DNA of 64,000 nucleotides, from contig NZ_JACGLT010000004.1 in assembly GCF_014062315.1 (NCBI RefSeq), forward strand, positions 1 to 64,000, in the 5' to 3' direction. The DNA comes from Gelidibacter maritimus. GTDB lineage: Bacteria; Bacteroidota; Bacteroidia; Flavobacteriales; Flavobacteriaceae. The translations under genes were made by a program, and so were the position numbers. Of this stretch, positions 1 to 64,000 are shown one piece after another; positions within the stretch are counted from its first letter, which is position 1; the number at the start of each line of letters is the position of its first letter. The notes below the pieces were generated by a model. It worked only from the letters and a program-made list of their open reading frames with translations, was not told where the DNA came from and did not search any database.

Positions 1-713
1 ACCGTAACATCAGCAGGTACGCCGACAAGGATTGGATCCGTTGAATCGATAACTGTAATAGTCTGCGTATCAGTAGCTGTATTCCCGCCGTTGTCGGTTA
101 CAGTCCATTCACGTACAATAGTTCCGATACCGTCCACGACAGTATTACTGATTTCAGAATAGCTGACCGTAAGTGTCGTATCGCAGTTATCTGTAGCGGT
201 TACTGTAGGTACCGTTGGAATGGCATCACATTCTACCGTAACATCAGCAGGTACTCCAACAAGGGATGGTGGCACATCATCATCAACAGTCACATTAAAA
301 CTACAAGTCAAACCTGTGGCTTCATTATTATTATCACGTTCTTCATAAGTAACAGTTGTTATGCCCACCGGGAAAATATCACCACTACCAAGAGAGGTAA
401 TTAAAATCATACTACCACTAGGAATATCTGTCGTTGGTAAAGTATAGGTAACCACAGCACTACAAGTCCCTGGATCAGCATTTTGAGAAAATGAAGTAGG
501 ACAATTAAAAACAGTCATAGAAGAAGCCTCCCTCCTTGCAAAACTCCTCTCCAAATCCTCATCAATCAGCGTCTTTATAAAAGATTGTTCTAATTGATAT
601 AAAGCATTATGGGGATCACGAATTGAAGTGTTCTCGGCCTTGGTATGGAATGAAGCCCCGGTAATAAGTGTTAGCAAAATCAATTGCAGAACGTAGCGGT
701 AATTTTTTTTCAT
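1..713 (-). CDS. HYR-repeat surface protein, N-terminal part (runs off the window)
   Basis: The reverse strand reads an open frame from ATG at 713 (an in-frame ATG also lies at 719) to the window edge. It begins with a signal peptide (MKKNYRYVLQLILL...), then a spacer of about 45 residues, then HYR-type immunoglobulin-like modules with the typical pieces VTVECDAIPTVP, ATDNCD, VREWTVTDNGGN and DTQTITV. The module repeats at the DNA level: the ACCGTAACATCAGCAGGTAC block occurs at 1 and again at 235, a 234-base (78-residue) period. HYR proteins of Bacteroidetes are usually large exported surface proteins that end in a T9SS sorting domain; that end lies outside the window, so secretion by T9SS is inferred. 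Confidence 0.8.
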   Translation of the reverse strand, partial: MKKNYRYVLQLILLTLITGASFHTKAENTSIRDPHNALYQLEQSFIKTLIDEDLERSFARREASSMTVFNCPTSFSQNADPGTCSAVVTYTLPTTDIPSGSMILITSLGSGDIFPVGITTVTYEERDNNNEATGLTCSFNVTVDDDVPPSLVGVPADVTVECDAIPTVPTVTATDNCDTTLTVSYSEISNTVVDGIGTIVREWTVTDNGGNTATDTQTITVIDSTDPILVGVPADVT

Positions 714-734
714 AATCATAAAATAATGTTAACA

Positions 735-763
735 CAAAAATCCATTCCAACTGTTTTATCAAA
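735..763 (-). promoter_or_regulatory. Possible promoter of the HYR-repeat gene
   Basis: On the minus strand TTTG (760-763) is followed after 17 bases by GATTTTTG (735-742). This is one base from the Bacteroidetes -7 consensus TAnnTTTG at a plausible spacing, just upstream of the start at 713/719. Pattern match only. Confidence 0.25.
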
Positions 764-1296
764 GGAATAGAAAAACGGGAAATGCTTAAATTCACCGCTC
801 AGCGAGGGATATACAAACATAAGTGCATGGAGTAGTCGGAAGAAAAAAACTCGTTGAAATGCTATTATAAACTACAAGTGAATGGATACCTGTTAAACAG
901 TTGTTAATAGAGATGTAATTAATTGAGCGTTAGACGGCTGAAATTGCGAATATGGTGGTCGGAGATTGGCGGTTGTGGGTTGGTGGTGGGTTTTCGGATG
1001 ACTGTTGTGGGGGATGTTGTCGGTTTAAATAATGTGCGGTTGTTGGCCGATTAAGTGCATTGTGTTCTTGGCGTGCAGTCTTGCGACATTTGCGGTAAAC
1101 CTTAAAAAATGATTGTCCAAGGTTCAAAATGTTGTTCAGAGTTTATTTCCCGTCTGCACATCGTTCTACTCGTTCGGTCCCGCCTGTGCTCAGATACCGC
1201 CTATTAAGTTAAATTACACTTCAATATTCGGCGTTCAGCTTTCGATATGCGATATTCAAGATTTAAGGACGGGTCAAGGCTTCTATATACGTTATA

Positions 1297-1351
1297 GATA
1301 GTGCATGGATACGCCATAGATACGCCATGGATAGTGTATGGATAGTGCATG
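1297..1351. repeat. Five-unit 11-bp tandem repeat
   Basis: Five consecutive 11-mers read GATAGTGCATG, GATACGCCATA, GATACGCCATG, GATAGTGTATG and GATAGTGCATG. A sixth, degraded unit (GCTAGCGTCAG) may follow. No coding context. Confidence 0.75.
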
Positions 1352-1477
1352 GCTAGCGTCAGTAGAAAATCGCAATTAAATTCGAATAAAAATATGATGT
1401 GCAATTATCACTGATTGCTATGAGTAATTCGATGCCCTTTTTGTCAGAAATCCATGAGTAATATTTCTTTCCGGCAA

Positions 1478-1600
1478 GAGCTTATCTGCGAAAATCCGCG
1501 TAATCTGCGGGAGAGAATTCGAGTCTTCCAACCGCAGTCTTCGGTCCTCGGTCCTCCGTCATCCATCATTCCAAGTTCAAACCTTTCAATTCCCCGCCTT
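1478..1600. repeat. Single diverged copy of the 48.6-kb intergenic repeat
   Basis: The core at 1486-1512 (CTGCGAAAATCCGCGTAATC, then TGCGGGA) is identical to the core of the third copy of the tandem array near 49.0 kb. Downstream, the 'cgtcatccatcattccaagttcaa' type stretch resembles the array's 'gtcatctgtcatctaaagttcaag' segment, so homology extends past the core. Confidence 0.65.
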
Positions 1601-1765
1601 CGTTTCACTACCCACCTCTACATAACTTTCGGGCCAGTGGACGCGCAGTCAGTTTCAACTTCAACTCCAACCTCAACGTCCCATCCTCTCCGTGAATCTC
1701 CGTGCATTCTTTGCGACACTCTGCGAAACATTTTTCAGGCACACCAATCACACCAATCAAATCCT

Positions 1766-3655
1766 TTATTTTAGGATCAAGAACTCACAACGTCTATTGA
1801 TGGAATGTTCAGCTTCGGTACAGTCATCGCCACAATCCACAAGTGGAACGTGTTTGCCGTAGCCTTTAGAACGTAAGCGTTTGCGGTCAATGCCATTCTC
1901 CACCAAATACTCAAGTGTGGCTGCAGCTCTATTATGCGAAAGGTGAAGGTTGAACAAATCGGACGATCTGTTATCGGTATGCGCTCCTAATTGGATTTCC
2001 ATGCGCGGGTATTTGTTCAGGAGATAAACCAAAATATCCAAAATGCGTTCTGCCTCTGGTTTGATGTCGTATTTCCCGAAATCAAAATAGATATTCTCCA
2101 GTTCAATATAAATATACCCATCATCCTTGGTCACAACAATGTCTTCGGCATCGTCATAAGATTCAATGGAGAGCTCAATATTAAAGGTGATGTTGCCATC
2201 GTCATTGGTGGTAAACTGTTCGGTGGTCGGGATATAAAAATTACGATGTGCCTCAATGGAATAATCCTTGTTGGGTTGGGTGTTGAATATATATTGAGCA
2301 TCTTCACCCACAACCATTTGGTCCACTAAAACATCATTTTCGTCAAATAGAGTAACCGTGGTCCCCGGGAGCAGATCCTTTGAAACTTTATCCTGCACAT
2401 AACCTTCCACTGTAAATTGACGTTCGTTTTCAGTGCGTGTAAAAGCATACAGATTGTCATGGCCCATCCGGTTGGAAGCAAAATAGCCCGTGTCATCATC
2501 TTCTTTGAGCACATACCCAAAGTCGTCCATTTCAGAATTGATGGTTGCACCAAGATTCAAGGGTTTGGAATAGGCATTATTGTAAAATTTACTCACAAAA
2601 AGATCCAATCCGCCCATGCCTTGATGGCCGTCAGAGGCAAAATAAAGAGTGCCTTCTGCGCCCACAAACGGAAACTGTTCTCTATGGGCGGTGTTGATGG
2701 TTTTTCCCAGATTAACGGGTTCACTGTAGCTTTCGTCCACATACCCTTCGAAAGGTTGGATTATATCCACATAAAAAATATCAAATGAGCCTATGGTTCC
2801 TGGCATATCACTTGAAAAATACAATCGTGTGTTTTCAGGATTGAGCACCGGGTGTTGGGTAGAGTAGTGGTCGCTGCTAAAAGGGAGTTCGGTAATGTGG
2901 GTCCAGACGTCATTTACCAATTCTGCTCTATATAATTTAACCGTGGCCACAAGTTCTTCGCCAATATGCACACGATTTTCACTGGTTCTTGAAAAGTACA
3001 TGGTTTTGCCATCCTTGGTAAACGTGGCGTTACTCTCGTGGGTTTTGGTATTGATGTCTTCGGAAAACGGCTGGATATTGACTAGTTTCTTATCCTTGGT
3101 CACTTCGGCTTGATATAAATCTAAATATGGCTGTTTATTCCAACTGAAGATTGGATTTTCACGATTTCTATACGATGAGAACACGACCTTATCGCCATAG
3201 TAAGCAATACCAAAATCGCCCGTTCGTGAGCTTTGGGTCATGATTTGAATCTCGTAATTATACGGCACCAATTGGCTGAGGTTGGTGATGAATTTTTCGG
3301 TATCAACGGCAAAGCCTAAGTATTCACCCATAATTTCATCGGCCTTGGCGTAGTCTTTAACCCCTTTTAAAGCTTGGGCATACCGGAAATAGACCTCTGG
3401 TTTCAGACTGTCTTTATAATGGGTAAACAGCCCTGTGTAAGGGGTTCTTGCCAATTTCATTTCAGAATTGTAATAATAGGAATCGGCGAGGTTTTGAAGC
3501 ACCTCTTGACTTTGACCAAGGGTTTGGTACATTTTTGCGGCCTCAACATACGATTTTTGTGCAAAAAGCTGGTTGGCCTTTTTAATGCTCGGTCGTTGCG
3601 CATGGACCGTCCAAGAGGCAGCAAGTAAACAGAGAAGTAGGCAAACGTTTTTCAT
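1766..3655 (-). CDS. OmpA-family outer membrane protein with PD40 propeller
   Basis: An exported protein of about 629 residues. I chose the ATG at 3655 because it gives a clean signal peptide (MKNVCLLLCLLAASWTVHAQ) and starts 10 bases after the preceding gene; an ATG at 3691 is in frame but overlaps that gene. The order is: signal peptide, TPR-like helical segment, PD40/WD40-like propeller repeats (for example KTMYFSRTSEN, TRLYFSSDMPG, GTLYFASDGHQGMGGLDLF), a carboxypeptidase-regulatory-like beta domain, and a C-terminal OmpA peptidoglycan-binding domain (YFDFGKYDIKPEA ... HTDNRSSDLFN ... LSHNRAAATLEYLV ... RLRSKGYGK). It is the last gene of the LysM/adhesin/PorP/OmpA cluster. In this family the OmpA end holds the peptidoglycan while the propeller likely contacts outer-membrane partners. 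A specific T9SS role is inferred from its neighbours. Confidence 0.88.
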   Translation of the reverse strand: MKNVCLLLCLLAASWTVHAQRPSIKKANQLFAQKSYVEAAKMYQTLGQSQEVLQNLADSYYYNSEMKLARTPYTGLFTHYKDSLKPEVYFRYAQALKGVKDYAKADEIMGEYLGFAVDTEKFITNLSQLVPYNYEIQIMTQSSRTGDFGIAYYGDKVVFSSYRNRENPIFSWNKQPYLDLYQAEVTKDKKLVNIQPFSEDINTKTHESNATFTKDGKTMYFSRTSENRVHIGEELVATVKLYRAELVNDVWTHITELPFSSDHYSTQHPVLNPENTRLYFSSDMPGTIGSFDIFYVDIIQPFEGYVDESYSEPVNLGKTINTAHREQFPFVGAEGTLYFASDGHQGMGGLDLFVSKFYNNAYSKPLNLGATINSEMDDFGYVLKEDDDTGYFASNRMGHDNLYAFTRTENERQFTVEGYVQDKVSKDLLPGTTVTLFDENDVLVDQMVVGEDAQYIFNTQPNKDYSIEAHRNFYIPTTEQFTTNDDGNITFNIELSIESYDDAEDIVVTKDDGYIYIELENIYFDFGKYDIKPEAERILDILVYLLNKYPRMEIQLGAHTDNRSSDLFNLHLSHNRAAATLEYLVENGIDRKRLRSKGYGKHVPLVDCGDDCTEAEHSINRRCEFLILK

Positions 3656-3665
3656 AGCTAATATT

Positions 3666-4607
3666 TTAGAAAAATCTTGGCGATTTATCATATCCTTTCG
3701 GGGTTCCTAATCTATTGATGTCAAATAAAATCATAATTTCATGCGATCCTGAATTGAATTTCCCCAAATTGGAAAGGGTATAGTCGTAAGCATAGCCAAT
3801 CCGTAGCGATGGGTTAATCCGGAAGTTGACCAATCCCGATACCGCATCATCAAGACGATAGCCTGCGCCAACCTCAAGCATATTATTGAACAGTACGTTG
3901 GCCGTTAGGTCAACCGATACTGGTGCGCCAGATACCGCTTTGGTCATAAAGGCCGGCTTTAATTTTAAGTTCTCATTGATATCAAACACATAACCGCCGG
4001 TCAGAAAAAAGTGCATCTCTTCAACACCGTTGGCTACAATGCCACTATTATTTTCAAGATGTTTAGAGTTCAAAAGGTTGGGTGCTGAAAGTCCGACGTA
4101 ATAATTGTCCCCAAATAAGTATGCTCCTGCGCCAATATTTGGGAATGTTTTACTCAGGTTATTGGCAAATGCGGGGTCTGGCAAGACGTCAGAATAGATA
4201 AAGCCATCAAAATTGGTGTTGAAAAAAGTGGCACCCGCCTTAACCCCCAATGATAGTTTGGTGGCGTTGCCCAGGTTCAGGATATAGGCGAAATCGGCAT
4301 AGACGTTGGTTTCGTTCACCACATCACCAATTTGATCGTTGACCACCGAGAGGCCTACCTGAATTTTTTCCTGCAACGGGACGTGGGCAAAAAAGGTACC
4401 CGTGGTTGGTCCGCCAACGGAACCCACCCATTGTGCGCGGTACAAAGCGCCCAAATTGATGTCGTTTCCTTCAGTAGCATACGCAGGATTGATGACACTC
4501 ATATTGTACATATAATGGGTGTACTGAGGGTCTTGTTGCGCCATAGTGGATATCCCTGCCATGAGCAGCAAACCGAGGATTGTATATTTTAAACGTTTAA
4601 TTATCAT
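3666..4607 (-). CDS. PorP/SprF family type IX secretion membrane protein
   Basis: A 313-residue protein with a signal peptide (MIIKRLKYTILGLLLMAGISTMAQ) followed at once by the family hallmark QDPQYTHYMYNMSVINPAYA. The body is a beta-rich outer-membrane barrel (GALYRAQWVG, VSVVNDQIG-like strands, IGYAYDYTLS near the end). PorP/SprF proteins sit in the outer membrane and are needed for secretion or attachment of large type B cargo; in Flavobacterium johnsoniae SprF serves SprB. Here it lies 17 bases downstream of a type B sorting-domain adhesin on the same strand, which suggests a cognate pair. Confidence 0.92.
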   Translation of the reverse strand: MIIKRLKYTILGLLLMAGISTMAQQDPQYTHYMYNMSVINPAYATEGNDINLGALYRAQWVGSVGGPTTGTFFAHVPLQEKIQVGLSVVNDQIGDVVNETNVYADFAYILNLGNATKLSLGVKAGATFFNTNFDGFIYSDVLPDPAFANNLSKTFPNIGAGAYLFGDNYYVGLSAPNLLNSKHLENNSGIVANGVEEMHFFLTGGYVFDINENLKLKPAFMTKAVSGAPVSVDLTANVLFNNMLEVGAGYRLDDAVSGLVNFRINPSLRIGYAYDYTLSNLGKFNSGSHEIMILFDINRLGTPKGYDKSPRFF

Positions 4608-4624
4608 AGATACCTTTATTCAGA

Positions 4625-7600
4625 TTACCTGCTCAGGTAGACTCTACCTTGTATCGTTTTATTGTTAGTGTCTTTGAGTTCCAGAATATAAAAATAGACC
4701 CCTACCGGCAATTCACCATTGCCAACTTCCCGTCCTTGATTGGAGGTGCCATCCCAATCTGGCGTATTGTTGTCGCCTTTAAAAAGGATGTTGCCGTAAC
4801 GGTTATAAATTTGTAATTTGAAATTCGGATACAGCCCTCTTAGGTTTATAATCACAAACTCATCATTGATGGTATCGCCATTTGGACTAAAGCCATCGGG
4901 AATAATAATTTCTAAAGGTTCGCAACTATCAATACTAATGGTTGCCGCCAATCGGATACCAGTGGTACAGCCGTTAGTGGTGCTATTTTCCGCGTAATAG
5001 GTGTTGCCGTCCACTAATGGCGTGTCTTCAGGGTAGGGATTGCCATTTTCTAAAGCATCATACCACGTGATGTTTTCGGCGTTGGTTAAATTACTAGTTA
5101 AATCGGCAATGGTTGGCGCAGCGTCATCGCAAAAGGATGCGCCATCTTCAATTAATTGTGGGGTTGGTGCTTGTTCTACATTGAAATCTACCGTTGGAAG
5201 CGTGCCGGAGGCGGTACCGCAATTGGTTACCGGATCCAATAGGTTTAAAATGGTGAAGGTTGTTGTTCCCGCCGTTGTTAATTCCGATGCCGGTAGATTA
5301 ATGATCGTACTGCCATTAGCGATAGTAACGTTAATGGTTTGCTCAGTCACGTTGGCTCCGGATAGCGCATAGTTAAGACTGTAATTGCCGTCATTAAGTT
5401 GACTTGCATCCGATAAGGTGATGTCAAGCGCCTCATCCAAACAGATGGTATCTGCAGTTAAGCTGAGTCCGCTGATGTCTGGTTGTGGTATCAGCGCCAC
5501 AATTACTGTTGCTGAAACCGTGCCACAGATGGTGGTTACCGAATAGGTGTAAGACCCCGGAGCATCTTGCGTTGGATCAAAAACACCGGTACCACTTGAC
5601 AATGCAGGCGTCCATGTGCCACCAGCGTCTGGAGTGCCGCCAAGACTGTCGATAAGGTCTTGGGGCGCATCGTTGGTGCAAATTGCCAATCGGCCATTGG
5701 AACCCGCTTCTGGAACTTGTGCGATGGTAACGGTTACGGTTGCTGTGGCATCACTACAAGGAGTCATTCCTGCAACAGTATAGGTATATGTGCCGGCGAC
5801 ATCTTGAGATGGGTCAAATATACCCGTTCCGCTTGCCAATGCTGGTGACCAGGTGCCACCCGATTCTGGATTGCCACCTAAGCTGTTGAATAAATCTTCT
5901 GGAGCGCTTTCTACACATAAAGCTAAACTGCCGTTCGTGCCAGGATCTGCTTCAGGGTTAATGCTGACTTCGACGGTTGCAGAGGCTTCTCCACAAGGTG
6001 CTACGCCCTGTACGGTATAAGTATAGATGCCTGCTGTATCTTGCGTTGGATCAAAAACACCCGTGCCACTGGCCAATGCGGGCGACCAAACACCTCCAGT
6101 TTTAGGAGTTCCTCCCAAACTATCAAAAAGGTCTTGGGAAGTGTCATTGCTGCATAATACCAAACTACCGTCAGTTCCAGCATCCGATAACTCGCTAATA
6201 GACACCGTAACCGTTGCGGTGGCATCGCCGCAAGGTGAAATTCCAACAATGGTATAGGTATAAACGCCTTCCGCATCTTTCGTCGGGTCAAAAATCCCTG
6301 TGCCACTTGCCAGTGCTGGCGACCAGGTGCCACCCGCTTGTGGATTGCCGCCCAAACTATCAAATAAATTCTCAGGTGCACTGTTCATACAAAGGGTTAG
6401 GCTCCCATTGGTTCCAGGTTCAACCCCAGGATTAACGGTAACTTCTACTATTGCCGAAGCTGCGCCACAAGGAGCTGCGCCTTGGACAGTATAGGTATAG
6501 ATGCCTGCTGTATCCTGCGAGGGATCAAAAACACCGGTGCCACTTGCCAATGCTGGCGACCAAACACCTCCAGCATCCGGACTGCCACCTAAACTTTCAA
6601 AAAGATCTTGCGGAGCATCATGGCTACATAAAATAAGGGTGGCGTCGGTTCCTGGATTGGGCAACGGATTGACGGTTACGGTAACGGTTGCTGTGGCATC
6701 AGCGCAAGGCGCAACTCCAGAAACCTTATAAGTGTAAACGCCTGCCGTATCTTGCGTCGGGTCAAAAACACCCGTACCACTGGCCAATGCTGGCGACCAG
6801 GTGCCTCCAGTTTCTGGTGTGCCACCCAAGCTGTCAAATAAATCTTCAGGGGCACTATCAATACAGAGCGCTAAAGTCCCATCTATTCCAGGCGCTGCTT
6901 CGGGGTTGATGGTAACAGTTACCGTTGACGATACCGTCCCACATGGAGCAGGGCCTTGAAGCGTATAGGTGTAAACGCCTGCGGTATCTTGCGACGGATC
7001 AAAGACACCGGTGCCACTTGCCAGGGCAGGCGACCAAGTACCTCCAGTTTCGGGTGTGCCTCCTAAGCTGTCAAACAGATCGACAGTGGCATCATTGCTA
7101 CATAAGATCAAATTGCCATTTGTACCAGGATCGGGTGGCGGAATTGTGGTGACGGTAACCGTTGCTGTGGCAGGACCACAAGGTGAAATTCCGGTAACGG
7201 TATAGGTATACACACCATCTGCATCTTGCGATGGATCAAAAATTCCTGTTCCACTTGCTAGTGCTGGTGTCCAAGTGCCACCTGATTGTGGTGACCCTCC
7301 TAAACTGTCAAATAAATTCGTGGGTGGACTATCAAAACAAAGCGTTAAGTCGCCGTTAGTTCCTGGATCAACTTCAGGGTTGACCGATACTTCTACTGTG
7401 GCAGTAACATCGCCACAAGGTGGAACACCCTGAACGGTGTAGGTATAGGTGCCTGCGGTATCTTGAGCGGGATCAAAAACCCCAGTGCCACTTGCCAAAG
7501 CAGGAGTCCAAAAACCACCAGGTTCCGGCGTACCTTGTAAACTGTCAAAAAGATCTTGTGGGGCATCGCTGCTACATAATATCAAGGAACCGTCCATACC

Positions 7601-8665
7601 GGGATTAGGCCCTTCAATAACGAAGATACTAATGGTGGCGACGCTGGTAGGACAATCCTCAGAACTGACCGAATAACTGAAAACATAAGGACTGGCAGCG
7701 GAGCTCATGGAAGTTACATCAACTGTTCCTGTTGTGCCGTTGGTAGTTGGCAAAGGGCCGGACCAAACACCATTGGTGTCTGGGGTTCCTAAAAGGGCGT
7801 CAAATAAATTAATTGATCCGGTACTGGTCAATCCGGATTCGCAAATTTCCATTTCACCATTGCTACCTGCATCGTTTGGTTCGGCAATTTCAACCGTCAC
7901 TTCAAAACGCTCTAAGCTTTCACAAGGAAGGTCGCGGGTAGTGGCGAAATAACTTTCACCATCCACCAAAGGCGTTGAAGGGTCTAACGGCGATCCTGAC
8001 GAAAGGGTGCTATACCAATTATTGTTTCCTGAGGCTACTAAATCGGCAACGGTAGGTTGTATGTCACCACAAAATATTTGATGCGCTTCGCCTGTGGGTA
8101 CAGGTACCAAACCAACGTTCACAAAAACAGAAAGTCGTGACGTTCTACAGCCTGTATCCGGATTGGATTGATTGACGTAATAAACGGTGCTATCCACTAA
8201 ATTGGTGCTCGGATCAAGCGGTGTACCACCAGTGGCCTGGCTATACCATTGGAGATCGTTTCCTATAGCGTATAAGTCGGCAATGGTAGCTTCTGACGGG
8301 TCGTCAACACATACCCCCTGAAAACCCAGTCCAAAAGGGACGCCGTATATAACAATGTTTACAGGTTGGCGTGAGCCACAAGTTCCAGAACTGTCATCAG
8401 CATAATACGTATTGCCATTGACAAGACCCACAGTATTTGAAAGGGGGGTTGTTGATGTGCTGGTCTCATACCATCTGATGCCGCCACCATTATCAGTAGC
8501 TACAAGATCAGATATCTTAGGTGCTTCAATATCACAAAAGCTTTGCGTCGGATTGGTGACCGTCGGACATTGACCAAATGAATGTAAGCTAACGCCAATA
8601 AAACAAATGAAGGCAACTAAAAGTTGTGTATAAAGATTGGCTTTTGTAATTTTTCTCATAAGCAT
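4625..8665 (-). CDS. Giant repeat adhesin with gliding-motility-type (CHU_C, type B) C-terminal domain
   Basis: A 1346-residue exported protein; starts at 8665 and 8659 are both possible before the signal peptide. The first ~270 residues hold Ig-like CHU_C-associated modules (GNTYYADDSSGTCG, STVYYVNQSN). From about residue 280 to 1050 there is an array of one divergent and nine close repeats of 77-80 residues, each with LFDSLGG, a PALASGTGVFDP core and a TYTYTV strand. A Glu/Asp-rich Ig-like stretch and the type B T9SS sorting domain follow (FSPNGDTINDEFVI ... YNRYGNILFKG ... LPVGVYFYILEL). Such proteins are exported by T9SS and shown on the surface as adhesins. The array has a two-unit higher-order period, described under findings. 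Confidence 0.92.
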   Translation of the reverse strand: MLMRKITKANLYTQLLVAFICFIGVSLHSFGQCPTVTNPTQSFCDIEAPKISDLVATDNGGGIRWYETSTSTTPLSNTVGLVNGNTYYADDSSGTCGSRQPVNIVIYGVPFGLGFQGVCVDDPSEATIADLYAIGNDLQWYSQATGGTPLDPSTNLVDSTVYYVNQSNPDTGCRTSRLSVFVNVGLVPVPTGEAHQIFCGDIQPTVADLVASGNNNWYSTLSSGSPLDPSTPLVDGESYFATTRDLPCESLERFEVTVEIAEPNDAGSNGEMEICESGLTSTGSINLFDALLGTPDTNGVWSGPLPTTNGTTGTVDVTSMSSAASPYVFSYSVSSEDCPTSVATISIFVIEGPNPGMDGSLILCSSDAPQDLFDSLQGTPEPGGFWTPALASGTGVFDPAQDTAGTYTYTVQGVPPCGDVTATVEVSVNPEVDPGTNGDLTLCFDSPPTNLFDSLGGSPQSGGTWTPALASGTGIFDPSQDADGVYTYTVTGISPCGPATATVTVTTIPPPDPGTNGNLILCSNDATVDLFDSLGGTPETGGTWSPALASGTGVFDPSQDTAGVYTYTLQGPAPCGTVSSTVTVTINPEAAPGIDGTLALCIDSAPEDLFDSLGGTPETGGTWSPALASGTGVFDPTQDTAGVYTYKVSGVAPCADATATVTVTVNPLPNPGTDATLILCSHDAPQDLFESLGGSPDAGGVWSPALASGTGVFDPSQDTAGIYTYTVQGAAPCGAASAIVEVTVNPGVEPGTNGSLTLCMNSAPENLFDSLGGNPQAGGTWSPALASGTGIFDPTKDAEGVYTYTIVGISPCGDATATVTVSISELSDAGTDGSLVLCSNDTSQDLFDSLGGTPKTGGVWSPALASGTGVFDPTQDTAGIYTYTVQGVAPCGEASATVEVSINPEADPGTNGSLALCVESAPEDLFNSLGGNPESGGTWSPALASGTGIFDPSQDVAGTYTYTVAGMTPCSDATATVTVTIAQVPEAGSNGRLAICTNDAPQDLIDSLGGTPDAGGTWTPALSSGTGVFDPTQDAPGSYTYSVTTICGTVSATVIVALIPQPDISGLSLTADTICLDEALDITLSDASQLNDGNYSLNYALSGANVTEQTINVTIANGSTIINLPASELTTAGTTTFTILNLLDPVTNCGTASGTLPTVDFNVEQAPTPQLIEDGASFCDDAAPTIADLTSNLTNAENITWYDALENGNPYPEDTPLVDGNTYYAENSTTNGCTTGIRLAATISIDSCEPLEIIIPDGFSPNGDTINDEFVIINLRGLYPNFKLQIYNRYGNILFKGDNNTPDWDGTSNQGREVGNGELPVGVYFYILELKDTNNKTIQGRVYLSR
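5490..7860 (-). repeat. Coding tandem array, ~235-bp unit organised as A/B dimers
   Basis: Ten units inside the adhesin gene. Units 2, 4, 6, 8 and 10 carry an LC-S/T-x-D-APQD-L type entry and exit with V-E/T-V-x-NPE; units 3, 5, 7 and 9 carry LC-x-x-SAPE-D/N-L and exit with ATATVTV. Growth by duplication of a ~470-bp dimer is the simplest explanation. Confidence 0.8.
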
Positions 8666-8703
8666 AAAAGGCGATTCACTAAATCAAAACCAGGTCTTTA
8701 AAA

Positions 8704-11286
8704 TTAATTGGCTTCCCGAACGTTGGCTTCTGAATCATATTGTAAAATGTAAATACCCTCATTGCTAAAACCCCCTAAATTGTTTTTTTCATAATCGAAT
8801 TTCAGCTGCGTGTATTCGGTGATATCTCGTTCAGCAGAATTTTCAAAGGTTTGCTTTTGGAGCAGTCTTAACAAGCTGTCAAATGTAATATCAAATCCTA
8901 ACATAACATTTGCCGAAGGCAGTAAATTATATTTTTTTTGATATGCACTTAAAAATTGTTTTGAACTTGCGGTTGATTTGGCAGGAATTAGCGACGGGAA
9001 AACCATATTTAAGATGCGGAATCTTTTTTCGGATACATGACCATCTTCTGGGATTAATGCCGATTCCAATACGGCCAACTGAATATTGAAGTTGGAAAGT
9101 TCGCTTAAAAGAGTGTTGGTGGCATTTAAAAAGACACTGGTTCTTTCGCTGTCAATAACCACAACATTACGTTGGTCTTTTTTAAGACTGGCAATCAATT
9201 CGTTTTCACTAAAGGAACCGTTTTTTTTGATGCTGACAAATTCTGCGCTTGGTGCGTGTTCAGAAATAAAAGCCTTGCTTTCGGCACGGTTGGCGTCGTT
9301 AAGCACAACAATATGGGCACCTTTTGAAAGGATATAATCAAGGGTCTTTTTTCGTTGGAAATCCACCGAAGGCACAGCGCTATACAAATTGTTTGCGGTG
9401 CTTTTTGAAGCTATCGGTGATGCGCTGATGACAGGAGTCTTGCTTTCGGCCGTAAACGCGGCTACATCTTCTTCCACAGTGTCATAAAACGGTAGGATGA
9501 TGGCATCATAGTTGGTAACTCGGCCTTCTTCAAGCAACGGCATAATTTTAGAGGTCCGCAGGTTGCTTTGTGCTTCAATAATATCAACGTTTAAAGAAAG
9601 ATACATTTTTTTGATGGAGTCAAAAGCAATATTGGCACCTTTATAAAACTCCAAATGAACCCGTTTAAAATCATCGGAAACGTCCTTAAAGTTGTCATTG
9701 TTCCCATCAAGGCTTTGATATTCCGCTTGTGAAAATGGAAGAATAAAGAGCAATCGCTTTAGTTGGGAAGTGTTTGCAGTGGTGCTTAAATCGACAGGAA
9801 CCGAGAAGTCCCGCGGCACCTTTGCCGTACTTAAGTTCTCTGAAGGTGGTTCAAAAGACGTCACAGATTTAGGCATTTTGATGACGGTGCCTGCTTGTAC
9901 GGATTCTTTTAATTTCGGATTTAAAATAAGAAAATCGGCAATAGACATGCCCGATTTTGCCGCCAATCCATAAATGGTTTCCTTGGGTTGGATAGTGTAG
10001 GCGATGTATTCCGTGGCTGATATCTCCGATGGTGTGGCTCCGGTGGCGGTTTCGATTTGCTTATCTGAAGTGGTTACCGCTGGTTGTGATTCTTGTTTCT
10101 GAGTGACCGTTTTTTTTGCTTCTGCCTTCTGGGTTACAACTTTTTTAGGGGGAGTAGGAACGGCTTTCTTTTTATCAGGAGTTTCAACAGTGGTGACCTC
10201 CGGATCTTTAGGTGCGACTTCAGAATCTTTTGTTTCTGTCTTTTCTGCAACGACCACTTCTGGTGTTTTCGATTTGGCCTCCGCTATTTTGGGCTGTGTT
10301 TTCGGCGTATCAATAGTTGTCGCGACTGTTGGCGTCGTTTTCTTTGGCTCTGATTTACCGACTTCTTCTTTTGTTACTGGGGTTTGATCAACAGGATTTG
10401 TGATGCTCTGCTTAACAGGAGCCTGAGCGCTAGACGATGATCCTGAAGCCGATGGCATCGTGATGACATGGCCTATTTCGAGCACATTGGCAATATGAGG
10501 ATTGTTGCGCTCCAATTGGCGGATAGACGTATTAAACCGTCTGGAAAGTATGAATTTTGTATCGCCATTTTTTACAACGTAGCTGACGGTATCACCAGCA
10601 ACACCCAACTGATCACTACTTGGTATCCATAAGGTTTGACCAGCAATTAATCCACGGGACAATATTCTCGAATTGGCGTTCTTTAATTGGTCCACCGTCA
10701 GACCATTGGCATTGGCGATTCGGGCAAACGTTTCACCGGCACGGACCAAATGACGTTTTCCGTCGGGTGCCATACGGGTCGTTTTTGATGAGATTTGCGG
10801 TGAAGTCGGTGTAGCGTGTTCGGGATTAGAACTGCCACTTGATGTTTTTGTCGAGACATACGAAGGCGCAGGATATATTTCCAAAACATCGCCGAGGTTT
10901 AAGCCTTCAATAATCTGTGGATTCTGTGATTCGAGTTGGGTTATGGTCAGGCCAAACCGTTTTGATACGCTGAATTTGGTATCGCCCTTTTTAACGGTAT
11001 AGCTGATTGAAGAGGATGTTACCGATGCTTTTATGGAATCGGAGGCGCTTTCAAGGATTGGTGTTTTTATTTTGCTTTCTGGAATCAGAAGTACGGCGTC
11101 TACATTAATGCCATTAATGATCTCTGGATTCATCTTTTGAAGATCGTAAGGCGTGACGTTGTATTTTTTCGCAATGGAAAACAACGTTTCGCCACTACTC
11201 ACGGTATGCTTTTTAAGGCCTTCTTGAGCAATGCTTGAATAGAAACATAAGAATAATAGCGTAAAACATTGAAAAAGTCGCTTCAT
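8704..11286 (-). CDS. LysM-repeat protein with periplasmic-binding-protein-like C-terminal domain
   Basis: An 860-residue exported protein (signal peptide ending YSSIAQ). It has five LysM domains, at about residues 27-69, 96-138, 179-221, 236-277 and 430-471, with the pattern HTVSSGETLFSIAKKYNVT and similar. Between LysM 4 and 5 is a 130-residue low-complexity linker rich in Lys, Thr, Pro, Glu and Val. From about 505 the C-terminal part resembles a type I periplasmic-binding fold (LLFILPFSQAEYQ, YDAIILPFYDTVEED, TPVISASPIASKS). LysM domains bind peptidoglycan; the role of the C-terminal domain in this family is not established. It is the first gene of the cluster, 38 bases upstream of the adhesin gene, so co-transcription is likely. 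Confidence 0.88.
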   Translation of the reverse strand: MKRLFQCFTLLFLCFYSSIAQEGLKKHTVSSGETLFSIAKKYNVTPYDLQKMNPEIINGINVDAVLLIPESKIKTPILESASDSIKASVTSSSISYTVKKGDTKFSVSKRFGLTITQLESQNPQIIEGLNLGDVLEIYPAPSYVSTKTSSGSSNPEHATPTSPQISSKTTRMAPDGKRHLVRAGETFARIANANGLTVDQLKNANSRILSRGLIAGQTLWIPSSDQLGVAGDTVSYVVKNGDTKFILSRRFNTSIRQLERNNPHIANVLEIGHVITMPSASGSSSSAQAPVKQSITNPVDQTPVTKEEVGKSEPKKTTPTVATTIDTPKTQPKIAEAKSKTPEVVVAEKTETKDSEVAPKDPEVTTVETPDKKKAVPTPPKKVVTQKAEAKKTVTQKQESQPAVTTSDKQIETATGATPSEISATEYIAYTIQPKETIYGLAAKSGMSIADFLILNPKLKESVQAGTVIKMPKSVTSFEPPSENLSTAKVPRDFSVPVDLSTTANTSQLKRLLFILPFSQAEYQSLDGNNDNFKDVSDDFKRVHLEFYKGANIAFDSIKKMYLSLNVDIIEAQSNLRTSKIMPLLEEGRVTNYDAIILPFYDTVEEDVAAFTAESKTPVISASPIASKSTANNLYSAVPSVDFQRKKTLDYILSKGAHIVVLNDANRAESKAFISEHAPSAEFVSIKKNGSFSENELIASLKKDQRNVVVIDSERTSVFLNATNTLLSELSNFNIQLAVLESALIPEDGHVSEKRFRILNMVFPSLIPAKSTASSKQFLSAYQKKYNLLPSANVMLGFDITFDSLLRLLQKQTFENSAERDITEYTQLKFDYEKNNLGGFSNEGIYILQYDSEANVREAN

Positions 11287-11767
11287 TTTATTCGCTAATG
11301 TTTAAAGGTTAAGTCAAGATCATAATAATTCCGATAAAAATACCAAAAAATCCGTCAAGAGTGCTATTTCATAGTAAAAATATCAATATTTTTTTTAATT
11401 GTAGGAAAAATCGTAGTTTTTATATTATGGGTTTTGGCGTGTGATTTTTGGGTTTTGAATGTTGAATTCCTCAATTAATTCCAAATTATCGGACGCTCAG
11501 AACCTGGTTAAAATAATTGGCTTTTCCTTTTTTATCGCATATCCATATTGGAGCATCAAAATTCCTGTGTCAAAAATGAATGGTTGAGCTATTTTAACTT
11601 CATCGGTGTACGCCCATAAATTCAATTTATTATACAGTCACCTATATTTTTTTGATTTGTTAACATCTTATGCTAAGCTTAGGTTAAAGCCGCTCTATGA
11701 TTTTTGTATGGGTTGTTTTTTTGTTACTTTAAAAACAAATCAAATATTAATCTTAAAACTATATATT
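11287..11767. other. Divergent intergenic region
   Basis: Holds the promoters of the minus-strand LysM gene and the plus-strand PfpI gene. It is AT-rich with long T/A runs (11385-11425). No convincing TAnnTTTG box with a -33 partner, hairpin or ORF was identified. Confidence 0.5.
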
Positions 11768-12328
11768 ATGGAAAACCTAAATAAAAAGACTGTTGCAATT
11801 TTAGCAACCAACGGATTTGAAGAAAGTGAATTAACTGAGCCGAAAGCAGCTTTAGAAAAAGCAGGCGCTGAAGTCCATATCGTTTCTGAGAAATCAGGAA
11901 CTATAAAATCTTGGACCGATGGCAATTGGGGATCAGGGTTTAATGTTGACAAAACTTTGGATGAGGTCAATCAGAAGGATTATAATGCCTTGATGCTTCC
12001 AGGTGGCGTGATTAATCCGGATACTTTAAGAAGAAACCCAAAGGCGGTGAATTTCATCAAATCGTTTTTTGAAAATCAGAAACCGGTTGGTGCTATCTGT
12101 CATGGTCCTTGGTTATTAGCTGAAGCTGATGTGCTTAAAGATCGAAAAATCACCTCTTATAGTTCAATAAAAACCGATATGATCAATGCAGGTGCCAATT
12201 GGGTAGATGAAGAAGTGGTTGTGGATGAAGGTCTGGTGACCAGTAGAACACCAAAAGATTTACCAGCGTTTAACGCCAAGTTGGTTGAAGAGGTCTACGA
12301 AGGTAAACACGAAGAACAAACAGCATAA
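11768..12328 (+). CDS. PfpI/DJ-1 family type 1 glutamine amidotransferase-like protein
   Basis: A 186-residue cytoplasmic protein. The frame is open 54 codons further upstream, but the family N-terminus (MENLNKKTVAILATNGFEESEL) fixes the start at 11768. The catalytic elbow is GAICHGPWLLAEA with nucleophile Cys111 and neighbouring His112; the conserved Glu of the active site lies in GFEESEL. The ending TSRTPKDLPAFNAKLVEE is typical of the PfpI/YhbO/GSP18 group, variously described as general-stress proteins, proteases or deglycases. Its exact activity is unresolved for the family. Confidence 0.9.
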   Translation: MENLNKKTVAILATNGFEESELTEPKAALEKAGAEVHIVSEKSGTIKSWTDGNWGSGFNVDKTLDEVNQKDYNALMLPGGVINPDTLRRNPKAVNFIKSFFENQKPVGAICHGPWLLAEADVLKDRKITSYSSIKTDMINAGANWVDEEVVVDEGLVTSRTPKDLPAFNAKLVEEVYEGKHEEQTA

Positions 12329-12471
12329 TACCGATGCATAATACCGTCAATGATTTTAAATGTGGCCATTTGTCACAAATGACCTTTAAATAGTATTTCA
12401 GTGATTGGGTGGCGACATTTGAGATCTCATGGTATTTATGTTCAATTTTTAAAACTTAAAAACAACGAAAA

Positions 12472-12726
12472 ATGGATGAACAAAAAAGCCATGGACCAAG
12501 CATAAAGGATGACGAACGCTACGAAGCTCTAAGGGACGAAGGGTATAGTAAACAAAAGGCTGCCAGGATTGCCAACACCAAGAATCCGGGCAAAAAGGGA
12601 GGCAAGGCCGAAATTTATGAAAATCGAACGCGAAGTGCCCTTTATGAAAAAGCCAAAGAAGTAGGCATCAAGGGCCGTAGTAAAATGAACAAGGACGAAT
12701 TGATCCACGCCCTACGAAATAATTAA
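12472..12726 (+). CDS. Small SAP/Rho-N-like protein
   Basis: An 84-residue basic protein (DDERYEALRDEGYSKQKAARIAN...KNPGKKGGK...). The last ~35 residues (RSALYEKAKEVGIKGRSKMNKDELIHALRNN) match the SAP/Rho N-terminal helix-turn-helix pattern, a small nucleic-acid-binding fold. It follows the PfpI gene by 143 bases and is closed by a strong terminator. Similar small proteins are common in Bacteroidetes and have no assigned function; stress or nucleoid roles would be guesses. Confidence 0.8.
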   Translation: MDEQKSHGPSIKDDERYEALRDEGYSKQKAARIANTKNPGKKGGKAEIYENRTRSALYEKAKEVGIKGRSKMNKDELIHALRNN

Positions 12727-12798
12727 GAGCTTCATAATTAAGAGCTTCTTGGGAATCTATACTGATAGTTCTCGGTTGGAAGTCATTCTTATTTAAAT

Positions 12799-12842
12799 AA
12801 AATACGTCAGACACTGTTAATAGTGTCTGACGTATTTTTTTA
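12799..12842. terminator. Strong bidirectional intrinsic terminator
   Basis: A perfect 17-bp inverted repeat (left arm 12799-12815, right arm 12822-12838) with the 6-base loop GTTAAT. T-runs follow on the plus strand and the A-rich arm mirrors this on the minus strand. It separates the plus-strand PfpI/Rho-N genes from the converging minus-strand genes. Confidence 0.92.
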
Positions 12843-13080
12843 TTCTAAAACCTGGTAAACTATTCCATTAATTTTCTCAAGTCTTACAAATTGGCATCGA
12901 AGGTTTCTTTTGTTGAGGAATGGATACGATTTTCAATCTGTTTTTAGAAGCTTATGGCGCTTTAATTCCTTGTGATTAGTTTGGTAAGCAGATTTTTAGG
13001 ATGGCGAAAAGCACGTAGTTTACATTATGAACCACGGCGAAAAGAGTAAAGGTGTAGATGTTTTAGTGCTGCTTTGACAA
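12843..13080. other. Remaining intergenic stretch after the terminator
   Basis: Together with 12727-12798 this makes 354 bases without a gene. Apart from the terminator I see no ORF, hairpin or promoter that can be supported. Confidence 0.5.
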
Positions 13081-13587
13081 TCAGCGGTGGTGCCGTTTGA
13101 AAGTATGATCTACCGTGTTTAATTCTTCCAACTTTAAATTATAATCGTACTGCAAGTCTTCGTGCAAGCCGTCCACAATTTTCCTGATGGCCAAAATTTG
13201 ACGGTCATAGATATTGTTGAGCGCAATATTTTTAAAAATAGAAGGTTGAAAGTCTTTAAGAACAGCGCAGAAATGAAGCAGTAACTCTACTTCGGTCTCT
13301 TTTTTTAACGAGTATCTGGCAAATTTCTTAAGATTCCTTAGAATTTTCCGGACACTCTTTTTTATATAATAGTAACTGTTGGTGTTGATGTTTTGGAACT
13401 GTTCGTCAATCTCGGTTTTTACCGTTTCAATATAACCCGCTTCGTCATGCGATTCAAATAATAAATAAGTAAGCAGTTCCTTGTTTTCCTTTTTAAATTT
13501 GGAAAGACGCAAACAAAGCTCCAGTAATTCTTCTGGAGAACGGTGTTTTAATTCTTTCCTAATAGTAACAACCGAAACTGCTTTCAT
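13081..13587 (-). CDS. Conserved helical protein of unknown function
   Basis: A 168-residue soluble protein without a signal peptide, almost entirely helical by composition. It starts MKAVSVVTIRKELKHRSPEELLELCLRLSKFKKENKELLTYLLFES and has a basic middle (KKSVRKILRNLKKFARYSLKKETEVELL). The opening 'KELKHRSPEELLELCLRLSKFKKENKELL' pattern reminds me of the DUF6155 group, but I cannot confirm that. It lies 9 bases downstream of doxX on the same strand, so the two may be co-transcribed. Confidence 0.65.
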   Translation of the reverse strand: MKAVSVVTIRKELKHRSPEELLELCLRLSKFKKENKELLTYLLFESHDEAGYIETVKTEIDEQFQNINTNSYYYIKKSVRKILRNLKKFARYSLKKETEVELLLHFCAVLKDFQPSIFKNIALNNIYDRQILAIRKIVDGLHEDLQYDYNLKLEELNTVDHTFKRHHR

Positions 13588-13596
13588 TTAAAACTG

Positions 13597-13971
13597 TTAT
13601 TTTCTGTCCACTGAATATTTTCCAGCACCAGCCAAAGCAATGGCAATGAACCCGATTAAATATAATAAGGCTTTTTCCTTCGTCCCAAAACTGTCTTGGG
13701 CATGTACAATAAAGGCAGCTACAGCCATGGTGGCGATAGCGGGTATGGCTGATATTCTTGTTTTAAATCCGATTAATACCAAAATTGGCGCCACAACCTC
13801 TCCGATGAGCGCTAAAATAAGCGATACCACATTGCCTACACCAAGAGGGTCAGGAAAACCACTGGGATTTTCGAGAAGGATATTTATTTTAGGAACGCCA
13901 TGGGTCAATAACATTCCTGAGAAGCCTACTCTTAAAACAGCAAGCGCCAAATCATTAAATCTAGTTTTCAT
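13597..13971 (-). CDS. DoxX family membrane protein
   Basis: A 124-residue protein with four predicted membrane segments. The family look is clear: LALAVLRVGFSGMLLTHGVPKI at the start, GLVVSLILALIGEVVAPILVLIGF-like second and third segments, a short basic loop (KTRIS) and the end ALLYLIGFIAIALAGAGKYSVDR. DoxX-like proteins are small inner-membrane proteins linked in some species to quinone or thiol redox; the substrate is unknown here. Confidence 0.88.
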   Translation of the reverse strand: MKTRFNDLALAVLRVGFSGMLLTHGVPKINILLENPSGFPDPLGVGNVVSLILALIGEVVAPILVLIGFKTRISAIPAIATMAVAAFIVHAQDSFGTKEKALLYLIGFIAIALAGAGKYSVDRK

Positions 13972-14052
13972 TTACAACTGGGTTAAAAAGGTTAGGGTTA
14001 AATTAGAAATAAAATAAAGTCTTCATTTCCAAAAAAACAAGGTTTTTTAGAA

Positions 14053-16464
14053 TTATCTCAATTTTGGATATTTGTTAGGATTGACTTCATGCATCACAGC
14101 ATAAACACTTTCAAAAATATCTTCTGCTGAAGGTTTTGAGAAATAATCGCCATCTGTGCCATAAGCCGGTCTGTGCGGACGGGCGGTCAAGGTTTTTGGC
14201 TGACTGTCTAAATATTGGTAAGCGTTTTGTTCGTCCAAGATAGCATTGAGAAGATAGGCTGATGCCCCTCCTGGAACATCCTCATCAATGACCATCAGTC
14301 GGTTGGTTTTGGCGACACTTTTTACAATATCATGATTCAAATCCAAAGGCAATAAGGATTGTACATCAATAACTTCGGCGTCAATACCAACTTCCAACAA
14401 TTCTTTGGCGGCTTGTTGAACCAATCGTAGGGTGGAGCCATAGGAAACCAAGGTGATATCAGTTCCATTTTTAAGTGTTTCTACAACACCAACCGGCGTT
14501 TTAAACTCTCCCAAATTCGTTGGTAATTTTTCTTTGAGTCGGTAGCCATTTAAACATTCAACCACCAATGCAGGCTCATCACATTCTAAAAGTGTGTTGT
14601 AAAAGCCAGCGGCTTTTGTCATATTCCGAGGGACTAAAACATGCATGCCTCTTATTAAATTCAAAACACCTCCCAATTGCGATCCGGAATGCCAAATACC
14701 TTCCAATCGGTGGCCTCTCGTTCTTACAATCACAGGGGCTTTTTGCTTGCCTTTGGTCCTATAATGTAATGTGGCAAGATCGTCGCTCATAATCTGAAGT
14801 GCGTATAGGATATAGTCTAAATATTGAATCTCAGCAATTGGGCGTAACCCGCGCATCGCCATTCCGATGCCTTGGCCCAAAATTGTGGCTTCCCGGATGC
14901 CTACATCAGCAACCCTAAGTTCGCCATATTTTTCCTGTAGTCCCTCTAAGCCTTGATTGACATCGCCAATTTTCCCGGCATCCTCACCAAAAATTAGGGC
15001 CTGTGGATATTTATTGAATAAAAAGTCAAAATTATCGCGAAGTACCAATCTGCCATCTACAACCTCTGCCTCCGAATCATAAGTCGGTAGGACTTCCTTA
15101 ATATATTGCGCTGATTTTTTGGAATGGCTATATAAATGGGAGCTGTAATGTGGCTGAATCCGTTTCATATAGGCGTCAATCCAATCATGGAGCATTTGTT
15201 TTTCGGTAGAGGTTTCGGAAATCACATATCGCAAGGATTTTCGAACAGCGGAGGCAATGTCTTTTCTAATGGGATCGGAAACATTGGCCAACTCTGTAAT
15301 CACACGGTCAATAAATACTTTATTAACGCTGGAGTTTGCTAAATTAGTGATTAGTTTAAGGGCTTCTTGCTGTTCCTCCTTTATAGGGTTTTGATAGGCT
15401 TCCCAAGCTAATTTTTTGCCTTCCCGTACTTGTTTTTTGATGTTTTTATCTATGGTATCCAGTTCCAGTTCTGTGGAAATATTGCTGCTAATAATCCAAT
15501 CACGCATTTTACGGATACAATCATTTTCCATCTCCCAATCCAAACGTTCCTTAGTTTTATAACGTTCATGAGAACCAGAAGTGGAATGGCCTTGCGGCTG
15601 GGTCAATTCAACAACATGAATCATGACTGGCACATGTTCTTCTCTCGCTATTTTTGAAGCACGCTGGTAAGTTTCAACCAAAGCCACGTAATCCCAACCT
15701 TTAACCCTCAAGATTTCATAGCCTTTATGAGCATTATCTCGTTGGAAACCTTTTAAGATTTCTGAGATATTTTCTTTGGTCGTTTGGTGCTTGGCATGTA
15801 CGGAGATGCCATATTCATCATCCCAAATGCTAATGACCATAGGAACTTGTAATACGCCAGCGGCATTAATGGTTTCAAAAAATAAACCTTCGCTGGTACT
15901 CGCGTTTCCAATGGTGCCCCAAGCTACTTCATTGCCATTTTTTGAGAATTTTGGGCTGTGGATGCCCTTGACCTTTCTATAAATTTTTGAAGCTTGCGCC
16001 AATCCTAAGAGTCGCGGCATTTGCCCAGCAGTGGGTGAGATGTCCGCACTTGAATTTTTTTGTTCCAACAGATTTTTCCAATCGCCTTTTTCATCCAAAC
16101 TGTGGGTGCCAAAGTGACCGCCCATTTGGCGTCCTGCCGACATTGGATCGTGTTCAATATTTAAATTGCCATAAAGTCCAGCAAAAAACTGTTGAATACT
16201 CAAAGCACCAATGGCCATCATAAAGGTTTGGTCACGGTAATAGCCAGAACGGAAATCGCCGTTTTGAAACACCTTGGCCCATGCCAGTTGTGGGACCTCC
16301 TTACCATCGCCAAAAATTCCAAATTTTGCCTTCCCGGTTAAAACCTCTCTTCGGCCTAATAAACTGCATTCTCTGCTGGTTACAGCAGTTTTGTAGTCTT
16401 GGAGGATTTCATCTTGAAATTCCTCAAAGGATATGTCTTTGGTTGTTTGTGGCGTCGTTTGCAT
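14053..16464 (-). CDS. Fused alpha/beta E1 component of a 2-oxoacid dehydrogenase
   Basis: An 803-residue TPP-dependent enzyme. Residues ~1-430 are E1-alpha-like (RDQTFMMAIGALS, PMSAGRQMGGHFGTHSL, GNASTSEGLFFETINAAG, WDDEYGISV, HSTSGSHERYK). Residues ~460-803 are E1-beta-like (VLRDNFDFLFNKYPQALIFGEDAG, GIREATILGQGIGMAMRGLRPIAEIQYLDY, VIVRTRGHR, a transketolase C-terminal domain with ITLVSYG and EVIDVQSLLPLD). This architecture is usual for Bacteroidetes branched-chain or pyruvate-like E1 enzymes. It would decarboxylate a 2-oxoacid and pass the acyl group to an E2 lipoamide; no E2 or E3 lies in the window. Odd point: the thiamine motif reads G-N (Asn187) where families generally have G-D, and the distal NN is DD (215-216). 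Confidence 0.88.
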   Translation of the reverse strand: MQTTPQTTKDISFEEFQDEILQDYKTAVTSRECSLLGRREVLTGKAKFGIFGDGKEVPQLAWAKVFQNGDFRSGYYRDQTFMMAIGALSIQQFFAGLYGNLNIEHDPMSAGRQMGGHFGTHSLDEKGDWKNLLEQKNSSADISPTAGQMPRLLGLAQASKIYRKVKGIHSPKFSKNGNEVAWGTIGNASTSEGLFFETINAAGVLQVPMVISIWDDEYGISVHAKHQTTKENISEILKGFQRDNAHKGYEILRVKGWDYVALVETYQRASKIAREEHVPVMIHVVELTQPQGHSTSGSHERYKTKERLDWEMENDCIRKMRDWIISSNISTELELDTIDKNIKKQVREGKKLAWEAYQNPIKEEQQEALKLITNLANSSVNKVFIDRVITELANVSDPIRKDIASAVRKSLRYVISETSTEKQMLHDWIDAYMKRIQPHYSSHLYSHSKKSAQYIKEVLPTYDSEAEVVDGRLVLRDNFDFLFNKYPQALIFGEDAGKIGDVNQGLEGLQEKYGELRVADVGIREATILGQGIGMAMRGLRPIAEIQYLDYILYALQIMSDDLATLHYRTKGKQKAPVIVRTRGHRLEGIWHSGSQLGGVLNLIRGMHVLVPRNMTKAAGFYNTLLECDEPALVVECLNGYRLKEKLPTNLGEFKTPVGVVETLKNGTDITLVSYGSTLRLVQQAAKELLEVGIDAEVIDVQSLLPLDLNHDIVKSVAKTNRLMVIDEDVPGGASAYLLNAILDEQNAYQYLDSQPKTLTARPHRPAYGTDGDYFSKPSAEDIFESVYAVMHEVNPNKYPKLR

Positions 16465-16645
16465 ATAGTGCTATTTAGATAGTGCAAAAGTAGTCAAAAT
16501 GGATAGGTTTTGCAATTCAAATGCATTTTCACATACTGTTTTAGCGTTTCATTAACCTACCAATAGGTCATAAGAGACTGTAGGCCAGGCGCTGATAATT
16601 AGGTTGTTAATTCTCTCTGGCTCATATACTCCACAGCTTGCGGAT

Positions 16646-19012
16646 TTAATTGTCAAGCAAGGTGGTATTAAATAGCTTCAGAATACGTTTGTATTCATCC
16701 GTCCAACTGCTTGGTTCCACAAATCCGTGATCTTCTGCCGGATAAACGGCCATCTCCCAATTGTCTTTGCCCAATTCAATCAGGCGTTGCGCCAGTCGGA
16801 CCACATCTTGAAAATGAACGTTCACATCCACCATGCCGTGAGCTATGAGCAAATTGCCTTTTAAGCCTTCTGCAAAATAGATAGGAGAGGAGCGCTCATA
16901 GGCAATTGGGTCGTTAAAAGGTTCATTTAAGATATTGGAAGTATAGCCATGATTGTAGTGTGCCCAATCCGTAACCGATCTTAAGGCAGCACCAGATGTA
17001 AACGTGTCCGCCTCATTGAACAATGCCATTAACGTGATGAAGCCACCATAACTGCCACCATAAATTCCAATCTTATCTTTATCAATGCCATAGTTTTCAA
17101 CTAAATATTTAGCGCCATCTACCTGGTCAGATAAATCCTTTCCGCCCATATGTCTGTAAATTCCGGTACGCCAATCTCTACCGTAACCTGCGCTACCTCT
17201 GTAATCGATATCGATAACGGTATAACCCAGATCGGTCAACAAATTGTGGAACATATATTCTCTAAAGTAAGACGACCACCATTTATGGACGTTCTGAAGA
17301 TAACCCGCACCGTGGACGAAAATAACTGCTGCATTATTTTTAACGGACGCCTCAGGAACATAAAGTCGTGCCGGTACTTGGGCGCCATCCTCCGCTCTAA
17401 ACGTGATGAGCTGAGGGTCTCTCCAATTATAGGATTGAAAGACCTCCGATTGGCCTGAAGTCAATTGAACGGCTTCGGCTTTGGCACTATTCTTTTTATA
17501 ATACAATTCCCATGGTTGATTACTGTAGGAATATAAAATAGCCATGTGTTTTTCATCGGGAGAAAGGGTGACATCATTATTTCCCGTCATGGAGGTAAGT
17601 TTTTCCATTTTTCCTCCCATTAGTGGCATTTTGTAAAAATGTCTCTCGCCAGGGCCAACTTCAGAAGTAGTTAAATACCAGCTCTTTTGATCTTTGGAAA
17701 TGAAGGGATCAAAAACCTCATAATTTCCTGAAGTCAATGCTTTTTTTGTTCCATTAGAAACATTTAAAAGATATAAATGGGAATAGCCTGTAGCTTCCGA
17801 TTGAAAATAAATATGCTTATTGTCTGGTAACCAGCCCAAAGTGCCGCCGCCCATAGACCAACCAATCCCTGGGCCGGCAATCCATGCTTCATCGCGCTGG
17901 CGGTCTAAAGAGGTCAATTCGCCAGTAGCTAAATCCAACCTTGCTATCCATCGGTCCTTATTGTCTTTTGAACGTACATTGACAATGGCGTGTTGACCGT
18001 TGTCAGAGAAATAGGCTTGTGAGGTGATGACTTCTCGTTCCTTGGCTTCCCATTCTTTATCTGGATAATCGGTGACGTAGTCTGGTAAATCCTTGATGCC
18101 TGGCAGAGTGCTTGTTTGAACTTGATAAACGGTATCTTTTTCAATATTGTAGATAGCTAGCGCTACCGTGGTTTCATCGGCACCCACTTTAGACCGCGTA
18201 TTCAAGTCTCTGGTATAACTGGATGCGTCAATATAATCTGGAACGATGGTGGCGTCACTTTTACCACGATTGAATAGGGTTAAGGTCACAAATTTGGCGT
18301 CTGGAGAGACTTGCAGATTGGTCACACGGCTATCCCCCGAATAGTAGGTATAGGCTTCTTTTTCTTTGCGTGCCTCTCTAATTTCTTTTGTTGTTTTTTT
18401 TGTATCCTCGCGTTCTTTTACGACGCTTAACAGTTTAAGATTCTCTGCCTCCAAATAAGCGGCTTTGTCTGATGATTTTGGATCCTTATCCTTAGGAGCA
18501 TCCCCCGATTTTATTTGGGTGAGTTTTTTTAGGATGCCGCTTTTTTGAGAATAGATATAGGCATTATTATCGGCAGAAAAGGCAATCCAGTCCTCATTGG
18601 CCAAGAAATTTGGGCGACTAATATTTTCTGGGAATTGTAGCAGTTCAGTCTCCTGTCCGGATTTGATGTCAAATATAACCAAGGTATTACCTTTGGAATA
18701 AATCTTTTTGGATTTTGATTTGTTATAGGTGCCACGTGCAAAATCAATCTCCTTTTCTTCCGTCCAACTTACTTTCTCAATTTTTTTAGGCGATGCCAAT
18801 CGGATGCGGTATAAAGAATCGGCAGGATCAGCCTCTTTATTATAGTTAAAATAGATGCCGCTACTATTTTGATCCCATTTGACGTTGGATGGAAATGTAC
18901 CCATCCACTTGGGGTCCTGCATTATTTTTTCTACTGATAGTTCGCTTTGTTGCGCGAACAGATTGATGAAAAGCACCGAAAAGAGGAAGCTTAAAAAGAG
19001 GGATTTAGTCAT
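16646..19012 (-). CDS. S9 family (prolyl oligopeptidase/DPP-IV-like) peptidase
   Basis: A secreted or periplasmic serine peptidase of about 788 residues. I place the start at 19012 because it gives a proper signal peptide (MTKSLFLSFLFSVLFINLFAQ); an ATG eight codons upstream is in frame. An N-terminal beta-propeller (repeats such as FVTLTLFNRG, GWLPDNKHIYFQSEATGYSHLY, HMAILYSYSNQPWELYY) is followed by the alpha/beta-hydrolase domain. The nucleophile elbow is GIYGGSYGGFITLM; the Asp and His are in AHGMVDVNVHFQD and AEDHGFVEP. It likely removes dipeptides or cuts proline-containing peptides. It stands alone, divergent from the sensor kinase gene. Confidence 0.93.
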   Translation of the reverse strand: MTKSLFLSFLFSVLFINLFAQQSELSVEKIMQDPKWMGTFPSNVKWDQNSSGIYFNYNKEADPADSLYRIRLASPKKIEKVSWTEEKEIDFARGTYNKSKSKKIYSKGNTLVIFDIKSGQETELLQFPENISRPNFLANEDWIAFSADNNAYIYSQKSGILKKLTQIKSGDAPKDKDPKSSDKAAYLEAENLKLLSVVKEREDTKKTTKEIREARKEKEAYTYYSGDSRVTNLQVSPDAKFVTLTLFNRGKSDATIVPDYIDASSYTRDLNTRSKVGADETTVALAIYNIEKDTVYQVQTSTLPGIKDLPDYVTDYPDKEWEAKEREVITSQAYFSDNGQHAIVNVRSKDNKDRWIARLDLATGELTSLDRQRDEAWIAGPGIGWSMGGGTLGWLPDNKHIYFQSEATGYSHLYLLNVSNGTKKALTSGNYEVFDPFISKDQKSWYLTTSEVGPGERHFYKMPLMGGKMEKLTSMTGNNDVTLSPDEKHMAILYSYSNQPWELYYKKNSAKAEAVQLTSGQSEVFQSYNWRDPQLITFRAEDGAQVPARLYVPEASVKNNAAVIFVHGAGYLQNVHKWWSSYFREYMFHNLLTDLGYTVIDIDYRGSAGYGRDWRTGIYRHMGGKDLSDQVDGAKYLVENYGIDKDKIGIYGGSYGGFITLMALFNEADTFTSGAALRSVTDWAHYNHGYTSNILNEPFNDPIAYERSSPIYFAEGLKGNLLIAHGMVDVNVHFQDVVRLAQRLIELGKDNWEMAVYPAEDHGFVEPSSWTDEYKRILKLFNTTLLDN

Positions 19013-19525
19013 GTGTGATTGTGTTTTAGAGTTCAAATTTCCAACTGTTTAAAATTATGAGTTGACCTGCGGTTTCAACAAAATTAAACATTTTATAATA
19101 ACGACACTATGTCGCGTTACTATGAGTAAGTCTGCCGGCATCTGCGAATGGCCATCAAACCGCGTAAATTTCAACTTTTATAATTACAATTTCAACTACA
19201 ACTTAAATTACTTTTTCATTCATGTCTTCATCTTAAAATCCATGCTTAAAAAACAGATAACGGTCAGTAGTTAATTAAACACGTCTTGTTTATATAATTA
19301 GAATCTGCTATTGGAGTCGAAGCTCACTCATTATTCTTAAAAGCATCTCGACAGTAACGGACCAGTTAGTTTCTATTTCCATATTAATATATTTATGCCT
19401 TATAAACTCTATAAAATTCGGGTGTTTATCCCATGACCTTCAAAAACAGAAATCACAAAAATTTAAATAATTTTATAATTTGTTACTATCTTCACATCTT
19501 TTAAAAATCAATCTACGTTTCCATA
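19013..19525. other. Divergent intergenic region upstream of the LOV kinase
   Basis: About 510 bases between divergent starts. There is no supported ORF. A short stretch at 19135-19175 (gccggcatctgcgaatggcc... ccgcgtaaat) may be a decayed copy of the 'ctgcgaaaatccgcgtaat' repeat. The TTATAATTTG stretch near 19480 resembles a -7 box but does not match TAnnTTTG exactly. None of the ATGAY-N4-ATCAY sites was found here. Confidence 0.5.
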
Positions 19526-21403
19526 ATGTTCCAAAAGAGAGAGGATATTTTACAAATACTTTCAGACGCCGTTTCTGAAGGGATTATAATTGTGGATGAA
19601 CACCAGAACATCGTGTCTACCAACGCCTCTGCCAATGCCATGTTTGGGTACAATGACCATGAGCTTGTTGGGATGACTTTGAACACTTTAATTCCCAAAG
19701 AGTATCACCAAAAGCATGTTGGACATTTTAATGAGTTCTATAAGCATAGCGAAAAACGGAGCATGGGTCACGGCCGTAATTTATATGGGCTTACCAAAAG
19801 TAACCTTCGTTTTCCGGTTGAGGTGGGGTTGAACCCTTTCAAGCTTTACGGTAAAACTTTGGTTATGGCACTGGTTGTGGATATTACCGAGCGTCGGGCC
19901 ATTGAAGAAAATCTGAATTTAAGAAGTGAGGCACTCCAATCGGCTGGAAATGGTATTGTTATATGTGACGCGGCCATAAAGGATTATCCCATCATTTATT
20001 TCAATCCTGCCTTTCAGACCTTGACGGGATATGCAACGGATGAAATTATCGGAAAAAATTGTCGGTTTTTACAAGCTGACGATAGACATCAAGAAAATTT
20101 GAGCGCCGTGCGTGCCGCTATCAAAAACGGGAATAGCTGCCAGGTGACCTTAAGAAACTATAAAAAGGACGGCACTTTATTTTGGAATGAATTGTACATC
20201 AACCCAATTAAGGATAAAAATGGCTTGGTGACGCATTTTATAGGCATTCAGAATGATATTACCCAACGCAAAAAGGCCGAAGAGGAACGCAACTACCTCA
20301 CTAAAATTTTTGACGATTCGCTCAATGAAATTTTTGTTTTTGATTCAGATACTTTAAAGTTTTTGAATGTGAACTATGGGGCACAAAAAAACCTGGGCTA
20401 CAGTCTTGAAACCCTCAAAACCATGACGCCTGTAGATATTAAACCGGATTTTTCTGAAACGGAATTTAAGGCATTGCTGACCTCTTTAATAAATGATAGC
20501 GGCGACAAAATGGAGTTTGAAACCGTTCATGAGCGGAAAGATGGCACGTTGTATCCGGTGCATATTACTTTGGAATTATCGATGTTAGGTGATCGGGAAG
20601 TGTTTATTTCTATTGTTTTGGATATCACCGAACAAAAGAATTACACCAGAAAGTTAGAGGAAACGGTGGAATTAAGAACCAAGCAATTGGAAATAGCACT
20701 TGAAAAGGAAAAGGAGCTCAACGAGTTAAAAACCAAATTTTTATCCTTGGTTTCCCACGAATTCAAAACTCCGTTGAGCGGTATTTTGACCTCGTCCATC
20801 CTTTTGGGGAAATACACCTTGGAAACACAGCAAGGCAATCGGGATAAGCATATAAAAATCATAAAAGACAAAGTCAATTACCTGAATACCATTTTAAACG
20901 ATTTCTTGTCCATAGAACGATTGGAAACAGGAAAGGTAAACTATAAGTTCACAAAGTTTAGATTGAGTAAGGTGCTCAATGAAGTGGTTTACAATGCCAA
21001 TATGCTCTTAAAAGAAGGGCAGCAGATAAAATATCCCGAAAATATTGATGAGATTACGATTGTTCAAGACGAAAAAACGATAGAATTGGCCTTGTCAAAT
21101 TTGGTGCATAATGCCATTAAATATTCTCCAGAACATTCTGATGTTACCATTAAGATCACCCAAAATAGTCAGGACACTATTTTTGAAATATCAGATACAG
21201 GGATTGGTATCCCTGAAAAGGATCAAAAAAATATATTTAACCGTTATTTTAGATCAGAAAATGTGTTGACCACCCAAGGCACTGGCATTGGATTGAACAT
21301 TGTTAAATCGCATATTGAGAATTTAGGTGGTGCCATAAGTTTTAAAAGTGAAGAAAACGTAGGGTCAACGTTTATATTAACCATCCCAAATAAAGCACAA
21401 TGA
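19526..21403 (+). CDS. PAS-LOV-PAS sensor histidine kinase
   Basis: A 625-residue soluble kinase with no membrane segment. Domains: PAS 1 (~9-122), PAS 2 (~133-248), PAS 3 (~258-370), a short coiled linker, HisKA with phospho-acceptor His411 (SHEFKTPL), and HATPase (N box ~526-533, G1 ISDTGIGIP, G2 GTGIGLNIVKSHI). PAS 2 is a full LOV domain: the photoactive motif GKNCRFLQ has Cys179 (codon 20060-20062), with the flavin-contact residues in VRAAI, LRNYKKDGTLFWNEL (Asn211, Asn221) and GIQNDIT (Gln242). LOV domains bind FMN and form a light-driven cysteinyl adduct. Blue-light or flavin-redox sensing is therefore likely. The stop overlaps the next gene's start (ATGA), so kinase and regulator are translationally coupled. 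Confidence 0.93.
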   Translation: MFQKREDILQILSDAVSEGIIIVDEHQNIVSTNASANAMFGYNDHELVGMTLNTLIPKEYHQKHVGHFNEFYKHSEKRSMGHGRNLYGLTKSNLRFPVEVGLNPFKLYGKTLVMALVVDITERRAIEENLNLRSEALQSAGNGIVICDAAIKDYPIIYFNPAFQTLTGYATDEIIGKNCRFLQADDRHQENLSAVRAAIKNGNSCQVTLRNYKKDGTLFWNELYINPIKDKNGLVTHFIGIQNDITQRKKAEEERNYLTKIFDDSLNEIFVFDSDTLKFLNVNYGAQKNLGYSLETLKTMTPVDIKPDFSETEFKALLTSLINDSGDKMEFETVHERKDGTLYPVHITLELSMLGDREVFISIVLDITEQKNYTRKLEETVELRTKQLEIALEKEKELNELKTKFLSLVSHEFKTPLSGILTSSILLGKYTLETQQGNRDKHIKIIKDKVNYLNTILNDFLSIERLETGKVNYKFTKFRLSKVLNEVVYNANMLLKEGQQIKYPENIDEITIVQDEKTIELALSNLVHNAIKYSPEHSDVTIKITQNSQDTIFEISDTGIGIPEKDQKNIFNRYFRSENVLTTQGTGIGLNIVKSHIENLGGAISFKSEENVGSTFILTIPNKAQ

Positions 21404-22458
21404 TTAAAAAGATATTATTAATTGAAGACGATGCTGTATTAAGAGACAATACGGCAGAACTTTTGGAACTGTTAAGCTATCAGGTTGATGTGGCAGCTAA
21501 TGGTCTGATAGGCGTAGAGAAAGCAAAAAATGTACACCCTGACCTTATTGTTTGTGACATTATGATGCCAGAACTGGATGGTTATGGGGTTTTGGAACAG
21601 CTGGCCAAGAATGATCATACCAAGCATATTCCGTTTATTTTTTTATCTGCAAAAACAGAACGACAGGATGTAAGAAAAGGAATGAACTTGGGAGCTGACG
21701 ATTATATTACCAAGCCTTTTAGTGAAGATGAATTGGTGAGTGCCATTGAAAGTCGGTTGGCCAAAGCCGCAATCTTACAGGAAATAAGGGGTAAGGAGAC
21801 CCATTTAGCTGAAGAAGACAATACCGACGAATTAAATACGCTTAGCGATTTGAAGAGCTTTTTTGAGGTAAACGGAACAGTTTATGACTTTAAGAAAGGG
21901 GAAGTGATTTATGAGGAAGGCCAAAATTCCAACATCATTTTTTTGATAAACAAAGGGATTGTAAAATCGTATAAACTCGATGAACAGGGGAAAGAGTTGA
22001 CTACAGCTTTATATAAAGCTTCCGATATATTTGGTTATACTTCCTTTCTTCAAAATATTCCGTATCAAGAGACGTCAACCGCCCTTGAAAACACTGAAGC
22101 GGTTGGCATTTCAAAAGAAGAGCTTAAAAAGATTTTAGATAAGAATCCGCATATTACTTATGAACTTATTGAACTGTTGACCGATGATTTAAAGGGTGTT
22201 AAAGATCAATTGCTGCAAATGGCCTACAGTTCTGTTCAAAAGAAAACGGCAAGCACCATTTTAAAATTCGCAGAAAAAATAGATCCAAAAGCAGGAGCTT
22301 CCATAAAAATTTCCCGTAGTGATTTGGCAAGTGTGGCTGGTATTGCTACCGAAACATTGATACGAACTATTTCCAATTTTAGAAAAGACGGTCTGATAGA
22401 GATTGAAGGTAGAAATATTAAAATCTTAGATCTCAAAAAACTTCAGGAGATTTATTGA
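21400..22458 (+). CDS. Response regulator with Crp/Fnr-type effector (receiver-cNMP-HTH)
   Basis: A 352-residue regulator. Receiver domain at 1-120 with Asp53 (VCDIMMPELDG) as phospho-acceptor, acidic pair Glu9/Asp10-Asp11, Ser83 and Lys105. A linker follows, then a cyclic-nucleotide-binding-like beta roll (~145-265) without a clear phosphate-binding Arg motif, and a Crp/Fnr winged helix (~275-345). The recognition helix IATETLIRTISNF keeps Glu318 and Arg322, equivalent to Glu209 and Arg213 of Fnr. The N-terminal iron-sulfur cysteines of Fnr are absent, so the input is probably phosphorylation. It overlaps the kinase gene by four bases and is followed by the USP genes. Candidate operators of the right 5-4-5 layout lie at 22646, 24050 and 54151. 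Confidence 0.92.
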   Translation: MIKKILLIEDDAVLRDNTAELLELLSYQVDVAANGLIGVEKAKNVHPDLIVCDIMMPELDGYGVLEQLAKNDHTKHIPFIFLSAKTERQDVRKGMNLGADDYITKPFSEDELVSAIESRLAKAAILQEIRGKETHLAEEDNTDELNTLSDLKSFFEVNGTVYDFKKGEVIYEEGQNSNIIFLINKGIVKSYKLDEQGKELTTALYKASDIFGYTSFLQNIPYQETSTALENTEAVGISKEELKKILDKNPHITYELIELLTDDLKGVKDQLLQMAYSSVQKKTASTILKFAEKIDPKAGASIKISRSDLASVAGIATETLIRTISNFRKDGLIEIEGRNIKILDLKKLQEIY

Positions 22459-22551
22459 TCCGATTTGTTGTGACCGGCTAAACAATGTTACATTTCTATT
22501 GCTTAACAGCCATGGAGTTGACCACTTGAAGGTCTCCAATCTTAAAAGGAG

Positions 22552-22569
22552 TCACTCAAAATTGAGTGA
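22552..22569. promoter_or_regulatory. Perfect inverted repeat between the regulator and the first USP gene
   Basis: TCACTCAA-AA-TTGAGTGA, two perfect 8-bp arms with a 2-base spacer, 94 bases after the regulator's stop. There is no T-run, so it is more like an operator or a processing hairpin than a classical terminator. Confidence 0.5.
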
Positions 22570-22645
22570 TTTGCCAATACAATTCAGTGAAATATGTACT
22601 TTTCTCGGGCAGTATTGATTTTTAATAATCTAAAATCGGACATAT

Positions 22646-22689
22646 ATGACCGATATCATTTAATGGGAGTATTCTTCCTTATATATTTG
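22646..22689 (+). promoter_or_regulatory. Promoter of first USP gene: Crp/Fnr-like site plus TAnnTTTG box
   Basis: ATGAC-CGAT-ATCAT at 22646-22659, then 22 bases, then a perfect -7 box TATATTTG at 22682-22689. The ATG follows at 22717. No -33 TTG partner is visible, as expected for an activator-dependent promoter. If transcription starts a few bases after the box, the palindrome centre is near -41, the usual class II Crp/Fnr position. Same geometry at 24050 and 54151. Confidence 0.65.
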
Positions 22690-22716
22690 TTTTGCTTACT
22701 CTAATGATTGTAAAAC

Positions 22717-23562
22717 ATGAAAAACATACTTTTACCAACTGACTTTTCTGAAAACGCATGGAATGCTATTGGCTTTGCGCTCAAATTTTTTGAAAAAACA
22801 CCATGTACTTTTTATCTATTGCATGTCAACTCTTTAAGTTATGTGACTGCGACAGATTCGCCCTATGTTCAAACGAAGGATTTTGTTGAAAAAACGTTTA
22901 CCAAACCCGCAAAAAAGCAATTAAATACTTTATTGAAGCGCATCTCAAAAGAATTCCCGGCGAATTCCAACCATCATTTTTTCACCTTAACCGATTATAA
23001 CTTTTTTGTGGATTCCGTCCGTAACCATGTGGTGGAAAAGAAGATAGATATGATTGTTATGGGAACTAAGGGCGCCAGTGGATTGAGAAAGGTTATTATT
23101 GGAAGTAATGCCGCCGATGTTATAAAAAAAGTTCAGTGTCCTGCACTGGTGGTTCCTGAGGATGCAAAATTCACCGATTTGAAAGAAGTGGCCTTTCCAA
23201 CCGATTATCTGCTAACCTATGCGGTAGATCTTTTACAGCCACTTTATAATATTCTGGAAGCTCATAAGTCAAGTTTACAGGTGTTGCATGTTACGAGCAA
23301 TGAGGATACGCTAACTATTGCACAGCAAGACAATAAAGATGTGCTCAATGAATATTTCCATAAATTTGATACCCAATTTCATAAACTTACCAATAGAAAC
23401 GTCGAAGATGCCATTGAATGTTTTGTGCAGAGTAGGGATATCAAAATGGTGGCCATGGTAGCCAAGAACCTGAATTACTTTCAGCGGATTTTGTTCCATA
23501 ATAAAATTGAGGAAATGACATACCATACGCATATTCCATTTTTGGTGATGCACGACAAATAG
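22717..23562 (+). CDS. Universal stress protein, double domain (USP 1)
   Basis: A 281-residue cytoplasmic protein with two UspA folds. The first (MKNILLPTDFSENAWNAIGFAL ... MGTKGASGLRKVIIGSNAADVI) keeps the ATP-binding G-x2-G-x9-G-S/N loop; the second (EVAFPTDYLLTY...FLVMHDK) is degenerate in that loop. It is the first of five paralogues in the array and has its own promoter with a Crp/Fnr-like site. Bacteroidetes USPs are associated with starvation, low oxygen and envelope stress; the ligand here is presumed to be ATP or a related nucleotide. Confidence 0.92.
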   Translation: MKNILLPTDFSENAWNAIGFALKFFEKTPCTFYLLHVNSLSYVTATDSPYVQTKDFVEKTFTKPAKKQLNTLLKRISKEFPANSNHHFFTLTDYNFFVDSVRNHVVEKKIDMIVMGTKGASGLRKVIIGSNAADVIKKVQCPALVVPEDAKFTDLKEVAFPTDYLLTYAVDLLQPLYNILEAHKSSLQVLHVTSNEDTLTIAQQDNKDVLNEYFHKFDTQFHKLTNRNVEDAIECFVQSRDIKMVAMVAKNLNYFQRILFHNKIEEMTYHTHIPFLVMHDK

Positions 23563-23566
23563 ACTA

Positions 23567-23586
23567 ATTCCTGTTTTCGCAGGAAT
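23567..23586. terminator. Small hairpin after USP 1
   Basis: ATTCCTG-TTTTCG-CAGGAAT, a 7-bp stem with 6-base loop four bases after the stop codon. It is followed by CTTATTT rather than a pure T-run, so it is a weak terminator or a 3'-end stabiliser. Confidence 0.5.
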
Positions 23587-24049
23587 CTTATTTATGTCTA
23601 TCCTGTGCCTACTTTTTCTTGCGTAGATTTTTAGTTTTGACACAGAGTTGCACGGAGCGTTCACAGAGCAACACGGAGATTGATTTTTGAGAAACGAGAA
23701 CTCAGGGCAAGTATTGAGAGAATTCAACGGATTAATAAATTAGCTGTCATGCTCAATTTAAAATGCTCCTTTTTTTAAAGGGGAGTGGCTTTTGCTTCAG
23801 CAAAGAAGCAGAAGGCCTGCCCGTCCGTTCATGCTGGCGAGGTGGTCGAAAAACAGAATCACACAGGTTCCACGTAGAGCTCTTTAGCGTACATGAACTT
23901 CAACCAATGGTGAAGTGATTCTTTGTGAAATGATTGTGTCATTTATTATTTTGGTCTGTTTTAACCTGTAATTAGCTTCGCTGAATCTGAAGGCTTTTTG
24001 CTTTCCTGTCTGCCGACGAGGCCGGCGCGGCAATTAGGCAGCCCTCCAA
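23587..24049. repeat. Mosaic of intergenic repeat fragments
   Basis: About 460 bases without a gene, locally much more GC-rich than the neighbouring genes. It includes an 'acacagagttgcacggagcg ... cacagagcaacacggag' stretch (23639-23680), a 'gctccttttttt aaaggggagtgg' stretch (23763-23790) and a GC-rich imperfect hairpin (tgtctgccgacgaggccggc... ggcag, 24006-24043). These look like dispersed genome repeats inserted between USP 1 and the promoter of USP 2. Confidence 0.5.
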
Positions 24050-24093
24050 ATGACATATATCATAGTTTTTGTGATTTTATTCTGTTAACTTTA
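24050..24093 (+). promoter_or_regulatory. Promoter of second USP gene: Crp/Fnr-like site plus -7 box
   Basis: ATGAC-ATAT-ATCAT at 24050-24063, followed after exactly 22 bases by TAACTTTA at 24086-24093 (one base from TAnnTTTG). The start codon is at 24120, so the site-to-ATG distance (70) is within one base of that at USP 1 (71). This promoter probably drives USP 2 to USP 4. Confidence 0.62.
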
Positions 24094-24119
24094 TCCCATA
24101 TCAATCAAAATTATTCACT

Positions 24120-24980
24120 ATGATTTCTATTCTTTTTCCAACAGATTTTTCTAAAAACTCAATGAATGCCATCAACTATGCCTTGGAGTTTTTTAAATAT
24201 GAAAAGGTTGAGTTTTATTTTATGCACGCCTATCAGAAAGATGTCTATGAACATAAGGATTTGGTGTCCCGTGACAATTTTGATGAGGTTCTGGAGCGTG
24301 TAAAAACCGAATCTGAAGCGAGCTTGAAAGAGCTGCTTAAAACGGTGAAGGAGCTGGCACCTAATCCGCGATACACCTATCACAGTATTTCAGCTTTTGG
24401 TAGTCTGGTAGAAGAAGCCAACACTATTGCAGACACTAAAAATATCGATTTAATTGTCATGGGAACAAAAGGTAAGTCTGATGATCGTAAAATTGTTTTT
24501 GGCAGCCAAACCTTCCAAGTTTTAAAATATGTACAATGTCCGGTTTTGGCCATACCCAAGAATTATACCAACACCCAGCCAAACCGTATTTTGTTTCCAA
24601 CCGATTACCTGATTCCTTACAAACGTAGAGAATTAAAGTTGTTATGTGATTTGGCCTCGCCTTACCGAAGTATTATTGATGTTTTATATGTTTCTAAAGT
24701 TGAGAAATTATCGCTCAGACAGGAAGACAATCAGGCGTTTATGAAAGGCACCATCTGTAAAACGGAAATAAACTTCATTACTGAGAATAGCAGGCAGGTG
24801 GCTGAAACCATTCAAGGATATATTAAAAAACATGATGTTGATATGTTGGTTATGGTGAACACCCAGCATTCGTTTTTAGAAAATATGTTGTTCCCGTCCA
24901 CTATCGATAAAGTAAGTCTTGATCTTAAGATTCCGTTATTGGCAATGCAGAATTCGACACGTTCAAGCCATGCGTCTTAA
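24120..24980 (+). CDS. Universal stress protein, double domain (USP 2)
   Basis: A 286-residue paralogue of USP 1. Domain 1 (MISILFPTDFSKNSMNAINYAL ... MGTKGKSDDRKIVFGSQTFQVL) has the nucleotide loop; domain 2 (RILFPTDYLIPYKRREL ... LLAMQNST) is divergent. It is followed nine bases later by USP 3, and USP 3 and USP 4 are spaced by ten bases, so USP 2-3-4 probably form one transcript from the promoter at 24050-24093. Confidence 0.92.
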   Translation: MISILFPTDFSKNSMNAINYALEFFKYEKVEFYFMHAYQKDVYEHKDLVSRDNFDEVLERVKTESEASLKELLKTVKELAPNPRYTYHSISAFGSLVEEANTIADTKNIDLIVMGTKGKSDDRKIVFGSQTFQVLKYVQCPVLAIPKNYTNTQPNRILFPTDYLIPYKRRELKLLCDLASPYRSIIDVLYVSKVEKLSLRQEDNQAFMKGTICKTEINFITENSRQVAETIQGYIKKHDVDMLVMVNTQHSFLENMLFPSTIDKVSLDLKIPLLAMQNSTRSSHAS

Positions 24981-24989
24981 AAATTGATT

Positions 24990-25838
24990 ATGAAAAATAT
25001 CCTTCTACCTACTGATTTTTCTGACAATTCTTTGAATGCTATTAGATATACCATTCAACTTTTTGAACATCATCAGTGTACCTTTCATCTGTTCAATGCT
25101 TATACACCAGTGGTTTATGATCTGACCTACGTATTGCAAAGTCCTGCGCAATTTGGACTTCGTGATCCCATAAGAGCGGCCTCTCAAAAAGGTCTGGATG
25201 ACCTTATAACGAAGCTTTTAAAAGCATTTGGAACCAATCCAAACCATAAATTTGAAACCATTGCAAGATTTGAAACCCTGATTGCGGGGATTAAAGAGCT
25301 GATTTCTGAGCGGAATATTGACCTGGTGGTTATGGGAACCAAAGGCGCAACGGGCGCAAAGAAAATACTGTTTGGTTCTAATACGGTTCAAGTATTTAGA
25401 GAGGTTAAGTTTCCTGTATTGGCCATTCCTTCAGACTTTGAATATGTAGTGCCAAAGGAAATATTATTCCCAACCGATTTAGAAGTGGAGTTTAGCGCAA
25501 CACAACTACATGCACTTAAGGAAATAGCCAAACTGCACAATTCCAAAATCAATGCCTTGCACGTTAATACCGGCTATGGTTTTAGTGATGAGCAACATCA
25601 GAACAAAAACAAATTGCCAACCTTCTTTGATAAAATGGCCTATGAGTTTCATGATGTTGAAGACATGGAGATTCCTGCAGCTATTGACAAATTTAAGGAA
25701 GAACACGACATTGATTTGTTGGTCATGATCAATAATAAACATTCATTTTTTGAGAATTTGTTTTTTAAGGATACCATCAATCAGATTGGCTTTTATTTAA
25801 ATATTCCATTTCTTGTCATTCCCTCAAAACAGCAATAA
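24990..25838 (+). CDS. Universal stress protein, double domain (USP 3)
   Basis: A 282-residue paralogue. The frame is open to a TTG at 24984, but alignment with its sisters (MKNILLPTDFS) places the start at the ATG at 24990. Domain 1 has MGTKGATGAKKILFGSNTVQVF; domain 2 starts at EILFPTDLEVEFSATQL. It is the middle gene of the USP 2-3-4 run. Confidence 0.92.
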   Translation: MKNILLPTDFSDNSLNAIRYTIQLFEHHQCTFHLFNAYTPVVYDLTYVLQSPAQFGLRDPIRAASQKGLDDLITKLLKAFGTNPNHKFETIARFETLIAGIKELISERNIDLVVMGTKGATGAKKILFGSNTVQVFREVKFPVLAIPSDFEYVVPKEILFPTDLEVEFSATQLHALKEIAKLHNSKINALHVNTGYGFSDEQHQNKNKLPTFFDKMAYEFHDVEDMEIPAAIDKFKEEHDIDLLVMINNKHSFFENLFFKDTINQIGFYLNIPFLVIPSKQQ

Positions 25839-25848
25839 AAATTAGAAT

Positions 25849-26691
25849 ATGATGTCATTAGATAAACTTAATATATTAATTCCAACCGACTTCTCGGCCA
25901 ATGCCTGGACGGCCACCCAGTATGCTTTAAACCTATACGCTGATCGTGATTGTACTTTTTATTTTTTAAATTCTATTTCCCTCGCCCATTCAGACTCAAG
26001 ATCCTATATAACCGCAAAGTATTTGGACACTTTAGCTGAAACTTCAAAAAACGAGTTGGATGCCTTGAAAGATCGTGCAGCGCAATTAAATAATCCCAAG
26101 CACGGGTTTGAGGTCATTAGTACTTCTGAAGAGATTTCACAGGCCATTAAAAGAGCGGTAAAGATTAATGGCATTGACATGGTTATTACCGGAACTAAAG
26201 GAGCCACTGGCGTGAATAGATATTTTTTAGGAAGCAATACGGTCAAGATTATGCAAAGTTTGAAAAGTTGCCCGATGATAGCCGTACCCGATGCCCATGA
26301 GTTTAAAGTGCCAAAACACATTGCATTTCCTACTGATTTCACGCGTGTTTTTGAAGCGAAAGAAATACAGGCATTGCTCAATTTTGCCGATTTATACCGA
26401 GCACATATCTATATTTTGCACCTCAGTTTGCAAGGTGGATTAAATGTCCTGCAAGAAACCAACATGAGAGACCTTCAAGCCCATTTGGTAAACCATCAAT
26501 ATACATTTCACTGGATGGAAAAATCTGGGACAAAATCTGATGAGATCAATGAGTTTGTGGTTGACTTTGATATTGATGTGCTTGCTATGGTCAATTACAA
26601 ACATAGTTTTGTTGAAAAAGTCATCAAGGAACCGGTAATCAAAAAGATTGGATTCCAACCGATCGTACCTTTTTTGGTGATACCAGAATAA
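25849..26691 (+). CDS. Universal stress protein, double domain (USP 4)
   Basis: A 280-residue paralogue (ATGATG start; either Met possible). Domain 1: LNILIPTDFSANAWTATQYAL ... TGTKGATGVNRYFLGSNTVKIM, where the usual MGTKG has become TGTKG; domain 2 begins HIAFPTDFTRVFEAKEI. It is the last gene of the tight run; a heptamer repeat starts directly after its stop codon. Confidence 0.92.
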   Translation: MMSLDKLNILIPTDFSANAWTATQYALNLYADRDCTFYFLNSISLAHSDSRSYITAKYLDTLAETSKNELDALKDRAAQLNNPKHGFEVISTSEEISQAIKRAVKINGIDMVITGTKGATGVNRYFLGSNTVKIMQSLKSCPMIAVPDAHEFKVPKHIAFPTDFTRVFEAKEIQALLNFADLYRAHIYILHLSLQGGLNVLQETNMRDLQAHLVNHQYTFHWMEKSGTKSDEINEFVVDFDIDVLAMVNYKHSFVEKVIKEPVIKKIGFQPIVPFLVIPE

Positions 26692-26733
26692 AGTATTAAG
26701 TATCAAGTATCGAGTATCAAGTACTAAGTATTA
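26692..26733. repeat. Six-unit heptamer tandem repeat
   Basis: Six uninterrupted 7-bp units (AGTATTA, AGTATCA, AGTATCG, AGTATCA, AGTACTA, AGTATTA) start on the base after the USP 4 stop codon. The non-coding gap that contains it also carries whatever promoter serves USP 5. Confidence 0.85.
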
Positions 26734-26819
26734 GGGCGCTTATTAAATAGCAACGTTGGCGAACAATGTTTTGATAAGGTCAAGATTTTAGGCAACAACA
26801 ATGAATTAAATAAACATCC

Positions 26820-27674
26820 ATGAAAAGAAAAATATTATTACCTACTGATTTTTCAGACAATGCGCTACAGGCCATCAAATATGCCTTGGAACTATATAAA
26901 GATCAAGAATGTATTTTTTATCTTTTAAACGTCTTTTTTATAAAACCAACCAATCTTGAGAGTCTGATTGGGATGGAGCCGGGCAGCGATTTATATGAAG
27001 CCACAAAAAGTAACTCTGATAATCAGCTGGCCAAACTGTTGAGTGAAGTGGCCTTTAATGACCATGGAAACTCGAAACACAGTTTTCGAACAATTTCCAC
27101 TTTTAATGAGCCATTACAGGCCATTAAAGCTGCTGTGGAAGAAAAAGACATAGAATTGATTGTGATGGGCACCCGTGGTCAGACCAATGCCAGAAGTAAG
27201 ATTTACGGCAGTACGGCAATTGATGTTATGGAATAGGTACGGAATTGCCCGGTGATTGTGGTGCCACAACTGGCTAAGCGTGAAATTCCTAAGGAGATTG
27301 TTTTTCCAACAAACTATAAAACCAGTTTTAAGAAACAGGAATTAAAACATTTGATCAATATTGCAAAAAGCAGTCATGCCTCCATAAAAGTATTACACGT
27401 TTCAGAAGAAGATAAATTAAACGAGCAGCAGACCAATAACAAAAAGCTCTTGGACGAATATTTTGAAGAGGTTAGCCATTCTTTCCACTTATTGAGTCAG
27501 CTGTCTGTTCCTGCTGCCATTAATTGTTTTGTGGAAAGTAGAGAAAGTGATATGGTGGCTTTTATAAATAGCAAGCATTCGTTTTTTGCCAGCATTCTCA
27601 ATCAGCCTCTCGTTAAAGGAATTGCCTATAGCAGTAAAGTACCGATTTTAGTGATGCATGATTTGAAAAATTGA
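26820..27674 (+). pseudogene. Universal stress protein (USP 5) interrupted by an in-frame TAG
   Basis: The full-length family match runs through one reading frame from ATG 26820 to the stop at 27674 (285 codons), but codon 139 (27234-27236) is TAG. It falls in the linker ...AIDVME-stop-VRNCPVIVVPQ. The aligned residue in sisters is Lys or Arg (IKKVQCP, FREVKFP), so one substitution explains it. There is no frameshift. Domain 1 (138 residues, with MGTRGQTNARSKIYGSTA) could still be made as a single-domain USP, and a GTG at 27252 could restart domain 2. Otherwise the ORF is undamaged, suggesting a recent mutation or a tolerated split. Confidence 0.85.
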
Positions 27675-27908
27675 GTTCATAGGATTAAGTATTTAGAAAA
27701 AAGAATAGGGAAGTACATCAGGACCGCTTCGCCGATAGAATCAAGAATATAGACTTGAGTGGCTTAAGAGACCAAAATCAGGAAAGATTATAAGACCATA
27801 TTCTGATTGGGCAATGGCGATTATTTTACAGTCGTCGGACCAAATGTAAAATCTTACATTATTCCAATGTTCTTATTATAGTTTTTTAATTTTTAATTAT
27901 TCGCTACT

Positions 27909-29621
27909 TTAATTTTTCACCAGTTTAACCGTGGCTTTTCGACCTTGACCATCTTTGAGTTCAAGAAGGTAAATGCCGTCGGCTTGCTGAATCTCTAACG
28001 GTAGTATTTTAAGGTCTTGGAATCGTTTTTCCATAAGCAATTGGCCTGCAAGATTATATAATTGGACGTCCATTGAGGTTTGTAGGCTTTTGAATTCTAT
28101 GGAGAATTTGCCCTTGGTGGGATTTGGATGTATTATAAAGTTATCCAAAAGTGAATTTTCAACGAGATTGAGTGACGGAAGACTGAATTTCAGAATGAAG
28201 ATGTCCCAATAACCTTTGGATGTAAGTTCATATGCGTCACCTAATGGGTTAAAATCTGTCATCCCGGTAAAAGAACCAGTGCAGTAAATAGTATCGCCAT
28301 CAATGACCATGGAATTTGCGCTTGACCCGGATTCAAAATTTCCAAAGCTGTTTTTTGCCCAAATAAAACTGCCGTCGCTCGTTAATTTTAACAAAAACAT
28401 ATCGTGGCTACTTCCTGTCATATTAAAGATGCCTTCCCCAGGATCAAAATCTATCGTGTTATTAAAGTTCCCAAGAATGTATACATCACCATTGGCATCT
28501 GTTTTTATAGCGTTCCCTATGTCGTAATGTGTGCCACCAATTTGCTTTACCCAGAGTAGATTGCCATTTGGATCGAGCTTTTGAATAAAGATATCCGATT
28601 GACCGTTAGAGGTCAGGCTTAAAGTTTCTGCATCGGGATTGAAATCCACCGTGCCACTAAATCCACCTGTGATATACACATTGCCATCCATATCGACGGT
28701 GAGTGCAATGCCTTGATCTGTTTTTTCCGATCCCATCTGCTTCACCCAAAGAAGGTTGCCATCCACATCAAGTTTTTGCACAAAAATGTCATTAAAACCA
28801 TGCGATGTCAAATTGACGGTTCCATCATTGGGATCAAAATCTACGGTTTCCCAAAAATAACCGGTAGTAAGGATATTGCTATTTGCATCTGTGTCTATAG
28901 AAAAGGCTTTTGATGCACCGCTCATTTGTTTTACCCAAATCAAATTGCCGTTGCTGTCAATTTTGAGAATAAAGAGGTCTTGGTTTCCAGATGAGGTTAA
29001 GTTGACGGTGCCTTCTCCCGGGTCAAAATCCACAGTGCCAGAAAATCCTCCTGTCACTAAAATATGTCCATTGGTATCCGTGGTGATAGATTGCGCACTT
29101 GAATAGCCATCACCTACCATATGTTTTGCCCAAATAAAATCGCCATCGGCATCAAGTTTGAGTACGAAAATGTTCGTTACGTGCGGAGTTGTTGCTCCGG
29201 TAGTCAAATTATAAGTGTCTTCGCCAGGATCAAAATCTACGGTTTCAGTAAACGTTCCAGTAATATAGAGATCTCCTGTGGCATCAATGGTAATGTCGTT
29301 GGCTACATCGGCTGTTATGCCTCCAATACGCTTAGCCCATAAAAACTCGCCATTGGGGTTGAGCTTTTGGATAAATATGTCGAAAAATCCGGCGGAGGTT
29401 AAATTATAGGTGTTTTCACCGGGATCGAAATCAATGGTATTTTCAAAATACCCAACAGTATACACGTTGCCCTCCACGTCCGTGACAATCGATTTTCCTT
29501 CTTCTCTTCCTTCAGCTCCCAGGGGAACCACCCAATCCAATTCGTGCGATTGGCTAAATAGTGCTGAGGACGTTATCATGAGCACTGCGAATGAGAATAC
29601 AAAGTTTAATTTTACGTTCAT
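27909..29621 (-). CDS. T9SS-secreted SBBP/beta-propeller repeat protein (copy 1)
   Basis: A 570-residue exported protein (signal peptide ...VLMITSSALFSQS). Eight or so blades repeat the pattern DxxGNVYxTGxFxGTVDFDPGEGTxNLTSxGxxDIFIQKLDxxGNLLWVKQMGG, an SBBP-type propeller. It ends in a type A T9SS sorting domain (ENSLLDNFIIHPNPTKGKFSIEF ... GIYLLELKDGQGRKATVKLVKN). The cargo is probably surface-attached or released. A second gene of identical length, order and C-terminus lies at 41653-43365 on the same strand. Confidence 0.9.
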   Translation of the reverse strand: MNVKLNFVFSFAVLMITSSALFSQSHELDWVVPLGAEGREEGKSIVTDVEGNVYTVGYFENTIDFDPGENTYNLTSAGFFDIFIQKLNPNGEFLWAKRIGGITADVANDITIDATGDLYITGTFTETVDFDPGEDTYNLTTGATTPHVTNIFVLKLDADGDFIWAKHMVGDGYSSAQSITTDTNGHILVTGGFSGTVDFDPGEGTVNLTSSGNQDLFILKIDSNGNLIWVKQMSGASKAFSIDTDANSNILTTGYFWETVDFDPNDGTVNLTSHGFNDIFVQKLDVDGNLLWVKQMGSEKTDQGIALTVDMDGNVYITGGFSGTVDFNPDAETLSLTSNGQSDIFIQKLDPNGNLLWVKQIGGTHYDIGNAIKTDANGDVYILGNFNNTIDFDPGEGIFNMTGSSHDMFLLKLTSDGSFIWAKNSFGNFESGSSANSMVIDGDTIYCTGSFTGMTDFNPLGDAYELTSKGYWDIFILKFSLPSLNLVENSLLDNFIIHPNPTKGKFSIEFKSLQTSMDVQLYNLAGQLLMEKRFQDLKILPLEIQQADGIYLLELKDGQGRKATVKLVKN

Positions 29622-30143
29622 AATTTAGTTTTTAATGAGTTTAATAATTGACATTGAAAGTTTCTTTTTATTATCCTAACTAAGGATTTATAAATATTGA
29701 AGATTGGTATTCAATAATAACCATCGTGAGACCTTCTAAAATGTCAGCATGATTTATCAACTATCTTTTCGGATGTTTGAAATTGGACTGGTTTAAATTA
29801 GTGAAACTCAATTTTAAAAAGTTACGAAGCAATGCGGGATATTTGGGTTGTATTCCCCGATGCTCTGCGTCGATGTAAAAAAATAATTCGAATTTGATAC
29901 CTCGTATACACGGGTCGAGATAGTTCATTAAATACCAAAGTTTGGTCCTCTTTTGCGGAAATCTGTATCCACTTCAATCAAATATTCTTAAGTTTAGGGT
30001 CTGATTGAAACAGTATAAAAATTATGCGCTTTCTGAGGGTTTTTCCATCTTTATTACCAAACGTTTTTTTGTTTTAAATTTGGTTTGCATTAGCGAAATG
30101 AGCCTAACCATAAATCTTGAATTCAGATCCTAATTGATTTTAA
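29622..30143. other. Divergent intergenic region, propeller gene / sbcD
   Basis: About 520 bases with no supported ORF. A TAnnTTTG match (TAAATTTG, 30075-30082) lies 62 bases before sbcD and could be its -7 box, but no -33 TTG is seen at the expected distance. There is otherwise nothing recognisable. Confidence 0.45.
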
Positions 30144-31337
30144 ATGAAAATATTACACACGGCCGATTGGCATATAGGTAAACAGTTGCATAAGGTAGAC
30201 TTGTCCGACGATTTGGAATTGTTTTTCGATTGGCTATTGGATACCATTGCGAAAGAAGACATCGATTTACTATTGGTTTCAGGCGATGTATTTGATCAAG
30301 CCAATCCCTCGCAAGCCTCACTAAAACAATATTACGGGTTTCTAAAACGTATGCTTGCTACCGAATGTAAAATTATTTTGACCGGTGGCAATCATGATTC
30401 TGCCTTGGTTTTAAATGCGCCAAAGGACATTCTTGGGTTTCTGAATATTGATGTGATTGGTGGTGCGCCTGAGGCTATCAATGATCTCTTTATAAAATAT
30501 ACTAAGAAAGACGAGGAGGTAGTGATTGCCGCGGTGCCATTTTTAAGAGATAAGGATATCAGGAATGCCGTGGCTGGGGAATCTTATAGCGATAAGATTG
30601 AGCAGATTCGGGACGGGATTAAATCTTATTTTTCTAATGTCAATTTGCATTACGCGCAACATTATCCGGGAACTTGCTTCATAGTCATGGGGCATTTATA
30701 CGTTCAGGGCGCTCAGGTTTCTGATAGTATGAGAGATATCCAAATTGGCAATCAGGCAGGCGTTTCAGGAACTATTTTTGGCGATGCGCCACATTACGTA
30801 GCTTTGGGGCATATCCATAAACCTTATGCCGTATCAAAAAATATTTATTATTCGGGCTCGCCAATTTCTTTGAGTTTTAGTGAAAAAGAAGAGGTGAAAC
30901 AGGTCAATGTTATTTCAGTCAGCGGACAACAGGTTCAGGTGGATATCCTGCCCATCCCGAAGTTCAGACATTTGCTGGCGTTTCAAGGCACCCTCGAAGA
31001 CGTTAAATCACAATTATATAGTTATACGTCGCATACAGATCTCGTTTCCCTTGCCGAAATCATTGTGAATGAACCCAATGAAAATATACAGATCCGCCGC
31101 GATTTGGACGATTTATTGGAAAACTACGAGAACGATCATCTTAAAATCGTCAAATCAAAATTGAATTTCCTTAATAAAATACGTGGCGCTTCAGAAGCCT
31201 TTGAGCCAGGAATTAGTGTTGCTGATGTGACGCCCATGGAGATGTTTGAAAAACGATTGGAACTTGATGGGCATCAGGAAAACACCGAGGAATTGAAGCA
31301 TGCATTTCGTCAAATTTTAGAAGAGCTAAATCTGTAG
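30144..31337 (+). CDS. sbcD: Exonuclease SbcCD, nuclease subunit D
   Basis: A 397-residue Mre11-type metallophosphoesterase. All metal-binding motifs are visible in order: DWHIGKQL (Asp8, His10), GDVFDQANPS, GGNHDSALVLNAPK, GHLYVQGAQ and GHIHKPYAV. The C-terminal capping region contacts SbcC. The complex is an ATP-dependent nuclease that opens hairpins and processes broken DNA ends. The stop is two bases before sbcC, so they form one operon. Length is normal. Confidence 0.96.
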   Translation: MKILHTADWHIGKQLHKVDLSDDLELFFDWLLDTIAKEDIDLLLVSGDVFDQANPSQASLKQYYGFLKRMLATECKIILTGGNHDSALVLNAPKDILGFLNIDVIGGAPEAINDLFIKYTKKDEEVVIAAVPFLRDKDIRNAVAGESYSDKIEQIRDGIKSYFSNVNLHYAQHYPGTCFIVMGHLYVQGAQVSDSMRDIQIGNQAGVSGTIFGDAPHYVALGHIHKPYAVSKNIYYSGSPISLSFSEKEEVKQVNVISVSGQQVQVDILPIPKFRHLLAFQGTLEDVKSQLYSYTSHTDLVSLAEIIVNEPNENIQIRRDLDDLLENYENDHLKIVKSKLNFLNKIRGASEAFEPGISVADVTPMEMFEKRLELDGHQENTEELKHAFRQILEELNL

Positions 31338-31339
31338 AT

Positions 31340-34300
31340 ATGAAAATCAGTAAAATCAGTTTTAAAAATATTCACTCCCTTCGTGGCGAACATCATATCG
31401 ATTTTTTATCTGGGCCTTTGGCAGAAAGCGGACTTTTTGCGATTACTGGTGCTACAGGTTCTGGGAAATCGACCTTGCTGGATGTCATTACATTGGCGCT
31501 ATATAATAAAGTCCCCCGGATAGGCTCCATCAGTAAATCGGTAATTGATCATGAAGGAGGAATTATGACCCGTAATGCCACCGATTGCTATGCTGAGGTA
31601 GAATATATCGTCAAACAAAAAACCTACCGCTCGCATTGGTCGATTCAAAGAAATCGGAACAACAATCTTAACGATAGAAAGCAGGAAATCATCGATGTGG
31701 CCACTGGTGCAATTCTTGAGAGTGGAAAATCTGCGGTGCCCGTTAAAAATGAAGAATTAATCGGGCTCAGTTATGATCAGTTTGTAAAGGCGATGGTATT
31801 GTCTCAAGGGCAATTCAGCAAATTATTACAGGCGAAGAGGGATGAACGCAATACATTGCTGGAAGATATTACGGGTGCAAAAGACTATAGAGCAATTGGT
31901 ATTGCCGTGTACAGAAGATATAGAGAAGTTTTGGATTTACGTTTTAAGCATGAGGTCAGGCTTGAAGGGGTCGAATTGCTGCAAGAGGAGGATAGAAAGA
32001 AATTAACAGCTCAGGAAATCGCTTTAAATGCATCCAAAGTCAGTCAAAAAAAAGAATTGGATGCTTTAAAACTGGAGATTGAAAACCAGAAGGGCATTCT
32101 TAAACACCAAACGGTATTAGCTACAAATGAAGCCCAGCAAAAGGAGTTGATTCAAGATATCGAAAACTTCAAGAAGGAAGAAGTCACTTTAAAGAACCAC
32201 ACGAAATATGTGGTACATGCCCCATTGATTTCGGAGGTTGATCAAAAAGAAAAGTACCTTAAGGAGCAGACTGGAGAACTCGAACGCGAAAAGGTCAACC
32301 AAACCAACATCATCAGAGAAAAGGAGCGTCTGCTTCAAGAAGGCTCGATTTTAGTAAAGCGCGAATTGACTGCGGAAGACCTTGTCAACGCCCTGACCGC
32401 ATTTAATAAAGAGGTGGTCGAACTAAAAAAAGAAGAGGATCTGGCGCGGGCAGAGGCAAAGCTGCACGAAGACACGGTCAAAAAAATCCTATCCGATGTT
32501 AATAAAGATACGCAACGCCTTCGTTGGGATTCCCAACCTAAGGTTTTTAAGGAGGGGATTCATCCAATCGAGGAAAAAATTGAAAATTTTATAGCTAAAT
32601 CCCAGATCTATACTAAGGCGGCTGCAGAGGAAAAGGAAATTCAGTTTAGAGAAAAATCGCAACGGATCCAAGCGCTCAAAATAGCCTTGACCCACTATAA
32701 TTCCGAATTAAAAAATAAAAACTCCAAAGCGTCCGAGTTGAAAACCTGTGGAGAGTTGGTTGAAAAATATAATGGCCAGCTCAAAGTCTTAACTGACGAA
32801 TTAAAATTCTTGGAGACTAAGGTCGAGCAATTGACCAAAGCCGAAGAGCATCGTAAAAAACACCAAAGTTTGGAGGCGCACCGAACTGCTTTGGTGGATG
32901 GCGAAGCTTGTCCGCTGTGCGGCGCCTTGGAACATCCGTTTGCTATAAACGAACCAGTTTTTAATCCGCAAGAAACCCTCCTCAAATCGAAATCGGAATT
33001 ATTGACCACCAAGCGTGCCTTAAAAACGGCTACACAGACCAATTGGGAAAACGAAGTAAAAAGAAGCAAGCTTTTATCGAAAGAGATTACGGAACTTAAA
33101 GCCTTGATTGCACCGCAACTCGATGAGGTTGAAAAACTCTGCAAAGCCTTAAGGCTAAAAGATATTCCTGATGCTCAGGCCCTTCAGGATTTAGAAAACC
33201 AGCTTATGAAGGAGGTGCAGCTGGTTGAGCAAGTGAAAAAGGCCTTTGAATTACGGACTTTATTGGAAAATCTAAATCAGGTTGCCAAACAGTGGCAACA
33301 GAGCACTGAATTAAAAACTGAGAAGGAAGCAAAACGAAAAAAACTTTTCGAGGGTGATGGCTTAGACGGCAAAGTTCAAAGATTACTTTCTGGGTGGTCA
33401 GCCAATCTCGAGAATATCAAAAATTCAAATCGGACCTTGGCGACTTTAAAAGCAAAACTGGAGACTGCATCCAAAGAGAAAGACCTTTTTAATAAGCAGT
33501 TGAACGCCATTTTAGACAAGGAGGCTATTGCGTCGCTGCAGCAATTAAAATCGTTTATTTTAACAGAATCACAGGCAGAGGACATCCGAAATAAAAAGAA
33601 ACGCATAGAATTGCGACAGGAGCGATTAACTACAGAAAAGGACAACGCAATCAAAGAAATTGCGTTATATAAAAAGTTGATCAAGTCCGATGCTCCCTTG
33701 TCCGCTTTGGAAGCTGATTACGCCAAATTGGAAGAGGCGTTCGGTAGTTTGAACCAACAGATTGGCAGGCTAAAAACCACCTTGGAAGCAGATGCAAAAG
33801 CCAAGGAAAAACAACAAGTGCTACTTGAAAAGTTAAAAGACCTGAAGAAGGAAGAAAACTTATGGAAAACCATGAATGGGTTAATTGGCGACTCCAGTGG
33901 TAAACGATTTTCAAATTTCGTTCAGGATTTAACCCTCGAACAATTAATTGGTTATACAAATCTGCGCTTAAAAGATATGAGCGACCGCTATCTTTTGGAC
34001 ATCCCAACCGCAGATGAAGCCGATAAAAATGATTCTTTAAAAGTGTTTGACAGTCATCAAGGGGATGCCCGAAGATCCATTAACACTTTATCCGGCGGCG
34101 AAACCTTTATGGTAAGTTTGGCCATGGCCTTTGCGCTATCTGATTTGGCCGCAAAAAACGTCAAGATTGAATCTATTTTTATTGATGAAGGTTTTGGTAC
34201 TTTAGATCCGGAGACTTTAAATCAAGCCATTACTATTTTGGAGAAAATGCAAAACGAGGGCGACAAATCTATTGGCGTGATTTCGCACGTAGAAGCCTTA

Positions 34301-34372
34301 AAGGAGCGGATCACAACTCAAATCCGATTGGAGAAAACAGGGTCTGGATATAGTACAATTGAGATTGTGTAA
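31340..34372 (+). CDS. sbcC: Exonuclease SbcCD, ATPase subunit C
   Basis: A 1010-residue SMC/Rad50-like ATPase. Walker A is GATGSGKSTLLD near residue 40, and the Q-loop region reads MVLSQGQFSKLLQAK. Two long coiled-coil arms flank a zinc hook (GEACPLCGALEHPF, Cys-x-x-Cys) near the middle. The C-terminal lobe has the signature LSGGETFMVSLAMAFAL and Walker B SIFIDEGFGTLD. It pairs with the upstream SbcD. The extra CxxC context and the overall length are normal for the family. Confidence 0.96.
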   Translation: MKISKISFKNIHSLRGEHHIDFLSGPLAESGLFAITGATGSGKSTLLDVITLALYNKVPRIGSISKSVIDHEGGIMTRNATDCYAEVEYIVKQKTYRSHWSIQRNRNNNLNDRKQEIIDVATGAILESGKSAVPVKNEELIGLSYDQFVKAMVLSQGQFSKLLQAKRDERNTLLEDITGAKDYRAIGIAVYRRYREVLDLRFKHEVRLEGVELLQEEDRKKLTAQEIALNASKVSQKKELDALKLEIENQKGILKHQTVLATNEAQQKELIQDIENFKKEEVTLKNHTKYVVHAPLISEVDQKEKYLKEQTGELEREKVNQTNIIREKERLLQEGSILVKRELTAEDLVNALTAFNKEVVELKKEEDLARAEAKLHEDTVKKILSDVNKDTQRLRWDSQPKVFKEGIHPIEEKIENFIAKSQIYTKAAAEEKEIQFREKSQRIQALKIALTHYNSELKNKNSKASELKTCGELVEKYNGQLKVLTDELKFLETKVEQLTKAEEHRKKHQSLEAHRTALVDGEACPLCGALEHPFAINEPVFNPQETLLKSKSELLTTKRALKTATQTNWENEVKRSKLLSKEITELKALIAPQLDEVEKLCKALRLKDIPDAQALQDLENQLMKEVQLVEQVKKAFELRTLLENLNQVAKQWQQSTELKTEKEAKRKKLFEGDGLDGKVQRLLSGWSANLENIKNSNRTLATLKAKLETASKEKDLFNKQLNAILDKEAIASLQQLKSFILTESQAEDIRNKKKRIELRQERLTTEKDNAIKEIALYKKLIKSDAPLSALEADYAKLEEAFGSLNQQIGRLKTTLEADAKAKEKQQVLLEKLKDLKKEENLWKTMNGLIGDSSGKRFSNFVQDLTLEQLIGYTNLRLKDMSDRYLLDIPTADEADKNDSLKVFDSHQGDARRSINTLSGGETFMVSLAMAFALSDLAAKNVKIESIFIDEGFGTLDPETLNQAITILEKMQNEGDKSIGVISHVEALKERITTQIRLEKTGSGYSTIEIV

Positions 34373-34746
34373 GTTTCAAACAATTTTTTGCCCTACTAAG
34401 TTTTTTAAAAAACAAAAACCCAGATTTTGATTCTAACTTTCTGGTTATAAGTTCGCTGTGTAAATTAGACCCCAGTTATAAGACGTGTAGAACATCGAAT
34501 TAATCAATTTTGGTAATGATCAGTTTGGTTACAATCATGTATTTTACTTATATTGGTCGCTGATGTCTTCGTCGTTAGCATCCTTTCATCTCTCTTAGTA
34601 GTGGTGATTTCTGTTTATTCTTGGATTAAAAGTTTTTCAATATCCATTTCCCTCATTATAAACGTGTTTGATTATTTGAAGGCATTCACATGGCATTTAA
34701 TCACCTGTTATTATCTCCCCACACGATAATCTAACTAATTCTATTT
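34373..34746. other. Intergenic region after sbcC
   Basis: A 374-base gap. GTTTTTT/AAAAAAC at 34400-34413 is a short AT palindrome close to the sbcC end and is a poor terminator candidate. No promoter box for the downstream gene could be supported. Confidence 0.4.
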
Positions 34747-37700
34747 ATGATGAAAAACTTTACTTTTTTAAGCAGTTTACTGTTGACTTTTTTAATGGCA
34801 AGTCCGAGTCAAGCTTCAATGAAGCTCTTGGAACAGATGGCACCATGTGATCCCGTAAGTGATTTTATGGAAAATTTTGACACCACAGGACGAGGTTCCG
34901 TTCCCGAATGTTGGAATACATTATTGATCAATTCCGTCCGACCTGTCACATCCCTGGGTGTACAATCAAGTAGTACATCGCCTTCGGCACCAAATGTCTT
35001 CCATTTTAAGAACAATGTGGCAAATCCAGCCGATTTCTATTTGGTTTCACCTCAAGTTAACAACCTATCTAATGCCACCCACCGTTTGCGCTTTATGGCA
35101 CGCGGAAGTGAATCTGCAACTATGAGCATTGGTACCATGACTGATCCGGATGATGAAACGACTTTTACGTCCATTGAGACCTTTGGAATGATCAGTGGTG
35201 TAGATTATAATGAATATATCATCAATTTTGATGCAGGTTATACAGATACCCATATTGCTTTTAAGGTTAACTTTGGAACCGCGTACACTACCACCAACCT
35301 CTATGTGGATAACGTTAGTTGGGAACCAATCCCCACCTGTTTAAAACCCTCTGACCTAATGGTTGATAAGGTCCTAAATACCAGTGCTGATGTGTCTTGG
35401 CTTGCAGGCAACAGCAATGAAAATGAATGGTTGGTAAGCTATAGCGATGTGATTGGATTTGATCCTGAAACCGAAGGGCATACCATTTCTGTTACCGATA
35501 GTCCTGAAGTAACTTTACCTACACTGACGCCAAATACGGCCTATGAGGTATATGTGCAGGCCCAATGTAATGCCACTGAAAACAGCGTTTTTATTGGTCC
35601 AATTAATTTTCAGACCCTCTGCTCGCCAAGCCTACCATTCCATGAAGGCTTTGAGGAAGGCTACTTGCCAAGGCGGCCGTTGGACGGTTGTTGGACGCAT
35701 GAGAGTATCTCAGGTACGAGCCAATGGCAAGCCGTAGATGAGTGGTATAATACTTATGCTGGAGGTTATTTTGCGCGACTTGATTATAATAATGAGAACT
35801 GGATTTTTCATAGCTTTGAGTTGACGGGTGGAACGACTTACCAGTTAAGTTTCTATGCTATGAAGAATGATGAAAACTCCGATTCAGGAAGTGTAGCAAC
35901 TGTTATGGCAAGTCTTGGAACGGATGATTCGGCAATGGCAATGACTACGGAAATTATTCCGTCCACCGAAATAACTTCCGATGGCTATCAGGATATTTTT
36001 GGCACGTTTACACCAGATAATGACGGTGTCTATTTTATAGGGATAAAAGGCACGTTGAATGCTGTAAGTCATCAGCTTTTCATTGATAATATTTCATTGG
36101 AAGCGCCCAGCTGTTTCCGACCTACAAATGTAACGGTGGATGCCGTGTCGTCAGATAGCGCAAATATTTCTTGGACACCTGGAGCCAATGAAACCAATTG
36201 GGTAGTGACGTATAGTAATATTGAAAACTTTGATCCGTTAACCCAAGGCACAGCCATAGAAGTTAGCGGTGCGCCCAACCTTATGTTGACCGATCTAAAC
36301 ATTCATAATACCTACGAGTTTTATGTTCACTCCGTATGTAATGGTAGTGATGGAAACAGCACTTTAACGGGGCCGGAGAAATTTTGGACGGAATGCGAGG
36401 CCGTTGATAGTTTCACAGAAAACTTTGACACTACAGGTGCCGGAATGGTACCGTACTGTTGGAGGGTTGTGGGGAATGATAGTCATATTGCCAATCACGA
36501 GGAAGTTCGTGAAAATCCGACGGCACCCTCGGCACCGCATGTGTTTAGCTTCTATAGTCGTCATGATTCGTTTATGAGCAGCGCCTCTAAAACATTAATT
36601 TCTCCAAAAGTTAATAATCTCTCTGATGGTGATCACCAATTGCGGTTCACATTTAAATCGCCTATTTTTCAACCACAAGGGCATAGTTTTACCTTTTTAA
36701 GGATTGGAACGGTAAGTGGTACAGGGTATATGGCCAAATTTAAATCTATTGAAACCATCCCGTCGCCTACGGAGTTTACCGAGTATGTTGTAAAATTTGA
36801 TCAAAGCTATGAGGGGGAATACATCGGTATTAGTGCATACGCCAATTATGATGGACGTGATTACTATTATTTCATCTATTTGGATGATGTGCACTGGGAG
36901 CCCATTTCGCCATGTGCAAAACCTCAAGACTTGCAGGTTGATGATGTGTCGGCGGCAACGGCAGACATCTCTTGGACTTCTAAAGGAGCGGAAAACGACT
37001 GGTTGGTGATGTACGGCAAAACAGGGGTTGATCTTCAGGATCCAAACACCTTTCAAACGCATGAAGTTAACGGAACGCCAAGTACAATGTTAAATAATCT
37101 CGAACCAAATACCGAGTATGAATTCTATGTCCAAGCACAATGTGGTGGCAGCGACGGCGACAGTGTTATCGCTGGCCCAATTACGTTTTTGACCAAGGAG
37201 AATAATGATGATTTATGTGATGCCATACCTCTAACCCTCGATGAGACTTCTGCTGCGGATGCTTTTACCATAATAAATGGAACAGTGCAACCGGACGAAC
37301 CTTTTGGAGTGTGTTGGAACATCACTGATAATTTACAGACCGCTTGGTTTAAATTTGTTGCACCAACAAGTGGTAAGGTGGTTTTTAACACCATTTCTGG
37401 AACATTGGAACATTATACAATTGCTGTATATAATGCACCTACCGACTGTACTGATATGTCTACGCTTGGAAATCAGCTTTTTTGTGATGCAGAGAAGGAG
37501 GGCGTGGAATTTAGAGGCTCTGCACTGCCTGATCTTGACCAACTCACTCCAGGCGCCCTTTATTATATTCAAGTGGCGGCTCTTGGCTCAGAATCGGGCA
37601 CCTTTGGTTTAGAAGTAAGCAACGGCGCTCCTTTGTCTGTTGAGGATTTTAATAAGGATGAAGCTATTCAATTACATCCCAATCCCGTAGCATCAGGAGC

Positions 37701-37911
37701 CTCATTTTATCTGAGCGCTGCGCAATTTGAAGGCAAAAAAGTCACAGTGAGCATCACTGATATGTTGGGCAAAACAGTTTTTACAGCCCTAACCCAATTT
37801 GATGCGAATAAAATTGCTATTCACCCAAAGAGCCCATTGGATAGCGGCGTCTATTTTGTAAGTCTAAAACAAGACGGACGAATCGTCAATAAACGCTTAA
37901 TTGTTCAGTAA
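34747..37911 (+). CDS. T9SS-secreted fibronectin III / choice-of-anchor-J protein
   Basis: A 1054-residue exported protein (signal peptide LLLTFLMASPSQAS). Jelly-roll-like 'choice-of-anchor J' modules (FMENFDTTGRGSVPECWNT, FHEGFEEGYLP, FTENFDTTGAGMVPYCWR) alternate with three fibronectin III domains (each opening C-x-(K/R)-P-x-(D/N)-hydrophobic and containing ADVSW/ANISW/ADISW and a YEFYVQAQC-type strand). A further beta domain follows, then a type A sorting domain (IQLHPNPVASGASFYLS ... GVYFVSLKQDGRIVNKRLIVQ). Probably a surface or released binding protein; no enzyme domain is visible. Confidence 0.88.
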   Translation: MMKNFTFLSSLLLTFLMASPSQASMKLLEQMAPCDPVSDFMENFDTTGRGSVPECWNTLLINSVRPVTSLGVQSSSTSPSAPNVFHFKNNVANPADFYLVSPQVNNLSNATHRLRFMARGSESATMSIGTMTDPDDETTFTSIETFGMISGVDYNEYIINFDAGYTDTHIAFKVNFGTAYTTTNLYVDNVSWEPIPTCLKPSDLMVDKVLNTSADVSWLAGNSNENEWLVSYSDVIGFDPETEGHTISVTDSPEVTLPTLTPNTAYEVYVQAQCNATENSVFIGPINFQTLCSPSLPFHEGFEEGYLPRRPLDGCWTHESISGTSQWQAVDEWYNTYAGGYFARLDYNNENWIFHSFELTGGTTYQLSFYAMKNDENSDSGSVATVMASLGTDDSAMAMTTEIIPSTEITSDGYQDIFGTFTPDNDGVYFIGIKGTLNAVSHQLFIDNISLEAPSCFRPTNVTVDAVSSDSANISWTPGANETNWVVTYSNIENFDPLTQGTAIEVSGAPNLMLTDLNIHNTYEFYVHSVCNGSDGNSTLTGPEKFWTECEAVDSFTENFDTTGAGMVPYCWRVVGNDSHIANHEEVRENPTAPSAPHVFSFYSRHDSFMSSASKTLISPKVNNLSDGDHQLRFTFKSPIFQPQGHSFTFLRIGTVSGTGYMAKFKSIETIPSPTEFTEYVVKFDQSYEGEYIGISAYANYDGRDYYYFIYLDDVHWEPISPCAKPQDLQVDDVSAATADISWTSKGAENDWLVMYGKTGVDLQDPNTFQTHEVNGTPSTMLNNLEPNTEYEFYVQAQCGGSDGDSVIAGPITFLTKENNDDLCDAIPLTLDETSAADAFTIINGTVQPDEPFGVCWNITDNLQTAWFKFVAPTSGKVVFNTISGTLEHYTIAVYNAPTDCTDMSTLGNQLFCDAEKEGVEFRGSALPDLDQLTPGALYYIQVAALGSESGTFGLEVSNGAPLSVEDFNKDEAIQLHPNPVASGASFYLSAAQFEGKKVTVSITDMLGKTVFTALTQFDANKIAIHPKSPLDSGVYFVSLKQDGRIVNKRLIVQ

Positions 37912-37935
37912 CAATTAAATAGTCAAAGTATTAAG

Positions 37936-37966
37936 AACCTCGGGATTTACTTCTCGGGGTTTTTAA
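37936..37966 (+). terminator. Intrinsic terminator after the fibronectin protein
   Basis: AACCTCG (37936-37942) pairs with CGGGGTT (37955-37961, one G-U pair) and is followed by a T-rich run, 24 bases after the stop codon. Confidence 0.7.
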
Positions 37967-38104
37967 TTTTCATTAAGATAAAATGAAAATGTTTTATTTG
38001 GTTTTTGGAAATACTTTAGTTTTCAAGTTAGGATCTTATTATTATATTAAATGCGAAAGGGAGAAAGATCCGTGTGACTTAAGGTTTTAAGACGATCAAT
38101 TAAT

Positions 38105-38455
38105 TCAATTAAACCAAACCGCATAACCTTCCCGACGAAGCTCTAAGGCAATCTGTTCTTCTGCTTCCTCGGCTTCCGCTCTGGTCAGAAATGGATCGAT
38201 ATGGGTGTATAAACTTGGCCTTAAATATAAACCGTATTTTTCCACGAGGTTGGCCGATAATTTATGGCCTTTTTTATTGCGATAGCCTGATTTGTGTTGA
38301 AGGAAGCGCTCTTTTGGTGTTTTGCTGGTCTGACCAACGTACAAACATTGCAGCACACCATTAAACTGTGGATTGGCCTTCCGAAATTTTGTGTTTTCTG
38401 TAAATACACGCTTGGAAAGTTCGATGACATAAATGGTATATAGTGTTTTTGCCAA
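38105..38455 (-). CDS. GIY-YIG-like nuclease family protein
   Basis: A 116-residue protein. It opens TLYTIYVIELSKRVF, has the segment CLYVGQTSKTPKERFLQHKSG, and ends EAEEQIALELRREGYAVWFN. The Y-x-Y ... YVGQT ... R ... H ... E pattern is that of GIY-YIG domains; the E near the end would be the metal ligand. Stand-alone proteins of this type are widespread, sometimes mislabelled as ribose-5-phosphate isomerase, and have no agreed role. It is not next to a mobile element. Confidence 0.68.
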   Translation of the reverse strand: MAKTLYTIYVIELSKRVFTENTKFRKANPQFNGVLQCLYVGQTSKTPKERFLQHKSGYRNKKGHKLSANLVEKYGLYLRPSLYTHIDPFLTRAEAEEAEEQIALELRREGYAVWFN

Positions 38456-38672
38456 GGTTCTTAAGATTAAGTCATTGTTGACGTAGACGATGAGTTTCGT
38501 GCTTGCCGATGTGGGTGTTTTTTATGGTTTTTTTTACGCTGGATAGATTTTAGTTCCTGCAAATTTGACAGACCAACCAGAGTTTCAGGATGGTTTTTTG
38601 TTGATTTTTTGGTCGGTAATATAGGGTTTATGTTGTCGTTCTTCATCTTTATTGAACCGTAAAAGATCTGTT

Positions 38673-40208
38673 TTATTCAGGGATTATCAATGGTAAAGGA
38701 TGATTATCTTTTTCGGGGAGAAGGGCCTGTTTGTCGGCCAGTTCTTTAGCTAAGGCCTGCATCATGGATTTGAGGCGTTCTGGCTGGGTGTCCGCTAAAT
38801 TTTTGCTTTCAAACGGATCGTCCTTTAAGTAAAAAAGTTCGTAGCTGGGCTGATTGCTTTCGGGATGGTAATGATAAACCAATTTCCAATCAGCCTGAAC
38901 CATACTCGTGAAATAATTACTTCTATGGTCGCCATGTGGAAAATGGTTTAAAAAGATTAGGTCCCGATCTTGATTGTACTTTCCGGAAAGTTGCTGATGC
39001 AGATCAAAACCGTCAAGTGGATAGGCGGGTGGCGTTTGCACTCCGGCCACGCGATTAATGGTTGGAAAAATATCCAATATGGTCCCCAATTGGGGCTGTA
39101 CCGCTCCTTGGGAAATGGGTAGTAATTGTTGGTTTTTGTTCTTGACATCGGGAGTTACCCATGCTGCAATAAATGGAACCCGCATACCGCCTTCCCAATG
39201 ATTTCCTTTTTTACCTTTTAAAGGGGAGGAGCTGCTGTAATTATCTTCAATAGGAAGTGGGGCATCCGATCCATTGTCGCCTAAAAAAATCAGAAGAGTG
39301 TTTTCTCCAATTCCCAACTCTTTGACGTGTTGCATAATATCTCCGAGAGATTTGTCAATGCCTTCAATAAGCGTGGCATAAGCTTGAGCTTGATCTGAAT
39401 ACCCCGAATTCTTATAATGATCGGCAAAACGCTTATCGGAATAAAACGGAGCATGCACGGCATAATGTGACATATTGAGAAAAAATGGTTTACCGTCTTT
39501 TTTGGCTTCGGAAATGGCTTGATTGGCTTCCAACGTTAAGGCTTCAGTTAAAAAGATGTCTTTCCCGTGGTATTTTTCAAGTCCCGGAACGGCCCTGCTT
39601 TTATTACCGCCCGTATGGCCAAAGCCTTCGGTACCCAAATAGCTGCCCGGCTGCCCAATAGAACTGCCTGCAATATTGACCTCAAAACCAATGTTAAGCG
39701 GATCTTCGCCTTCGCTATCAAACGGTCCAAAATGCGCTTTGCCCACGTGAATGGTTTTATAACCGAGCGTTTGTAAAAGTCGGGGAAGGGTCAGAGATGC
39801 CTTGGTCAAGCCTTTCCAGTTCCACGACGAGGGCCCATAAGTAGTACGATTGTCAGACTCTGAACGAATCCAGTTGGTCACTCCGTGCCGTGCCGAATTT
39901 TGTCCCGTCATTATCGAGGTACGTGATGGCGAACAGACCGAATGTGCATAAAAATTAGTAAACCGAATGCCTTGTGCGGAAAGGTTTTCCATGTTTGGGG
40001 TGATGTAAAAATCGTTTAAAGGATAAGAATGTGGCTGGCCGGCAGCATCGGTCAAAAAAGGGACCGAGGTGTCCATCAGGCCCATATCGTCAATTAAAAA
40101 CAGAATAATATTAGGTGGGGTAGCAGGCTCCGATTTTTTTACGGCACAGCTTTGAAATCCCAAATAAAATAACAAAAACAATACTAAGAGCGGGGAAATG
40201 CTGCGCAT
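38673..40208 (-). CDS. Sulfatase, probable lipoprotein
   Basis: A 511-residue type I sulfatase. The signature VCSPSRTSIMTG places the formylglycine precursor at Cys92; metal ligands Asp40-Asp41 (LFLIDDMG) and the distal LGDNGSD motif are present, as are VGKAHFG and MSHYAVHAPF. The N-terminus (LGFQS-Cys21) is a lipoprotein signal, so the enzyme is probably anchored in the envelope. It would remove sulfate esters from algal or host glycans. No glycoside hydrolase or SusC/D lies beside it, so the substrate cannot be guessed, and the formylglycine-generating enzyme is not in the window. Confidence 0.92.
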   Translation of the reverse strand: MRSISPLLVLFLLFYLGFQSCAVKKSEPATPPNIILFLIDDMGLMDTSVPFLTDAAGQPHSYPLNDFYITPNMENLSAQGIRFTNFYAHSVCSPSRTSIMTGQNSARHGVTNWIRSESDNRTTYGPSSWNWKGLTKASLTLPRLLQTLGYKTIHVGKAHFGPFDSEGEDPLNIGFEVNIAGSSIGQPGSYLGTEGFGHTGGNKSRAVPGLEKYHGKDIFLTEALTLEANQAISEAKKDGKPFFLNMSHYAVHAPFYSDKRFADHYKNSGYSDQAQAYATLIEGIDKSLGDIMQHVKELGIGENTLLIFLGDNGSDAPLPIEDNYSSSSPLKGKKGNHWEGGMRVPFIAAWVTPDVKNKNQQLLPISQGAVQPQLGTILDIFPTINRVAGVQTPPAYPLDGFDLHQQLSGKYNQDRDLIFLNHFPHGDHRSNYFTSMVQADWKLVYHYHPESNQPSYELFYLKDDPFESKNLADTQPERLKSMMQALAKELADKQALLPEKDNHPLPLIIPE

Positions 40209-40495
40209 GGTGCAAAATTTAAGTTAGCGAAAGATAATCCGTAATCCTGTTAAAAAGATGCTACCAAAATTAAGCTTTTTACGCCTCTTTACAAAAATGG
40301 ACTAAGTCTACCTTCCGTTGGAAAAATAATGGTTAAAAGATATCCTGGCTCTGTGAACCTACTTTCTATACTATGCATGCTTAATGCTTTTGGAGGCGTA
40401 ACCTTGTCTTTTCGTTACGGAAAAAAATACTTATGTGTTGCATTTTTTATGAGTAACAACCACGTTTTATATTAAGTTTAATTCAAAATTATAGC

Positions 40496-41484
40496 ATGTA
40501 CTACAGAAAATAGCGTGGTAAAGACTTTACTTATCGCAACGAAAACGGTGCTACCGTCAAAGTTGGAGAGATCCGGGATTGGATCAAACGCTTGGTGATT
40601 CCATCTGCATGGAACGAGGTATAAATCAATGCAAACACTAAGGCCGATTTGCTGGTGACTGGGCGGGATGACAAGGACCGAAAACAGTACATTTATCCAC
40701 CCGATTATATTGAACATCAAAATGGCGAAAAATTAGATAGGATTATTGCTTTCGACGATCAGTTGGAGCATATGAGGCGGGTGACCGGACAGCATCTGAG
40801 ACAGAGAAAGTTCTTTCGCTATAAAGTTTTAGCCACCATGCTCCGGTTGATGGAGTCGGCATTTTTAAGACCGGGCAGTGAGGTTTACGCCAAAGAAAAC
40901 CAATCGTACGGCCTTACCACCATTCGGAACAAACATTTAACAATAAATGGCGACGAGCTTATTTTTTTCCTACACAGGAAAGTCGGGGAAAGAACAGGAA
41001 AAACACGTGGTGGATAAAAAACTTGCTAAAATAGTCAAAGCCATTGACGACATGCCCGGGTATGAGATCTTGAAGTACTTGGATGAAGATGGTAACATTG
41101 TGGACGTCAAAAGTGACGACCTTAATTCCTATTCGGGAAGTCATGGGAGAGGAGTTTTCGGCAAAAGACTTTCGCACTTGGGCCGGTACGATGATTGCTG
41201 CCATTGCTTTGGGCGAATTGGGTGTGGTGGAAGAAAGCGACCAAAAGTTATTGGACAAAAACATTAAGGAGGCCGTTAACCAAGTGTCAGAACGCTTGGG
41301 CAATACGCCGGCCGTCGCCCGTAGTTCCTACATTGATCCGCGTATTATCGACGACTATTTAGAGGGTCGTACGCTGCATTATTTTGAAAAGGAAATCCAA
41401 GCCTTGCTCAAAGATGCCGAAAACCTGTCCAAAGAGGAAATTGGGGTACTTTGTATGTTGCGTAACCGTTTGAAAAATAAATAA
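40496..41484 (+). pseudogene. DNA topoisomerase IB, multiply disrupted
   Basis: Type IB topoisomerase homology runs across three frames. Segment 1 (40496-~40970) starts MYYRK, then TAG at 40511-40513; it continues RGKDFTYRNENG and hits TAA at 40622-40624 in AWNEV-stop-INAN. It then reads VTGRDDKDRKQYIYPPDY ... GLTTIRNKHL to a frameshift at the T-run near 40970. Segment 2 reads FSYTGKSGKEQEK ... DDLNSY, then shifts again near 41131. Segment 3 (IREVMGEEFSAKDFRTWAGT ... ARSSYIDPRIIDDYLEG) retains the catalytic-Tyr region. About 20 N-terminal residues are missing. Two stops plus two frameshifts mean it cannot give a working enzyme. Confidence 0.9.
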
Positions 41485-41652
41485 AACAGAGCGTTTCATA
41501 ACTTTTATGCGTCTCTTTCCATAAAACGTAAATCCCGAAAAAATTTTTAACAAAGTGTGATATTAGTAGGCCAATGGACAACCTGGAACCACTGGCTCAA
41601 ATAAACTACCTTAGACGATTGTTAACAAATTAACACATTCTTCTTTAAAAAG

Positions 41653-43365
41653 TTAGTGTCTTAAAATGCGGACCGTTGCTTTCTGGTTTTGTGAATTGGT
41701 TAATTCCAGAAGATATATTCCGGCGGCATGTTCAAGTTGCAATTCTAGGTATTTCGTATTTCGAAATTCTTTTTCCATTAGCATTTTACCGGTCACTGAA
41801 AACACTCTTGCTTTCATTGCTTTTTGAACAGATTTAAATTCAACCGCAAATGCACCTTTTGTAGGATTGGGATGTATTACGAATGTTTCAGATAGCGAAT
41901 TTTCTAAAATGTTTAGTTGAGGTTGACCGAATTTCTGAACGAATAGATCCGACAATTCTCCACCGTCAATAGTATGGTTTCCCGTGCTAGGATCGAAATC
42001 TAAATCACCTCTAAAAGATCCCGTTGTGTAGAGGTTCGCACTTGCATCAATGGCAATCGAACTGGCCCGCCCATCACCCATACCACCAATTTGTGCAACC
42101 CACAAAAAGTTGCCATTCCTGTCCAGTTTTTGAATATACATGTCAAAAGCTCTGGCGGATGTTAAATACGAAGTTCCAGCACCAGGGTCGAAATCTGCAG
42201 TACTGGTAAATAATCCAAAAGTGTAAACATCTCGGTTGGAATCCACAGTAATAGACCGTCCATAATTATTTCCCGGGCCCCCAATTTTTTTTGCCCATAG
42301 TAAATCTCCGTCGTTTGTGATTTTTTGGATGAAAGTGTTATAATAACCTTCAGCCTCCAAAATTAAAGTTTCAGTTCCAGGATCGAAATCTACCGAACCG
42401 TTAAAACTCCCGGTAAGAATTACATTATCATCGCTGTCAACTGAAATCGCTTCGGCAGAGTCGCGTTCCAGACTTCCGAAACGATGTGCCCAAAGGAAAT
42501 TTCCATCGGAATCAAGTTTTTGGATAAAGATGTCTCTTCTTCCCTCGGAGGTTAAAAGATGGGTTGCCGTCCCTGGGTCAAAATCGGCTGTGTCCCGAAA
42601 ATATCCGCCAGTAAAGACATTCCCTTTTGTATCGACGGCTATGGAAAAACCCTCGTCATCGTCAGTACCACCCATTTGTTTGGCCCAGATAAAATGTCCT
42701 TCCGGATCCAATTTTAAGACAAAGACATCTTCTTCGCCAACAGCGGTTAGATTCGCAATTCCGGATCCCGGATCGAAATGGGCAGTGGTGGAAAAACTTC
42801 CTGTGGCATAAATATTTCCGGCGTCATCTGTAGTGACAGCATTGCATTCCTCGCTTTTTGGACCTCCCATTTGCTTTACCCAAATAAAATTCCCGTTAGG
42901 ATCTAGTTTTAAAATAAATACATCGCTTTTACCTGCTGATGTTAATGTCGCCGCTCCGACGCCGGGATCAAAATCCACCGTTCCTACAAAGTAACCTGTA
43001 CTGATCAAGTTTCCTATTTTATCAATAGTGATTGACGTTCCTTCATCAAATCCTGTGCTCCCCATTTGTTTTACCCAAAGGAAATTGCCGTCACGATCTA
43101 ATTTTTGAATAAATATATCATCCTGACCCGCAGAGGTTAGTTCAGCTTTGACGTCTCCCAAGCCAAAATCGATCGTGTCAGAAAATCTACCAATGGTGTA
43201 CACATTGCCATCGGCATCGGAGGTGATAGCATTGCTATTAATGCGGCCCCGCTCCGCTCCAACAGTATGCTTTACCCAAGTAAAGGTTGGAATCTGAGCC
43301 GATAATGGGGCTATACCTATAAAAGTCATTAAGGTAAAACGTAGTAAAATAATTTTAGTTCTCAT
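41653..43365 (-). CDS. T9SS-secreted SBBP/beta-propeller repeat protein (copy 2)
   Basis: A 570-residue paralogue of the protein at 27909-29621, with the same architecture. It has a signal peptide (...FIGIAPLSAQ), propeller blades (for example GNVYTIGRFSDTIDFGLGD, GGTDDDEGFSIAVDTKGNVFTGGYF) and a type A sorting domain (ENSLSETFVIHPNPTKGAFAVEF ... GIYLLELTNSQNQKATVRILRH). The blade sequences differ enough to indicate an old duplication. The pair flanks a 13-kb segment containing sbcDC, a sulfatase and the topoisomerase pseudogene. Confidence 0.9.
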   Translation of the reverse strand: MRTKIILLRFTLMTFIGIAPLSAQIPTFTWVKHTVGAERGRINSNAITSDADGNVYTIGRFSDTIDFGLGDVKAELTSAGQDDIFIQKLDRDGNFLWVKQMGSTGFDEGTSITIDKIGNLISTGYFVGTVDFDPGVGAATLTSAGKSDVFILKLDPNGNFIWVKQMGGPKSEECNAVTTDDAGNIYATGSFSTTAHFDPGSGIANLTAVGEEDVFVLKLDPEGHFIWAKQMGGTDDDEGFSIAVDTKGNVFTGGYFRDTADFDPGTATHLLTSEGRRDIFIQKLDSDGNFLWAHRFGSLERDSAEAISVDSDDNVILTGSFNGSVDFDPGTETLILEAEGYYNTFIQKITNDGDLLWAKKIGGPGNNYGRSITVDSNRDVYTFGLFTSTADFDPGAGTSYLTSARAFDMYIQKLDRNGNFLWVAQIGGMGDGRASSIAIDASANLYTTGSFRGDLDFDPSTGNHTIDGGELSDLFVQKFGQPQLNILENSLSETFVIHPNPTKGAFAVEFKSVQKAMKARVFSVTGKMLMEKEFRNTKYLELQLEHAAGIYLLELTNSQNQKATVRILRH

Positions 43366-43701
43366 GGGTTAATTTGTTAAAAGTGAAATTGAGTTGTTAT
43401 TAGTATTTTATAAACATCGTATAGATCTAAAATGTCATCATGATGATGTTTGAATTCAAAAATTTCAATGCTTTTAAAATGTGATATTTCAACTTATTGA
43501 AGCAACTATGAGCACATTATTAGATTAATTTTGTTTCAAAAATAGCTGTTGGTTTTTAGAGGTTACAGCCTTAATTTTTTTCTTTCTATTATCAATTGTT
43601 GATAACCATTTGACAACAATTTTTACTATGCTCTAAAAGTCATCTATAAAATAGGCATCTTTACACTTCGAGATTTTTTCTAATTTTTAGCACTTATTTG
43701 T
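43366..43701. other. Divergent intergenic region upstream of nrdBA
   Basis: 336 bases. It contains the palindrome CATCATGATG near 43435 and the inverted repeat TATCAA-TTG-TTGATA at 43590-43604, about 97 bases before nrdB. A TTGACA-like stretch follows at 43610. No perfect TAnnTTTG box was found, and no clear pair of NrdR boxes. Confidence 0.45.
43590..43604. promoter_or_regulatory. Inverted repeat upstream of nrdB
   Basis: TATCAA-TTG-TTGATA, perfect 6-bp arms with a 3-base spacer, in the promoter region of the ribonucleotide reductase genes. Candidate operator; the binding protein is unknown. Confidence 0.35.
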
Positions 43702-44976
43702 ATGGAGATTACCCAGGTGATTAAAAGGGATTTTGCCACAAAACCCTTTCATTTACAAAAGATTACTGATGCGATATTGAAAGCGATGACCGCTGCAAAC
43801 CATGGAGGGCCGGAAGATGCACAACGCATATCTGAAACGGTCTATAAAGCACTTCTAGAACGGAAACGTCAGGATGGGAACTATATTCCTACCGTAGAGG
43901 AGGTTCAGGATTTTGTGGAAACAAAATTGATGGAAAGCGGATTTTTTGATGTTGCAAAAGGCTATATACTTTATAGAAATCAACAGACCCAAAGACGTAA
44001 ACTAAACATCTTTGAAAAGCGTATCAATCTGAAGCCTTACGAGTATCCTGCACTCTATGAATATGTGCCAGCCATCCGACATTCATATTGGATCCATACC
44101 GAATTTAATTTTACAAGTGATATTCAGGATTTCAAAACGCGTTTGACGGAAGTGGAGCGCAGTGCTATCAAGAACACCATGCTTGCCATCTCACAAATTG
44201 AGGTTGCCGTTAAGAGTTTCTGGGGAGATATCTATCACCGAATGCCAAAACCGGAAATTGGTTCCGTAGGCGCCACATTTGCCGAAAGTGAGGTGCGCCA
44301 CCATGACGCTTATTCCCATCTCTTGGAAATCTTAGGTCTGAATGAAGAATTTAAAACTCTTAAGAAAAAGCCAGCCATTATGATGCGGGTCCAATATTTG
44401 GAAACCGCACTTAAAAACGCCAAAAGCGAAGATAATAAGGAGTATGCCGAATCGGTTTTGTTATTCTCCCTCTTTATCGAGCATGTCTCATTGTTCTCTC
44501 AGTTTTTAATCATTATGGCCTTTAATAAGCATAAGAATATGCTAAAAGGAATTTCTAATGTGGTAGAAGCAACTTCTAAGGAAGAGCAAATTCACGGCGA
44601 TTTTGGAATTGATCTCATTAAAATAATCAAAGACGAAAATCCAGATTGGTTTGATGACAGCTATAACACGATGATTCAGGAAGTCTGTAAAGAAGCTTTT
44701 GCATCTGAAAGCAGGATCGTGGATTGGATTTTTGAAGATGGCGAGTTGGACTTCCTCCCAAAAGCCGTGGTTAATGAATTTATTAAGAACCGATTTAACA
44801 ATTCCCTTGAGAGCATAGGGATAGCAAAAATATTTGAGATAGACGAAAGCTTGATTGCACAAACAGAATGGTTTGATGACGAGATTATCGGGACCAAGCA
44901 TGGCGACTTCTTCGTGAAACGCTCTATCAATTACAGTAAAAGAACTCAAAGTATAACCAGTGATGACCTTTTTTAA
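43702..44976 (+). CDS. nrdB: Ribonucleotide reductase small subunit with N-terminal ATP-cone
   Basis: A 424-residue class I R2 protein, about 90 longer than usual because residues 1 to ~95 form an ATP-cone (VIKRDFATKPFHLQKITDAILKAM ... VEEVQDFVETKLMESGFFDVAKGYILYRNQQ). The ferritin-like part has metal ligands in SEVRHHDAY (Glu197, His200) with Tyr204 at the radical position, and the second half-site in LFIEHVSLFSQ and KEEQIHGDFG. It makes the radical that NrdA uses to reduce ribonucleotides. The ATP-cone on R2 rather than R1 is known from the flavobacterium Leeuwenhoekiella blandensis, where dATP acts through the small subunit. The stop is followed directly by the nrdA ATG. Confidence 0.95.
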   Translation: MEITQVIKRDFATKPFHLQKITDAILKAMTAANHGGPEDAQRISETVYKALLERKRQDGNYIPTVEEVQDFVETKLMESGFFDVAKGYILYRNQQTQRRKLNIFEKRINLKPYEYPALYEYVPAIRHSYWIHTEFNFTSDIQDFKTRLTEVERSAIKNTMLAISQIEVAVKSFWGDIYHRMPKPEIGSVGATFAESEVRHHDAYSHLLEILGLNEEFKTLKKKPAIMMRVQYLETALKNAKSEDNKEYAESVLLFSLFIEHVSLFSQFLIIMAFNKHKNMLKGISNVVEATSKEEQIHGDFGIDLIKIIKDENPDWFDDSYNTMIQEVCKEAFASESRIVDWIFEDGELDFLPKAVVNEFIKNRFNNSLESIGIAKIFEIDESLIAQTEWFDDEIIGTKHGDFFVKRSINYSKRTQSITSDDLF

Positions 44977-46767
44977 ATGAACAATCTGAACCAAACCCTC
45001 GACACACAAACATCAAAAACAAATTTAGAAACTGACAACCTTGTAAACGCTCGAAAAGAAGCGCTCCAAAAAAAGGAAGAATCAAAATCACAAGGTTTTG
45101 AATGGCTTAATGAGCATAGCCGTAACTTTTTGGCCTCTGGTTATCTAACGCCAGGTGTTACCGCTGAAGAACGTATTCGTGAAATAGCCGATAGAGCCGA
45201 ACAAATTTTGGGTATCCCTGGATATTCGGATAAATTTTATGGCTATATGTCTGAAGGGTTTTTCTCTTTGGCATCGCCAGTTTGGTCAAATTTCGGAAAG
45301 AAAAGAGGCCTTCCCATCAGCTGTTTCGGATCGCATATTGGTGACGACATGGGCAATATTCTTTATACACAATCTGAAGTGGGCATGATGTCTAAACTCG
45401 GAGGAGGAACTTCAGGGTATTTTGGGAAAATCCGTCATCGTGGTGCTGAAGTAAAAAATAACGGACAAGCGTCTGGTGCCGTACATATCATGCAGTTGTT
45501 TGAATCTATGGTAGATGTTGTGAGTCAAGGATCTGTGAGACGTGGTCGTTTTTCACCATATTTGCCGGTGGAGCATCCAGACATCATGGAGTTTTTGGAG
45601 ATAGGTACGGAGGGGAATCCTATTCAGGAACTGACCCACGGTGTGACGGTCACTAACGAGTGGATGGAAGAAATGATTGCTGGCGATGAAGCAAAACGTT
45701 CTATTTGGGCTAAAGTGCTTCAACGAAGAGGCGAAATGGGCTATCCTTACATTTTCTTTAAGGACAATGCCAATACTGGTGCTGCCGATGTTTATAAGGA
45801 CAAAAATCTTCCGATCTATGCCAGTAACTTATGTACGGAAATTATGTTGCCGTCCAATGACGATTGGTCTTTTGTCTGCGTGCTTTCCTCCGTGAATTTA
45901 TTGCATTATGATAAGTGGAAAGATACGGATGCGGTAGAGACTATGGTCTATTTCTTGGATGCAGTGATTACCGAGTTTGTTGATAAATTGGAAACTTACC
46001 GTGATTCTGATAGTAGAGAAGACCGACAAACGTTTCTGTTTATGGAACGCGCCTATAACTTTGCCAAGGACAATCGTGCCTTAGGTCTTGGTGTTTTGGG
46101 CTGGCATTCTTTGCTACAGTCAAAAATGTTGCCATTAAACAGTCAGGAAGCCTATAACCTGAACAGTGAAATCTTTAAGGTGATTCAAGACAAATCATAT
46201 AAAGCTTCAGAAGAGTTGGCAGAGAAATTTGGAGAACCAGCAGTTCTTAAAGGCTACGGCAGACGGAATGCTACGTTGAACGCCATTGCGCCAACCACAT
46301 CATCGGCGTTTATTTTGGGTCAAGTATCACAAGGTATTGAGCCGATTTGGTCCAATGTATATGTGAAGGATATCGCAAAGGTGAAAACCACGATCAAGAA
46401 CTCCTATCTGGAGGAGCTATTGGAAGAGAAAGGTTATAATAATGTGGAAGTTTGGAGAGATATCCGTAACAACGATGGCTCTGTACAGCATCTTGATTTC
46501 CTGACCGATCACGAAAAGGATGTGTTCAAAACCTATTCGGAAATTGACCAATTGGACTTGATTTATCAAGCTGCCAACCGTCAGAATCATATTGATCAGG
46601 GCCAATCAGTAAACATCATTGTGCATCCGGAAATGCCGGTTAAGGAGATCAATAAAATTCACGTTACCGCTTGGAAATTGGGATTGAAATCACTTTACTA
46701 CCAACACAGTATGAATGCTGCGCAGAAGTTTGCACAGAAGAAAGACTGTGCGAGTTGTGAGGCTTAA
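44977..46767 (+). CDS. nrdA: Ribonucleotide reductase large subunit, without ATP-cone
   Basis: A 596-residue R1 protein, shorter than usual (~750) because it lacks the N-terminal ATP-cone. It begins with an unstructured polar stretch. Active-site residues are visible: PISCFGSHIGDD (first redox Cys), NLCTEIMLPS (Asn, thiyl Cys, Glu), CVLSSVNL (second Cys), and the C-terminal CASC shuttle pair. The Tyr pair of the radical path lies in LKSLYYQHS. It reduces ribonucleoside diphosphates with NrdB. Allosteric overall control must come from the cone on NrdB. The operon is closed by the terminator at 46818. Confidence 0.95.
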   Translation: MNNLNQTLDTQTSKTNLETDNLVNARKEALQKKEESKSQGFEWLNEHSRNFLASGYLTPGVTAEERIREIADRAEQILGIPGYSDKFYGYMSEGFFSLASPVWSNFGKKRGLPISCFGSHIGDDMGNILYTQSEVGMMSKLGGGTSGYFGKIRHRGAEVKNNGQASGAVHIMQLFESMVDVVSQGSVRRGRFSPYLPVEHPDIMEFLEIGTEGNPIQELTHGVTVTNEWMEEMIAGDEAKRSIWAKVLQRRGEMGYPYIFFKDNANTGAADVYKDKNLPIYASNLCTEIMLPSNDDWSFVCVLSSVNLLHYDKWKDTDAVETMVYFLDAVITEFVDKLETYRDSDSREDRQTFLFMERAYNFAKDNRALGLGVLGWHSLLQSKMLPLNSQEAYNLNSEIFKVIQDKSYKASEELAEKFGEPAVLKGYGRRNATLNAIAPTTSSAFILGQVSQGIEPIWSNVYVKDIAKVKTTIKNSYLEELLEEKGYNNVEVWRDIRNNDGSVQHLDFLTDHEKDVFKTYSEIDQLDLIYQAANRQNHIDQGQSVNIIVHPEMPVKEINKIHVTAWKLGLKSLYYQHSMNAAQKFAQKKDCASCEA

Positions 46768-46817
46768 GAAATGATGGTTGTTAGTTGATACAACCATAAT
46801 AGAAATATTATATAAAC

Positions 46818-46851
46818 ACAGGTTCAATAACAATTGAACCTGTTTTTTTTT
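46818..46851 (+). terminator. Strong intrinsic terminator of nrdBA
   Basis: ACAGGTTCAAT (46818-46828), loop AACA, ATTGAACCTGT (46833-46843), then a run of eight or more T. Perfect 11-bp stem, 50 bases after nrdA. Confidence 0.93.
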
Positions 46852-47113
46852 GCTACGGAATTAAAAAATTGAGTAACGTAATTTTTGCACTTGTCAGGTG
46901 GCATTGAGGTGTTTGATCGTTTCATTCTAACCCACATGAACTTCAGATTGGACCGTAAATGGACTTGAAATTTAAATTAGAACGACAATAGGCTCATTGG
47001 TTTTACGCGTGTCTCAGTAATCAAAATTTCTTGTTATAAAATGTTAAACAATAGCTTAATTGGTATGCATCGTAAATAATTATTTGTATTCTTGTAAGTT
47101 GAATTCTATAGGG
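46852..47113. other. Intergenic region between nrdA and the small membrane proteins
   Basis: Part of a 346-base gap with the terminator. AT-rich; no ORF or promoter box that I can support. Confidence 0.4.
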
Positions 47114-47389
47114 ATGTCAGAGGAGATAGAAAACATAAATAACACACATAACAAATCGGTTTCAAAGTTGGACGATGCCACTTTGGCTTCTGAAAACAGC
47201 GCAACCGCAAATGAATCGGCACCTGATTTAAAGACGAAGCCAATAAAGAAGGCGTCTTTTTCTGATCGGATGAAAAATCATCGATTTTTTCTTGTTCGTG
47301 GCATTTATTACATCTTCTATTCAATTTGGGCGGTGGTAATGGCCATCGGGATGTTCATTGCGTGGTTGATTGCCATGCTTTTTATATGA
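47114..47389 (+). CDS. Small membrane protein of unknown function
   Basis: A 91-residue protein (start at 47114 chosen over an upstream in-frame start because of MSEEIENIN and the acidic N-terminus). Residues 1-55 are polar and unordered (Ser, Asn, Ala, Asp, Lys); a basic stretch (KKASFSDRMKNHRFF) leads into one long or two short membrane segments (GIYYIFYSIWAVVMAIGMFIAWLIAMLF). The N-terminus is likely cytoplasmic. Its stop overlaps the next gene's start by four bases, so the two are coupled. I do not recognise a family. Confidence 0.7.
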   Translation: MSEEIENINNTHNKSVSKLDDATLASENSATANESAPDLKTKPIKKASFSDRMKNHRFFLVRGIYYIFYSIWAVVMAIGMFIAWLIAMLFI

Positions 47390-47751
47390 TACGACTTCTT
47401 CCTTTAAAGCGGTTACATATTTATGTGTTATTGTCATTAACCGTGTTTTTTGTCGTACAGACTTCAAAATACTATTCTATTGCCGGTCCGGCTTGGGTTT
47501 TCCATTATCTCAATGATTTCTTAGCAATTCCAATAATTGCCACAATAGGCTTGCACGGAGTTTGGTTGATTAAACAGGATAAGACCTTACGATTAAATGG
47601 TTTTACCATTCTTAGTTTGGTAGTCCTGTATTCCGTTGTTTTTGAGTACTATCTTCCACAACAGGATGAGCGTTATACGGGCGATATATGGGATGTGGTC
47701 TGTTACGGTTTGGGAGGGCTGGTATTTTATGTATTGCAGAAAATAGAGTAG
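47386..47751 (+). CDS. Small four-helix membrane protein of unknown function
   Basis: A 121-residue protein. The ATGA overlap with the previous gene fixes the start at 47386. Hydrophobic segments are at about 8-25, 38-57, 68-87 and 100-117. The end (YTGDIWDVVCYGLGGLVFYVLQK) recalls the last part of VanZ-like proteins; related small proteins in this group are sometimes labelled magnesium-citrate transporters without evidence. It converges on the queuosine transporter gene 13 bases away. Confidence 0.7.
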   Translation: MIRLLPLKRLHIYVLLSLTVFFVVQTSKYYSIAGPAWVFHYLNDFLAIPIIATIGLHGVWLIKQDKTLRLNGFTILSLVVLYSVVFEYYLPQQDERYTGDIWDVVCYGLGGLVFYVLQKIE

Positions 47752-47764
47752 CTATTATTTAGCC

Positions 47765-48400
47765 TTAAAGGTTCCTTTCCTTTAATTTTTTTGTCACCCG
47801 ATCTAAAATGACTTTATAAAGCGGAAGGAAAAACAGCGCGCTAATGATGATTTTAAAAATAAAATCGACGGTAGCAATTTCGACCAAATTTTCTGCAAGA
47901 TAGGTGTCTGATGTTTTGTAAAAGGCAATAAAGAAGAATGTCAGAGTGTCCATAAAATTTCCAAAAATCCCGGAAGCCAATGGCGCATGCCACCATTGTT
48001 TATGCTGCCGAAGTTTATTGAACACAAACACATCCAAAATCTGCCCCACCACATAAGCCGCAAAACTGGCAATGGCGATTCGTGCCACAAAAAGATCAAA
48101 GCTGAGTAAGGTGTCAATTCCCAGCCAAGCCCCTTGGCGAAAAGCAACGGTAATAAAATAGGAAACGGCCAAGGCTGGAAACATGGCATAAAAAACAATT
48201 CGGCGTCCCATTTGCGCTCCAAACAAACGTACGGTTAAGTCGGTGGCCAAAAAGATGAACGGAAAGGTAAACGCACCCCAAGTGGCCTTGAAACCGAAAA
48301 CAGAGATTGGAAACTGTACCAAGTAATTGCTAGACGCAATAATAAGAATATGAAATCCGACCAGTAATAATACCAGTAGCGAGTGTTTTATAGAGGACAT
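47765..48400 (-). CDS. yhhQ: Queuosine precursor transporter (YhhQ family)
   Basis: A 211-residue inner-membrane protein with six hydrophobic segments and the family pattern GFKATWGAFTFPFIFLATDLTVRLFGAQMGRRIVFYAMFPA, followed by SFAAYVVGQILDVFVFNKLRQ and GIFGNFMDTLTFFFIAFY. YhhQ/QPTR proteins take up preQ0 or preQ1, the precursors of the tRNA base queuosine. Regulation is visible: a preQ1-I riboswitch sits nine bases upstream of the start codon, which supports the substrate assignment independently of the protein. Confidence 0.94.
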   Translation of the reverse strand: MSSIKHSLLVLLLVGFHILIIASSNYLVQFPISVFGFKATWGAFTFPFIFLATDLTVRLFGAQMGRRIVFYAMFPALAVSYFITVAFRQGAWLGIDTLLSFDLFVARIAIASFAAYVVGQILDVFVFNKLRQHKQWWHAPLASGIFGNFMDTLTFFFIAFYKTSDTYLAENLVEIATVDFIFKIIISALFFLPLYKVILDRVTKKLKERNL

Positions 48401-48409
48401 AAATTTTTT

Positions 48410-48445
48410 CTTAGTTTTTTAACGTGGGAGAATTTCGAACCACGT
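48410..48445 (-). promoter_or_regulatory. PreQ1-I riboswitch
   Basis: Read on the minus strand: stem CGTGG / CCACG, loop starting TTC and ending in C-N-CC, then the conserved A-rich tail AAAAAACTAAG. This matches the class I preQ1 aptamer (GGUUC ... CNCCC ... AAAAAACUAA). It ends nine bases before the ATG of the queuosine precursor transporter, so the ligand-bound pseudoknot would cover the ribosome-binding region and repress translation. Confidence 0.93.
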
Positions 48446-48521
48446 CCCATTTTATATGGAAAATTGAGGGCGCAAGATAGGCACTATTTCGGAGGTTTTA
48501 GCTGGAAGGGGAAGTAAAGTT

Positions 48522-49270
48522 ATGAGTTTAGAGTTCAGAGTTCAGGGTTTTTCAGTAGGCGGTCGGCTTTCATCCTCCGTCAGCTGTCATCTGTCATCTA
48601 AAGTTCAAGCCCATCAATTTTCCAGCTCCACTATGTTATGTGGACAACTTTCTGTTTTGCAAGGTTCTTTCTGCGAAAATCCGCGTAATCTGCGAGAGAG
48701 AAATAATTTACATTCTGTGGCCAGTTTGTCTGTATTTCCGTCCCCTGTCATCGGTCATCTGCCATCTAAAGTTCAAGTCCATCAATTTCCCAGTTCCATT
48801 ATGTTAAGTGAACAGTTTTCTGTTTTCTCAGGGTTCTTTCTTCGAAATTCCGCGTAATCTGCGGGAGAAAATTAGTTATATTCTGTGTCCAGTTTTTCTG
48901 TACTTCCGTCCCCTGTCATCGGTCATCTGTCAACTAAAGTTCAAGCCCATCAATTTCCCAGCTCCACTATGTTACGTGGACAACTTTCTGTTTTCTCAAG
49001 GTTCTTTCTGCGAAAATCCGCGTAATCTGCGGGAGAAAAATAAGTATATTCTGCGTCCAGTTTGTACTTCCATCCCCTGTCCTCGGTCGTCTCTCATCTA
49101 AAGTTCAAGTCCATCAATTTCCCAGTTCCACTAAGTTATGTGGACAACTTTCTGTTTTTTCAGGGTTCCTTCTGCGAAAATCCGCATAATCTGCGGGAGA
49201 AAAATAAGTTATATTCTGTGTCCAGTTTGTACTTCCGTCCCCTGTCATCGGTCATCTGTCATCTGCCATC
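48522..49270. repeat. Tandem array of four 164-169 bp intergenic repeats
   Basis: Four copies of a unit containing 'gtcatctgycatctaaagtt', 'caagyccatcaatttcccag', 'ctccactatgttaygtggac', 'aactttctgttttctcarg' and the core CTGCGAAAATCCGCGTAATC-TGCGGGA. Cores begin at 48671, 48840, 49008 and 49172 (periods 169, 168, 164). The right-hand end runs into the 3' end of the MFS gene. One more copy lies at 1486. No inverted terminal repeats or transposase were seen; the short ORFs across it are products of the repeat. Confidence 0.9.
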
Positions 49271-50766
49271 TAAAACGAATCAATTTTCCCAAAGTGTTTC
49301 GGAGTGAGCAATAAAATAATGAGCGTAAGCAGCCCCACGGTCAATAAGCCAATATAGACCGTATGTGTGGAATCGAAAAATGCATGTTGCAGATAGCTCT
49401 GAACGCTATCATCTGAATGTGCAGATTGCAATACCTCTACAACCTCATTGACTTTGGGTAGCGTGCTTTGCAAACCTTCTGGAGCCTCAGTCATTTTATC
49501 AAATAACACCGAATTGAAAATAGCGGCAAAAATGGCAGCGCCTAAACTTTGGCCAAAATATCTCGAAAACATGCTGGCGCCTGTCACAACCCCTCTTTTT
49601 CCCCAGTCTACGGTCGATTGCACGCCAACCATCAAAGGCGTAGAGATCAAACCAAATCCGGCACCCATGAGTAGCTGGATAGCCACCAACGTCCATACAG
49701 CACCCGGGTAAGGCATAAACAGAAAACTGGCCACAGCGATAATCACAATGGAAATACCGCACAGCGCAGTGTTTCTAAACCCGATCCGTAAATACAGTCT
49801 ACCCGAAAATGATGACGATATTGGCCAGGTGATACTCATACTCGCCAGAATAAAACCTGCCATAATCGCCCCAACGCCAATGACCGATTGGGCAAAAACA
49901 GGTAAGAACATATTGGGTCCCATAGTCATACAGCCCATGCCTATGGTAGCCAAATTGGCACCCACAAGAACGCGCTTTCGCCAGACCCATCTCGGTAGGA
50001 TGGGACTTTCGGCGCGCGACTCGATTTTCATGGTAATAAACACTAAAACGGCAGCAATTCCGGTGAAAATTAGGGTCTCATAAGAAATCCAATCCCAAGA
50101 TTGTCCCCCTTGCATCAGTCCGAACATGATAAATCCGCCCGTGACCAATAGCGCCAAAGCACCAAGCCAATCGATTTTGGCATATTTAATCGGTTTGTTT
50201 TCCTTGAGAAATATGCTGATCATAATAATAGAACCAATCCCAACGGGAATATTGATCAGAAAAATCCAACGCCAAGAGGCATAGTCGGCCAAGGCACCAC
50301 CTATGGTTGGGCCCATAATCGCCGAAACGCCCCAAACACTGGAAAGCCAACCCTGGATTTTTGCGCGTTCTTCAAGTGTATAAATGTCGGCAGCAATGGT
50401 ATTGACCGTCGCCATAATGGCACCTGCACCAACGGCTTGCAGGCCTCGAAACACAATCAAGCTAATCATATCCCAAGCCCCGGCACAAGCAGCAGAGCCT
50501 AAAAGGAATACAATGACGCCATAAATAAGGATGGGTTTGCGTCCGTAAATATCGGCGAGTTTCCCGTAAATGGGAATCGTAATAGTTTGGATCAGAAGAT
50601 AAATAGAGAATAACCAACTGAATAATGAAAATCCACCCAAATCGCCCACAATTTGCGGAATGGCCGTAGCTACAATGGTATTGTCCATGGCTGCTAAAGC
50701 CATGGTTATCATTAAAGCCGCTAATATCCAGCCTCTACTTTTTTGGCTTTGGACGTTGTCAGTCAT
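49270..50766 (-). CDS. MFS multidrug exporter, DHA2 (EmrB/QacA) type
   Basis: A 498-residue protein with about 14 membrane segments. The N-terminal DHA2 pattern is clear: MITMALAAMDNTIVATAIPQIVGDLGGFSLFSWLFSIYLLIQTITIPIYGKLADIYGRKPILIYG (Asp in the first helix and the motif A loop GKLADIYGRKP), followed by motif C region GWLSSVWGVSAIMGPTIGGALADYASWRWIFLINIPVG. Likely proton-driven export of drugs or other amphipathic compounds. It stands alone; no TetR/MarR gene is adjacent. The stop codon lies at the edge of the repeat array. Confidence 0.93.
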   Translation of the reverse strand: MTDNVQSQKSRGWILAALMITMALAAMDNTIVATAIPQIVGDLGGFSLFSWLFSIYLLIQTITIPIYGKLADIYGRKPILIYGVIVFLLGSAACAGAWDMISLIVFRGLQAVGAGAIMATVNTIAADIYTLEERAKIQGWLSSVWGVSAIMGPTIGGALADYASWRWIFLINIPVGIGSIIMISIFLKENKPIKYAKIDWLGALALLVTGGFIMFGLMQGGQSWDWISYETLIFTGIAAVLVFITMKIESRAESPILPRWVWRKRVLVGANLATIGMGCMTMGPNMFLPVFAQSVIGVGAIMAGFILASMSITWPISSSFSGRLYLRIGFRNTALCGISIVIIAVASFLFMPYPGAVWTLVAIQLLMGAGFGLISTPLMVGVQSTVDWGKRGVVTGASMFSRYFGQSLGAAIFAAIFNSVLFDKMTEAPEGLQSTLPKVNEVVEVLQSAHSDDSVQSYLQHAFFDSTHTVYIGLLTVGLLTLIILLLTPKHFGKIDSF

Positions 50767-51252
50767 GAAATGAATTCGTATTAATTTATTTCGCGCAAAG
50801 TTAAAACTTAATCGAACAAAGGCTGGCTCTTATCTCTTTATTGTTTGTGATGAAATTTGACATTGGATTATTTTTAAACATGAGCTTAGCTTTTAATTTA
50901 TAGGGCATTTGGAAGTTACTAACCTTAAAGACCAAATATAGCCATCATAACATCTGGAAATAAAAGTACTAAGCAGGTTGTAAGTAGGAGTTATTGCCCG
51001 AAAATAAGGACTCAAGTTTCAGTGCTCCATATTGCCTCGCTAAAAGAAAATTATCTAAGTCGCATAAAGAAACATGAAGAAATGTGACCCTTGATGCTGA
51101 CATTTTAAATAGTCTGCGATGCTATAAAAATAAGCAGTCCTTATTCCAATTTTGAAATAATGATTTCGAGGAGTTGTCCATTAATTAGGGATAGATATTA
51201 TGAACCTTAAATGAAGCCAAACGTATCACTAACATATTTTAAATCAGACATT
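50767..51252. other. Divergent intergenic region
   Basis: 486 bases between the exporter and the subtilase. No ORF, hairpin or promoter box that can be supported. Confidence 0.4.
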
Positions 51253-53166
51253 ATGAATTTAAAGTTTTACATTTATGGACTCTTTATTATGAGTTCCTCA
51301 CTCTTAATGGGTCAAACACAGGCTGAGAGGGCCAAAATCACATCAAATTATGACAGAGGAAAATCGGCAGAAGTCATTCGATACCTTGAAGAAGCGCATG
51401 CTGAAAAACAAATTAGGATTCAAAACTATTTGAAAAGTCTGTCCATCCATCAACGTTCAAACATTGATGTCGGGGCTATCAGAGAAATAACTTTGGATGG
51501 CAAGCCATTATACTATACTTCCCATAATAGTGTTTCTGCCCAAACCATAAGAGTTGATAGATTAAACTCAGATGGCGCCTTAGGTTTAAATTTAAACGGA
51601 CAAAATATGGTTGCAGGTGTCTGGGAAGCGGGTAAGGGCGTTCCTAGTTTTAGACATTTTGATTTAAATGGTAGAATATCATATTTTGATAATGACGGTA
51701 ATTTTGAGCTGCATGCCACTCATATAGCTGGAACCATAATGAGTTCCGGCGAAAATAGTACACCCTTAAATAGTGGACGGGGTATTGCTTATGAGGCTAG
51801 TGTTATAGCTGGAACTTCCGATAATGACGCAGCAGAAATGGCCGAACAAGCTGGCCTTGGCTTGTTGGTTTCTAATCATGCTTATGGTTACCTTGCTGAA
51901 GATTTGAGTTTATGGCAATTTGGAGCATATACCGATGAGTCTTATAAATTTGATTTAATTGCTCATACATATCCTTATTATCTCCCTGTTGTTTCCGTAG
52001 GCAACGATCGAAATATTTATGTGATTATTAATCCAACTAAAGACGGTTACGACTTATTATCTGGAAATAAAATTGCAAAAAACGTTATTACCACTGCTGC
52101 GGTTGATCAAGTTCTGAGCTATTCAGATTCGACAAGTGTGGTAATTGCAAATTTCAGTAGTTGGGGTCCCACTGATGATGGACGAATTAAACCTGATATT
52201 TCGACCCAGGGAACTAATGTGTTGTCGTCTTCAGACTCATCAAACTCTGCTTATAAAAGATTAAGTGGTACGTCAATGGCATCTGCGGCCACAACAGGGC
52301 TCTTATTGCTGCTGCAACAGCATTATAATAATTTGAATTCAGAATATATGTTAGCCGCTACGGCAAAAGGCTTACTGCTCCACACTGCAGATGAAGCAGG
52401 CCCTTATCTAGGTCCTGACTATAAATTTGGATGGGGTTTGGCCAATGGAGAAAAAGCGGCGCAGGCGATTTCTAATACTACAGTAAGTTCTCATATTGAG
52501 CAATCTACCCTCAACGATAATGAATCTAAAACATTTTATGTAAAAGCCTTAGGGAATGAACCTTTAATGGTTTCAATGTCGTGGACAGATCCAGAAGGCG
52601 TTGTAGTGGATGAGCTTCTTGATGACAGAACCCCTGTTTTAGTAAATGATTTAGATGTGAAAATGACCAGAGATGGTACAGATTACTTTCCGTGGAAATT
52701 AAATGCTGAGAATCCTTCGGCAGCAGCAACACGAAATTCTACAAATGATGTAGATAATTTTGAGAAAATTGAAATAGACACGCCGATTGTGAATGGTACC
52801 TATACCGTAACTATCAATCATAAAGGATCACTGACTAATGGCTCGCAAAACTATAGTCTTATTATTACTGGTGGTATTCCTGTTGAACTGGACGTTTCGA
52901 GTTTTTCTGTCAAAGAATTTGTAATCTTTCCTAATCCAAGTAGTGGGGAATTTACAATCAGGTTAAATTCTAATGTAAATAGTAATGATGCTATTAAAAT
53001 AGATGTTTACGACCTTAGCGGACGTCTGATATATAATAATACATTCGATAATGATTCTGCTAAGTTTACTAAAACTATATACTTAACAGGTGTGTCCTCT
53101 GGTGTATATATAGCTAACATCACCAAAGGAAGTGCTATGACATCTCAAAAAATTGTGATTCAATAA
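51253..53166 (+). CDS. S8 (subtilisin-like) peptidase with T9SS sorting domain
   Basis: A 637-residue secreted protein; ATG 51253 gives the signal peptide MNLKFYIYGLFIMSSSLLMGQ (an in-frame ATG lies 14 codons upstream). The catalytic domain has His154 in ELHATHIAGT, the oxyanion Asn in VVSVGNDRN, and the nucleophile Ser in LSGTSMASAATTG. The position of the catalytic Asp reads GVWEAGKG, i.e. Glu125. A P-domain-like beta sandwich follows, then a type A sorting domain (FVIFPNPSSGEFTIRL ... GVYIANITKGSAMTSQKIVIQ). Probably an extracellular protease, with reduced or altered activity if Glu125 is really the triad residue. Confidence 0.88.
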   Translation: MNLKFYIYGLFIMSSSLLMGQTQAERAKITSNYDRGKSAEVIRYLEEAHAEKQIRIQNYLKSLSIHQRSNIDVGAIREITLDGKPLYYTSHNSVSAQTIRVDRLNSDGALGLNLNGQNMVAGVWEAGKGVPSFRHFDLNGRISYFDNDGNFELHATHIAGTIMSSGENSTPLNSGRGIAYEASVIAGTSDNDAAEMAEQAGLGLLVSNHAYGYLAEDLSLWQFGAYTDESYKFDLIAHTYPYYLPVVSVGNDRNIYVIINPTKDGYDLLSGNKIAKNVITTAAVDQVLSYSDSTSVVIANFSSWGPTDDGRIKPDISTQGTNVLSSSDSSNSAYKRLSGTSMASAATTGLLLLLQQHYNNLNSEYMLAATAKGLLLHTADEAGPYLGPDYKFGWGLANGEKAAQAISNTTVSSHIEQSTLNDNESKTFYVKALGNEPLMVSMSWTDPEGVVVDELLDDRTPVLVNDLDVKMTRDGTDYFPWKLNAENPSAAATRNSTNDVDNFEKIEIDTPIVNGTYTVTINHKGSLTNGSQNYSLIITGGIPVELDVSSFSVKEFVIFPNPSSGEFTIRLNSNVNSNDAIKIDVYDLSGRLIYNNTFDNDSAKFTKTIYLTGVSSGVYIANITKGSAMTSQKIVIQ

Positions 53167-53192
53167 AGACTTAAACAGTTTTTATTATAAAG

Positions 53193-53221
53193 ACCAACAC
53201 TTACGAGCTGTTGGTTTTTTT
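53193..53221 (+). terminator. Intrinsic terminator after the subtilase
   Basis: ACCAACA (53193-53199), loop of nine bases, TGTTGGT (53209-53215), then a T-run; 27 bases after the stop. Confidence 0.85.
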
Positions 53222-53519
53222 ATGGGTAATCTACGAGGTATGTAACGAATTGTCTTTTCATTTGAGGTAACCTTGGCGTATTAAAAACCACTGGTGGGTA
53301 TAAACGCATTTTAGAATCTATTATCGAATCTTACATCTTTGAATGAAATCTGATAAAATTGAGGATCATAATTAAACAATGCCAATAGGCCTTTAACCAT
53401 CGAAGCGATGAGGGCAGCGTATCTACAAAAAATTATAAATTCAAAAGATTATTTTTATGTCCTGATGCGATAAAATCCTTGAATTATATAGTTATATTCA
53501 TCTACATTTTCATGCCCAC
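53222..53519. other. Intergenic region upstream of the GNAT gene
   Basis: Part of a 353-base gap. AT-rich; I see nothing beyond the terminator at its left end. Confidence 0.4.
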
Positions 53520-54101
53520 ATGATCAACTATACTACGACATATAGAAATATGGCCGATTTGAAAGGTATTTGTACTTTGCAAAAAGCCAATTTGAAAAAG
53601 AATCTATCAGATCAGGAGATTGAGACCTATGGATTTGTGACGGTAGACCATAGCCTTGAAATGCTTGAAAACTTAAATGCCATTGAACCCCAAATTGTGG
53701 CAAAAGACGATAAGGAAGTTGTTGGGTATGTGCTGGCGATGACAAAACAATCAAAGTCTGATATTCCTATAATTCTCCCGATGTTTGAGGAGTTCGAGAA
53801 AATCGATTATAAGGGTCAATTGGTATCCGAATATAATTATATGGTTGTTGGACAGGTTTGTGTCCACAAAAATTACAGAGGCAAGGGCGTTTTTGAAAAG
53901 TGTCTTCAACTTTATAAAGATACATTTGCCAATCGCTATGACTTTTGCATCACGGAAATCGCCTTGACCAACCATCGTTCAAGAAATGCCCATAAAAAAG
54001 TGGGGTTCAAGGAAATCCATATTTATACAGATTTGTATCAGACCCCATGGGTCATTGTGCTATGGGATTGGAACGATTCTAATGTCAATACACAAGAATA
54101 A
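53520..54101 (+). CDS. GNAT family N-acetyltransferase
   Basis: A 193-residue cytoplasmic protein. The acetyl-CoA site is in VGQVCVHKNYRGKGVFEKCLQLYKD (Q/R-x-x-G-x-G/A form: NYRGKGV), preceded by the beta-4 strand and followed by ITEIALTNHRSRNAHKKVGFKEI, a normal GNAT ending. The substrate is unknown. It lies 176 bases upstream of sdhC on the same strand but is separated from it by the sdh promoter element, so it is probably a separate transcript. Confidence 0.88.
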   Translation: MINYTTTYRNMADLKGICTLQKANLKKNLSDQEIETYGFVTVDHSLEMLENLNAIEPQIVAKDDKEVVGYVLAMTKQSKSDIPIILPMFEEFEKIDYKGQLVSEYNYMVVGQVCVHKNYRGKGVFEKCLQLYKDTFANRYDFCITEIALTNHRSRNAHKKVGFKEIHIYTDLYQTPWVIVLWDWNDSNVNTQE

Positions 54102-54150
54102 ATAAATATTCTCGCAAAAGAGCCCTGCTAATCGGTGTTTTCGACAGGAG

Positions 54151-54194
54151 ATGATATTTATCACTTTATTTTGTTATGAAAATTTCTATTTTTA
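54151..54194 (+). promoter_or_regulatory. Promoter of sdhCAB: Crp/Fnr-like site plus -7 box
   Basis: ATGAT-ATTT-ATCAC at 54151-54164, then 22 bases, then TATTTTTA at 54187-54194 (one base from TAnnTTTG). The start-to-start distance of 36 is identical to the promoters of USP 1 and USP 2. sdhC starts at 54278, leaving a leader of about 80 bases. Confidence 0.55.
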
Positions 54195-54277
54195 GAAAGT
54201 CCAACACAGATCTAACGATTTACAAATGAAATATATCAGGCCTTATATGGCTACTAATTCGCATAAAACTTCCACTT

Positions 54278-54937
54278 ATGAGCATGTTTTTTAGAAAAGG
54301 TGTAATTGCTACGACAGGTTTGTTTCTATGTATCTTTTTACTTGTTCATTTGTCGGCCAATGCACTCTTGTTACTTCCTGAGGAAACGGCGAGAGGTTTG
54401 TACAATTCATATTCAGCAACCTTAAGAGAAAGTTTGATAATCTCGGTAATTGCCTACTTAATTTATCTGTCCATTATATTGCATGTGATATATTCAGCCA
54501 TCGTAACTTATAGAAATCGAAAATGCCGCATTGGAAAATATGCTGTGAACCGTAAAAGTGAATACAGTACTTGGGCGTCTCAGAATATGGCCGTTTTGGG
54601 AACGCTTATATTGATTTTTATTGTGGTCCATTTGGCTAACTTTTGGGCCAGGGTTAAATTGGGAATCGGTGAGCAGGTAGGTGTGGATAGCAATGGTAAT
54701 ACCGATGTATATGAGGTGGCATATCTGTTGTTCAACAATATTTATTATATGCTATTTTATGTCATTTTGATGATTCCTTTGGGATTTCATCTTCATCATG
54801 GCCTCAAAAGTGCTTTTAAAACCTTAGGTTTCTATCACAAAAAAGGACTTAAAATACTCGCTTCAGTAGCGCTCATCTATGCTATTATCATAAGTGTCGG
54901 TTTCGGAATTATTCCTTTAATTGTTTATTTCAAATAG
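54278..54937 (+). CDS. sdhC: Succinate dehydrogenase cytochrome b subunit
   Basis: A 219-residue membrane anchor of the type B (single-subunit) form. Five hydrophobic segments carry the histidines expected to hold two haems: [32 protein letters not shown] and [12 protein letters not shown]. It transfers electrons from SdhB to menaquinone. It is the first gene of sdhCAB; sdhA follows after seven bases. The regulatory site at 54151 lies upstream. Confidence 0.94.
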
Positions 54938-54944
54938 TAACTCT

Positions 54945-56855
54945 ATGACTCTAGACGCGAAAATACCTGAAGGGAAATTGGAAGACAAATGGAAAAACTA
55001 TCAGGCGACCTCCAATTTGATCAATCCAGCCAATCGAAAGAAATTAAATATTATTGTAGTGGGATCCGGGCTTGCCGGAGCTGGAGCTGCCGCCACTTTA
55101 GCGGAGCTCGGTTATAATGTGCAATGCTTTTGTTATCAGGATTCCGCACGCCGGGCACATTCCGTGGCGGCTCAAGGAGGTATCAATGCGGCAAAAAACT
55201 ATCAGCATGACGGCGATAGTGTGTGGCGAATGTTTTACGATACCCTAAAGGGAGGCGATTTTAGATCTCGTGAGGCAAACACCTATAGACTTGCAGAACT
55301 TTCGGCACCGTTAATTGATCATTTTGTGCAACAAGGCGTTCCGTTTGCCCGGGAATATGGTGGCGTTTTAGAGAATAGGAGTTTTGGTGGTGTACAGGTA
55401 AAACGTACGTTTTACGCTAGGGGACAAACTGGACAACAGTTGGTTTTGGCAGCGTATTCTCAATTGTCTAAAATGATCCGCGCCAAAAAAGTAGAAATGC
55501 TAGCCAGGCATGAAGTACTTGATATTGTTCTTATTGAAGGGAAAGCGAAAGGTGTGATTGCTAGAGATCTAGCCACGGGCGAAATCAAGCGTTTTGTGGC
55601 GGATGCCGTGGTGCTTGCCACGGGTGGTTACTCCCGAGTTTTTAGATTATCAACATTGGCTGTCGGTTGTAATGGAAGTGCAATTTGGAAAGCCCATAAA
55701 AAAGGCGCCTATTTTGCTGCACCTAGTTTCACCCAGATCCATCCTACGGCGCTCCCCCAAACCAGTAAAGCCCAATCAAAATTGACCTTGATGTCAGAAT
55801 CGTTGCGAAATGATGGTCGGATATGGGTGCCGAAGAGAAAGGATGACGGTAGGAAAGCAAAGGATATTCCCGAAGAGGAGCGCGACTATTATCTGGAACG
55901 ACGTTATCCAAGTTTTGGAAATCTAGCGCCTAGAGACATTGCTTCACGCGCAGCTAAAGAGCGTATTGATGCAGGACATGGGGTGGGACAATTAAAGAAC
56001 GCTGTATATTTGGATTTTAAACATGCTATTGAGCGGTTGGGAAAAGATACCATTGAAGAGCGGTACGGGAACTTATTTAATATGTATGAAAAGATCACAG
56101 GAATTGATGCCTACCACGAACCCATGACAATTTCACCTGCCGCGCATTTCTCAATGGGCGGCCTGTGGGTTGATTATGAATTAATGACTAGTATTCCTGG
56201 TTTATACGCCATAGGCGAATGTAATTACTCTGATCATGGGGCCAACCGTCTTGGCGCCAATTCATTGCTTCAAACCAGTATTGACGGCTATTTTATTCTA
56301 CCAAATACTATTAATAATTATCTCGCAGGTGAGTTGGGGGCGAAACATCCAGGAGCGGACCATCCAGAGTTTATGAAGGTTGAGAGTGAGGTGCGTGATT
56401 TGATTAAAAAGATTTTGGAGGTTTATGGTCATAGAACTGTAGATGATTTCCATCGTGAATTGGGCAAAGTAATGTGGCATGAATGTGCTATGAGCCGTAA
56501 CAAGGCAGGTTTGGAGAAAGCCATTGTCCAAATAAAAAATATCAAAACAGAATTCTGGAAGAATGTAAAAGTGACAGGACAAGCTAACGAAATGAATACG
56601 GAGTTAGAAAAAGCTTTGCGTCTTGCCGATTTTATCGAGCTCGCTATCTTGATGTGTACAGATGCTTTACAGCGCGACGAATCATGCGGAGCCCATTTTA
56701 GGGAAGAATATCAAACCAACGAAGGAGAAGCCCTGCGAAATGACGACGATTTCGCCTACGTCTCCGTTTGGGAATATAACAAGGGGGATTTTAAATTGCA
56801 CAAGGAATTCTTGGAATTTGAATATGTGCAGCCCACAGTAAGAAGCTATAAATAA
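54945..56855 (+). CDS. sdhA: Succinate dehydrogenase flavoprotein subunit
   Basis: A 636-residue FAD subunit (start at ATG 54945; the upstream in-frame start overlaps sdhC). It has the dinucleotide-binding fold [21 protein letters not shown], the covalent FAD histidine in [11 protein letters not shown] (His72), the substrate loop with HPTALPQ, and [20 protein letters not shown]. Oxidises succinate to fumarate in the TCA cycle, or the reverse under low oxygen in type B enzymes. SdhB starts seven bases downstream. Confidence 0.96.
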
Positions 56856-56862
56856 TTTTACT

Positions 56863-57606
56863 ATGAATGTCATATTTAAAATTTGGAGACAAGAGCATGC
56901 CGCAGTCGAAGGGTATTTTAAAACTTACGAGGTTGATGGTCTTACAGAAGACATGTCATTTTTAGAGGCTTTGGATCACCTCAATGAAACGCTGGTCTTA
57001 ATAAACGAAAAAGTCATCGCTTTTGAATCTGATTGTCGAGAAGGCATTTGTGGGCAGTGTGGTGTGTTTATAAACGGTAGGGCCCATGGCCCACATCAGC
57101 ATATCACCACCTGTCAATTGCACATGCGAAGCTTTAAAGATGGCGATACGATTGTTGTGGAACCGTGGCGGGCAGAAGCATTTCCCATTGTTAAGGATTT
57201 GGTGGTAGATCGGAGTGCTTTTGATCGTATTATTCAACAAGGCGCTTATATCACCGCAAAAACAGGAACTGCTCCAGAAGCATACGCCATCCCAATTTCC
57301 AAGGAGATTTCGGAACGTGCTATGGATGTTGCCGCTTGCATCGGGTGCGGCGCTTGTGTGGCAGCGTGTAAGAATGCTTCGGCAGCATTATTTACGTCCG
57401 CTAAAATCAATCACCTGAACCAATTGCCCCAAGGGCGTCCGGAAGAGCACTCGCGTTTGCTGGATATGGTGGCTCAAATGGAATTGGAGAACTTTGGCAG
57501 TTGTACCTTTACAGCTGCTTGTGAAGTGGAATGTCCTGCAGAAATATCAATCAACAGCATTGCTGAAATGAATGCCAGATATATAAAAGCCAAATTGTTT
57601 GGATAG
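56863..57606 (+). CDS. sdhB: Succinate dehydrogenase iron-sulfur subunit
   Basis: A 247-residue protein with the 2Fe-2S site CREGICGQCGVF ... CQLHM and two further clusters in CIGCGACVAACKNAS and CTFTAACEVECPAEIS. It passes electrons from the flavin to the cytochrome. Last gene of the operon. Normal length. Confidence 0.96.
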   Translation: MNVIFKIWRQEHAAVEGYFKTYEVDGLTEDMSFLEALDHLNETLVLINEKVIAFESDCREGICGQCGVFINGRAHGPHQHITTCQLHMRSFKDGDTIVVEPWRAEAFPIVKDLVVDRSAFDRIIQQGAYITAKTGTAPEAYAIPISKEISERAMDVAACIGCGACVAACKNASAALFTSAKINHLNQLPQGRPEEHSRLLDMVAQMELENFGSCTFTAACEVECPAEISINSIAEMNARYIKAKLFG

Positions 57607-58263
57607 GAAAACAACCGTGTAGATTGGACCCAGAGACACTTCAATCTTCTCAAGAATTTTCGAGTTTTTAATGTACAGCTTATTTCCTGAAGATTATCAA
57701 TAAGTTTAATGAATACAATAGTTTTTTAGACTGATGTAGAAGCTTTTTTGAATGCTGTTTAAGTGTAGAGATGAGATGACTATGAATCAGTCAATTTATT
57801 GTTCGTGCTGCGACATTGTTACCGCTTCCTGATAACAATCCTGATTATAGAGTTTGTATCGCCTATAGTGATTAATTTAATATATAAATCGGACATTAGT
57901 TTAACCACCCTATCAATATTATTAGAAGCCTCTGAACATTATTTTCGACTCAAAATAATGTTGAATAAACTTAAAGGCAGCCTTATTTGAACCACCGCTA
58001 AAAGGTGCCGGTTGATGCTTCTTTATTGCCATTTAAAATATAATTCTAATTTTTAATAGTAAAATAATTGATAACAAAGTCACAAATTGTCGTAAAATCC
58101 TACTAAATTACTCCCGTGTTATCAGCAATAAAAAGTCAGGACTTTTCAAAATTAAAAATCTCTTGATATTAATCAGTGGTCTTAATCCTGTTAGACATTT
58201 ACAAAATAGGCATACACAGAATACTTAATCTATTGTCACATATCGTTCTTAATTCGCACCTCT
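57607..58263. other. Intergenic region between sdhB and the hexosaminidase
   Basis: 657 bases, very AT-rich. ORFs of about 60 codons in it have no family resemblance. No terminator with a T-run was found after sdhB. Confidence 0.45.
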
Positions 58264-59802
58264 ATGATACGTTATTTTCAAACTCTAATCGTTTTAATTG
58301 TCGGAATTTCAAGTTTTGGATGTTCTTCTACAAAAAAGCCTGTTCAAGCATCCTTAACTAGTGAAACTGTAGCTATTATTCCAAAACCACAAGTGTTGGT
58401 GCGCCACAATGGTGTTTATCAAATACCAAAACAAAACACCATCTCTTTTTCAGGATCTGCAGAAATAGCAGGTCAATGGCTCAGTAAATTACTTCAGGAT
58501 GCCAGCCTCCAAAGCACCATTCAGGCCAAGTCTAAAAGAGCAAACTTTAAATTAGTCCAAGATCCTGCTTTGAGTGGCCAGTTGGGTGAAGAGGGATATT
58601 CTTTGGATATCGATAAGCACGGTGTAACGATTAAAGCAGCGGAAGAGGTTGGGCTATTTTATGCCATACAGAGTTTAACGCAACTTTTGCCAGCCAATCT
58701 GAAAAGCACGACAATAGATTCGAAACCTTTGGTATTGCCTCAACTTCATGTGGAGGATTTTCCAAAGTACAGTTGGCGCGGAAATATGATAGATCTTGCC
58801 CGTAGTTTTTTCGGTATGGAATATTTAAAACGGCATATCGACAGAATGGCACTCTATAAGTTGAATCGTTTACATCTCCATTTAACGGATGATCAAGGTT
58901 GGCGAATTGAATTAAAAAGCAAACCACTTCTTACAGAAATCGCTGGTAAAAGTGCAGTAAAAGATGGTAAATCGGGCTTTTTGTCCATAGAAGATTATAA
59001 GGAGCTGCAAGATTATGCAGCAGAACGGCATGTTGTTATAATTCCGGAGATTGATCTGCCCGGTCATATCTATGCTGCGTTGGTGGCTTATCCGGAGCTT
59101 AATTGTGAAGACTTGAGTAACCTTAATCCGAAAATGGCTACACCACCAGAATTATTTGATGGCTACAAAGTGGGATGGAGCAAATTGTGTCTCAAAGATC
59201 CTGAGACTTATAGCTTCGTGGCCGAGGTTTTAAGAGAAGTGTCGGAAATGACTGTTGGCCCTTGGGTACATATAGGTGGCGATGAAATAAATGACGACCT
59301 CTATGAAGACTTTGTAGTAAAGGCAGATTCTATGGTAAGAAGTTATGGTAAAATCCCAATAGGTTGGGAGGAAGTTTCTAAAGCTGATGTCAGCCAAGAA
59401 TTGATAGTTCAGAGATGGAATGGCAAAACCACACCATTAAAAAGGTCAAAGGTAATTGAATCTATTTGCACAAGCTTTTACTTTGACCATGCCAATGTAG
59501 CAGGACAGGAAAAAACCAATAACTGGTGTCAAAAATCTGGTGTATCATTGGAAGATGTTTACAATTTCAATGATAAGGCGGACCAAATCATTGGCGTAGA
59601 AGCACCCGTATGGACGGAGTTGGTAATTTCGGATGCCATGTTGGACAACCGATTGTGGCCACGTTTGATGGCGGTTGCGGAAATTGGCTGGTCGGAGTCC
59701 CACGATGATTTTAAAGAATTTTCCAAACGTTTAAGTCTGCATAAGTCGAGATTGGAAGCTTTGAAAATAAACTTTTATCCTGCACCAGAACTTAACCCGT
59801 AA
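58264..59802 (+). CDS. Glycoside hydrolase family 20 beta-N-acetylhexosaminidase, lipoprotein
   Basis: A 512-residue enzyme with a lipoprotein signal (LIVGISSFG-Cys20). An N-terminal GH20b domain (~35-160) precedes the catalytic barrel (~165-500). Motifs: HLHLTDDQGWRIE, PEIDLPGHIYAAL, and the catalytic pair Asp340-Glu341 in HIGGDEINDD. GH20 enzymes release terminal GlcNAc or GalNAc from chitin oligomers or glycans by substrate-assisted catalysis. It lies 607 bases upstream of a SusC/SusD pair on the same strand, which suggests a glycan-use locus. Confidence 0.95.
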   Translation: MIRYFQTLIVLIVGISSFGCSSTKKPVQASLTSETVAIIPKPQVLVRHNGVYQIPKQNTISFSGSAEIAGQWLSKLLQDASLQSTIQAKSKRANFKLVQDPALSGQLGEEGYSLDIDKHGVTIKAAEEVGLFYAIQSLTQLLPANLKSTTIDSKPLVLPQLHVEDFPKYSWRGNMIDLARSFFGMEYLKRHIDRMALYKLNRLHLHLTDDQGWRIELKSKPLLTEIAGKSAVKDGKSGFLSIEDYKELQDYAAERHVVIIPEIDLPGHIYAALVAYPELNCEDLSNLNPKMATPPELFDGYKVGWSKLCLKDPETYSFVAEVLREVSEMTVGPWVHIGGDEINDDLYEDFVVKADSMVRSYGKIPIGWEEVSKADVSQELIVQRWNGKTTPLKRSKVIESICTSFYFDHANVAGQEKTNNWCQKSGVSLEDVYNFNDKADQIIGVEAPVWTELVISDAMLDNRLWPRLMAVAEIGWSESHDDFKEFSKRLSLHKSRLEALKINFYPAPELNP

Positions 59803-60409
59803 TAAGTAGGCCATAGTACGTATGTATTCGAAAATATGAATTCAAAAAATTCATGCTTTTATGCTGTATATCTTAATATAGGATAAGAATAAATAATAAA
59901 TATTAAATACGATAGCACGACATTGCGTATGTGCAGGATTTGATATTTGCCCACTTAAACTTCATGTCCTTCTTATTATAAAGAGCAACATCCTCGTATT
60001 CTGATACGATTTTGAACGTATTAAGATGAAGGGGAAATCCTACTTTCAATTTTTTTTGATACCGTTATAAAAAAAATGAAAACTTATCCTTAATGCTAAT
60101 TTTAAAAATGCGTTTTAAGGCCTTTGGTCTTATATTATTCATAAATACTGAGGAAATTTCAATTAACCCTATTAAAGTCAGGGATTTTATAAAATGCGTG
60201 TTTAAGGCACAATTACTGCATAAATAGCTAAATAGGTCTCATAAAATGGGCATGATTTTAATTTCTTTTGATAAAACATCTGCAATTTTAACGTTTTTTA
60301 AGAAAAAATTCCTTAATATTGATTGTCTAAAATTACTTAGTCAAATAGTGAAGTGCAATTTGAATATTTCAATATCAACTAATAACAATTTTTAAAAGGG
60401 GTTCACATT
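59803..60409. other. Intergenic region upstream of susC
   Basis: 607 bases, strongly AT-rich, no ORF. A promoter for the SusC/SusD pair is expected here, but no perfect TAnnTTTG box or ATGAY-N4-ATCAY site was found. Confidence 0.45.
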
Positions 60410-63400
60410 ATGGAAAAACGATTACTTTTAATTTTACTCTGCTTTCTGGGATTTCAAGCTTTTGCCCAAGAGCGGATCTTGACCGGAAAGGTCATTGACG
60501 AGAAAGGTTTGCCTGTGGCAGGTGCTTCAGTGTATATAAAGAACACTAGTAAGGGCACCGTGAGCAATATGGACGGAAATTTCACGTTTAGTGCGCCAGA
60601 TAGTAATGATGCAGTATTGGTTATTTCGTCCATCGGTTTTGACACACAGGAAATAATAATCGGTACCCGCAACCGGTTTGATGTCACACTAATGGAAGAC
60701 TTGGAAGGACTTGATGAAGTGGTGGTCACTGCATTGGGTATCAAACAAGAGAAAAAAGCACTTGGGTATGCCGTCACTGAAATTAAAGGTTCTACCTTGG
60801 CAGAAACTCAACGTGAAAACTTTGTCAATGGTTTAGCCGGTAGGGTGGCAGGTGTTGAAGTCAATAGTACTTCCGGACTTCCAGGATCTTCGTCATCCAT
60901 TGTCATTAGGGGTATCAGTTCATTGAGTGGCAATAATCAGCCCTTATTTGTAGTGGATGGTCTTCCTATCAGTAACAATACTACCTCCACTTCAGTTTTT
61001 GCCTCCTCTCTTAATACGGCAACCTCTTTTGAAAACAGAGGTATCGATTTTACCAACAGAGGTGCTGACATCAATCCTGAAGATATTGCCTCGGTAACCA
61101 TTTTGAAAGGTCCGGAAGCAGCTGCCTTGTATGGTATAGAAGCAGCCTCAGGAGCTATCGTGATAACTACCAAAAGAGGACAGGCTGGGACACCGCGTAT
61201 CGACTACAGCACAAGTGTTAGAGTGGATCGGATTGTAGAATATCCAGATATACAGCAGGTTTATGATAGAGGTGCCAACGGCTATACTGAAGAAGGCAAC
61301 GAATCACTCTACTATTTTGGACAGCCCTATCCGGCAGGAACACAGTTTTATGACAATGTGAAGAGCTTCTTTCGTGATGCCTACAGTCAAAAACATAATA
61401 TCTCGGTCTCGGGAGGGAGTGAAAAAACCCAATACCGTGTATCTGCATCCAATACAAGTTCAGAAGGTTTTATTCCGAACACAGGCTTGGAGAAGTTGAA
61501 TTTGACCTCTGCGCTCACTGCAGAATTCAACCGATTTCTTTCTGCCGATGTCACCTTTGATTATACCCGATCAGATAATGATCAAACGTTTAGAGGTGCT
61601 GGTGGTCCTTTATTGCATTTATTGTTATGGCCTTCTACAGATGATGCCAGTAACTATTTGACACCATCAGGCAAAAGACGGGATTACGCCGATTATTCCA
61701 ATGCGGTTGAAAACCCGTTCTTCAATGTCAATAAGAATATTCTTAACTCCCTTACTGATCGTTATAAATTAAACACATCACTTACGGTCACACCATTAAA
61801 TTGGTTAAAGTTTGTGGGACAAGTAGGGATTGACTATTTCACTACCAAAAGTACGATTGTAAGACATCCGGAATCAAACACCGGAAAAAGTCGCAACGGG
61901 ATATTTGATCAAGCCTTGGTAACTACAAGAAATTTGACATTCCAATACTATACACAAATTACACCACCAAAATTGTTAAATGATAAAATTACTACGGATA
62001 TCAAAATTGGTAGTGCGGTTTATGATTATAATACATTCAGTGCTGCGGCCGGAGGAGAAGACTTTCAGGCTCCAGACTTGTGGTCCATTAATAACACCGA
62101 TTTAAAGACTCATAGAGCGTTCAATAATTTGACTGAACGTCGATTGGTTGGCGCCTTTGCTACCTTTAATGCCAATTATGACAATATGGTTTTTCTTAGT
62201 TTAACCGCTAGAAATGACTGGAGTTCTACCTTACCAAAAAAGAACAATTCCTTCTTTTATCCATCGGCCGGTCTAAGTTTTGTCTTTACGGAATTGGAGC
62301 CTTTAAAAGGCATTAAAGATGTGCTGTCTTACGGTAAACTGAGAGCTTCTATTGCGCAAGTGGGAAAGGACGCGAATCCGTATAATATTCGACCATTTTA
62401 CACAAATGCGTTGACTACGGGAGGCGGATTCAGATATGGATTTACAGGACCAAGTTTAGATTTACGACCTGAGATGACCACTTCTTATGAGTATGGTATT
62501 GAGTTGAAATTACTTAAAAACAGGTTAGGGTTGGATGTGACCTATTTTAACAAAAAATCTGTAGATCAAATTGTTCAAAATCTAAGGCTCAGCTACGCTA
62601 CAGGCTTCGTACTTATGACATTCAATGCCGGTGAAATCCAAAATGAAGGTATTGAACTCCAATTGAATGCCACGCCTGTAAGAACCGATAACTTCAGTTG
62701 GGATATTTTAGCTAATTACACTCAAAACAAGAGTGAGCTTATAAAATTGCCTGGAGATGTTCAAGAGTTTTATAATTCTGATACCTGGTTATACGGAAAC
62801 GTACGTGTGGGTTCGAGAGTGGGTGGTCCTTTGACGACATTCACCGGTTATGATTATCAGCGCAATGACCAAGGAGAAGTGTTGATTAATCCTTCCAACG
62901 GATTGCCGATATTGGATACAAGCGAATGGATCATCGTTGGAGATAGAAACCCAAAATTCACCATGGGTCTAACCAATACCTTTAGATATAAAAATTTCTC
63001 TTTGAACTTCCTATTGGATTTCAGAGTTGGCGGCGATGTATATAACGCTACCGAACATTATTTAACTACAAGAGGCTTAAGTAAAAGAACTTTGGATAGA
63101 GAAGTGCCACGAATTGTAACCGGGGTCCTAAAAGACGGTAACGAAAATTCCGCCAATCCTACGGAAAACAATATTCCTATTGACCTGTACCGCAACTCAT
63201 CCTATTGGAGTTCAATCTACCCGCATCAAAGTTTTATTGAAAAGGATATCAATTGGGTGCGTTTAAGAGATGTCACATTAGGTTATAATTTGCCATCAAG
63301 CTTTTTGGATAGAACGAAGTTCTTAAGAAGCGCCAGTTTATTTATCACAGGGACTGATTTGTTCTTATTTACGAATTACTCTGGTTTAGATCCTGTGGCT

Positions 63401-63505
63401 AATGGAAACTCCGCTGCTGTAGGTGGTGCCGGAGGTGCAGGATTGGATTACGGAAACTTTCCGCTTCCAAGGGGATTGAATTTTGGATTAAAAGTTGGAT
63501 TTTAA
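60410..63505 (+). CDS. SusC/RagA-type TonB-dependent outer membrane transporter
   Basis: A 1031-residue barrel protein. Signal peptide (LLLILLCFLGFQAFAQ), carboxypeptidase-D-like N-terminal extension (~20-105: RILTGKVIDEKGLPVAGASVYIKNTSKGTVSNMDGNF), TonB-box-like DEVVVTALG, plug domain (NGLAGRVAGVEVNSTSGLPGSSSSIVIRG ... LFVVDGLPI), then a large beta-barrel with the typical end GLNFGLKVGF. It imports ligands bound by the SusD-like lipoprotein that starts 12 bases downstream. The nearby GH20 gene hints at an amino-sugar glycan, though SusCD pairs also carry peptides. Confidence 0.95.
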   Translation: MEKRLLLILLCFLGFQAFAQERILTGKVIDEKGLPVAGASVYIKNTSKGTVSNMDGNFTFSAPDSNDAVLVISSIGFDTQEIIIGTRNRFDVTLMEDLEGLDEVVVTALGIKQEKKALGYAVTEIKGSTLAETQRENFVNGLAGRVAGVEVNSTSGLPGSSSSIVIRGISSLSGNNQPLFVVDGLPISNNTTSTSVFASSLNTATSFENRGIDFTNRGADINPEDIASVTILKGPEAAALYGIEAASGAIVITTKRGQAGTPRIDYSTSVRVDRIVEYPDIQQVYDRGANGYTEEGNESLYYFGQPYPAGTQFYDNVKSFFRDAYSQKHNISVSGGSEKTQYRVSASNTSSEGFIPNTGLEKLNLTSALTAEFNRFLSADVTFDYTRSDNDQTFRGAGGPLLHLLLWPSTDDASNYLTPSGKRRDYADYSNAVENPFFNVNKNILNSLTDRYKLNTSLTVTPLNWLKFVGQVGIDYFTTKSTIVRHPESNTGKSRNGIFDQALVTTRNLTFQYYTQITPPKLLNDKITTDIKIGSAVYDYNTFSAAAGGEDFQAPDLWSINNTDLKTHRAFNNLTERRLVGAFATFNANYDNMVFLSLTARNDWSSTLPKKNNSFFYPSAGLSFVFTELEPLKGIKDVLSYGKLRASIAQVGKDANPYNIRPFYTNALTTGGGFRYGFTGPSLDLRPEMTTSYEYGIELKLLKNRLGLDVTYFNKKSVDQIVQNLRLSYATGFVLMTFNAGEIQNEGIELQLNATPVRTDNFSWDILANYTQNKSELIKLPGDVQEFYNSDTWLYGNVRVGSRVGGPLTTFTGYDYQRNDQGEVLINPSNGLPILDTSEWIIVGDRNPKFTMGLTNTFRYKNFSLNFLLDFRVGGDVYNATEHYLTTRGLSKRTLDREVPRIVTGVLKDGNENSANPTENNIPIDLYRNSSYWSSIYPHQSFIEKDINWVRLRDVTLGYNLPSSFLDRTKFLRSASLFITGTDLFLFTNYSGLDPVANGNSAAVGGAGGAGLDYGNFPLPRGLNFGLKVGF

Positions 63506-63517
63506 ATAAAAATAGCG

Positions 63518-64000
63518 ATGAAAAAAATAATATACACATTTTTAATAATTACCGGTACATTGACCATTTCGGGTTGTTCTGATTATTTGGACGTCAATAC
63601 CAATCCCAATGGACCGGATGCACTTTTGCAACCTGAACTATTCCTGCCACAGATACAATCTGAGATGGCAGTGGCCGTACAATGGGACGGACGTTTTACA
63701 GGGTTTTACACTCAAAACTGGGCCTACACGTCTGGATCGAGTTATTCTCTCAACCTCCATAACAATCCGTTGTCCGATTCTTACGCGCAACTTTGGAGGG
63801 CTGTTTATTGGAGTATGGGCTACAATCTATCCGATATGATTGAAAGCGGAGAGCTCAATAAAAAATATGATTTTGTCGGAGTAGGGCATATCATGAGAGC
63901 TTACGGATGGCAAATGTTGACCGACTATCACGGGCCGGTTATTGTAACAGAAGCTTTTAATTCCAGTCAGCGGGTTTTTGATTATGATGAACAACCGGTG
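63518..64000 (+). CDS. SusD/RagB-family lipoprotein, 5' part (cut by window end)
   Basis: An open frame from ATG 63518 to the end of the window (161 codons). Lipoprotein signal (LIITGTLTISG-Cys) followed by SDYLDVNTNPNGPDALLQPELFLPQIQSEMA, the usual SusD-like opening, then the TPR-like helices (YAQLWRAVYWSMGYNLSDMIESG). It would cap the SusC barrel and bind the substrate at the cell surface. Confidence 0.93.
   Translation, partial: MKKIIYTFLIITGTLTISGCSDYLDVNTNPNGPDALLQPELFLPQIQSEMAVAVQWDGRFTGFYTQNWAYTSGSSYSLNLHNNPLSDSYAQLWRAVYWSMGYNLSDMIESGELNKKYDFVGVGHIMRAYGWQMLTDYHGPVIVTEAFNSSQRVFDYDEQPV

Follow-up and report, generated by a model that had tools for sequence, protein, structure and literature searches.

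The stretch of DNA analysed here (the window) comprises the first 64,000 nucleotides of contig NZ_JACGLT010000004.1 of Gelidibacter maritimus. It carries the genes for a sensor kinase and a response regulator, whose ORFs overlap by 4 bases, followed by several universal stress protein (USP) genes and, further downstream, by a second copy of sdhCAB. Their coordinates are collected in Table 1, together with those of three putative operators and the promoter boxes associated with them.

Table 1. Genes, operators and promoter boxes discussed in the text (window positions).
Feature	Position	Strand	Basis or remark
Sensor kinase P0001, 625 aa: predicted FixL-like haem-PAS, LOV, third PAS, HisKA, HATPase	19526–21403	+	Pfam; solved-structure matches; H64, R84, C179
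Response regulator P0002: receiver, cNMP-binding-like domain, Crp-type HTH	21400–22458	+	Pfam; ORF overlaps kinase ORF
Operator before usp1, ATGACCGATATCAT	22646–22659	+	Spacing retained in loci L012, L013 and L014
Promoter box before usp1, TATATTTG	22682–22689	+	36 from operator start
usp1	22717–23562	+	Pfam Usp
Operator before usp2, ATGACATATATCAT	24050–24063	+	Spacing retained in loci L012, L013 and L014
Promoter box before usp2, TAACTTTA	24086–24093	+	36 from operator start
usp2, heading a run of USP genes	24120–24980	+	Pfam Usp
Three more USP genes (24984–25838, 25849–26691, 26820–27236)	24984–27236	+	Pfam Usp (each)
Operator before second sdhC, ATGATATTTATCAC	54151–54164	+	Pattern match; right base atypical
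Promoter box before second sdhC, TATTTTTA	54187–54194	+	36 from operator start
Second sdhCAB as a whole	54278–57606	+	
Second sdhC	54278–54937	+	NCBIfam TIGR02046
Second sdhA	54921–56855	+	NCBIfam NF005749
Third gene of second sdhCAB, called sdhB	56863–57606	+	Pfam Fer2_3 and Fer4; also position

Genes and operators of the window

The kinase P0001 combines two sensory domains, both of which had been missed in the initial annotation. The best solved-structure matches of its first PAS domain (PAS1) are FixL and DosP (E 1.3e-12), and H64 and R84 align with the proximal His and the distal Arg of FixL. Among 79 related kinases, the His is retained in 77 and the Arg in 70. With this predicted haem-PAS, P0001 can be regarded as a putative sensor of the FixL type; since it scores 136.3 bits with the curated FixL model NF041777, whose cut-off is 850, it is called FixL-like here and is not filed as FixL. 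The second PAS domain (PAS2) is a LOV domain that matches solved LOV kinases (E 2.3e-34) and carries C179 within the motif NCRFLQ, the putative photoactive cysteine of the LOV core. A LOV domain is present in 12 of the 79 related kinases (loci L012-L091), as judged by a motif search in all 79 and by alignment of those of at least 550 aa. The FixL-type Arg has been lost in 7 of the 12 LOV kinases versus 2 of the 67 without LOV (related sequences that are not independent), as might be expected if light were replacing oxygen as the signal. P0001 retains both the Arg and the LOV domain.

The response regulator P0002 matches Pfam PF00027 and PF13545 above cut-off, which places it in the Crp/Fnr family. 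It is not FNR proper, because it begins with a receiver domain instead of the N-terminal cysteines that hold the [4Fe-4S] cluster; proteins with this architecture are called REC-CRP below.

The window contains exactly three copies of ATGAY-N4-ATCAY, all on the forward strand, and in each case a promoter box starts 36 bases downstream of the operator start. The initial annotation had described these three sites and boxes with their common spacing, and a pattern search of the window confirmed all of them. The 14-mer alone, without the box, is only mildly unusual (three copies versus 0.87 expected). A looser core, TGAY-N4-RTCA with free outer bases, gives 20 strand matches in the window, and a box at 36 is found only at the sites that start at 22646, 24050 and 54151. 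Because the gaps between them are short, the three USP genes downstream of usp2 would be co-transcribed with it.

Operator consensus, spacing and gene set

Adding the box at a fixed spacing to the 14-mer makes the composite promoter highly non-random. In the genome, ATGAYN4ATCAY-N22-TANNTTTR was found 8 times and its control, the pattern read backwards, not once; with RTCAY as the right half, site-plus-box promoters rose to 11 versus 0. When the gap was left free at 7-37 bases and TANNTTTG was taken as the box, 4 of the 7 matches had a gap of 22. The corresponding counts were 96 versus 2 in the nine genomes of the genus, all of which contain such promoters, and 337 versus 8 in 247 genomes of the class, where the scan used the fixed ATGAY-type pattern only and at least one site was found in 117 genomes.

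Conservation was followed in 80 loci of relatives, which were collected via the response regulator and thus selected for the regulator rather than for the site. In these loci, [A/C]TGAYN4RTCAT is followed by TAnnTTTR at a distance of 36 in 230 of 284 box matches, all other distances pooled accounting for 54; the reversed control yielded 20 sites and 5 box matches altogether. With free outer bases, 242 promoters had the box at 36, and no other distance from 32 to 40 had more than 10. The three-promoter pattern is therefore far from chance, and the initial judgement that an identical spacing would hardly arise by coincidence is upheld by the counts for the genome, the genus and the 80 loci. Two further expectations were also borne out, namely placement upstream of genes (none of the 242 composite promoters lies within a long ORF, and 234 have an ORF start at most 350 bases downstream) and retention of site and spacing in relatives for the two usp promoters (Table 1).

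Of the 242 sites, 128 have C, 105 A, 5 G and 4 T as the left outer base, and 237 of 241 in the 80 loci have T as the right one. Since the left base is C or A and the right base nearly always T, the operator consensus is [A/C]TGAY-N4-RTCAT, the half next to the box being stricter than the distal one. The strict ATGAY left half was dropped, because C is as common as A once the outer bases are left free. The motif ATGAY-N4-ATCAY of the initial annotation fits the core TGAY-N4-RTCA and catches about half of the sites. Within the genus, CTGAY sites (42 versus 0 in the control) are fewer than ATGAY sites. The FNR/FixK-type operator TTGAT-N4-ATCAA, with its outer T, is not matched: the core is kept and the left base is C or A in 233 of the 242 sites. 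If the TAnnTTTG box begins at -12, as we assume for Bacteroidetes promoters, the operator centre would lie at about -41.5, the class II position. The earlier reading of a Crp/Fnr-type operator at a predicted class II distance is strongly supported by spacing, conservation, gene set and regulator co-occurrence.

A second fixed arrangement, in which the box lies 22 bases after the site start, was found ten times with the ATGAY core. In eight cases it stands before the kinase gene of a relative, for example in L047 and L051, where ccoN is nearby, and one such site also precedes the stand-alone fnr-like gene of this genome (C1:161245). As the site would overlap the core promoter, autorepression of regulator and kinase genes is a fair guess. 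Sites of this type upstream of a kinase gene were seen in L047, L051, L057, L059, L069, L070 and L089.

The genes behind the 11 genomic sites are, by NCBIfam and Pfam names, hemN, a Cu-type nirK, a cytochrome c gene, ccoN, the gene for the beta subunit of an alternative F1F0 ATPase, fhs (formate-tetrahydrofolate ligase), four USP genes and sdhC. The cytochrome c gene heads the nosZ cluster, ahead of a Sec-type nosZ. Among the composite promoters of the 80 loci, 129 stand before the USP cluster, 33 before a family of 138-aa proteins and 10 before ccoN. The genome-wide set is a predicted low-oxygen regulon of the FNR/FixK kind. The targets first proposed, stress proteins and succinate dehydrogenase, both belong to the set but describe only a part of it. 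For comparison, the targets of FnrN/FixK named in PMC4999443 include cco, hemN, nos and nir genes.

The genome also contains a second cluster of ATP synthase genes (C1:341491-348264), with a site upstream; its beta subunit fits the alternative F1F0 model and its gene order resembles that of an N-ATPase operon.

The sdhC promoter is the least typical one. The sdhCAB genes of the window are a second set; the other one, at C12, lacks the site. The window operator has C as its right outer base, a position almost always occupied by T. Within the genus, matches to sdhC are distant or absent (30-33% identity in six of the eight other genomes, none at E 1e-20 in the remaining two). Among 28 sdhC homologues, a site reading into sdhC with the box at 36 is found only in the window copy and in genome G271 (1 of the 27 others); in locus L168 a GTGAY site with its box at 36 lies on the strand that does not encode sdhC, and the remaining 25 show no site. 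The proposal that sdhC is a target thus retains a site with a correctly spaced box, but this copy is the weakest of the eleven predicted regulon members; its membership is probable, not proven, and for this site taken alone a chance match is possible. The window sdhCAB (54278-57606) may have been acquired, and it might act as a fumarate reductase.

Candidate regulators of the operator

Our preferred reading, which we hold to be likely, is that the three window sites are low-oxygen operators bound by a class II activator of the Crp/Fnr type, the REC-CRP regulator of the window being one reader. The initial annotation had named this regulator as the one in control. Its role as a reader is well supported by sequence linkage: in 74 of the 80 loci a composite promoter lies at most 600 bases downstream of the regulator gene, and in 67 of those 74 at most 40 bases from its stop codon. 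It is not the only candidate. Six Crp-type HTH matches are present in the genome, five of them above the Pfam cut-off, and the helix G[T/I]ATE[T/S]xIR is common to three proteins, namely two REC-CRP regulators (that of the window and a second one) and a stand-alone Fnr-like protein, which is encoded near ccoN and has a CxxC close to its N-terminus. In most proteins of this set the residue before the Arg is Ile; in E. coli FNR we take it to be Ser.

Across the class, the mean number of sites per genome is 4.30 where REC-CRP and Fnr-like proteins are both present (40 genomes, 33 with a site), 0.90 with REC-CRP only (84 genomes, 38 with a site) and 1.36 with the Fnr-like protein only (53 genomes, 34 with a site), these being related genomes and not independent. 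It is 0.24 in the 70 genomes with neither (12 with a site), which include weaker Fnr-like matches since an Fnr-like protein was called at a chosen cut-off of E below 5e-37. A simple one-to-one rule between regulator and site does not fit these class counts, as an exact ATGAY site is lacking in 46 of the 84 genomes with REC-CRP only, and 12 of the 70 genomes with neither regulator have sites. The site-less REC-CRP-only genomes may use another operator or the CTGAY form; 13 loci of distant genomes were searched for TTGA-type sites, and no clear alternative emerged.

The regulators are swapped in five genomes, in which the helices of all 22 Crp-type proteins were compared. In G165, REC-CRP is the only regulator of this helix type, and sites are kept at ccoN, cytochrome c and a CBS-domain protein, with one further site directly behind the REC-CRP gene. 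Conversely, four genomes of the same family (G065, G134, G194 and G221) possess the stand-alone protein only, and the ccoN site is present in all four and the hemN site in three.

The four Fnr-like-only genomes could also mean that the stand-alone protein (C1:161293-161970) is the main reader of all sites, those of the window included, and that REC-CRP binds elsewhere. In agreement with this, 18 of 38 Fnr-like genes have a listed site within 10 kb, compared with 9 of 35 REC-CRP genes (listed sites in site-bearing genomes only, with a rough expectation of about 0.015 per gene), and the fnr-like gene of this genome has its own box-at-22 site. However, this explanation leaves unaccounted for the composite promoters directly downstream of REC-CRP genes in 74 of 80 loci, the sites kept in G165 and the higher mean of REC-CRP-only genomes compared with those having neither regulator; we regard it as unlikely. 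Less likely still is that the window sites are read by the second REC-CRP regulator (C1:353500-354570), which has its own PAS/GAF kinase. It shares the helix type (GTATETAIR) and has a site 4.2 kb from its gene, before a USP gene, but it is just 41% identical to the window regulator, and the window sites adjoin the latter in an order that is conserved in relatives. The kinase of this second system (C1:354567-357833) contains several PAS domains and a GAF domain, one PAS being LOV-like without the Cys (ENNLLFLR). Chance, by which three similar 14-mers would merely happen to share one spacing, draws on the 14-mer alone reaching three copies in 8 of 100 shuffles and is refuted for the whole set, with a negligible probability, by the site-plus-box counts against controls in genome, genus and class.

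From adjacency, co-occurrence, linkage and regulator swap it therefore follows that both kinds of regulator most likely read the same operator. The shared helix and the four Fnr-like-only genomes that keep sites rule out the window regulator as exclusive reader; it is very likely one of several.

The proposed switch and related systems

The low-oxygen operators of the window would be bound at [A/C]TGAY-N4-RTCAT by a dimer of the Crp/Fnr type, centred near -41.5, which would activate RNA polymerase as a class II activator rather than repress it, with transcription starting at the predicted distance from the box. Low oxygen, through a presumed oxygen-binding haem in PAS1, would switch on the FixL-like kinase, which would then phosphorylate the receiver of REC-CRP and so allow its CRP part to bind DNA. 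The stand-alone Fnr-like protein would read the same operator, and the second REC-CRP regulator probably does so too. In FixL itself, low oxygen raises kinase activity, as stated in PMC7078487.

The FixL-FixJ-FixK system of the Alphaproteobacteria (PMC4999443, PMC7078487) resembles the present one in its haem-PAS kinase (here predicted), in its low-oxygen genes (cco, hemN, nir, nos) and in a Crp/Fnr-type output acting on a 5-4-5 operator. The FixK/FnrN consensus given in PMC4999443 is TTGANCNNGATCAANG, in contrast to [A/C]TGAY-N4-RTCAT here. In that system FixJ and FixK are distinct proteins linked by a transcriptional cascade, whereas here receiver and CRP-type output are joined in one protein.

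The FNR/Anr regulons of Gammaproteobacteria have in common with this set the 5-4-5 operator, the class II placement (predicted here) and the low-oxygen genes, and Anr also controls USP genes. The differences are the changed outer operator base, the helix G[I/T]ATE[T/S]xIR and, for the REC-CRP protein, the absence of [4Fe-4S] sensing. In mycobacteria, the haem sensor kinases DosS and DosT control USP genes at low oxygen through DosR; their haem domains are GAF domains and DosR is a NarL-type regulator, unlike the predicted haem-PAS and the Crp-type regulator described here. As in LOV histidine kinases, PAS2 carries the NCRFLQ cysteine, but its LOV domain is joined to a FixL-like PAS and would work with a REC-CRP regulator.

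The system is a variation on the FixL/FixK/FNR theme in which predicted sensing and Crp-type output are divided between two proteins and a LOV domain has been added in this lineage. A broader and more tentative idea, to which we give rather less than even weight, is that in Bacteroidetes the FixL-FixJ-FixK cascade may have collapsed to a haem-PAS kinase and a REC-CRP activator sharing operators with Fnr-like proteins, and that a LOV-bearing subset, including the window kinase, may read oxygen and blue light in one pathway. No description of such a regulon in Bacteroidetes was found in the open-licence literature searched by title and abstract; the Flavobacteriales regulators of PMC8510549 are treated as MalR-like.

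The window thus probably contains a low-oxygen switch that is partly controlled by an oxygen-sensing kinase together with the adjacent regulator, and this predicted switch belongs to a conserved low-oxygen and stress gene set of the Bacteroidetes. Low-oxygen control in this group now has a concrete operator, spacing and set of candidate regulators, and one switch would tie together denitrification (nirK, nosZ), high-affinity respiration (ccoN) and universal stress proteins. It would also be a natural example of different sensors feeding into one set of operators: an Fnr-like protein and a haem kinase, the latter with or without LOV.
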